From Geosiphon pyriformis (taxonomy: Eukaryota > Glomeromycota > Glomeromycetes > Archaeosporales > Geosiphonaceae): DNA of 43,811 nt. The translations under genes were made by a program, and so were the position numbers. The stretch spans positions 1 through 43,811 of the forward strand of contig JAAOMT010000517.1 in assembly GCA_016748015.1 (NCBI GenBank). The letters run 5' to 3'. The notes beneath the pieces were generated by a model, which saw only the letters and a program-made list of their open reading frames with translations, did no database searches and had not been told where the DNA came from. Positions 1-43,811 of the stretch are shown here, piece after piece. Positions within the stretch are counted from its first letter, which is position 1; the number at the start of each line of letters is the position of its first letter.

Positions 1-775
1 AATAACCAGTATGAAAATACTGGTGTCCACTAACTCACTTACATAAACAGGACGAAACTACCGGCGTCCGCCAACTTACGAACATAACCAGGACAAAATT
101 ACCGGTGTCCACCAACTCACGAGCATAACCAGGATGAAATTACTGACGTCTACATACTCACGAACATAAACACCAATAACCAGTATGAAAATACTGGTGT
201 CCACTAACTCACTTACATAAATACTAATAACCAGTATGAAAATACTGGTGTCCACTAACTCACTTACATAAACAGGACGAAACTACCGGCGTCCGCCAAC
301 TTACGAACATAACCAGGACAAAATTACCGGTGTCCACCAACTCACGAGCATAACCAGGATGAAATTACTGACGTCTACATACTCACGAACATAAACACCA
401 ATAACCAGTATGAAAATACTGGTGTCCACTAACTCACTTACATAAACAGGACGAAACTACCGGCGTCCACTTACTTACGAACATAACCAGGATGAAATTA
501 CCGGCGTCCACCAACTTACGAACATAACCAGGACGAAATTACCGGCGTCCACCAACTCACGAACATAAAAACCTATAACCAGGACGAAATTACCGGCGTC
601 CACCAACTCACAAACATAAACACCAATAACCAGTATGAAAATACTGGTGTCCACCAGCTCACGAACATAAACAGGACGAAATTACCGGCGTCCACCAACT
701 CATGAACATAAACACCTATAACCAGGATGAAATTACCACCAACTCACGAACATAAACACCTATAACCAGTCATTA
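1..775. repeat. Tandem repeat, 41-bp monomers in a 174-bp higher-order unit
   Basis: The basic monomer is about 41 bp (pattern ACATAACCAGGAYGAAATTA, then CCGGCGTCCACCAACTCACG). Some copies carry an extra CACCAAT or CACCTAT spacer. Bases 1-174 and 226-399 read as identical 174-bp blocks of four monomers, separated by a 51-bp single unit at 175-225. A third, more diverged run continues to about 775. Many monomers hold a short hairpin, CCAGTAT-GAAA-ATACTGG. Identity between the two large blocks points to recent duplication or an assembly artefact. No protein coding is seen. Confidence 0.9.
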
Positions 776-1017
776 ACAACTCAACAATATCGAATAAACG
801 AATAAACGAATACCGAATATGGAATAAAACATTGATCACCAAATAACTGAAATTAAATTTCAGGGTTAGGTGGTGAGGAATTGATGATTGTTAGTCTGTT
901 ATCCATGCCTTTTGCGGGAGTGGGTGGGGATAGTTTAGAAGTAAGAGGGCATAACCCAGCGTGGTTACCGAGGCATTTGTGATGATTGACTAGCGAGTGA
1001 CAGGTATTACTTTTGTA
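776..1017. other. GC-richer non-coding stretch left of an adapter
   Basis: After the satellite the sequence changes to a short GAATAAAC-type run and then a GC-richer stretch (about 860-1010, with GGGTTAGGTGG and GGGAGTGGGTGGGG) unlike the AT-rich DNA on the right. No open frame or RNA gene is recognised. It may be part of a dispersed repeat. It abuts an artificial adapter, so its placement beside the lipase fragment is doubtful. Confidence 0.5.
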
Positions 1018-1036
1018 AGATGTGTATAAGAGACAG
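1018..1036. other. Nextera/Tn5 mosaic-end adapter left in the assembly
   Basis: The 19 bases AGATGTGTATAAGAGACAG are the exact transposase mosaic-end sequence of Nextera libraries. Read on the minus strand they encode the L-S-L-I-H-I peptide typical of adapter read-through, here joined in frame to a lipase exon. This is a library artefact and marks a chimeric or untrimmed join, not biology. Confidence 0.97.
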
Positions 1037-1188
1037 ATTTATCACACGATACAAGTTTGGAATTTCTTGATTAACATATTGAGCGAATCCTTTATTTCCC
1101 ACACGTGGTTGACCATAGGTAAGAATCTGAATAGTTTTGGGCTTGAAATCTGATTTTAATACTAGCAGTGCTGAAAATAATGCCAGGG
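1037..1188 (-). pseudogene. Class 3 lipase-like gene, fragment of third exon
   Basis: The exon starts after a CAG acceptor (1191-1189) in phase 1, like the third exon of the other lipase-like genes here. It encodes A-L-A-L-F-S-A-L-L, then the core strand I-L-T-Y-G-Q-P-R-V-G-N, then L-Y-R-V-I-N, and is cut by the adapter just before the expected catalytic Asp. The Q-P-R motif puts it with the Gly-elbow subfamily. Upstream, at about 1250-1300 on the minus strand, a stretch ending in a GTAAGT donor in phase 1 reads like a degraded nucleophile-elbow exon with an in-frame stop, so the gene may have been a pseudogene before the assembly cut it. The catalytic status cannot be judged. Confidence 0.75.
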
Positions 1189-1191
1189 CTG

Positions 1192-2514
1192 TGGGAAATT
1201 TAAATATTTTTAATGATCTAGTACAATTATTCTCCTGCCACAAAAGTATGCTAATAAACTTACCTCTGCAGATAAATCCTTAGCAAATAGCCCCAATAAA
1301 AAGTTAAGAAGTCAGTTATCCTTCTATTATTTCACAGTCTGACGTTTCTACAATCGACAAAGATCAGTTAGTTTTTAATCAGAAAATTAGCCATGATCTG
1401 AATACGAGAGCTAAACTAGAGACAAATTTCTGCATGACCAACTTTCAAAGAAAATGACTAAAAAGATTTTCAGACTTTTAATAGTATTAGTGGTAAGGAA
1501 TTGATAGGTCATATTAAATATTTTCATGAAATAACAATTTGAAATTTATCTTAGCCAATTATCTTCCTCTTTTTTCTGCTGTATTATTACAGTTCAATTT
1601 TTTCTTTTGCTTCAATAGTACTTATTTTATATCTTGTATCAGCACTAATGTTACATATATTTGCCATTTAATTTTAAAATTAATTATTAGCTTGATTATT
1701 GACTCGATTAATAACTTGATTTTTTGACTTAGTTATTGATTTAACCATTGACTTAAACATTGACCAAATTATTGATCTAATTGTTAACATGATTATTTAT
1801 CTCTTTTGAAAAATATACAAGCAAAACTTTTAAAAGCTGTAGAAAAGTAATTGACTATTTAAGTACAGTAATTTTAATTTACTTCCATTATTATTATTAT
1901 TATTTTTATTTGTATTATTCTTAATTTTAGCAGAAAACTTATTGAAAAGTAAATAATACTTGGTATTAGATTTTAAAATTATAGCAACTGTATTATTCTT
2001 TGTTAACAATCACAAACTGTTTTTTAACTTTCAGATTTCCTTAAAAAGATTATTGATTGTGATTTTTATAAAATTAACCATATTAATTTAATTACTTACT
2101 TATATAATTTGCATTCTTGTTAAAACTTTCCTTGATTATTATTATTAATATACAACTACTCTTTTTTTTGTTATCTATTAGTATACTTCAATTTATAACG
2201 ATATCAAACTATGCAGGAGTTTTAATTATATTTGCAAAATAACTAGATAACAAAATATAAATTGTTAAAAATTGTTATTTGTAAAAGTTCAAAGAGTCTT
2301 ATATATTCAAAGAATTTAGGCAAAAGCTGGTTTTTTAATAAGAAAAAACTTTTGTTAGTAATACCAAACATGATTTATAGTTTTCAAGTATTTTTACCCA
2401 TTTGCTGACCAGATTTTTATTAATATTATCAAAAGCAAGTGCAAATTAAACAGCCATAGTCTTTTTTTTAATAATTTGTTGTGTTATACTTAAATAAATG
2501 TACAACTAAAACAA
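1192..2514. other. AT-rich intergenic DNA, nothing assigned
   Basis: Apart from the possible degraded lipase exon near 1250-1300, this stretch is AT-rich with short ATT runs (about 1888-1910). The small open frames have no start context, motif or splice support. Confidence 0.5.
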
Positions 2515-2815
2515 AAGTTCTTTAAATTTAATTCAACAAGTATATAAAAAACACAGCAATACAAAAATAAGTTCATTAGAATTTGATACAACAAATATTT
2601 TGGAGATTTTGGAAAAATAGAAAATAAGTTTATTAAGTTTGACACAACAAATATACTAAAGATCTGTAAGATAAAAGGTAAGTCCAAAAATTTGATGTGA
2701 CAAATATACTGAAAAGATAAGTTCACTAAAATTTATATTACAAATATATTAAAGATCTGGCAAAATAAAAAGTAAGTACAAGAATTTAATGCAACAAAAT
2801 ACAAAAGTAAATTTA
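2515..2815. repeat. Degenerate minisatellite, about 55-bp units
   Basis: Units begin with AAGTTC, AAGTTT, AAGTCC or AAGTAC, followed by AATTTRAYRCAACAAATAT. Unit starts lie near 2515, 2569, 2626, 2680, 2719 and 2774, giving spacings of 54, 57, 54, 39 and 55. The copies are diverged, so the array is old. Confidence 0.7.
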
Positions 2816-2920
2816 CTTAAAATAATAAACCAAAAAATGGCGAATAAAATTTTTTCTTTGTTGATCATTTGTATTCTTATATATTAAATAATATTAACCC
2901 AACCACAACTTATTACAAAT

Positions 2921-3290
2921 CAGCAGAGAGAAAAAAAGCCAAAAAATAGGCATGGGTCATACTTCACCACACGTGACCAGCCACCCGAGCCGATCAGAGC
3001 TACACTCGCAGGACCAAACGGCCTCAACATATCAAAGAACAAATCCGAAATCATGGCTAAACTTTTTAAGAAAACCAAAATTCCGAGCAATTCCTCGGGC
3101 AAAACCGATACTACGAACTCTCCCAGCGGAGACACCGAACCCCTGAAACAACAAACCGGCATCATTAAACAAACCCTTTTTTTCGCACTCAGCCCGAAAC
3201 TTAGAATTCGGTAACCAGATAAGGTTCTTGTGTGCCAAAATTAAACCACGAACAAGATCGACCACATTCCGAGACCTATCCAGAGATTGA
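2921..3290 (+). pseudogene. GC-rich coding-like island with one frameshift, unknown product
   Basis: This stretch is clearly richer in G+C than its surroundings and stays open on the plus strand from about 2921 to a stop at 3212. It gives a basic, Ser/Thr/Pro-rich peptide; the only in-frame ATG is at 3053 (M-A-K-L-F-K-K-T-K). At a run of seven T (3177-3183) the frame changes. Reading in the next frame is then open to a TGA at 3288-3290 with a similar basic composition (F-L-C-A-K-I-K-P-R-T-R). A one-base homopolymer indel, real or a sequencing error, would explain this. The composition suggests transferred or transposon-derived DNA such as a gag-like fragment, but I do not recognise a domain. 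The opposite strand is also open, which weakens the case. Confidence 0.35.
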
Positions 3291-3299
3291 TGTACAAAA

Positions 3300-4230
3300 A
3301 TAGGATAAATGTAATAATAAATTAAAAAATACTAGTAATTTGATTTTTTATTATTTCAATATTTAATAAATAATAAATGATAAATATTCAATTAATAATA
3401 TTTAAAAAAAATGACTTTTATTTTTTTTGACATTTTAGTTATAAGTAAAATGAATTGAAAAATAATTTTTTGAATAAATATATTAAAATAAAAAATATAT
3501 ATAAATTGAAAAAGCAATTAGTTAAAGAATACAAATATTAATTTATCTTATAAAATTTACCAATGAAAACATAAAGTTTTACATTAAATAAGTTTTTGAA
3601 AAAATTCATTAAAAATTAATTAATTATTTATTTATTTATCACAATTCACTTGAAATTCTCATTTTTTCTTACAAATTTAAAGTTTCAGAAATTGAATTTA
3701 AAGAATATTGAAAAGAATAACACAATGTCAAAACCATTTTGGAGGAAAAATTATAATCAATATTTATAAATTTTGATGGACTCAATACTGATTCCAAAAA
3801 ATTTTGATTATTTATTTGTAAATGAAAAAAAATTATAAACAAGTAACTATATGGTCAACAATATTTAATTTGTTAATAAAAGATTAAAATATATTTTATT
3901 AACTAGTTTGTTGTTGATAATTCATTTTTGAGGCTTTCAACAAAATATAAACAAAATATTCTTTACTGTAAATAAATTATTTGTATCATTTTTAAATACT
4001 TTAAAAAATACGAGTTTGCTGTAAAAATGTGCTCTTTTTGAGCTTCTTCTGCATAGCAATCAAAAAGAGTGATTAATAATTAACCAGATTTTGATTTTTT
4101 TTCTACCAAGTAGATCATTCATTTAACAATTTAATAATTCTAATAATTAAAATTTTAAGTAATCAATATTAAGCAATATTAATCTCTGAATATTTTTTTG
4201 AACTCATGCAAGAACACGTTTTTAGTTGCT
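3300..4230. other. AT-rich intergenic DNA, nothing assigned
   Basis: Very AT-rich sequence with no supported frame, RNA gene or clear repeat. Confidence 0.5.
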
Positions 4231-4236
4231 TTTAAT

Positions 4237-4668
4237 ATGATCGAATCTAATGAAGAAGATAGAAAATATACGACAAGGTAGGAGTACGGTTTAAAAAATT
4301 ACGATTTATTAAATAATTTCTTTTTAGAAAGGTATTTTCGTCATACTGTATTTTGTGTGACAAATGATAATTCATATGCATTATTTGAGCCAATTTCCAA
4401 CCTTTTAGTAAAGATTTATCATATCTTTAAATTTAAATCCATGCTGTCAATGTTTTTTCTACAGACTTTTCCTTATCGAACAACGATAAAAATAGAGTTT
4501 AAAAAATTTCAATTAAGAATTTTGTCCCTTTGCACAACGCTAAACCTGCAAACAATCGTAGGATTAATAATAGAACTTTCCTTTTTATATGCATCTCTTG
4601 AATTTCATCAAAAATTTGAATTATTAGTATTAGAAGAAATGAAAAACAATGATAAGAAAATTAAATAG
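4237..4668 (+). CDS. Hypothetical two-exon protein
   Basis: A possible gene: ATG at 4237 opens M-I-E-S-N-E-E-D-R-K-Y, with a donor AAG|GTAGGA at 4278 and an acceptor AAAG|G ending at 4331. This joins in frame to a second exon (4332-4668) ending at TAA. The product would be about 125 residues, with a mixed hydrophobic middle and a charged C-terminus (E-E-M-K-N-N-D-K-K-I-K). No domain is recognised and there is no signal peptide. A better-looking acceptor (TTTTTAG|A, ending at 4327) would put the frame into an early stop, so the model depends on the second AG. Low confidence. Confidence 0.3.
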
Positions 4669-5090
4669 TTAAATTTTTGCAGTCAAATTTTCATAGCTGC
4701 AGGTTCATTGCACCTCTAGTAAATCATTTCCTTATTTCAAAAATTTTTTGTACATCTATTAGAATTATTGGTTGCTTATAGATGGAATAGAAACTTTTTA
4801 AAGAAAAAAAACAAACAAACAAACAAACAGTACAGTAATTAGCGATGAAAATTTGGAAAATGGTACATTGAAGAAAGAAGAGAATCATGGTATATTCCAC
4901 ATTTTTTCAATCAATAGAAAATTCTTCTCAAGAAGACTAAAACTAACCAAGTTAAATTGGTTGCGAATCATTATTAGCTAATTAATTTCCAAAAGAGGAG
5001 ATGTCAAAAATTACTTTAGATTTGGAAGTTGGTTGATTTCAACAAGAAAAAGCTCTAACCAAAATGGAATTGACATAAGCTGCGTTTCAG
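4669..5090. other. Intergenic upstream of repeat-protein gene
   Basis: AT-rich DNA with an (AAAC)n run at about 4808-4828. No gene is seen. It contains the presumed upstream control region of the secreted repeat protein that follows. Confidence 0.5.
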
Positions 5091-5098
5091 TATAAAAG
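5091..5098 (+). promoter_or_regulatory. TATA box of repeat-protein gene
   Basis: TATAAAAG lies 209 bases before the ATG of the downstream secreted protein. The presumed 5' untranslated region holds the motif AAGCCCTTCT (about 5114) and a CATA/TATA microsatellite (about 5170-5250). The second gene of this family has the same TATAAAAG followed at once by the reverse complement of that motif. Confidence 0.55.
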
Positions 5099-5169
5099 AG
5101 ATACTGGTTAAAAAGCCCTTCTCTCATAAATCAAAAGGACAAAAGTTTTTTGATAAAAATAAAGAATAA

Positions 5170-5252
5170 ACACACATACATACATTCATACATACATTCA
5201 TACATACATACATACATACATAAATATATATATATATATACATACATACAAA
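5170..5252. repeat. (CATA)n / (TA)n microsatellite
   Basis: Repeated CATA and CATT tetranucleotides run into an alternating TA tract and back to CATA. The tract lies between the TATA box and the start codon, so it is probably in the 5' untranslated region. The long frame that reads through it from 5150 is an artefact of the repeat. Confidence 0.85.
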
Positions 5253-5299
5253 TAACTTTACCAAAAATTTCTTTCAAACTTGCGAGATTTAAAACAAAA

Positions 5300-5791
5300 A
5301 TGGAAAAAATACTCTTATTCATTACTTTACTTCTTCTCTCTGGATTAGTATTCTCCGCACCATTACCACCCATGCAAAAACGAGAACAAAAGTTCAATGT
5401 CGGCCCTGACAACGGTACTAATAGTGCGGATGGCAGCGGGATGTTCAATGTTGGAAAAAATAACGGAAACTACAACGGAAACAATAACGTAGGTTCGGAT
5501 AACGGCAAAAACAATGGTAATTTCAATATTGGGGAAAATAACGGAAATTATAACGGCAACGACAATATTGGAAATCAAAACGGAAATGATAATGGTAATT
5601 TCAATATCGGAAAAGATAACGGCAATTATAATGGCAACAAGAATGTTGGAAATCAAAACGGAAATCAAAACGGAAACTTTAATTTTGGATCTCTTAACGG
5701 TAATGCTAATGGCAATCAAAATTATGGAAATACTAACGGTAACTTAAACGGAAACAGCAATGGCAGGTTTTATTCTTATAAAAGCGGGTGA
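5300..5791 (+). CDS. Secreted Asn/Gly-repeat protein with Kex2-type site
   Basis: A 163-residue single-exon protein. The ATG at 5300 is chosen because it starts a clean signal peptide (M-E-K-I-L-L-F-I-T-L-L-L-L-S-G, cleavage near V-F-S-A). A short pro-segment ends in a dibasic K-R at about residues 27-28, a Kex2-type site. The mature part is almost wholly tandem 13-residue units of the type N-F-N-I-G-x-N-N-G-N-x-N-G, ending in a Tyr/Ser/Lys tail. There are no Cys residues in the repeats. The regular period suggests a beta-solenoid or a low-complexity wall or matrix protein, but that is inference; the function is not known to me. A paralogue lies at 13608-14087 on the other strand. Confidence 0.88.
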   Translation: MEKILLFITLLLLSGLVFSAPLPPMQKREQKFNVGPDNGTNSADGSGMFNVGKNNGNYNGNNNVGSDNGKNNGNFNIGENNGNYNGNDNIGNQNGNDNGNFNIGKDNGNYNGNKNVGNQNGNQNGNFNFGSLNGNANGNQNYGNTNGNLNGNSNGRFYSYKSG

Positions 5792-6320
5792 TATTGATTT
5801 TTGTCCTAAAACCTCCATTAAAAAGACTTCTGTACCAGAAAATAATAAATGCATTTATAATGCATTTACTTTTATTTGGAATTTTTATTTTAGGAAGTTA
5901 GTTTATAGCATAGACTAAAATTCATAGCTTCAATAGATTGAGATTAAATATCTATCTTATTACATTTTTTTCATTTTATCAGATATCCCCAATAATAAAT
6001 GATTCGATTACTTCTTTAATTTTTCCTCAATTATTTCAAAGCTATGACAAATGAGAAAGTTTTGAATTTAGAACAAATCACCAATCGTTTAAAAGATTTT
6101 CTATTAAAAATGCGGTGCAAATAAACTCTCTTTAAAGGAAAAAATATTGGATTCCTTCAACTTTTTAACTAAATGAACAAGGATTGGCATTGATAATTTG
6201 GGAAGGCGAAAAATTTTTCAATGTGTATGTGCTCCTCAGAAATTTCACCAGTTAAAAATTTATACAAATTCAAAAACTTTTTCACAACCTAATTAAAAAA
6301 GTAGAAGTAAAGGAATAATA
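5792..6320. other. Intergenic, nothing assigned
   Basis: AT-rich sequence downstream of the repeat-protein gene. AATAAA-like signals occur at 5845-5850. No other feature is supported. Confidence 0.4.
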
Positions 6321-7241
6321 GTGATTGACAAAAAAACAATAAAATCATGTACTTTTGTTCATGTACTGAAGGTCAAGAAAAATATTGTACGGTTAAATTT
6401 TTTAAATTAGTACAATAAAAATTTTTGATATATAAAAAAAATTATTTATTTAAATTTAGCCATTTAATATTTAGTATGCCCATCTTTAGCAGAGATTATT
6501 GAACTCAATTTGGCATTGGCCGTACCAAATCGCGATAACTTTTTGCGGATGCACATTTCATTCCTTTTTTTACTAACTTCTCGAGTTCATGGAGACTTGA
6601 GGGTTGAGGATGACGTTTTCGAACTGCTACTTCAACAATAGCCCACATGTTCTCAATTGGATTGAGTTCAGGACTTTTTGGAGACCATGGTAGCACTTCA
6701 ACATTTTGTCCGATTATTGCTTGATGAACAGGTGAATTTTTCTCTTGGAAAATAAATTTTTGCTTAATCTGCCGGGCAACAAATGCTTGAGAGTAGAATT
6801 GCATAGGTGGCAAGTATATATTTTGATATTAAAACTATAGGTGAAATAATGGGACAAATTTTAAAAAAGAAAAGCTACCCAACACATTTTTGTAAAAAAC
6901 GTTTAACTGAAGATGCAATACAATGTTTGATTTTTGGCATTTTTGAGTGTCAAAAATAGGTGATCAGCCTAGTCGCGTTTTAGAAGGTTCTCCTGTATGA
7001 TGCCATTTTACGATTTTTGTAATCTCAGTATCAAGTTTTCTGCTATAATAATGCCTCCTTTTTCATAGGAGTAAGTTCTTTGACAAGACCCATTATATGT
7101 GACGAATTGAAAAATACAATGTTTTTAATTTTTCCCAAAGATAATGCGGTAAAATCAAAAATGACAAAAATAAAAAATATGAAACTCATATTCAATATCT
7201 ATAATTTTTAACACTACTATACTTTTGTCACCCCCCTGGTA
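6321..7241 (-). mobile_element. Deleted Tc1/mariner element
   Basis: The transposase reads on the minus strand. The N-terminal start (M-G-L-V-K-E-L-T-P-M-K-K, a Tc1-type helix-turn-helix beginning) lies near 7093. The C-terminal DDE part lies at 6464-6813, with N-S-P-V-H-Q, W-S-P-K-S-P-E-L-N-P-I-E-N-M-W and, after a frameshift, a terminal A-K-D-G-H-T-K-Y and stop at 6464. The usual Q-D-N before the P-V-H is Q-E-K, so the second Asp is lost. The middle of the protein is missing. The right end (about 7220-7241, reading outward GACAAAAGT inverted with a C-tract) and a weak GTGATTGACAAAA at 6321 may be the terminal repeats; the left end is uncertain. An inactive relic. Confidence 0.8.
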
Positions 7242-7576
7242 ATTTTGAAATTTCCCTGAGTTAAAGACTTGTAATGTTTACCAAACAAAGTGATTGTAAT
7301 AATACTAAAGAAAAAAATTTATCAATTGGGTTAGATTTAATCTTGCTTTAATTTGTAGGCGTTACATTGTATGCCCTGAGAATAATTTCATTTATTTATT
7401 TATTTTCTTTACAAGAAATAAGTCTATTTTATAATTTCATGCAAAAAAGGAAAATGTTTCCAATTATGAGAGCATCCAAATTAAAGTGTAAAACCTTAGT
7501 TATCGCACCAAACTAAAAGTTTATTTCAACTTTCGTCGTCATCCTTTCATCAAAATTAAAATCATTCACTTCCAAA
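7242..7576. other. Intergenic, nothing assigned
   Basis: AT-rich sequence between the transposon relic and the 3' end of the next lipase-like gene. No feature is supported. Confidence 0.4.
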
Positions 7577-8908
7577 TTAGTTACATTTGCTCATTAGTTG
7601 ACCAAAATAAGGTCCTTCGTTAGCTTTTAAACTTGCAATCGATACTTCTTGGGCTTTTTTGTTACATTCCTTTTGTGAATAAGTGAGGCGGTGAAATATT
7701 TAATAGTGCTTAATAATAAACTTAATTTCCAAAAATAAATAATTTAAAATCTTCAATTCATACCTGTGGCTCATTAATATACCCTGTATCATCTTCCAAA
7801 ACACCAAGACATTTATAAACATTCATTTTTAAAATACTGCAGTGACAATTGAAATCAATCCAATATTCAATCCCATGATGCCAGTATCCATAATGATCAT
7901 GGTTTGTGGGAATTTGAGGTATATAGTCACTTGAATAAGTAATACGATAAATAGCACCTAAATTTTTGTTCACATGTTCCGCAAATTGGAAATTACCCAT
8001 TCTTGGTGAGCCAAATGTGAAAACTTGGACTTCCAATCTTCTATGAAACTTTGTGAATTCTAATGCTGTCAAGACTGCGTATACTGTCATAAGATGAAAA
8101 ATAGATTCAGCTATATTTTTAAATTAAAATTAAAAAAAAATCTTGATTAATGTCAAAACTCACCACCACCAAAGTTATGTCCTGTCAAACTCAAACTCTT
8201 GAATGATACATTTCTTTTCAAGAAAGCACCCACTCTTTGTATTATGTTCTGCCACGCCTCATTAAACCTTTCCCAAAAATGGGAATCGACAAATCCATTG
8301 TATACATCGGGATAACCAACCATTGTTTTTTTGTTCAACATCCAAGATGGTTCTTTTGCCGCAAAATAGACAACCAACTCTTTGGCTTCTATGTTTGCAT
8401 ATAAACCAACTAGAAAATTTTGAAAGAATTATTGAAATTTTCTCCAAATTATTTTAGCTTCAAATCATTTTTTCAAAATAAATTTTTATCTACCGTAAAT
8501 ACCAGGTAAAATTTCTGTAACTTCTTTATCAGAGCAATAAGCCTGAGTTGCATATTCTGCAAAAAACGCGAATCGTGATAGCAGAGGATCATTCTTTGAT
8601 AGCAATATCTTTGTTAATTGGTGTTCCTTTATATTTTCAGAAATGAATTTCGAACCCTCTATTTTTTGTAGCCGCTCATTTTTTGAATAAAATTTTGGGT
8701 TTTGTGAATTTGATAGTCTTTTTGGAATCTGTACTTTTATTGACGATAAAAGTTTATTTTGAAAATTTTCCCGATTTAAAAATTGTCTGCGAGATAATAC
8801 ATTCTCACGCATTAAAGGAATCCTCGAAATATAATCTCTATCATATTGAACGGCTATGCAATAAACCCAAAAATTCAAAAAAAAAAAGAAGGCAAACACC
8901 ATGCCCAT
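7577..8908 (-). CDS. Class 3 lipase-like pseudoenzyme, Asn elbow
   Basis: Four exons: 8908-8494, 8409-8164, 8083-7764 and 7669-7577, with GT/AG junctions in phases 1, 1 and 0; 357 residues. The N-terminus is a hydrophobic anchor (about residues 3-20), followed by a variable linker, a conserved A-Y-C helix near the end of exon 1, then the alpha/beta-hydrolase core. The nucleophile elbow reads L-T-G-H-N-F-G-G, with Asn217 in place of the catalytic Ser. The core strand is F-T-F-G-S-P-R-M-G-N. The catalytic Asp is kept (R-I-T-Y-S-S-D-Y-I-P). The C-terminal exon reads E-C-N ... A-N-E-G-P-Y-F-G, where the catalytic His would be Asn. The oxyanion segment (V-Y-F-A-A-K-E) is also unlike the usual F-R-G. 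In-frame and well spliced, so probably expressed but not a working Ser hydrolase; secreted or type II membrane protein. Confidence 0.88.
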
Positions 8909-9589
8909 TATTAGAAGGTGATTTATTCCCTCTAAATCTAGGAAATAAATTTTTTTTGATTACTACCCATAAATATAGCATTTTTAATCAGTGATTCAAA
9001 TTGATTCGTTTTCCTGACACTAGCTTCAAAATTCGATTTCGACAAGCAAAAGTGAAACATTTTTTATGCTTTAAGAATAATTTGTACCAAAAGTCAATAA
9101 CTCAAAATTTGGGAGTCAAAGAAATTAGAGATAAGATTGTTTTCCCGATGCAAGGAATCTAGTTTGACGACGATAACTAGATATCTGATTCCTCGGACAT
9201 TGATCATCCCGATACATTTCTTATCAGCCACCAAATATCAAGGTTTGAGAAAAGTTGGTTTGCAAAAGTAAAATATCAAAACTTTGGTTTCTTCTAATAT
9301 TATAGTTACTTTAAGGGAAAAATTTTGAAACTTATATTTATGCAATAATAATCAAGCCTTCAAAGTCTTGGAAGATTTGTAGTCAGCGGAAAATAATGGC
9401 GGTAATACTGCTAGCAAAATTTGTTGCATTACTGACCTTTCAAAAAACCAACGCGTAAAATTTGTTTTTTTTACCCCTTCATTTTGCACAACTTCCTTTT
9501 TTTTTCCTGCTGCCACCCATTTTATACTTTTCACCCCGTAAATTGAACCGTGAAGTCGTCAAGTACTTTTCAATAGTTATCGCAGCACA
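8909..9589. other. Intergenic, nothing assigned
   Basis: Upstream region of the lipase-like gene, then DNA with poly-T and pyrimidine runs near 9465-9510. No gene is supported; the small frames on both strands lack motifs. Confidence 0.4.
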
Positions 9590-9990
9590 ACTAAATTTGC
9601 CGAGTCAACTGGTGTTCCCTGTCAATGTTACTCTGTCATCTGTAAAAACGGCCAGATTTCTGATATTGATCGTCCTGGCTACGCAAGCAACATTACCAGA
9701 TCGGCAAATCGCACATGAATTCACTTTGTTAAGGCGGCCGAAATTAAAGCGCTCAAAGGAATGCATCTAGACTTCTCAAAGTCGGCAAATGAAGTGGTCA
9801 GGAAAAGCTTTCAAGGCTTAGCTACATTGCCATTCTACCCAAGTGTGTCCCTCTTCTCATCGAAAGCTCCGAGAAGAACCGTTTGCAATGGACACGTGAA
9901 CATTGTTATTACTACTGGCATAAGGTCGTATTCTCCAACAAGACAACTTTGCAGATGCTCTAACCACTTGTTTGACATGACCTCATGGTA
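9590..9990 (+). mobile_element. Decayed Tc1/mariner transposase, N-terminal half
   Basis: Reading across frames on the plus strand gives pieces in Tc1 order: a linker-like D-I-D-R-P-G-Y-A-S-N-I-T-R-S-A-N-R (about 9660-9710), then A-E-I-K-A-L-K-G-M-H-L-D (about 9740-9770), then R-L-Q-W-T-R-E-H-C-Y-Y-Y-W-H-K-V-V-F-S-N-K-T-T-L (in two parts, about 9880-9950). The last is the region of the first catalytic Asp, here F-S-N-K-T-T where D-E is usual. Several frameshifts and stops. The stretch is GC-richer than its flanks, so it came from elsewhere. A separate copy from the next element, since both hold the same V-F-[ST]-[DN]-[EK]-T-T block. Confidence 0.65.
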
Positions 9991-10211
9991 GAAACGTATA
10001 GTATCAATGATAAAGCCCCCTTTCGACGAGATTAATTTTCATGTATTTTAGAGGAGAATTTGGTATCTCGAGGTTTTTATTGGGTTGGTGGAAGAAAAAT
10101 AGACAAACCTTCCAGAAGAGAATCCTTTTTTAACATATTTGTAGCATGCTTGCCAGTTTTCAAGGTTTCATAGATGCAGAAGGAGGCCATACTACATATA
10201 GTGGTTATATA

Positions 10212-11190
10212 TACAGTACGTTCCAAAAAAATTTGGAGAAGAATGCACCTCATTAAATTCAAGTTAAATGACTAAATCCTCATAATTCTTTTTCGCTCAT
10301 TTATTCATTAGTTTCATCAAAAATCTCTTTTAAAATGTCAAAATTTAAACTGGAAAATTCAGCCGCAAACTTTATTATATTTTTGGAACAGCGGAATATG
10401 TGATACGGGTGAAATACAAAAGCGGGACGGATATGCCACGTTCTACGATCTATAATATAAGGATGGTAGCATAGGGAAGATAATGGTTCAAAGAAAAAGA
10501 TTACATCTACTATTACACGGAATATAAAGCAGTACATTTACCATAATGATTCAATATCTACTACAAGTTTAGCAAACAAATCTTTAGAAGAAAGAAAGAA
10601 TGTTTCTTATACTATACAGAGGCATCTGAGTAAATACTGGGTATAGAAAAAATCTTCCACTCGCAACACTAATGTTTACCATTGAACAAGAGAAAAACAG
10701 GTAGAATGAATCCAATGACACTTGAATGATGATTTGAGTAGAACAGTTTTTACGGATGAAACGACTTTCTACTATTCCGGGATACATTGGAACGTTGGGA
10801 TAAAAATATACACACATTCCAAAGGACAGAACAAAAATATTTTACCTGAGGAGATTTCTATAAGGGGAACAAGTTTATTTTGTTTTAGTACAATGATAAA
10901 TGGAGAGTTTTATATGTAATTTCTTCATGATCATATCCCTAAAGTCAGACGAAAGCTAGAAAATAGATAGAGGTTTCAACAAGACATTTATCCAAAGCAT
11001 ACAAGTCGTCTTGCCCGAAACAAAACATACTTACACTTATAGATTGGCCATCTAATAGCTCGGATTTGAATCCCGTCAAAAAACTTATGAACTATTGTTA
11101 AAAATAGGAAAAGTCCAGTTTTTTGTGCACAACTATGCATTTTATAGGATTCGTATTAAGGCATTTTTAATAAAAAATCTTGGGGATTTA
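10212..11190 (+). mobile_element. Decayed Tc1/mariner element
   Basis: A possible 5' terminal repeat starts at 10212 (TACAGTACGTTCCAAAAAAA, typical of Tc1 ends and preceded by TA). An ATG near 10336 (M-S-K-F-K-L-E) is followed by many stops. The catalytic part is clear: R-T-V-F-T-D-E-T-T-F at about 10740-10770 with the first Asp kept, R-F-Q-Q-D-I-Y-P-K-H-T-S-R-L-A at about 10970-11015 with the second Asp kept, and, after a frameshift, I-D-W-P-S-N-S-S-D-L-N-P-V at about 11041-11080. No matching 3' terminal repeat was found. Inactive. Confidence 0.75.
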
Positions 11191-13607
11191 GCCACCATTA
11201 CCTCCCCGCCAGGACTGTAAAGATGAAAATGAAATAATCCGCTATTAGAGGACAAATATTGAGTTTCGAAGTTTCTAGAGTAATCAACATATTGCGATAC
11301 ATCAGAGAATAGTTAGAATTTTGAAAGAAACAAAATAGAAAGCCTTCTTTAATACTTTTTTCGCTAGAAAATAATTCACATCTTATTTCAAGTATCACTT
11401 AAAAAACGTTTAGGAAGTTTAAATGAAGACACCAAGGAAAACGAAAGACTTTTTGGACAAAATAGATTGGGCCTTTGACCTATCGTAAAGTCTTGAAAAT
11501 AACCAAATACCAAAACTAATTAATTAGGTCCAATATCGAGGTACATATATTCAAATAAACTCGTACGAATTTTAACAAAGATATAATTTGGGATCTTAAA
11601 GCTTTTTATTCTTATGAGAACAATTGAAAAAATAGAAATTTTAAATTTATTTCTTATTTAAAATTATACTTTCCTAAGAGTTTCAATTTTTAAAAGTTTA
11701 ATTGAGAAAGCTGCTTTGTGTGTTCAAACATGTCTTATTTGTTCTTTCAAACTCACCTAAGGTATGGTTTCAATTTCCAAAATGGCATGGGGGTTTTTAC
11801 ATGAACCTGTAAAGGATGAGAAAGCCTTTTCAAGAATATAATGTCTGGGAAAAGATTTGATGATTTTAGTGTTTGTCATGTTACCCACAATTAAATTCAA
11901 ATTCTCAAGAATTCTCAAATAACGTAATATTTACTTTTAGTATTTTCAATGTTATTGAATTATTTTTGGAAAAACTCGATCCAAATGAATTATTTGAATT
12001 ATAGAAATACGGTCCTAAATTTTTTTTAAAAATAATTATTTTAATTTAAAAAAAACTTTGATTATCTTTAAATTATATTGGTTTTTATTATTTCTATTTT
12101 TTTTTTACACTAAAACCCTTTCTATAATTGTTTCGATTTCCATTTTTTTTTTAACTTTAGAAAAAACTTTAACCTGTTTCTGCACCTGATTTTATTATAT
12201 AAATTATCGCGGCTTTTAGATTCATTATTATTGGTTCGATGTTGAACATTGGAGTACCGTGGGACAAAATAAAGGTATTTATTAGCATGGTTTTTTCGTC
12301 AAAGTTTTTGAATAAAGAGTGATTATTACTAATTGTACTTGATATTTATGATCAGATGTACCCATTTTCTTTGATGTTCGTCATCCAAATATGAGAGATT
12401 TGACTGTCTATTATTTCGTTAAAATAGTAATCTTGTAAATTCATCGCCTCCTTCAATATAAGTAATTATATTTTTTTAATCTCGATTAATCTCTGTTGAG
12501 CTAATTAATCAAAACCTTTTTTGATAAAGAATAACAAAATTTCTTTCAGTGTTCGGTTCCAATAAATACCGAATCTTACCAAATCTAGCTCATTGAACTT
12601 TATCTGATTACGCTGATAAATAGTAGCCATGCCAGAAAGAAATTCTCTCTTTACGGATTTCTATTTCTGGGGATGATGATAAACTGATCGATCTTTTACA
12701 TGTAATCTTTTTTCAAAGATTTTAAAAGAAGCACACTTTTTAATTATTAAATTAGGTACCATTTTTAGTTCCAAAAGTTATCAGCACAGCAATACCATTT
12801 ACGAACGTAAACAAACAATGTGCTTCGTTAAATCTTCCAAATTCTGCTTGTTTGTTTTTTTATATTCGATTTTTCTGAGCACTATGAGGTGCATTTATTA
12901 GGCAGGCTCCGCCTTTTCACATTTAGTAAGCAATTTTTTTTGATAAAACCATTTGTAAAACATGGTGTAAAAGATTGAAAAACACTAAAAACTGCTTAAA
13001 TATCTTAAAATTTAAAATCTTATTCAAAAATAGAAAAATATTTTAATATATAAATAAAACATCAATATATTTGTTTTCTTTTATAATTATAGCAATGTTG
13101 TTTGTTAAGCAAAATTTTTATGTGAGAAACAAGTTTTATCTGTTAAAATCTGAGACAATGCAAAAAAAGTTTAAAATTAAAAATGTAACTCAATGAAGAA
13201 TTCCATATTCAAAACCAAAAACTAGTTTGAAATAAGTACAATGTTGATCCCTAGAGTCAAGCTTTATATAAAGTTTTTTTTTAATATAGCAATTTTTAAT
13301 TTAACCAAATTGCAAGGATTTTTGCTTTACATATCAAGTTTATTTATAATTTCAATATGATGTATATTTTTTTATTATAATATAATGTATACAATAAATA
13401 AAATTTCTGGACCGCTATATAGTAAAAAAAATTGACAAATACATTATTACACACCATCTAAGATTAAATTTATGAGTAAAAAAGAAGAATTTCAAAAGCA
13501 ATTTACAAATTTTGGTAATAGCTAAATAGAGATTTTACACCTTTTATGATTTTGATTTCCTTTACTCTTATTTTTATATCGTTTCCTATTTCTACTTGAA
13601 CAGATTT
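11191..13607. other. Long AT-rich intergenic region, nothing assigned
   Basis: About 2.4 kb with no supported gene, RNA or array. Many short frames exist on both strands but none has a start, motif or splice pattern that I trust. Confidence 0.45.
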
Positions 13608-14087
13608 TTAATGCCAACCAGTATATTTTATTCCGTTGTAATTTCCGTTTTTGTTGCCGTTATAAGATCCATGATTATAGTTACCGTTTAGGTTTCCGTT
13701 ATAAGATCCAAAATTATAGTTTCCGTTTAGGTTTCCGTTATTAGATCCAACATTATTATTGCCGTTGTAATTTCCGTTGTTATTACCAATATTGAAATTG
13801 CCATTATTATTGCCATTATTGCTTCCAATGTTATTATTTCCGTTGTTATTTCCATTATTGTTTCCAATGTTGAAATTACCATTGTTGTTGCCATTATTTG
13901 AACCTTGGTTACCGTTTCCGTTGTTGTTTCCATTATTGGATCCAACGTTGAAATTTCCGTTACTATTTCCATTACTGTTACCATTGTTAGGGCCGACGTT
14001 GAATTGGCCTCGCTTTTCAATTGGTTGGGCTAATACTAATACAGAGGCGACGAGGACCAAGGCAATGAAAAAGCTAATTTTCGACAT
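13608..14087 (-). CDS. Secreted Asn/Gly-repeat protein with Kex2-type site
   Basis: A 159-residue single-exon paralogue of the 5300-5791 protein, on the opposite strand. Signal peptide M-S-K-I-S-F-F-I-A-L-V-L-V-A-S with cleavage near V-L-A, then a very short pro-segment Q-P-I-E-K-R and a mature start G-Q-F-N-V-G-P. The body is about eight tandem 13-residue units (N-F-N-I-G-N-N-N-G-N-N-N-G and variants), with Phe/Asn/Tyr alternating at the second place, so that pairs of units form a 26-residue super-period in the middle. It ends I-K-Y-T-G-W-H. No Cys in the mature part. The repeats are cleaner than in the paralogue. Role unknown; a secreted structural or effector-like protein is possible. Confidence 0.9.
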   Translation of the reverse strand: MSKISFFIALVLVASVLVLAQPIEKRGQFNVGPNNGNSNGNSNGNFNVGSNNGNNNGNGNQGSNNGNNNGNFNIGNNNGNNNGNNNIGSNNGNNNGNFNIGNNNGNYNGNNNVGSNNGNLNGNYNFGSYNGNLNGNYNHGSYNGNKNGNYNGIKYTGWH

Positions 14088-14215
14088 TATTATTTGTTTT
14101 AGATTTCAAAAAGATGAGAGAGGTTATGAAATTGTGTGAAATTATTTCTCTTTGTTTTGTGATCAAGTAACTTTTTTGCTGTCAATTGGTGATGGAAAAG
14201 CTTCAGGAAGCCCTT

Positions 14216-14223
14216 CTTTTATA
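14216..14223 (-). promoter_or_regulatory. TATA box of repeat-protein gene
   Basis: On the minus strand TATAAAAG lies 129 bases before the ATG of the secreted repeat protein and runs straight into AGAAGGGCTT. The paralogous gene at 5300 has TATAAAAG with the reverse complement AAGCCCTTCT a little downstream. Confidence 0.55.
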
Positions 14224-14781
14224 TTGAAATGAGAGGTCTAATATTAGTTAAAAATTAACCATTGATTAAATTCCATCATTGAGAAATACCTGAATTTTTT
14301 TTTCAAAAAGGAAAAGTTGTTCGTGATTATCAAAGAGGCTTTTTTAATGATCCACCTCAATGATCTCATTTCGATGGGAGGATTTCTGTTTTGATCAAGC
14401 ATCGGATAATCCCGTTATGCCAGATATTCAATATCTTTTAATTTTTTGGAATCAGTTTATTGTCGGTTTTGTTTAAGTTAAAAGCTGGCGCTTGAATTCC
14501 AAAAATAGATTCTTTTTTGCAAAATTAATACCTTCTATTCTTGTAAATTTCATCTTTAGATTTTACTCATTTAATACGACCATCTGGGTTATTTCCATCA
14601 CAGTTTGACAATGGGAGCCATTCAACCATTCAAACATTCATTAAGACAACCAAATTTATTTTTAAGTTATTAAAAGGATAAACTCTTTGATGAAAATGTG
14701 GTAAAGATTACATAGTTTTCGTTACTTTTCACAAATGTTTTTCCAAGTAAGTGTCCCTATCAGGATTGGCTCTAAAGATTT
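14224..14781. other. Intergenic, nothing assigned
   Basis: Upstream DNA of the minus-strand repeat-protein gene. No frame or repeat is supported here before the minisatellite. Confidence 0.4.
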
Positions 14782-14913
14782 TGAGTGTTCTATATTTGTT
14801 TGAGCGTTCTATATTTGCTCGAGTGTTAGGAGTGTTCTATATTTGCTCGAGTGTTTGAATGTTCTATATTTGCTCCAGTGTTCTATATTTGCTTAAGTGT
14901 TCTACATTTGTTT
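14782..14913. repeat. Minisatellite based on GAGTGTTCTATATTTGCTC
   Basis: About six copies of a 19-24-bp unit with the core TGTTCTATATTTG and variable joints (TTTGAGC, CTCGAGTGTTAGGAG, CTCCAG, CTTAAG). It lies just downstream of the next lipase-like gene's 3' end. The copies differ by small insertions. Confidence 0.85.
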
Positions 14914-15127
14914 GAAATCACTTCGATACTTCAATCTTAATTGGGCGGCGTTTAAGCATTGATAAGTATCGGCAAAATCTTGAACCTTAATGTTACATAT
15001 ACTATACATGTAATTCTGATAATTAAAAAAAATTTATTAAAAATTTTTATTGAAACTAAAAAAAATGTTTATTCAATTTTCTGCTCTCGTTTTCATGTAA
15101 ATCTTTTTGATGCTACCGGCTACGGAC

Positions 15128-16488
15128 TTAAAATTTTCCCATCATCTGGCCAAAATATGGACCTTGACGTAGCAGCTTCTTTACAGAAGAGTTTTTCCAT
15201 TCTTGGTCATTACAATCCTAAAAATGAATAAATAAAAAAATAAAAAAAATAAGCAAATGAATAATTCTTTCCTCCCCCCCCCCCTTCCTGAAAAAACAAA
15301 CCTTAGATTCATCCATATACTCATTCGGTCCTAAACACTTGTATAATTTTGTTTGCTCCTCTTCGCAAGCGCAATCACTTATTAGAGGTATCCAGTACTC
15401 GGTATTATGATGAAAAAAACCGTACGTTCCTGAAGCATGAGGGTAATTCGAAGAGTAATCATCAAAAAGAGTAACTCGATATACTTTAAATCTTTGATTG
15501 ACATGTTGTGCAAAACTTCGATTTCCAATCCTTGGAGCACCAAATGTGAACACCTCTATATCAAAGGAATTTTGCAGTCGAGAATCAATTGCTGCCATTT
15601 CTCTCAAAGCTGTTTTAAAATCAAGAGCTGTAAAAATAGCAAGTACTAATAGAAGCATTTTAAACGTTAGTTATTATTAAAAATTATCTTGAAAATCTCA
15701 CTATAATAAACTTAACTTCAATATACCACCACCCAGAAAATGCCCAGTAAAACTTATTTTTTTAATTCCCGGAAAACGTTTCAACGTTCGATAAATATTT
15801 TTGAAATTCTTATCTTTTGACTCTAAATAATCTTTGTAGGTCATTATCTCGACCATTGCCCCATGAACCATTTTATAAGGTGTCAACCTTTTAGCAGTAC
15901 CAAACCATTTACTATTTTTATGACGAATACTGACCACGAGAGTTTTTTCAAGTTCATCGACAGTAACTAGTTGAATTATAGTATATATAAGAATATTTAT
16001 TTAAATAATTTTAATCATGCAAGATAAATCATTTGAATTAAATTTTTTTTACCAAATATGTTAGATGGCTTCTTTTTTAAAGAGGCATAATATACCTTGG
16101 CAGCATAATATGCATGTAGCTCTATCTTTTTATAAATTATATCTTCCGGTGGAACAATTATCTTTGTTTCGGTACGAGTTATTTCATTTAGTTTGTCAGT
16201 CGTTGCCATTTTCAAAGGTAAATCCTGGTATTTAGTATTGAAAGAGTTCATTGAGAATGATTCATAATTTTGCTTTGATCTTTTAGCCAGGATTTTTGTA
16301 AAATTTCTCGAATATCCGTGAACTGATTTAGAAATTAACGATACATTGAAACTTTTTTCGACTGTATAATTGCTTCTCACTGCTTCTAATGTCTCAAAAA
16401 GCATATAGAAACATATAACTAAAATTATGATTAGAAACAAAACCCAAGGAAGAATATGAAAAATCTTGGATCGACTATTCTTTTTCAT
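15128..16488 (-). CDS. Class 3 lipase-like pseudoenzyme, Phe elbow
   Basis: Four exons: 16488-16053, 15966-15727, 15645-15302 and 15217-15128 (phases 1, 1, 0), 369 residues. One membrane anchor at about residues 10-33 (F-H-I-L-P-W-V-L-F-L-I-I-I-L-V-I) after a basic tip, so type II topology is expected. The elbow is F-T-G-H-F-L-G-G, with Phe222 at the Ser place. The core strand is F-T-F-G-A-P-R-I-G-N. The catalytic Asp is kept in R-V-T-L-F-D-D-Y. The C-terminal exon reads D-C-N ... L-R-Q-G-P-Y-F-G-Q-M-M-G-K-F, so the catalytic His is Arg. The protein stops one residue before the last Cys found in its relatives, so that disulfide cannot form. The usual A-Y-C helix reads V-Y-Y-A, without Cys, consistent with loss of the partner. 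The third intron holds a run of 11 C. Confidence 0.85.
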
Positions 16489-18318
16489 CGAATACTTTTT
16501 GATCTTGAATGGAATTAAAAAAGATGATAACGCTTTTAAGTCTTTGGTATTTTCCCAAATAATGGATTATAAAAGAGTTTTTAAATTTGAAAAAAAATTA
16601 TTTCTTCCTATCAAGATTGCAATAAATAAATGTTTGACTCTTAGAAAAGGATCTAGATTGTAGGTTATTCTATTTGTTCACAAATGCCACGTTTCATTTA
16701 TTGGGATGAATGTTAAAAGATTAGCAGAATGATGTTTCTTGGTAACAACACAGGAAAACAAAAAAGATCAAGTCAATTTAATAAAGTAAGTAATAAAATA
16801 CTTGAAACAGAAAACAGTTTCAGAACAGTTTTTTTAATCGAAAAGAAACGTAGAAAAATTTTACAGAATTGATTTTCTTGATTTATGAATCAACAAAAAA
16901 AGTCAAGCAAGAAAAAATTCTAAATTTTTAAAATCGGTTTTGGAAGGATTCAATTGTTAAAACATGCAACGTTTTTTATAACTATATTGAATTTTTAATC
17001 TTTTATAAATCTCCATTGATTTGACACTATTTTTATTAATAAATTATGCCTTTTTCTGAAAATTCACAAGAAGCAAAATATCATTATACTTTTGCTTAAA
17101 AAACAACTAAACTTATTTGATTTCTTTTATTGACTAAATATTTCGAAATTTAAAATATTGATAACCATTTAAATGATAATTAAAATATTATTAGTGCAAA
17201 TATTTATAAAATGAATTAGGTTACAAAAGTGGTGGTTAAACTAGAGTAATTTGATAATTTGTTCGTTTTAAAATAAATCAAAGAATATCACAATTAAAAC
17301 TATAATAAAATTTGAAAAAGAAATTTATACATGTAAAAATATCCCATTACTTATTTTGTTACAAAGAAAAAAAAAAGATTTAAGAAAAATTTGTCACAAT
17401 TGCTAAATTCTTCAAACACAAAAAATATTTAGTGAGATAACTCATCAATTTATAATTATTTTTTAAAGGATAACTTTCAAATCGACGAAGATATTGAAGG
17501 GTTTTAATTTAATTATTTTATCTTTCTAACCTTATTATTTAAAGGATTCATTTATTTTGTGCATTCAATAATAAATGTACAAAGTTTTTGGAATTTGTTA
17601 TACTTCAATATTTATAAATCTTCTTTGCTTGTTTTTAGGATTTGGTTGATCATCACTTATCACAAAAATAACATTGATAAGTGATGAATATCAATAGATC
17701 CAGTTTATCTTTATCCTCATTAATTATTTTAGCATGGCACTGCACACAGTTTCTCGTCCCAGAGGTTAATACACATTCCAAATAGCAAGGGGTAACATTT
17801 AGGTCTGTGGACTTTTTAGATTTTCGAAAACTATGGTATCAGAAAACTTTTATTTTTCTCCTTTTTGTTTCACACGAAAAAGGTTGACTTGCGTCGTTAA
17901 TTAAAACGTCCAAAAATCGTTTCTTTCTACAAAGCTTTTAAGTATAAATTTTCATAAAATAAATTTTTAAAAATATTTTTATAATAATGATTTATAGGAA
18001 TTGGAATAGGAATATTATATTGATTTTCCAATCAATATACAATAAATAATAAATTAATAATGTATAGCATGAAACTTATATTTTTTTCAAAAAAAAAAAC
18101 CATATCAGTTTTAAACAATTTTTTAACTTTGTGATAAAATCAGCCAAAATTTTTGTTCAGCTTACAAAATACTATGACCAATTAATTTGTGATAATACTA
18201 TATATAATACTCATTATCATCTAATCTTGGAAATTTCAGATATTTTTCAGAGGTTGCTTCATTTTCAATAAAAATTAAAGAAACATCCCAATTAGCAGAA
18301 ACCAAAAAAATATTTTGA
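16489..18318. other. AT-rich intergenic region with one inverted repeat
   Basis: No supported gene. A perfect 12-bp inverted repeat, CATCACTTATCA (17651-17662) and TGATAAGTGATG (17675-17686), with a 12-base loop lies in it. A slightly GC-richer stretch at 17735-17830 was checked for a tRNA-like box pair and does not have one. Confidence 0.5.
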
Positions 18319-18321
18319 TTG

Positions 18322-18678
18322 TATAAACTCTTTAAATCTTGTCTATATATATTTAACAAAATTTTTGATTTCTATTTTCCTTTTTATTTTGGCATTGTTG
18401 TTTTTTCTTGGTTCTCTGATGATATTCCTAATCTTTTGCCAGAATTAATGCCATTCGTTGCATTAATATTCTTTGAAACTAACCACCTTATTTATTTGAG
18501 CTCACTCCATAAAATTACGCAAGCACACCAGATATTGCGGGAGTTTTCTTATTTGTATTCAAGAATTATCTACAAACATAAAAGTAATGCTAATCAGACA
18601 TTCAATATTATTGAGAAATATTTAGACTTAACTAATAAACTATGTTTCATTTTGGGCTGCTTATATATAAAAGAATGA
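18322..18678 (+). CDS. Possible hypothetical protein or exon
   Basis: An open frame of about 118 codons that begins after a stop with no in-frame ATG near its start, so it would need an upstream exon that I could not place. The peptide has a hydrophobic N-terminal part rich in Phe/Tyr and a helical, Leu/His-rich C-terminal part. No family is recognised. It may be chance in AT-rich DNA. Confidence 0.2.
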   Translation, partial: YKLFKSCLYIFNKIFDFYFPFYFGIVVFSWFSDDIPNLLPELMPFVALIFFETNHLIYLSSLHKITQAHQILREFSYLYSRIIYKHKSNANQTFNIIEKYLDLTNKLCFILGCLYIKE

Positions 18679-19239
18679 AGTAAGAGAACGAAGATGAAAA
18701 AGGAGAGATCTTGAAAATTTTTAGCATTTGAAAATAATCGAGGCTAGACTATTTTGGTCGTGCTGTATCTTAAACCCGTTATCAGTTTTAGTTTTATTTG
18801 GCGTGAAGTATCTTTTTATTTTGTTTAAAAAGAATAAAACAAAAAATTTATTCAATTGAACTAGGCTACAAAGGCGGATTCAGCATATGGGTACTCAAGT
18901 ACGGTTTCCCACAAATTGGAAACAAAATTTTTTGAAAATCACATTACTTTAATAGAAATTGGGATTATAGGAGTAACTGAAAAATAAATCATTAAATATT
19001 TTAGGAATGCACTTGTTTTCCGATTAAATAAAATCTAGTGGGAATCCTCATTTTAACTATCTTTTTCAAGATACGTAAAAGTTTTTCCGACCAACTTTGA
19101 GCATCTTATAAGATTTTGTATTTGAGGAAACTTATCTCTAAAATTTACGTTTATTTCTCAACTTTCAAAAAAATGTACATGTTAAACAAGAATTTTTATG
19201 ATCTTTCTCCTGACTTACTTATTTAAAGATAATTCTAGA
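18679..19239. other. Intergenic, nothing assigned
   Basis: AT-rich sequence between the doubtful frame and the next lipase-like gene's 3' end. Confidence 0.4.
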
Positions 19240-20610
19240 TTACATACTCAATGTATTCATTCCTTTTCTACAATTACCCATCGTTATCCCAAAGTATGGT
19301 CCTAAATGTGCCCGCTCAGCTTCCTCATTACTTACAGCAAATTGTCTTTTATTGCATTTCTAAAAAAAAAATTAATTAATTCTCAAAATTGATAAACTTT
19401 TGAAAAGTTATAAATTTGTAACAAAACTTACTGGATTTTCACCAGCATTAAATCCATCTATCGCTCCAGTACATTTATAAACTTTGAAATTTTTAGCCTC
19501 TCCAAATCCATCCACAGACATTGGGCAATCACATCCCAAATTATTAATCCAATACTCGGTTTCATGATGAATATAATGCAAATTATCCAGATATAATCGG
19601 GAAACGTAATCGCTTCCGTTCGTTACTCGAAATATTTTCAAGTTTAGTTTGTTGATTTCCTCAGCAAATATTATACCACCTATTCGTGGTTGCCCAAACG
19701 TGACCACTATAACTTCTGGAAGTTTTACACCATTTGATTCTAATGGTGAATCCAGTACAGCCATCGCTGCAATAACTGCATATGCTAAAAAATTCAACCA
19801 ATCATATTAAAATAAAAATAAATGAACTTAAAATCAAAGAGCATTTGAGAATGCATACCACCCCCTATCCCATGTCCAGTGAAATAAATTTTTGATATGA
19901 GAGGATTATTTAAAAATGATTTAATTTTAGGCAAGATTAATGGGATCATTGAAGTAACTTCATTAGCCCAAGATTTCTCTATTAGAGCGTGTTGGTATGT
20001 GTGGCTTGAGAAAGGTAATTTAAATGGGGTAACACTTAAGGTTTTTTCCCGCCAATCTTTTGATGTATAAGAAGGGCCCTTAAAGAAAATAATTAAACTT
20101 GATGTTCTCACATCCAAATAAACGCTTGCTGGATTTTTATCAAAAGATTTTTAAACTAAATTTTCAATGAAAAACCGAAAAGCTTTTTTGAATTATTGAA
20201 AATTTACCAGATCTCTGGATTTCTTTCGTTGCAACATATTTCGTTGTGCAATAAGCCAAATTGGCAAAACGTGCCATTTTTGATAACATGTTCCAAGTTT
20301 CACCATATGGTTGGATTTCTTCTATCGGTGGGTAGACACCACTTCTTCTATTTTTTTTGTCCCAAAATTTTTCTATTAGAGGGGAGGTTATTTCAAACTT
20401 GGTAGTATTTGATAATTGACTTTCAGCCACTGGGATTATTTTCTCATCTTGAAGATATTTTTTTGAAACATCGTTAAATTTGATCCGACTAGACAGTTCA
20501 ACATTTATTTTCCAGATAAAAATTACCAGAGCTGAAAAAACTAGTATAAGGAATTGTGGTGTTTTATTTTTTATGAGAAACATCACGAAAGTCGAAATTA
20601 ATATTTTCAA
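19240..20610 (-). CDS. Class 3 lipase-like pseudoenzyme, Gly elbow
   Basis: Four exons: 20610-20208, 20128-19859, 19784-19432 and 19359-19240 (phases 1, 1, 0), 381 residues. Membrane anchor at about residues 19-34. The conserved A-Y-C helix is near the end of exon 1. The oxyanion segment is I-F-F-K-G-P-S, not F-R-G-[ST]. The elbow is F-T-G-H-G-I-G-G, with Gly221 at the Ser place. The core strand is V-T-F-G-Q-P-R-I-G-G. The catalytic Asp is kept (R-V-T-N-G-S-D-Y-V), and the catalytic His is kept (A-H-L-G-P-Y-F-G-I-T-M-G-N-C, closely like H-L-S-Y-F-G-I-N-T-G-L-C of Rhizomucor miehei lipase). A Cys set (A-Y-C, C-D-C, Y-K-C, K-C-N, G-N-C) suggests an oxidised, extracellular domain. Only the nucleophile of the triad is missing. 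Confidence 0.9.
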
Positions 20611-23177
20611 AACAAAAATGAAATTTACAATAAAAACTTTTCATTTGCCACCTGGATATAAAAGTTTCATTAATTTTGAAACGATTTACCGTGGGTTGAT
20701 CCCAATTTTTAAATTCTTTAAAGTTTTTCCCGATTACAAAGGTTCGATCCATGAATAAAAATTTATTTTTACTGAAAAAATATAAAGTCATTTCAAGATG
20801 TAGAGTGTAAGGATAGCTTTTTAATTGTTTAATTTTGAAAATGAAACTCCATTCTGTTACCTTTAACTGAAGAATCGAAGATTTTTATGTTTAAATTTTT
20901 TTGAAAATTTTAAATCAGTTTCATAATATTTCCGAGCAAAATTTAGTTAAAACTCATACCCACATTAACGGAAAATTTTATTCTTAACCTTTATATCTTT
21001 GATATATTAAATTTTTCTTTTTTAATAATAGAAAAAAAAGAACATTCCAAGATAAAGTTGATGTTAATTTGTGAAACCAACTATTTTATTTGGTGAAACC
21101 GTTTGACCGGTTTTTAGTTATTTTTATTTCAAAAACTCCGTTCCCTGTTACCAGATCCAATTTATCCCAGGAAAATTCCTAAAAATAATAATATCAATAA
21201 AGGGAATTATTCTGGCGTCTATTTATAAGAATTCTCTGTTATAAACCGCTAAAAATTTTAACAATAAAAATTAATGACAGATATTTAACTAGGTTTCTAT
21301 TTACGTTACTTTCAAATTAAATTGTAAAAGAAATTGGAAATTACCCAACTTTCTAACAAACAAATAATAGTATGTGATATTAAATCCTTTAGAAATTGAG
21401 TAATTACGATGGCGTAAGTAACTATATCCATAATAAACGTAGAGATTTTAACATTTACTACGTTTCAAAAATTGGAAAGATAAATTTCAAAAATTGGCGT
21501 TTAGGAATATTCCTGGGAGCTTCGATTAAATTCTTTCGGATCTGTATAAAGAGGAAGGTAAACAATATTTTGATACGACTGGTTTAATCAAAGTATTATC
21601 CAAACAAATTTTTATTGTAAATGAAGGACGTGACATAATTCGTGGCAGCATACAGCTAGGTTCTCTATAAAATAATTAGCATTTTAGAAGTGTGATAAAA
21701 CATGGACAAAACTGACTATTTCCATAGTGAATAAAAAACCCTTTCCAAAAATTGAGAATATGATTATGACAAGAACAATTTTTCAGCTATTTACACAATA
21801 CCCCAATTCTTAGAATGACAGAAAGGTTAGAAATAATTTTTAGAAAGATCCCATCCTTTTCCAGAATAGTATTCTCTACAATCTAAATTCTTGCTAGAAA
21901 AAATTCAAACGGTAAATTTTTTTTATTTCTTCACAAATTTTGGAGAAATTTGCCTGAATTATACTTTTTACTCTGTTCCTCGTTAGAAGTGGTTTAATTT
22001 TTTATAGCTGAATTTGATTAAAATAAACCTAATATCAATAATTTAAATCTATTATCATTGCTGATAAGATTTTCTCATAAACCAAGATCGGGGGTATTTG
22101 AATGTTTAGACCAACAGTTTTGCCAAACGGTTTCCCCGACCATTAGAAAAAGGCGATCAATCAATATTTGCATCATAAATTCAAATTATTTCCATTTGGA
22201 GTCTAGAATGATCGTAGAATTGTCTTGATTAACTAAAATTCTGTTTTTTTCTTTTTAAGAAGGTGACAAACTATGGAGTGGGAAATTCAACAAGATCCAG
22301 AGTTCAATTTTTCTTTGAAAATTTTTTATTTTTTATTTCGATTACCTAAGAATCTTTGCTAATTGATTTTAATCTTCCCTAAACAAAGCTATACATGTAT
22401 CATGTGTCTCCGAAAGATTTATGCTTTCAATTAAAAATTTCACGCTATTGCTAACGAATAGCGATTGAATTTAATTCCTAATCAAAAACATCTAAGCAAA
22501 AAAAAACTAATTTCCAAATTATTAACCAAATTAACCTCACCGCAATGAATAATTTTTTGGCTTTATTTACGTAAAAATATTGACATAAAACATACTCTTT
22601 ACCGGACTTCAGATTCTTTGGGGCTTCACAAAATATTACGATTCTTGCCTAAAAAAATCTAAAAAATATTAATATGATTAATGAATGAATTTAAAACAAG
22701 CATTAAATTGACAGGAAACTTTTGATATTAAAAAAACTTTGGTTATCGAATCAAAAATGACAAGTCAGTATATTCAATTTAAATGGAATTTTTATTATTT
22801 CAACCCTTATGACCGAAAGCAAACTCCAACATTTAAAAATTATCGGATTTATCTATATTTTATCTGATTAAAGAATCTTTTGAAAACCAAGTCTAGGAAT
22901 TTTAAGTTTTTTCATATAGATTTCTATTCCCCCATCATTTTTTCGAGCAATATAATGAATCTTCATCACTACTCCATTTCTCCCACGTTAATAATAGATT
23001 AGGGGATAAACTGATTATCAAAAAACACTAAATGTATACGATCGAAGAGATTTTCCTTTTTTATTCGGGGATGCCTTGATAAACAAAAAATAAAATTATT
23101 GAATAAACTTTTTTAATAAAGATAAAACAGAATTACCAACTTCAAATCATTGAATTTGTATCTCTTTGGTTTTAAAA
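20611..23177. other. Long AT-rich intergenic region, nothing assigned
   Basis: The divergent upstream regions of the 19240-20610(-) and 23178-24623(+) lipase-like genes share this 2.5-kb space. No gene, RNA or array is supported. Confidence 0.45.
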
Positions 23178-24623
23178 ATGCACGTCGGTAAAAAAGAAAT
23201 TCTTCAAAGAGTTCAACGTTATTTTCATGAACATCCAGAAAAAAAAAAGTTTATTGCTCACATTTGTTTGACTAGTTTAGTTTTGCTACATGTTATTTTG
23301 CTCCTTAATTACATCGGAAATTTTAAACTATATCTTATAAAAGATTCTGAACCAAAATCCAGGACAAGATCAGACAATTTACTTGGTCCTAATATAATAT
23401 CACTCGTGACAGAAGGCTCAGATTCTTTACGAAAGAGGTCATTCAACCTTGATCATCAGAATTTTACCTTGCCAAATTCCAGAACAGAAATTGATAAAAG
23501 ATCACAAAAGATACCCGAAAAAATCTTGATACAAGAAGACAACCCGCTATGGCAATATTTAAAGGAAATGGCGCATATTGCGAACTTGGGTTATTGCTCT
23601 ATAAACAATAATGTAGGAATTCAAGTGCCAGGAATTAAATGTAAGAAATTTATAAATTTTTCGGTATGTTGTATGATTGAAAAATCACAATATAATAAAT
23701 TTACTTGGAAAATTTTTTAGCTAACGTTTATCACGATCGCTCCCAACAAAAAATTATCGCTTATTTCACTGGATTTGAACGTAAACTTGATGATTGGTAT
23801 AATAGAAGATCACTTTCTCCAAAGGTTTTTTCTTTTGGTCATATATTTGGAGCAGAACGCGAAGCTTTCGTGGACGCAACTTGGCTATCGCATGTTGATG
23901 ACATGTTTCCTAGACTCAGAACTGAAATTCCAAAGTTACTATCGGCTGACCTACAAACTGTTGTATTTACTGGGCACGGAGCGGGTGGAGGTTTGTGATC
24001 TTAACTTTTAGTTTCCATTGGACAATTAAACCTTGCATTTACTCAATAATAACTTTGAACCCCTTTTTTTCCTTTTTCCTTTTTCCTTTTTCCTTTTTCC
24101 TTTAAAGCGTATGCAATACTTGCTGCACTCGAATTCAAAGTTTATATATCTGATCCGAAAAATTCTCGAAAATTTTCTTCTCTCAATATCAAGATAGAGG
24201 TGGTTACATTTGGTCAACCGCGTGTAGGATCAGTTTCTTTTGCTCAAGCTGTAAATGATGTGGACATTGAGATCTACCGAGTTACACATAAGAATGATTA
24301 TGTTTCGAGGCTTCAATTACCCAGATCTGGTGTCATTTCTTTTAGACATCACCCTACAGAATACTGGCTCACCGATACTTCTTGTGACTGTCCTGACGAA
24401 GCGGTTTCAGCCCAATTGTATATGTGTTCTGGTCTCGAAGAGCGTCAAGTAAATATAGAAATTTTTGCTTCTTTTCAAAATTAAACTGAAAATGTTATCT
24501 TATTTTTTAATCATTTCAAAATAGGATTGTAATGCTGGACAAACCGGAGATAACGAGTCATCATTTTCTAACCATAAAGGTCTTTATTTTGATGTTGAAT
24601 TTGGCAAATGTAACAACAAATGA
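23178..24623 (+). CDS. Class 3 lipase-like pseudoenzyme, Gly elbow
   Basis: Four exons: 23178-23640, 23721-23990, 24108-24448 and 24525-24623 (phases 1, 1, 0), 390 residues. The start is the ATG at 23178, since the upstream extension has only a TTG. The membrane anchor spans residues 25-45 (F-I-A-H-I-C-L-T-S-L-V-L-L-H-V). After the helix L-G-Y-C the core follows. The elbow is F-T-G-H-G-A-G-G, with Gly241 in place of Ser. The core strand is V-T-F-G-Q-P-R-V-G-S. The catalytic Asp308 is in R-V-T-H-K-N-D-Y-V. The catalytic His is kept as N-H-K-G-L-Y-F. The second intron carries a pure (CCTTTTT)n pyrimidine tract up to the acceptor. Head-on (convergent) with the next gene, 656 bases away. Confidence 0.9.
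24060..24103. repeat. (CCTTTTT)n pyrimidine microsatellite in an intron
   Basis: A pure pyrimidine tract of CCTTTTT units runs to within a few bases of the third-exon acceptor of the lipase-like gene and probably serves as its polypyrimidine tract. Confidence 0.8.
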
Positions 24624-25278
24624 CGATGCCTTTTCGCTCTCATCTTGCACAACCATTTTGTTGAAATATTCTTTACAAAAATGGTTTATTGAACCACGAA
24701 AAATATACATTTTAGTAGATCTTCGTTTTATATTGGAGAAATAAATAAACAAAACTTAATTTCATAAATTTCACATTTAATTTATTTCTTTTAAAAATCT
24801 AAGATAATGGTTTAATATTGATCCAAAAATAATCTTTTATGCATTGATACATCAGTTTATCTCATAATATTCTCTTCACTTTATTCATAAAATAATGAGC
24901 AATGTAATTAGTATATTTGACACATCTTTTTAAAAAAAACAGATATAAGACTTTTATAATTGGTAATTCTCCCAAAAAAAAAGCAATTTATTCATTAAAT
25001 TTTTGGTTTTCTGTTTGTTTTTTTTAAAGTAAAAGTTATCATTAAAAAAGTTATGTGCAAATATAAAAAAAATTATTTTCTAAATAATTGTTAATTAAAT
25101 GGTTAAATGTTATCATAACTTATATTTGTTTTTTCAATATCTTGGTAAATTTATACTTAAAAATTATATTGGTTATTAAACCATAAAATAATTTAATAAT
25201 AATGCTATATAACTTGTTTTTTTATTCAATATTTATATTTATTATGTATTGTTAAATTCTGGATATTTTTAAATTTTT
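24624..25278. other. Convergent intergenic region, nothing assigned
   Basis: AT-rich DNA between two convergent lipase-like genes. It should hold both 3' untranslated regions, but no clear signals can be assigned. Confidence 0.4.
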
Positions 25279-26648
25279 TTAACTTTTAAATTTTTTACTT
25301 AAACACTCTCCCATTTTGTATCCAAAATAAGGACCTAGTTTTTGTTGCCCACGAGTCTTCTTTGGAGCATTTTTATTACATTCCTAAAAAAAGGGTATTA
25401 GGAAAAAATTAAAAAAACTTCAATAACTAATTAATTAATTAATTAATTAAATGTCTACTTCTGGTTCTCCAATATATCCCAAAGGTTTCCGTACACCGAT
25501 ACATTCGTAAATCTCTTCTTTTCCAAGTTTACAATCGCAATTATTCCCAATCCAAATTTCTACGGTATGATGAAAATATGTTGTATTTCCTTTTTGTGAG
25601 GGAAATTGCGGAATGTAATCATCTTGATAGGTAATTCTCCATACTTTTTGGATTAAATTATTCTGAATCTCAATTTGATTTAATTCTTTGTTTACAAAAT
25701 TTGAAAATTCCCAATCACCAAAACGTGGTGAACCGAATGTTAATACTTGGATGTCTGGGTAATGAGGGAATGGTCTATTTTTTTTCAGACCCTTAATAAC
25801 CAGTTTTGATTGAGAGTCTTTTTGAACCCTTTTAAAATCTAAAGCTGCAAATACCGCTAACACTTTATTTTAAATTTGAGTTTGAAAGAAAATTAAAAAT
25901 TTCACGCTTAAAAAAGATGCAAATAATTTTGAACAAACAAGGTTTTCTCAATATTTTAACTTACCACCGCCGAGGTAATGACCAACAAATATAATTTTAT
26001 TAATATTTTTTCCCGCCCCCCAAAAGTTAAGAAATTTGTTTACCAATTTTTGCTTGAAGGTTTCATATTTATTGTATAATTCTTTATCAACCCGAGCTTT
26101 TGGCTCATTTTGATACTGAATCAACTCTTTAGGTAAAACACGCCATCGACTTCTGGTGTGATGGAAAGCAATGTAGAGAACATTTTCAACTGGATAAAAA
26201 CCAACGTACACTCCTTGACTTAATTTATCTGGCTCATGTGACAAACAGTAGGCTGCACTAGCAAATTGAGCTGCAGTTTCCAGTCTGGGTAAAAGTGAGC
26301 TATTTTTGGGAATTAAAATCTTTGTCTGGACTTGTTTTTCGTTTCGTTTCAACGGCCAAGAAATATTTCTTTATTTGAAAAAAAGGAATTATGGTGTATC
26401 GAAATTTGTGACCAAAATTCATTGCAATTTTTTATTCACGTTCAAACCTACTTTAAAACTTGGCCGGTCAACGACCAAGGTTCTGAAGACACTGTTTTTT
26501 TAGCATGAAAGGTAAAATTCTCAAAACTAATGTGTATTTCTGGCTTTATAAAATATATGCAAAAACCCCATAATAACAGAATATGTACAAGAGAAAAATA
26601 ATTTTGTTGCCAAAGTGTCCTTTGCAAAAATTCTAAACTACGTGTCAT
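25279..26648 (-). CDS. Class 3 lipase-like pseudoenzyme, Tyr elbow, altered introns
   Basis: Exons: 26648-26452, 26368-25965, 25856-25459 and 25383-25279 (phases 2, 1, 0), 367 residues. Anchor at about residues 17-34 (Y-F-S-L-V-H-I-L-L-L-W-G-F). The intron that divides G-[IV]-Y-V in all the complete relatives is absent (Q-G-V-Y-V-G-F-Y is continuous). Instead a phase-2 intron (GTAGGT...AAAG) lies further upstream in the linker. The elbow is F-V-G-H-Y-L-G-G, with Tyr197 for Ser. The core strand is L-T-F-G-S-P-R-F-G-D. The Asp is kept (R-I-T-Y-Q-D-D-Y-I-P). The C-terminal exon reads E-C-N-K ... Q-K-L-G-P-Y-F-G-Y-K-M-G-E-C, so the catalytic His is Lys. The inserted loop before the core strand is basic and longer than usual. 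Confidence 0.85.
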
Positions 26649-28331
26649 TTCGACTGATAGTGATCGATTTTTTAATAAAAATATTTAATAAGAATTATTT
26701 GCTTTAGTTAAAAAGTAGGTTTCAGAATCGAACAAAAAATACCCTTAAATGGAGAACATGCAATTCAATTGATCGCACAGATTTGAGCCTTTTGATTTAG
26801 CCATAATAGTAACAAAAGATTTTTCTGTTGACACTTAAATGAGAAAACGTCCAAAAAAGAATTGGACTTAGATAATTATGAGATATTTGGAAGATGAAAA
26901 AAATACGTATTCAATTAATTATAATGGTTTTGAGAAAATGACTTTTGCTTTTAGCTTTATTTGCTGTATTTTCAGATGATTAAATATTAGTATTATTTTT
27001 TATATTTTAATTAACGGTGATAGATTTGTTTATCAACCCCAAGATTTTTGAAATGGAGATGATTTCATTATAATAAGAATATCATCAAGGAAATACTCGT
27101 ATTTATAGTTTAATTACAAAAATTAGAAAAAAAATAACCGAATTTAAATCAGGAAATGTACTGTCGTAAAAAAAGGCTTTTTCATTATATTTATTTCAAG
27201 ATTGTGGATTGTACTTACAATTAGACTTGCAAAAGTTTCGAGAATCTAAATTTAGAATCATTTTGGAATTTCATTCCGATTCTCACATCAATGCTAGACA
27301 ATATTAAAGACTTAAATTATTTCAAATGACTGATATAATTTTGAAGGTCATGCTAATAGGAAATATCTTATTCCAGTCTTCATTTGGGAACTAGGTAAAT
27401 CATCTCACGACTAAAACTTGATTTAAAAAAAGAAATCAATCCAATTATGCTTTAGGTAGTTTCAATTTAATGTAAACCCATATTATTAGTTTAGAATTTT
27501 CGCTGAAAGTAAAATAAACCAAGTTACATTATACTAAAAAGATTTGAATTTATAAATTTTTCTCTGATTTTTTTTTAGCTTCTTAAAAACATAACTGGAA
27601 AACGAACAAAACGCTAGCCAAAGTAAAAAGTGTTTTTTGTTGAAGAAGATTAAGCATTAACAATAATTTATTTTTTAAACTTACTTTTCCGTTATATTTA
27701 GTATGAAACGTCAAGGGCAAAATTAAATAATATTAGCCTTAAATATATTTAATAATACGAAATTTGCGTTTTATTTCATAATTTTCAAAATTAACCAACT
27801 GTTGAAAATAGATAAAATGAAAATAAACCAAGTTAATTCTAAAAGTGCAAAATTAGTGAAAAAGCTAGTAATTAAATCATTATTCACCATTTGTGCACCT
27901 AAAAATCAATTTTTATGAACGAAAAATATTATTTTTTTGGGGGGATTTAATTTCGAGAATTTTTTTTAAACCAATGCATCGCACTCTTTGGATATATATA
28001 TATAAATGTACCTTTTATTTAAAGGTGAAATATTACTTGTAAAACTCTAAAGTTTATTGTCAAAATTAAGAATCTAATTTTCACGGAATCTTGATGCTTT
28101 TTTATTTAATAATAAGCGATTTTATAAAAATTCCGGTAATCGATAAAACTCTTGAAATAAAGATATATTCATCATTTCAAAAGAATTAAATACCTTTTCC
28201 AGTAGTGTAAAATTTTATCGATAATCATAAAACTTTTTAGTTTGTTGATTTTAGAAATTTTTTACAATTCCTAGGATAGATAATGCTCAATAGTAATTAT
28301 AAGCTCTAAATTTACAGAAATTCAATTTAAT
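26649..28331. other. AT-rich intergenic region, nothing assigned
   Basis: No gene, RNA or repeat array is supported between the lipase-like gene and the assembly gap. Confidence 0.45.
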
Positions 28332-29311
28332 NNNNNNNNNNNNNNNNNNNNNNNNNNNNNNNNNNNNNNNNNNNNNNNNNNNNNNNNNNNNNNNNNNNNN
28401 NNNNNNNNNNNNNNNNNNNNNNNNNNNNNNNNNNNNNNNNNNNNNNNNNNNNNNNNNNNNNNNNNNNNNNNNNNNNNNNNNNNNNNNNNNNNNNNNNNNN
28501 NNNNNNNNNNNNNNNNNNNNNNNNNNNNNNNNNNNNNNNNNNNNNNNNNNNNNNNNNNNNNNNNNNNNNNNNNNNNNNNNNNNNNNNNNNNNNNNNNNNN
28601 NNNNNNNNNNNNNNNNNNNNNNNNNNNNNNNNNNNNNNNNNNNNNNNNNNNNNNNNNNNNNNNNNNNNNNNNNNNNNNNNNNNNNNNNNNNNNNNNNNNN
28701 NNNNNNNNNNNNNNNNNNNNNNNNNNNNNNNNNNNNNNNNNNNNNNNNNNNNNNNNNNNNNNNNNNNNNNNNNNNNNNNNNNNNNNNNNNNNNNNNNNNN
28801 NNNNNNNNNNNNNNNNNNNNNNNNNNNNNNNNNNNNNNNNNNNNNNNNNNNNNNNNNNNNNNNNNNNNNNNNNNNNNNNNNNNNNNNNNNNNNNNNNNNN
28901 NNNNNNNNNNNNNNNNNNNNNNNNNNNNNNNNNNNNNNNNNNNNNNNNNNNNNNNNNNNNNNNNNNNNNNNNNNNNNNNNNNNNNNNNNNNNNNNNNNNN
29001 NNNNNNNNNNNNNNNNNNNNNNNNNNNNNNNNNNNNNNNNNNNNNNNNNNNNNNNNNNNNNNNNNNNNNNNNNNNNNNNNNNNNNNNNNNNNNNNNNNNN
29101 NNNNNNNNNNNNNNNNNNNNNNNNNNNNNNNNNNNNNNNNNNNNNNNNNNNNNNNNNNNNNNNNNNNNNNNNNNNNNNNNNNNNNNNNNNNNNNNNNNNN
29201 NNNNNNNNNNNNNNNNNNNNNNNNNNNNNNNNNNNNNNNNNNNNNNNNNNNNNNNNNNNNNNNNNNNNNNNNNNNNNNNNNNNNNNNNNNNNNNNNNNNN
29301 NNNNNNNNNNN
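28332..29311. other. Assembly gap of 980 N
   Basis: A run of N. The first exon of the following plus-strand lipase-like gene should lie here. Confidence 1.
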
Positions 29312-29324
29312 TTAATAATTAGGG

Positions 29325-30248
29325 CCAGAAATGATTAAAAGCCAAATAGAAAAAACCAAGTTTACACTAGAAAACTTCCTCCCTGATATGGGAGCTAAAA
29401 TTCCAATAAGATTTGATTCAAATTGGTGGAGATCATTGCCAGATGACTGTTTGAAACTGTTTGACGGTAGAATACAACGCGCTCTAATGATATTAACTGA
29501 CATAGAAGCGAATAAATCGATTCGTATTGTTTTAAGTGGACATGGTATTGGTGGATGTAAGCAATTATTAAAAATTTTGATTTATTCTTTTTCAAGCAAA
29601 AGTTTAAAAGTTAGTAGCTGGGATCCTAACTATATAGTTTAATTATGATATTAGTTTATGCAGAAATATACGGCTTGTTATTGATATCTCATCCAAGATA
29701 TAATGAAAATATTTCTACTACTATTATAACATTTGGCTCTCCACGTCCGGGAAATTCTCAGCTTGCAGCTCAATACCAGCAAAGGCTTAGAATTGGTCTC
29801 AGAGTCTACAGGATTACACATTCCAATGACTATTTCCCTCATTTTCCAAAGATATCAACCGATGGTAAACTATATATGCACCCTGGTACTGAGTATTGGA
29901 TTCCAGATAGTAATTGTAATTGCCAAGATCCTGATGCTTCCAAACTTCTTCGTGAAGGTTATGATATTATCTATGAATGTCCCGAATTTTCACTACAGGA
30001 TAAAAAAAAATATGGCGAAAATACGGTATTTATAGTTTTTATCAAAAAAAGGCTTTTATATAGAAAGTTATTTTAATTTATTATTTTAGAGTGTTATTAA
30101 GTAAATATAAAAATAGCTCATTTATTTAACTTTTTTGTAGGAATGCAATTTAGGTACTGATGGTAAAGGAACAAGAGCTCATTTCGGCCCTTATTTTGGA
30201 GTGACATTTGGAAGTTGTGAAGAGTATTATCCTATTGGTAGAATTTAA
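29325..30248 (+). CDS. Class 3 lipase-like pseudoenzyme, Gly elbow, 5' end in gap
   Basis: Visible exons: 29325-29556, 29655-30025 and 30141-30248 (phases 1 and 0 between them). The anchor and A-Y-C exon must be in the N gap. Exon sequence begins at G-P (the end of the family's F-F-K-G-P segment) after an ATTAG; the bases before it contain in-frame stops, so either a new intron splits F-F-K|G-P here or the gap edge is wrong. The elbow is L-S-G-H-G-I-G-G, with Gly for Ser. The core strand is I-T-F-G-S-P-R-P-G-N. The Asp is kept (R-I-T-H-S-N-D-Y-F-P). The His is kept (A-H-F-G-P-Y-F-G-V-T-F-G-S-C). The second junction codon gives Phe where the relatives have Ala/Val. Confidence 0.8.
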
Positions 30249-30439
30249 ATTTAGAAATTTGCAAAAAGTTTAGAAGCGAAAATATTTCATATAAAGTACG
30301 GGAAGAAAAATTTTACCCTTTGTTATTACACAATCTTTCAATAATCTGTTTTGTAAATAAATTCTCAAATAGCTAGTTTAAAACGCTAAATATATTAATT
30401 AAGAATAAGTAAAGAATTTTTTCACCACCTCTTTCGATT

Positions 30440-30790
30440 CAATTCTTTTTAACAAAATCCGGAACACTTGCCCACCCCTTTTGACCATAAAATGCTCTAA
30501 TTCAGCCAGATTTTTTCGCTACCTTTTTTCTACATTCTTCTTTACTATGCCTAAGGGAATCTCTTGGTAACACAACTACTAGTATGTTTGAGATCATAGT
30601 CTTGCTTAAAATGCCGGACACGTCTCAGCATTTTTGGTTTAAAGGTAAGTGTTTTTGTCAAAATCTCAACATAATAAGAGCCTGTAATTATTTGCTGGAA
30701 GCAGATCTGACTCATTTTTCCCTTTACGACTCCGGCCGATACAAAATTTTTACCCTATTTTTTGGGATCGAATGTGGACATTTATAAAAT
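30440..30790 (-). mobile_element. Decayed Tc1/mariner transposase fragment
   Basis: On the minus strand a stretch reads G-V-V-K-G-K-M-S ... I-T-G-S-Y-Y-V-E-I-L, then R-H-F-K-Q-D-Y-D-L-K-H-T-S-S, the block around the second catalytic Asp of Tc1-type DDE transposases. This is followed by broken C-terminal sequence with stops. GC-richer than its flanks. No terminal repeats were seen. It lies between the 3' ends of two convergent lipase-like genes. Confidence 0.65.
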
Positions 30791-31605
30791 TTAAGTCAGC
30801 TGTATTATGAAAATCATTAGTCGATTTTCTGTTTGCATTTTTGATACTTTTTTCAAATGATGGTGCCCATTAATAATTGAAGAAAAACATTTAAATATTC
30901 AAAAAACTATTCTCATTAAAATATCCAACATGTCTGTGCCATATTTTTTTTCCCATTTTAAAATCAGTAGTGTCATCCAACAAAATTTTTCTGCTAATCA
31001 TAAGATGATCTACTATTATTAATAAATTTATCTTTGTGTAAAATATATAACATTAATGAATTTGAATGGATCAAATAACAAGTTTAGTATTATTTGAAAT
31101 GCTTTAGCAGTTGTAAATATTTTCTAATACATTATTTAGAAAAGTTTAATAATGGTAATAATGGTAAGAAGATTGAAAGTTTTGCTATTAAAGAGAATAC
31201 TAAAATTATTGAAAGATGGCCTTCTGCCAAGATTTGCAAATTTATATAAAATTGATTTTATTTGGACTTATTACCAAATCAGCATTCATGGAAGATTGAA
31301 AGAAAAAGATGTATAATTTATAATACACAGCAAATTTAAAAGTCTTTAACCCATCCTGTAAGCTCATTTATTTTAAACTTTTTTTTAAAATCAAATTTTG
31401 TTTTTAAGATATAGATCAATTATTTAAGGTTTACGAAGGAATTAATATTTATACCAACTCTACACTATAAGTCTTGATTTAAATCCACCTCAATTTATAA
31501 AAGTTTGAAACTATTTTATAGCTAAAGTTTCCGCAAAATATATATTTTAAATAGCAAATAAGTTATATTCTTTTTTGATACGAATTGTGAACTTTAATTA
31601 ATTTA
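30791..31605. other. AT-rich intergenic, nothing assigned
   Basis: No gene or repeat is supported here. Confidence 0.45.
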
Positions 31606-33061
31606 TTATTCCCCGATCAAATTTCGTGTATCACATAAACCCATGACGACCCCGAAATAGGGCCCTTTGTGAGCCTTGTACGCTGTTTTATCTTCCCCTT
31701 TTTGGCCGACATTACATAACTTTTGAAAGGAATTAACAGAAAATCCCAAGTTAGATTGATGTAATAAATCGGTTTTTTCTGATTACCATCACTAACCGGA
31801 TGTTCTTCCGAACTGGGGCAAGTATAAAGCTTGAAATTTTCCATTCCAATTTCTTCTTCTGATCCTTGAACATTGGCCTGACCAGCACAATTACAATCTC
31901 TCACATCAATCCAAAACTCCAATCCATGATGCATGTAAAAAAAATCATTTCGAGGTGGTAATTGTTTTCGGGGAACATAATCATTGGCATTTGTTACACG
32001 CGCAATCAAGATTCCCAGTTCATTAACAGCACGAGCGAATTTGGCTGTTCCAATCCTCGGTTGGCCAAAAGTTACAATTGCAGTTTGGAGATCTTTGAAT
32101 TTTCCGTTTCCTTTTGATTTTTCAATTTCAAAGTAAAGTCCTGCTAAAAGGGCGTATGCTTTTATAAGATTGTGACAGAAATAAAAAAATTGACTAAATT
32201 AGATATTTCAATTATAGACATAAAAGCAATATCTACACAGCCTTAACTTTACAGAATATTTAAGATTACCTCCACCAACACCATGACCCGTAAATATGAG
32301 CTTTTCATAATTTTCGTAATTTTGAATTTTTCGATACAATTGAGGCAACATAACTTGTACATCCATATTCCAAATTTTGTCAACCAATGTATTATCAGGA
32401 GGTCTATTAAAGAGAGAACTAAAATCAAAATTTACTAAAACTTTTGGTCGCATTTTCCATTCGTTGGGACTCAAATTTTTTCCCCAAAAATAAGCAATAA
32501 TTTCTTTTTCGTTTGGGACTAGATGGATCTCAGCTATAGAAAGTAATTAAACTAAATTCATAAGAAATCTAAAAAAGTTGCATCAAAGTCTCCAGCCTGG
32601 GAATACTTTTAAAAAAATTTTTAGTTACCAATTTTATCGGGAGCCTCGTTTCCATTTGTAGGACTACAGTACCCTAGTGCTGCTACCTGTGCCATGCGGG
32701 CAAGTAAATCCCATGGCCCCGTATGAGGGGAGACCTCAATAATTTTCTGCGTTTTTAATGTAACTCGAGGTTGTTTTGATTTACCAAAAAAGTAAAAACT
32801 TGATTCCAACTTAGATCTAAAATTGCGAGAAAATGCGTTTCTTGGTGATAATCTTGGATGTAAATTTAACCAATTGCTGATATTATATTGGTTTTCTTCA
32901 GGGGTTCGACTTAGGAATTCAAAAGATTTGAGGGAGTTAAAAAATTTGTTGTAAAATAATATTATCACTATAAATAAAAAGAATGTATAAAGTGAGGTTT
33001 TATGAAAAACTATCTTGAAATTTTTTCTGACGTTACTTCGAGAAAAATTTATGAGATACAT
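31606..33061 (-). CDS. Class 3 lipase-like pseudoenzyme, Gly elbow
   Basis: Exons: 33061-32629, 32533-32270, 32158-31797 and 31719-31606 (phases 1, 1, 0), 390 residues. Anchor at about residues 24-41 (L-Y-T-F-F-L-F-I-V-I-I-L-F-Y) after a basic N-terminus. The third intron is best started at CCG|GTTAGT (31796) because this keeps phase 0. The elbow is F-T-G-H-G-V-G-G, with Gly229 for Ser. The core strand is V-T-F-G-Q-P-R-I-G-T. The Asp is kept (R-V-T-N-A-N-D-Y-V-P-R). The His is kept (A-H-K-G-P-Y-F-G-V-V-M-G-L-C). The oxyanion segment is A-Y-F-W-G-K. Closest in motif pattern to the 19240-20610 gene. Confidence 0.9.
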
Positions 33062-35243
33062 TGAGATTGGCTTTAGAAAATGTTTTTATTCATAATGTAA
33101 CAAAACTTATCCCATATTTTTTAGAGGTTTTGTATTGCAGAAAAAGTTATTAAAATACAGGATATTTCTTGAAATATTTATTTGTATTATCATTCACGAA
33201 TTTTCACTATCATAGTCATATTTTGATTAATACATGTATATCAACAAACGGGAAAAAAAATTTCGCACGCTCTTCATCAAACTTTTTAGGTGTAAAATTC
33301 TTTGACTCAGCGATAAATAGAATATTCTGACAAAAAAACAATTTTTAAAAGAAATATAATTTACTTTTTGTGGCAAGTTATTATAAATACCTTTGAAGTT
33401 GTTTTCAAAATTTTTGTCCATCAACTATTTAAGAATATTGGTATAATTTTTTGGCTAAAATATCAAGACTAGATTAATGTTTGATATTGTGAAGATTATA
33501 AATTTTTAAAAGTTATTTTCACATTATAACAGAAAAATATGTATGATTTACTTACAGATATGAACCTTTGTTACCAACTATAACAATAAATTATTATTAT
33601 CAAAGTAATCTCAAAAACCATTATTCAACAAATATTTTTCAGATCAAAAACATGTATGTTTAATAAGAACTAATATGAATCAAATTTAAACATTTTGTTT
33701 ATTATAAAGACTGAATTGGGTAAAAAAAATTTAGATATTTTCTTTAAACATTAAGTTCAGATTTAATTTATATGTATTTTTTAAGAACATTGTTTTAATT
33801 TTTTTGAATTTTATTTGAAAACCTAAAATAAATATTTATTAACCAATTTATCGTTTATTGATTTAACAAAACCAAGAATTAATATATATTGTGTTTCTCT
33901 TGAATTCCTAGCCTTAGTAAAAAATTACATTTATTTTCTCTTGGAAAAAAATTTACTTTAAAAAGCTTACCAGAAAATTCTCCAATTTTATAATTAGAAA
34001 ACAATTGGTTTTTGAAATTTTTCTCTTATATCTAATTAGTTTAAATTAATTATCAAGTTTATTAATTAATCAATTAATATAAACAAATTGAACCAGAACC
34101 TATTAGAAATATGGATTATTATTTTCTTTTTCATTAAATGTATTTAGACTTGTATTACATTTTAATAATTCAAATGATTAATATAAATTGTTATCAAGAT
34201 TTGAAAAAATTAATCAAAGGTCTAAATTATGTTCCGTCTGTTTCATGAAATCTAATTATGATAAAATGGGTTTTTACTGCTAAAAAGATAAATGGGTTTT
34301 TACTGCTAAAAAGATAAATGGAGATTTATATTCTAATCATAATTTTTAGGAATTAATTTTTACAAAAGCAGTTTTAATTATAGAAATTGATAAAATTACG
34401 CTTCATAATCAAGAATGCTCTTGCGATACATAATCACGAAAACAAACAGACAAAAAATTAAAGTTTAAACCTTGCTGTTAAAAAGTATGGGTGAATGTTG
34501 TACACTCTAGTGTCATGAGACTGCTACTTCCTGTTGTAGCAGCAAACTCAATTTTTTTGTTAGACAGTTGTAAGTACGTATAACTGTTGAATTATATCTC
34601 GGAATCTGTAAAAAATGTGTCAAAAATCTCAAATAGCTTTGAAAACTTTTTGAACTGTGATAGCTAAAAATTTCCCCATTGAAATTAAAAGTAACAAATT
34701 TTAATCATAATAGCTACTTCAACAATTTCTTTGAACAATGCTACTTTCTCATGATCTATTCATTTTCTGAAAGAAAAATTAAAAATATTCATATATTAAT
34801 TCATTTCCGAATATAAAAATAAAAATAAAATTCAAATATTGATTCCAAAAGTTTAACAAAAACGTGGCTCTAAAATTTACTTAATATAAGAATGTTGTTT
34901 TTGGAAAAATAAAAAAGTCAGACTTCATATTACTTAAAAGGTTGCAGTTTATTTGCTTTACAAAACTTGGAAATAGTAAGGAGTACGAGTCAGATTTAAT
35001 CGATTAAAAAAAAGTTGTCGCATGACATGACTCGTGAGACAATTCAACAAAAATTGGTAGGTAAAAAGGGCCATTTTTGCAATGTACATGTATTACAAAA
35101 CTTCTCTCTTATTTCCCGTTTGATGCATGTGTGGCACCGCTGTCAAAAGTTACCAAAAAAGAATGAATATTATGACGCGTGAGCAAAAGCAAACAAGCGG
35201 TGTAGAATGTCGTCAACATAAAATTTTTAAATAATCCTAACAA
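33062..35243. other. Intergenic region with a 26-bp tandem duplication
   Basis: AT-rich DNA with no accepted gene. A perfect 26-bp direct duplication with the core GGGTTTTTACTGCTAAAAAG lies at about 34266-34317. Confidence 0.5.
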
Positions 35244-35253
35244 TTGGAGGCAT

Positions 35254-35310
35254 CAAAAGTAACGCCCGGTTTTTTATATTGTTACACATGTAAATCGGGC
35301 GTTACTTTTG
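35254..35310. repeat. Perfect 15-bp inverted repeat, possible hairpin or TIR pair
   Basis: CAAAAGTAACGCCCG (35254-35268) and its exact reverse complement (35296-35310) flank a 27-base loop. The arms are GC-richer than the region. It could be a cruciform or hairpin, or the fused ends of a small transposable element. The open frame that runs through it on the plus strand from 35244 is not convincing as a gene. Confidence 0.8.
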
Positions 35311-35547
35311 GTATTCCTTTTTTTATTTTTTTGTATCTTTTTTTCATTATTTATTTCATCATCATCGTTACTATAATCAAAAGAAAATCAAAAAAATCCC
35401 AAATAATAAACAAAATCACCTACTCGACCAGCGAAAAGAAGAAAGGTTCTATAATAATAAATTCAATGACTAAACAGAATTTGAGAGAAAATAATAAAAT
35501 TTTTACATCATAAAAAAATTTGTCAAATTCCTTAATATTCGACCCGA

Positions 35548-36336
35548 TTAATCTTCAGTGACGACACCGATAGATTTCAGAGTAGCTACAATTTCTTCGG
35601 CTGGAACGTTTTCATCATATAATGAAGTCCATGATACTGCGGCACCGGTATACAAGGCAGGGGCAGCGAACGCTGTAACTCCGGCGGGGAATAAAACCGG
35701 TATCAATATTACGGCAATCAATGCCGCCGTCGTACCAATAATTAGGAACGGATGAGCAAGAACAAATTGTTTTGCTTCGTTAAACGCGGTCAGAAATGGA
35801 TTTTTCGATTTGCCACTACCATGACGAATATTAGCATTATGAAACGATCCACTTCTACCGTGAAGATGTTTTTGTTTCTCATGGAACGAATTAACCATCC
35901 TACTAACGTCAACATGTGGGTGATAATTCGTTAAATCAAGAGTATAAATTCTTGAGGCTGGATGTTCTAATCTTCCATTCTTGTCACCATTATGATAAGT
36001 CATTGCCAATTCTTGCGTTAGTGCCCGAGCACCATCGAGGCTTGATGCTTCAGAAGTGGATGTTTCAAGAATGAATTGGAATTTTTGAGTTACAGGGAAT
36101 GGTTGTACCACGCGAAATACTTGAAGAAAAGTTTGTACTGATTTTTGATCGGATAATACTAATCGTTGAATGGTGAATATTAAACGGTCATCGACGAGAT
36201 CAATTGAAAAGTATCGATTGAAAGCTGCTTTGTTGGTGCTTCTATTCATTCCTGTATTTGGTGGTAAATGTCCATTACGAACAAAAGCGTCAAGTAAAGC
36301 AACCTCGAATAGTTCTGTGTCTGATAGTTGAACCAT
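35548..36336 (-). CDS. Hypothetical protein with hydrophobic C-terminal region
   Basis: An uninterrupted 262-residue frame from ATG to TAA, with codon use and GC content clearly above the AT-rich flanks, so very likely a real single-exon gene. The N-terminal half (about residues 1-130) looks globular, with alternating charged and hydrophobic stretches (L-S-D-T-E-L-F-E-V-A-L-L-D-A-F). A His/Lys/Gly-rich polar linker (K-H-L-H-G-R-S-G-S-F-H) spans roughly 155-180. A long hydrophobic segment (about 192-234; F-L-I-I-G-T-T-A-A-L-I-A-V-I-L) could be one or two membrane spans or a re-entrant hairpin. A short acidic tail ends E-I-V-A-T-L-K-S-I-G-V-V-T-E-D. No signal peptide, so possibly tail-anchored. 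I do not recognise the family. Unrelated to the lipase-like genes around it. Confidence 0.8.
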   Translation of the reverse strand: MVQLSDTELFEVALLDAFVRNGHLPPNTGMNRSTNKAAFNRYFSIDLVDDRLIFTIQRLVLSDQKSVQTFLQVFRVVQPFPVTQKFQFILETSTSEASSLDGARALTQELAMTYHNGDKNGRLEHPASRIYTLDLTNYHPHVDVSRMVNSFHEKQKHLHGRSGSFHNANIRHGSGKSKNPFLTAFNEAKQFVLAHPFLIIGTTAALIAVILIPVLFPAGVTAFAAPALYTGAAVSWTSLYDENVPAEEIVATLKSIGVVTED

Positions 36337-37865
36337 ATTGAAGTGAATTCAAAGTCTAATGAATGAGAATGAAAGAAGATTGGACTGGATTAGATTGGAT
36401 TGGGTTGAATTGAATAGACAGGAGCAAACAGTTATTTCTCGTGTAGATAAAGAAAAAAATAGAAAATTCAAGTAAACATCTATCTGAGTGCCAGTTCAAA
36501 CTTACTAAAAGTCAAATAGAAAATTTAAATTTCGAGACAAAAACCAGTTTAAAAACAAGTATCAAAGAATTCGAGAAAAAAAATCAAGATTAGGTTTTTT
36601 AAACGCTACAACAATTTCAAGAAAGAAGGGTTATATATATTTATTCAAAGTCCTAACAATATCTTCCTTTTTTTTTTTTTGATAATACCTTTTAATCGAA
36701 TAATAAAAACTACTTCAAATAATCGTCTGTAAAACAATTTAACTCTTTATGATAAAAAAAACCATTAGTCCTACTCGAATTTTGTACGCATCACGCTCTT
36801 CGTCTCCTTTTCAGTGTTTTCTTCTATTATACTTTCGAATTGCTCGACAATGCCATTCCGCTACCCTTATCAAACACATCAGCAGGTATCTAAAGCAAAG
36901 CAAGCAATGTGTAAGCAAGAACAAAAAGAAACAGCAGATGCAGGAGTTATAATCACCTCAACTCCTAATAAAAGGTAATATTCATGCTTAATAAGGTTAA
37001 AAGAGACGAGAGGAAAATTATGCTTTGAGCCCCGGGAATTAATTTGATTATACTTGGCAGAAAGTGGATTTTTACCATAGTAAGTCTTTTCTTGCTTGCT
37101 TGCTTCTCAGTGTATAGAACAAAAAATTGAGATAAGACTTTTCTTTAACTATGAGTTGAACGGTTGATAACTTCTCCCAAAAAGAGGTTGTTTTTCTACC
37201 TGTTTGATCATGATCAGCATCTGAAATTGACGCCGTCCTTTTACAAACTGGGAAACAATTGTTTAACAATGCGATATTCACGACAGGCACCAAGTGAATC
37301 ACTACTTAATCACATTATGTAAATAATGATTGTATATGAATCGACTGATCACGAGTCATCCGGAGTAAAATGGTAATTATATTTTATTAACCTAATGTTC
37401 AATCTAAACAGTGGATGCATGTTGGCGCACATGTATGTTGGCGTATATTAGAGGAAGAAATTTTCATGCAACTGTTATTTGCATTGGGCTTTTTTTATAA
37501 TATCAAAATTTCTTTGCTAAACTATCGATTTAAGTTCAAAATTTCAAAAAAAATTTTGTTCATGATATGATGATAATGACCAAAGACTAATAAAAATAAT
37601 GATTCCCAAAAGGTCAGCTGAAGGAATTTTATAAAGTTCGAAATTTCGGGTTCCCTCTAACGCATAAATTAAATGAGAGTTTTGAAAGCTTCACATGCTG
37701 CAGAAGAAGGTTTTAGGTTAAATGACGAGCTTAAATAACTCCCTTAGGTTAGTGAACTTTGGTGAAGATTTTCGTTTTTTGATTCGCTACAAAACCTGGC
37801 AAACTTTTTTGAAAGCATTTTACTCACGTGGCTAATAATTTAGAAATGATTTATAATGTGCAATG

Positions 37866-37871
37866 ATGATG

Positions 37872-37904
<33 letters not shown>

Positions 37905-37960
37905 GTAATAATAATAATAAAGTATTATTATTATTATACTATTATTATTTTTATTATTTA
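37866..37960. repeat. (AAT)n / (ATT)n self-complementary microsatellite
   Basis: A long AAT run is followed by AAAGT and an ATT run, so the two halves can pair as a long hairpin. Confidence 0.9.
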
Positions 37961-38265
37961 CTTATAATAGTCCTTTCGGAATATATTGCCGAATCGATTT
38001 AATCTTGCATGCATTATAAAGAATTTTACCTGAAAAGTTTTTAAAAAGAAACCATTTGCGAAACTAAATATTCACACATACTTGGTTCTGGTGGTATGGT
38101 ATGAAAATCAAAAATTACCAAGGTAATTTCAAGGGGCTCAAACAAAATAGAACTCTAGTTTCAAATAAATGCCGATTGATTTTACCAAATATATATTGTG
38201 CAGGTTAATTCTAGTCAGGTTTTTCTTAAAAAAGACCCGATTATTAAAATAATATTTTTATAATC

Positions 38266-38266
<1 letters not shown>

Positions 38267-38315
<49 letters not shown>
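38267..38315. repeat. (AAT)n microsatellite
   Basis: About sixteen AAT units in a row in intergenic DNA. Confidence 0.9.
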
Positions 38316-38317
<2 letters not shown>

Positions 38318-39448
38318 TACATGTGATTGGTTTCAATTTTTGTCATTTAGGTTTTTAATTTTCTAGCATTTTGGGCGTTCTCGATACGATCCACTTTTCG
38401 AGAAAATTGCTTTTTGGTTATTTCATTTTTTTTATTCGGGAAAAGTTTGATCAATAATTTACCTCATGAAACTAAAAACACTTGTAATCGGTTCATATGA
38501 CGACACTTACGATATCAAGTATAGTTTAATTTGCTACTCATTTCTAATCTTTTAGTTTTCACCTGTCACGGTTAAATTTTAATCCTTTTAGAAAACCTCT
38601 ATCCCTTAAGTTTTCTTAAATGGAAATTTTTCAGCTGAATCAAAACTCAAAAATTTGCTTTTGATAAATTTTGTACGGAGGAAGAAAATTGGTTTGCCCA
38701 AAGATGAATTTCAATTGAATTATAAAAAAATAAGAATATTTTGGATTGAATTTTAAAAATGCCAATATTTGTAAAAAAAATTTGAAATTATTTTTTCAAA
38801 GTAAAATAGGCTGCTTATAAAAAGAAAAAGTAAAAATCTTTACCTATCACAAATCTTGGTATTTGAACTGTTATCGCAATCGATATATTTTCCTCGGTAA
38901 TAAACTTTCATGCTATTGTTTGCTTTCACCCCTAAATTATTTATTTTGATAGTATCAATCTATTTTGAAGATTTAACCTTTTTTTCTAGTTTTAAAAATG
39001 TTGTGTTTCGGGGAGTTAGTTAATTTATTTGAAAAGAATACTTTACAAATATAAAATAAGTTGTTAAAATTTTTTGAGCCTTATCATGACTGATGATCAT
39101 GCATTTCAAGGCTTGCACTTTTTGACAGAGAAAAAGGATGACAAACTAAAAATATTAATCTTTTAAAGCGTGATTCAAATGATAAAGTGATAAAATAATA
39201 AATAAACTTTTTATAATAAATACAAATATTTACATTTCAAAGCAAATTGTAAGAAATGTAATTTTTTCTGTAACAAACTTTCTATAAATACTTTTGTGAA
39301 TCTCAAAGAATCAATACCTCAGATGTAAAAAGATGTTCCGAATTTGAGTCGATGATTTAAACCAAAGGATTTCGAAATATCCAATTCGACAACTTAGAAG
39401 GCAAGTAATTGTAACTTAATTGAAAAACTTTTTATTCAATAGTTAGAT

Positions 39449-41133
39449 ATGATTTCTAGATTCTTTTTTTCCTTTAACTTAGATACAAATTTGGATAGAC
39501 TTTTACGATACTTTTTAAGAGGAGCAGCAACAATTGTGGTTACTATAAGTTCATTACTTTTGACCGCATTCATCTTGTCCAAATCAAATTCTGATACTTC
39601 TAGAATATACACCTATAATGGTACTCAATTAAAATCTATGATTGAGAAAATTCCTTTGAAGATTGGAATATCGGAAAAGTTGTTTCATAAAACGACAAAC
39701 GTAAATAATAAGCTCTCGAATCTTGAGTGTGATGGTGCAAATATTTTGAATTCTTCAAGAATATCATCCTTTTTCCAACAAAAATTTTCGAATTATAAAA
39801 AATTAGTAAGAAGAAATGAAATCTCAAACCCATCAAATATTGAAGAACAATCGAATTCAATCAAAGAAGAATCCCCTACTTTAATATCGAGTAGAAAAGA
39901 TCCCAATTATAAGTGGGATACATATCCAATCAAAAGAAGGATTAGTCATAAAGAGAGTTTAAAACTCATGAAAAGAATGACAATAGCAGCAAACTTTGGT
40001 TATTGTTCAAAAGAAAATACAATTGGTGAAATTTTATTTAATTCTGATATAATTGGTAACTTTCCAATTCATTTAAAAAATTCGATGCCTTCAAATAAAT
40101 AAATAAATTTTATTTATCGCTACAAATTTCTAAAAACCTAGCTGATGCCTATTTGGATAAAGTTGAACATGATTTGGTCGTGTTCTTTAAAGGACCGACA
40201 CTTAACCTCGATGAATGGAAACAGAGAAAAATATCACTCTCTCAATTTAGTAACAAAGGTCCTCTACCAATATTTGGAAATGTTGATACTGTTTGGAATC
40301 GCCAAGTTAAAATCATGATGCCAGGATTAATTAAAAAAGTAAAAAGTCTATTGGAACATCTTTCGAATTTTAAAAATGGACAAAATCTTGATCAGTTTTC
40401 TCCCAAAATCATATTGACTGGACATGGAATAGGTGGAGGTGAGTATTATCAGAATCTATTTGATATTAAAGGATTCAAAATCCTTTTTTAATAAAAGATA
40501 ATGATATTTTAATTTATTTATCTACTTTAGCTTTTGCTGTCATTGCAGGCCTTTATCTAAATCAAGAAGTTAAAGGATTTGGACATAGATGGTCATTACC
40601 AATCCACGAATCACAAATCAAAGTAGTCACTTTTGGTCAACCACGGATAGGAGATTCAACATTTGCTAGTTTAGTTGAAAAAGAAATATTTGTCTACCGA
40701 GTAACATTTAGATATGATCCTATCCCACGATTATTTCTTCCTCGATCAACCTTTATTCATCACTACAATGAATTTTGGATTGCTGAACCTGACTGCAATT
40801 GTCGATCAACCCCAGAAGGTGTTCGTACCATTGATGGGAAACACGTTGTCTATGATTGTAAAGGTTCTAAAAAAAGACACCTAAAAATTGGTGAAAATTT
40901 GGTGAGTCATAGAACTTGATGTTTCAACCCAATTTTTTATATTTGATAAAATTATAATATTCTTAATTTTAATTTTAAAGCATTGCAATGCAGACCCCGA
41001 AATTGAAGTTACTAATGATATGAAAATTCATTGGGGTCCTTATTTTAAACAATACTTTGGGGACTGTTTGGCTATGAAAAGAAATAAAGCCATTATTTGG
41101 GGACCCCCTTTGAATACCCCTATTGAAAATTAA
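39449..41133 (+). CDS. Class 3 lipase-like pseudoenzyme, Gly elbow, longest copy
   Basis: Exons: 39449-40055, 40142-40438, 40531-40901 and 40981-41133 (phases 1, 1, 0), 475 residues, about 90 more than its relatives. The extra length is in the Ser/Asn/Lys-rich linker after the anchor (anchor at about residues 26-44, A-A-T-I-V-V-T-I-S-S-L-L-L) and in a C-terminal tail (A-I-I-W-G-P-P-L-N-T-P). The oxyanion segment is V-F-F-K-G-P-T. The elbow is L-T-G-H-G-I-G-G, with Gly298 for Ser. The core strand is V-T-F-G-Q-P-R-I-G-D. The Asp is kept but in changed context (R-V-T-F-R-Y-D-P-I-P-R). The His is kept (I-H-W-G-P-Y-F ... F-G-D-C). Confidence 0.9.
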
Positions 41134-42070
41134 AAGAAAAATCATCTACAAGCAATAAGCTTGACTTTTTGTTTAATAAATTATGATGCTTCATAACTTC
41201 ATCTGCAGAATACCAAGAAGACCTTAAATAGGAAACTAACATAAATTGAGATTATTATTAGATCAAAAAAATTTTAGCATAATAAAAAAATATTAATTGG
41301 TTTATATATATTCATTCCATTATTTTGAAAATTTTATTAGTTACAAAAAAAATTGGAAAAAAATTCAGTAATATTTATTTCAAATTTATTTCTACAATTT
41401 TTAAAACAATCACTAATATATTTTGGCTAATAAAAAAAAACTGTCTCATTATTTTGTTAAATTTTTATTTTAAAAATTGCAAAAAACCCTTCAAAATCAA
41501 ATTAATTCTTAATAATTTATGAATTTATCTTTTGTTATTTATTAGTAATATTTTTAAATAATTTACAGTATTTTTTTGATTAATTTATATTTATGTTAAG
41601 AAATTTAAGCATTTTATTTTTAAAAAATTGACTATTAAAAGTAATAAAATGTTAATGATTTTGTAAAAATTTTATGAATTTTTTTCAAATTAAATAAATA
41701 AATAAAAATCTGGAGAATAAAATAGTTTAATTAAAATTACTTGAGTTTTCAATATTAAATAATTACTTTTTTGAGAAAGTTTAATTAATTGAGACTAAAA
41801 TATCAAAAATTAAAAATTAAAAATTTTGGTGCCCTATCACAATGAATTCAAATAAAAAAATGGGTCAAAATATTTCTTTAAATGATTCATATATTATCGA
41901 CAAAGGAAATTTGAATTATCGCAAAATTAAATTTTTAAGATCCAAATAAACTTTCTTTGTAAATTAAGCATCTCTTTATCCATATTACAGCCATTTGTTT
42001 TTCTATTTTATGTAAAGTTTGAAGTCTATTATATATTAATGAGCGTTAATCTCTGTGAAAAAAAAAGTTT
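41134..42070. other. Very AT-rich intergenic, nothing assigned
   Basis: No gene, RNA or array is supported. Confidence 0.45.
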
Positions 42071-43206
42071 CATAGGTTAAAGACTATGAAAATTAAACCA
42101 TTTGTCAATTAAAACGTCAAATGGTTCAGGAGATGAGCAAAGTTCAAGCCGATAACTAAAATACGGTCCAATTCGTTGATAAGAAAATTTGGTATTCAAT
42201 CGTATATTGGAAGCTTTATTAGAATCCTAGAATTTTTTTGATAAAACAAAATCATGTATCAATTTTCACTTGTTTTCTTAAAAATATGTATTATTAAAAT
42301 TTTTTTACAAAAATGGTATCTGTTGAGCTTTTGAAATTTAATCCTGCGAATACAGCTAATGCTTAAGGAAAAAGTAAGAAATATTAGATATTCCCCCGTA
42401 ATATTGTTCAACTGAATTTTTTTGACTTTCTCCAAAAAGGTTTTATGTCATCTTAGGTACTCTGAATACAGGTATGAATCAACTTTTTCATGAATATCGC
42501 CATTTTCATTAATATAAGAAACCTTTGATTTCTTTGTAACCTGTCAATTTGACCCGAGATATCATATTGCTATTATTAAATTTGGGCCGACCCTTTTAAG
42601 ACGAGCTAAAATTCGAAAGTGATAGGTTAAAATTTTAACCAAATTTTATAGGGAAAAAAAGTAAAATAATTTTACCATAAATCCCAATCGCCAACTGATC
42701 AACTTGCTTTTTTAAACACAAAGACACCAAGCTCACATAAGCAAAAAAACGAAATTGGCCAATTAATGGATCATATAATTTTAGCAATCGCTTAGAAGCT
42801 GATTAAGAAGGCTTAGGTTCAGCTACAATTATTTTAGAATTTTTGGATAAGTTGGAATTAAGAAATTCTGAATTTCCAAATTTAATATCATTTCTAGGTA
42901 TTTTTTATTCATAAAAGATTTCAGCAAGATTGAAGAATTTTTTAACCCTTCTCGTTGTAAATTGATTAGCTTTGATAATTGAGCTTTCTTCCGCTGTTTT
43001 AGAAAAGAGAATGAAATTTCGGAAAGAGAAAAAAATTGGGTGTGAAGAAATGGGTTGGAAAAACTTTTTTTTGTTTCAAAATTAAAGTCTCGATCATTAG
43101 GGAATATTAGCATTATTAGAAAATTGAAACCAATGAATAATAATAATAATAAATTTTTGTTTAGATATGATTGAAATTGTTTAAAGAAATTTTTCAGACG
43201 ATTCAT
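42071..43206 (-). pseudogene. Class 3 lipase-like pseudogene, related to the Asn/Phe/Tyr subfamily
   Basis: Pieces of all four family exons lie in order on the minus strand. ATG at 43206 opens a basic tip and membrane anchor (N-L-L-L-L-L-F-I-G-F-N-F-L). Near 42830 the frame shifts and a stop follows. Then R-F-F-A-Y-V and G-I-Y-G with a GTAAAA donor (about 42670) match the end of exon 1, with the family Cys shifted or lost. Exon 2 is broken (V-D-S-Y-L-Y, a stop, then I-T-G-E-Y-L where G-H-x-L-G-G is expected). Exon 3 starts correctly after TTAAG (A-L-A-V-F-A-G-L-N-F, near 42365) but lacks the T-F-G-x-P-R core and the Asp region. Exon 4 (D-S-N-K ... Q-R-I-G-P-Y-F-S, from about 42229) has Arg at the His place. 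Clearly inactivated. Confidence 0.8.
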
Positions 43207-43738
43207 TTTAAAATAAATTACAAAGGACAATTGATTGAGTAGCAAATGTGTTTCTATACTTGGAAGTTTAAACTCGTTGGATTTCCCAAAAGATATCTTT
43301 TAAGACAATGGATCAGCTGTAAAAATCATCATACCTTTTTTAACAAATTTTTCATGCTTACACATTTGTTTCTTTTTTTAGAGCTTTATGGACGATTTCT
43401 TGCGAATCAAATTTACTATTTCATATTGTGAGAAATTTCTCAGACATAGAAAGTTATTTTTTAAAAAAAAAAATTTTTCATTTTCAGATAAATTGGTACA
43501 TGTATTTGAAATTTCCTAAAAAAAATTCGGTATAAATTCTCCGAAATAATTGCCTTTCAGACGAAAATCTACTTTAAAGATATTCAAAAAATTTTAAATA
43601 TAAAATCGCTGGAAGATTTTAGTTTTTAGCTTTAATTAATATTTGGATTTTAACCCAAGATGTATATTTTTCTCAAAATGAAAAAGATTTAATATAATTT
43701 TTTCTTAAAACAATCGAATAGATTAAATCATTTTTGAT

Positions 43739-43742
<4 letters not shown>
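43207..43742. other. AT-rich intergenic, nothing assigned
   Basis: Upstream side of the lipase-like pseudogene. No other feature is supported. Confidence 0.4.

Positions 43743-43811
<69 letters not shown>
43743..43811. repeat. Poly-T run of 69 bases at the window end
   Basis: A pure T homopolymer ends the window. It may be a real poly-A/T tract (for example a retroelement tail) or, more likely at a sequence end, a sequencing or assembly artefact. Confidence 0.9.

Follow-up and report, generated by a model that had tools for sequence, protein, structure and literature searches.

The window, by which we mean the whole stretch of 43,811 nucleotides analysed, contains eight lipase-like genes with a readable nucleophile elbow, a fragment of a ninth copy and a degraded tenth copy (Table 1). 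The elbows were located by a six-frame scan for G-[HY]-x-x-G-G in lipase-like frames. The sole further match was GYKSGG at 17219 on the forward strand, in a short frame bounded by stops. The ninth copy ended where a 19-base stretch (1018-1036) matched the Nextera mosaic end exactly, and its edge is therefore probably an assembly fault. In the tenth copy a clean GHxxGG was not found, and the match to the last exon (exon 4) reached only E 0.36.

Table 1. Lipase-like copies and the assembly gap in the window, with the elbows found by the six-frame scan
Feature	Position	Strand	Elbow	Elbow position	Elbow residue and start	Catalytic His position	Other features
w2	7580-8959	-	GHNFGG	8163-8182	Asn, 8182	Asn	Ends are frame limits; frames of exon 1 (8489-8959, with hydrophobic stretch), exon 3 (7761-8123) and exon 4 (7580-7699), plus the elbow exon
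w3	15131-16566	-	GHFLGG	15726-15745	Phe, 15745	Arg	Exon 1 with hydrophobic stretch
w4	19243-20640	-	GHGIGG	19858-19877	Gly, 19877	His (AHLGPYFG)	Asp retained; exon 1 with hydrophobic stretch; Pro at oxyanion position (FKGP)
w5	23154-24620	+	GHGAGG	23972-23991	Gly, 23972	His	Asp retained; exon 1 with hydrophobic stretch
w6	25282-26684	-	GHYLGG	25964-25983	Tyr, 25983	Lys	Hydrophobic stretch weaker; frame from 26684
Assembly gap	28332-29311						980 bases
w7	29312-30245	+	GHGIGG	29538-29555	Gly, 29538	His	Asp retained; cut by the gap
w8	31609-33085	-	GHGVGG	32269-32288	Gly, 32288	His	Asp retained; exon 1 with hydrophobic stretch
w9	39443-41130	+	GHGIGG	40420-40439	Gly, 40420	His	Asp retained; exon 1 with hydrophobic stretch; Lipase_3 68 bits
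Ninth copy, fragment	1037-1279	-					Exon 3 alone; limits approximate
Tenth copy, degraded	~42080-43245	-					Exon-3-like start, GPYF-like end; frames broken (not mended); limits approximate

Three of the eight copies were submitted to a search against Lipase_3 (PF01764), and all scored far above its curated cut-off of 22 bits (w9, 68.4; w8, 66.8; w6, 64.0). A profile of 11 rows, two of them Ser copies, matched the solved structures 6a0w at 111 bits, Rhizomucor lipase at 109 and EDS1 at 55. The best single match of w9 in phmmer was EDS1 (8b28, E 1.3e-9).

In fungal class 3 lipases the Ser of G-H-S-x-G-G is the essential nucleophile. The elbow Gly aligned on the Ser of solved lipases, both with w9 alone and with a profile from nine Gly and two Ser rows, and the kept Asp aligned on the Asp of TLL (Gly rows only). 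In the solved lipases this Ser and this Asp are catalytic. The C-terminal His was presumed to be the catalytic His from its motif position and from a match to feruloyl esterase A that, by its end coordinate, extended to profile position 238 of 241; a profile of the C-terminal part matched solved lipases only as far as the EYW motif, and the His was not reached.

Ser was absent from all eight readable elbows in the window, which carried five Gly, one Asn, one Phe and one Tyr. GHSxGG, in this strict form, could not be read in any frame of the sequenced DNA on either side of the 980-base gap, and therefore splicing has no such exon to supply from the sequenced DNA. The frames of exons 2, 3 and 4 were open in all eight copies. 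Judged from the sequence, a phase 1 intron is placed immediately past the GG, with G before the GT in seven copies and T before the GT at 29538. N-terminal hydrophobic stretches were present in seven of the eight. Asp occupied the catalytic position in all eight, and His was present in the five Gly copies and missing from the Asn, Phe and Tyr copies. The sequence-only reading, which had described a Lipase_3 family without its nucleophile and a catalytic Ser missing from all eight readable copies, was borne out on both points, and an exon with GHSxGG that could have been spliced into the elbow was not readable in the sequenced window (gap unseen).

The cluster itself was typical of the genome. 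Elbow sites numbered 409 genome-wide, against 21 in the reversed control, and were spread over many contigs; 292 had Gly, 44 Ser, 41 Ala and 10 Asp. With Ser at only 44 of 409 sites, the chance of eight Ser-free copies was about 0.40, so the absence of Ser from the window is unremarkable and the genome-wide pattern is the finding. Subtraction of the control gave a family of roughly 390 elbow sites, with more copies having looser elbows. A census independent of the elbow, of coding sites for H-x-G-P-Y-F, found 414, compared with 5 in the control. A further sample of 37, picked by the His exon where an elbow site was not listed, showed Gly in about 19 of 21 elbows legible by eye; many of its exon-2 scores were weak, and the regular expression alone read eight elbows (7 Gly, 1 Ser). 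Hundreds of genes resemble secreted lipases, most with Gly for the catalytic Ser.

All four Gly codons were used in the first 50 Gly copies (GGT 23, GGA 17, GGC 6, GGG 4), which indicated that the residue, not the codon, was kept. Some of the 44 Ser copies resembled ordinary lipases. An intron-less elbow was seen at one site by one strict pattern. The genome is AT-rich; a search of it for FAS_I_H, run with no positive control, gave no match, and ketoacyl-synthase was found at one place. These features make a position within Glomeromycotina plausible, short of establishing it.

The rest of the triad was compared among sampled copies, with 5 of 168 rows left out of the triad alignment (L042, L052, L087, L117 and L132) and 6 of 108 out of another (L042, L087, L070, L009, L052 and L049). 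Asp held the catalytic position in 67 of 69 Gly-elbow rows, and His was present in 64 of 68. The corresponding figures for Ala-elbow rows were 25 of 27 and 21 of 25. All nine readable Asp-elbow copies had His, as did 34 of 41 Ser-elbow rows. The difference in His retention between Gly and Ser rows was not significant (p 0.098), and therefore retention of His is not special to the Gly state. Despite deep divergence, the Gly rows hardly varied in the columns of Gly, Asp, His and several Cys.

Rows with Asn, Phe, Tyr, Ile or Glu at the elbow had Asp in 12 of 14 and His in 1 of 14 (one was unread in the alignment, and Arg by separate reading). The raw association of a bulky elbow with loss of His was strong (Fisher p about 1e-10, with Gly, Ala, Asp and Ser rows pooled against the 14 bulky rows and the unread row scored as not His). 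It was rejected as an independent association, as the tree yielded only three independent well-supported pairs and ancestry alone could explain it.

Of 60 Gly rows readable at the position that aligns with the oxyanion Ser/Thr after F-x-G, 28 had Pro, 3 Ser and 1 Thr; Pro occurred there in 4 of 34 Ser rows. In the V-H-x-G-F motif of Gly rows, the His position was Asp in 72% and the Phe position Trp in 58%. One copy, L105, combined FRGS, HRGY and GHDAGG.

Selection was estimated in three groups of close paralogues, all outside the window. The pooled dN/dS was 0.48, 0.58 and 0.81, and in each group the pooled dN lay under dS and also under intron divergence. Single pairs had dN/dS near or above 1. 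Of the 18 elbow and exon-3 windows, 14 had a pN/pS of 0.60 or less; of the 11 exon-2 windows, 9 reached 0.88 or more. The group at 0.81 was near relaxed, and two exon-3 windows in it stood at 0.97 and 1.40.

In the tree, Ser, Gly, Ala and Asp elbows were intermixed, with 49 changes; for Gly, at least 13 were forced by well-supported branches. Grouping in a single clade was rejected in a sample of 52 of the 163 rows, whether for the genes of the window, the non-Ser rows as a whole or the Gly rows as a whole; the groups were defined by label after the tree was known. The Asn, Phe and Tyr copies of the window and its Gly copies fell into different halves of the tree. The sequence-only reading had held that the frames are intact and that this is not plain decay, with which the open frames of the eight copies and the pooled dN/dS outside the window agree. 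It had also placed the loss of serine-hydrolase chemistry before the expansion, and this was not supported: a single early loss of Ser was rejected on the mixed elbows and on the clade test in the 52-row sample. New beyond that reading are the retention of Asp and His in the Gly copies and the evidence against one loss of Ser ahead of the expansion.

We interpreted these proteins as anchored, Cys-rich pseudo-lipases in which the former pocket and the His-Asp pair would bind a ligand, probably a lipid, without cutting it; we give this reading an even chance. Binding of the target, not cleavage, is thus the probable role. The family would consist of class 3 lipase-fold proteins anchored by a hydrophobic N-terminus, with a Cys-rich domain most likely facing outside. 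Gly or Ala stands for the nucleophile Ser in most copies, which should leave no serine hydrolase. The elbow stays small; Gly copies almost always have the triad Asp and His, and most Ala copies retain them. Gly or Ala may open the former active-site pocket to an acyl lipid or ester, the polar head of which would be held, uncut, by His-Asp. The faster-evolving exon-2 region (the lid and neighbouring helix) may tune specificity, and the family could act as diverse lipid-binding or lipid-sensing surface proteins. In the second group, with Asn, Phe, Tyr and similar elbows, the His has been dropped and the pocket would be filled, and these proteins probably work through the surface alone.

Several observations count against the binding reading. 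The kept His-Asp pair could also reflect some persisting chemistry or a part in the structure, Ser rows retain His at a similar rate to Gly rows, and lipid is suggested as the ligand by the fold only. There are also 44 Ser copies, one near-relaxed group (0.81) and single pairs with dN/dS above 1. A possible but doubtful reading is that the nucleophile position toggles among Gly, Ala, Ser and Asp around a fixed His-Asp. Hundreds of surface proteins of the hydrolase family would then form a natural series of lipases with the nucleophile missing or swapped, serving non-hydrolytic chemistry or lipid sensing, and some would have regained Ser.

It is unlikely that these are modules for signalling or for contacts between proteins in the manner of the lipase-like domains of plant EDS1/PAD4, with the fold a mere scaffold; the likeness to EDS1/PAD4 signalling is an analogy. 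The phmmer match of w9 to EDS1, the fast exon-2 region and the bulky-elbow group without His would fit such modules. They leave the retention of His and Asp in Gly copies unexplained, however, and true lipases outscored EDS1 by profile (111 versus 55 bits, with two Ser copies among the 11 rows). The hydrophobic N-termini and Cys pattern also suggest an outside location, unlike that of EDS1.

We likewise doubt that the Gly- and Ala-elbow proteins are still enzymes, with the His-Asp dyad acting as general base on water or a substrate carbon to give another chemistry. Engineered nucleophile-less lipases use the dyad in this way. The near-invariance of Asp and His in Gly copies is in line with this, as are the His in every readable Asp-elbow copy and the motif set of L105, which resembles that of Asp-nucleophile alpha/beta hydrolases. 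On the other hand, 28 of 60 Gly copies had Pro, which lacks a backbone NH, at the oxyanion position, and no natural enzyme precedent came up in passing.

That the genes are relaxed, decaying remnants of a lipase expansion, functionless today, is very improbable. A degraded copy and a truncated one in the window, and the dN/dS near or above 1 of some paralogue pairs, are what decay would give; the eight open frames, the pooled dN under dS and intron divergence in every group, and the nearly invariant Gly, Asp, His and Cys columns of the Gly rows are not. An artefact of assembly, annotation or search is hardly credible, since, for all that the window contains a Nextera adapter and a gap, the elbow sites lie on many contigs in large excess over the control, and the sample chosen by its His exon again gave Gly by eye and by regular expression.

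An annotation-based mean of 189 lipases, of whatever kinds were counted, per Glomeromycotina genome is given in PMC12574304. If many class 3 members are without a nucleophile, lipase counts of this sort and conclusions on lipid breakdown need care. If this fungus is one that depends on host lipids, so large and varied a set of putatively lipid-binding surface proteins would offer a testable candidate for the uptake or sensing of lipids. Elbows that mix Gly, Ala, Ser and Asp also provide a natural experiment on why a hydrolase retains His and Asp without its nucleophile.

A description of the family was not found in the literature on arbuscular mycorrhizal fungal lipases in one open-access library. 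It resembles the fungal class 3 lipases (Rhizomucor miehei, Rhizopus, Thermomyces, feruloyl esterase A) in sequence family, GHxxGG elbow, Asp and, presumably, C-terminal His motif. It differs from them in that most copies have Gly or Ala for Ser, often with Pro at the oxyanion residue, and in its altered V-H-x-G-F motif, hydrophobic N-terminus and additional Cys residues.

The plant proteins EDS1, PAD4 and SAG101 use a class 3 lipase-like fold without need of catalysis. The family would share this use of the fold, and EDS1 is a sequence match. EDS1 acts in immunity inside the cell and carries an EP domain at its C-terminus, whereas the present family is apparently anchored and Cys-rich, with hundreds of copies.

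Neuroligins and fly yolk proteins are alpha/beta-hydrolase proteins with Gly in place of Ser, and they serve in adhesion or carriage; a passage confirming this precedent was not found in one open-access library. Unlike the present family, they belong to other hydrolase families and have few copies per genome.

The window (contig C177 of a genome of 406 contigs and 124.7 Mb; GC 27.8%) contained eight lipase-like genes with a readable elbow, the G-H-x-x-G-G motif whose first x is Ser in active class 3 lipases, plus one fragment and one degraded copy. Reading in all frames gave the elbows GHNFGG, GHFLGG, GHGIGG, GHGAGG, GHYLGG, GHGIGG, GHGVGG and GHGIGG. Ser was found in 0/8, which bore out the sequence-only reading that the window elbows had lost it. 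The joined domains of three window copies scored 64–68 bits against Lipase_3 (cut-off 22). By frame limits and predicted joints, each gene plan had an exon ending at the elbow before a phase-1 intron, an exon carrying TFGxPRxG and the Asp motif, and a final exon with an xxGPYF-type motif. A hydrophobic stretch (Kyte-Doolittle maximum 1.7–2.95) was present in the upstream exon-1 frame of 7/8 copies, the eighth being cut by an assembly gap. Basic residues ahead of this stretch suggested a putative type II anchor in several copies. The ninth lipase copy ended exactly at an adapter-like sequence inside the contig. This was an adapter left in the assembly, with a likely false joint at that place.

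Coordinates of features in the window
Feature	Position	Strand	Remarks
Adapter-like sequence	1018-1036		exact 19-base match to the Nextera mosaic end
Ninth lipase copy	1037-1279	-	exon 3 fragment
Tenth lipase copy	about 42080-43245	-	degraded
Open frame	about 5096-5788	+	similar to the frame at 13608-14087; no Pfam match above cut-off
Open frame	13608-14087	-	Asn/Gly-rich, repeats; signal-like stretch at start and Lys-Arg site; no Pfam match above cut-off
Open frame	35548-36336	-	longest listed in the window, 262 aa, ATG start; no Pfam match at E 0.1

Genome-wide, the elbow plus intron donor pattern, GGNCAYNNNNNNGGNGGNGG, matched 409 sites versus 21 in the reversed control. Gly codons occupied 292 sites (control 3), Ala codons 41 (control 0) and Ser codons 38 + 6 (controls 0). 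NAN codons gave 20 sites (control 8; Asp 10, Asn 4, Glu 3, Tyr 3) and NTN codons 5 (control 5; Phe 3, Ile 1, Leu 1), leaving 7 by subtraction. The controls of the latter two classes were high; 24 of the 25 sites aligned as family members, the exception being the Leu site. Given these frequencies, eight Ser-free copies in one window had a probability of 0.40 and are as expected.

The elbow pattern missed some family members. A second sample of 37 loci without a listed elbow site (L161–L197) was picked by eye from the first hundred entries in the list of His-exon sites. A regular expression could read 8/37 elbows, seven with Gly and one with Ser; the other 29 stayed unread. By eye, 21/37 were legible (19 Gly and 2 Ser, with exon-2 scores often weak), the Gly elbows including GFGIGA, GWGVGG and GYGIGG. 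This suggested that the Gly excess was not a product of the search pattern. Some of these loci, read by eye, had the elbow His replaced (GFG, GWG, GYG, GRG) and kept Gly and the C-terminal His.

The remaining triad positions were examined in all 44 Ser sites, 28/41 Ala sites and one Cys site. Outside the window, the sample also took in every NAN/NTN site (22) and 65/288 Gly sites (the first 45 by contig order and 20 later, some skipped). With the window's eight, this made 168 copies, of which 163 aligned. In the sampled copies, Asp and His were kept in 67/69 and 64/68 Gly rows, 25/27 and 21/25 Ala rows, 42/43 and 34/41 Ser rows, and 9/10 and 9/9 Asp rows. The pooled Asn, Phe, Tyr, Ile and Glu rows kept Asp in 12/14 and His in 1/14; one of these 14, unread in the alignment, separately read as Arg at the His position. 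An earlier His count with unread copies included gave Gly 47/50, Ser 34/44 and bulky 0/7, and masking the His column in the search model gave 63/70 for Gly. Regardless of elbow, H-x-G-P-Y-F occurred at 414 coding sites (control 5) versus 44 Ser elbows. His retention was similar in Ser and Gly rows (p 0.098). This indicated that the retained His belongs to the family at large and was not eroded by the Gly state. This very large Lipase_3 family mostly lacks the nucleophile, and its Asp, His and Cys positions are nearly constant in Gly copies.

The ten Asp-elbow loci (L050, L102, L105, L106 and L108–L113) may represent a nucleophile swap. They required 9 changes on the tree (4 forced) and were therefore scattered in the best tree. 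L105 also retained the FRGS oxyanion motif.

At the position matching the oxyanion Ser/Thr in the alignment, Pro stood in 28/60 Gly rows versus 4/34 Ser rows (p 0.0006, kinship ignored). At the V-H-x-G-F motif, Gly rows had Asp at the His position (72%) and Trp at the Phe position (58%); Ser rows had His (45%) and Phe (52%). The hydrolase machinery was thus altered at two places in many copies, with Asp and His retained.

A tree of 163 rows (quick search, SH-aLRT only, unrooted; elbow, Asp and His columns masked) had 74/159 forks with support <80. One half was mostly Gly/Ala (50 G, 22 A, 8 S, 2 E) and held the window's five Gly copies (w4, w5, w7, w8, w9). The other held 35 S, 19 G, 5 A, one E and every Asp, Asn, Phe, Tyr and Ile row, including w2, w3 and w6. 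In a subset of 52 rows, made up of the window rows and others drawn at random within each elbow class, a single clade was rejected for the window genes, for all non-Ser rows and for all Gly rows. The elbow label required 49 changes, those forced by well-supported branches alone being Gly 13, Ala 9, Ser 7 and Asp 4; on an unrooted tree such counts cannot separate Ser gain from loss. L039 and L041 (Ser, TCA) fell in a well-supported group made up largely of Ala copies with GCA codons, and L001 (Ser, AGT) among Gly GGT copies, with 81% identity to L075; all three kept Asp and His. On the simplest reading, Ser would have been regained in each, a single base away, to give an apparently complete triad.

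Selection was estimated by simple counts rather than likelihood tests, and these counts may be disturbed by gene conversion. Pooled dN/dS was 0.81 for eight close paralogues (seven on C100, one on C8), 0.58 for five on C96 (including one Ser copy) and 0.48 for three on C104 and C8, all outside the window. Intron divergence in these groups (0.219, 0.275 and 0.109) was close to dS (0.214, 0.312 and 0.149). In these groups dN/dS did not lie near 1 throughout, the outcome that would have spoken against the sequence-only reading. Single pairs of >55% identity ranged from 0.22 to 1.37. In 20-codon windows, pN/pS was <=0.60 in 14/18 of elbow and exon 3 (exceptions 0.74, 0.88, 0.97 and 1.40) and >=0.88 in 9/11 of exon 2.

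We infer that serine hydrolysis was lost in the Gly, Ala and bulky copies. Where Ser is dispensable, Gly relaxes the strained geometry of the elbow. This accounts for Gly but not for the retained His, which is why a pocket still in use is favoured. The old active-site pocket would then bind a ligand, in proteins that would face outside. The fold suggested a link of this ligand to lipid, as did the possibility that the source organism is an arbuscular mycorrhizal fungus that relies on lipid from its host. Genome searches were weakly consistent with such an origin.

No recognisable description of a family with a nucleophile-less elbow was found in one open-access library searched for lipases of arbuscular mycorrhizal fungi, and a search there for precedents confirmed none. 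The accessible portions of PMC8778642, PMC5293756, PMC4746824, PMC8786786 and PMC9601742 describe no lipase-like family without the nucleophile. One genome comparison puts the mean number of lipases at 189 per Glomeromycotina genome (PMC12574304), in passages that do not take up catalytic residues.
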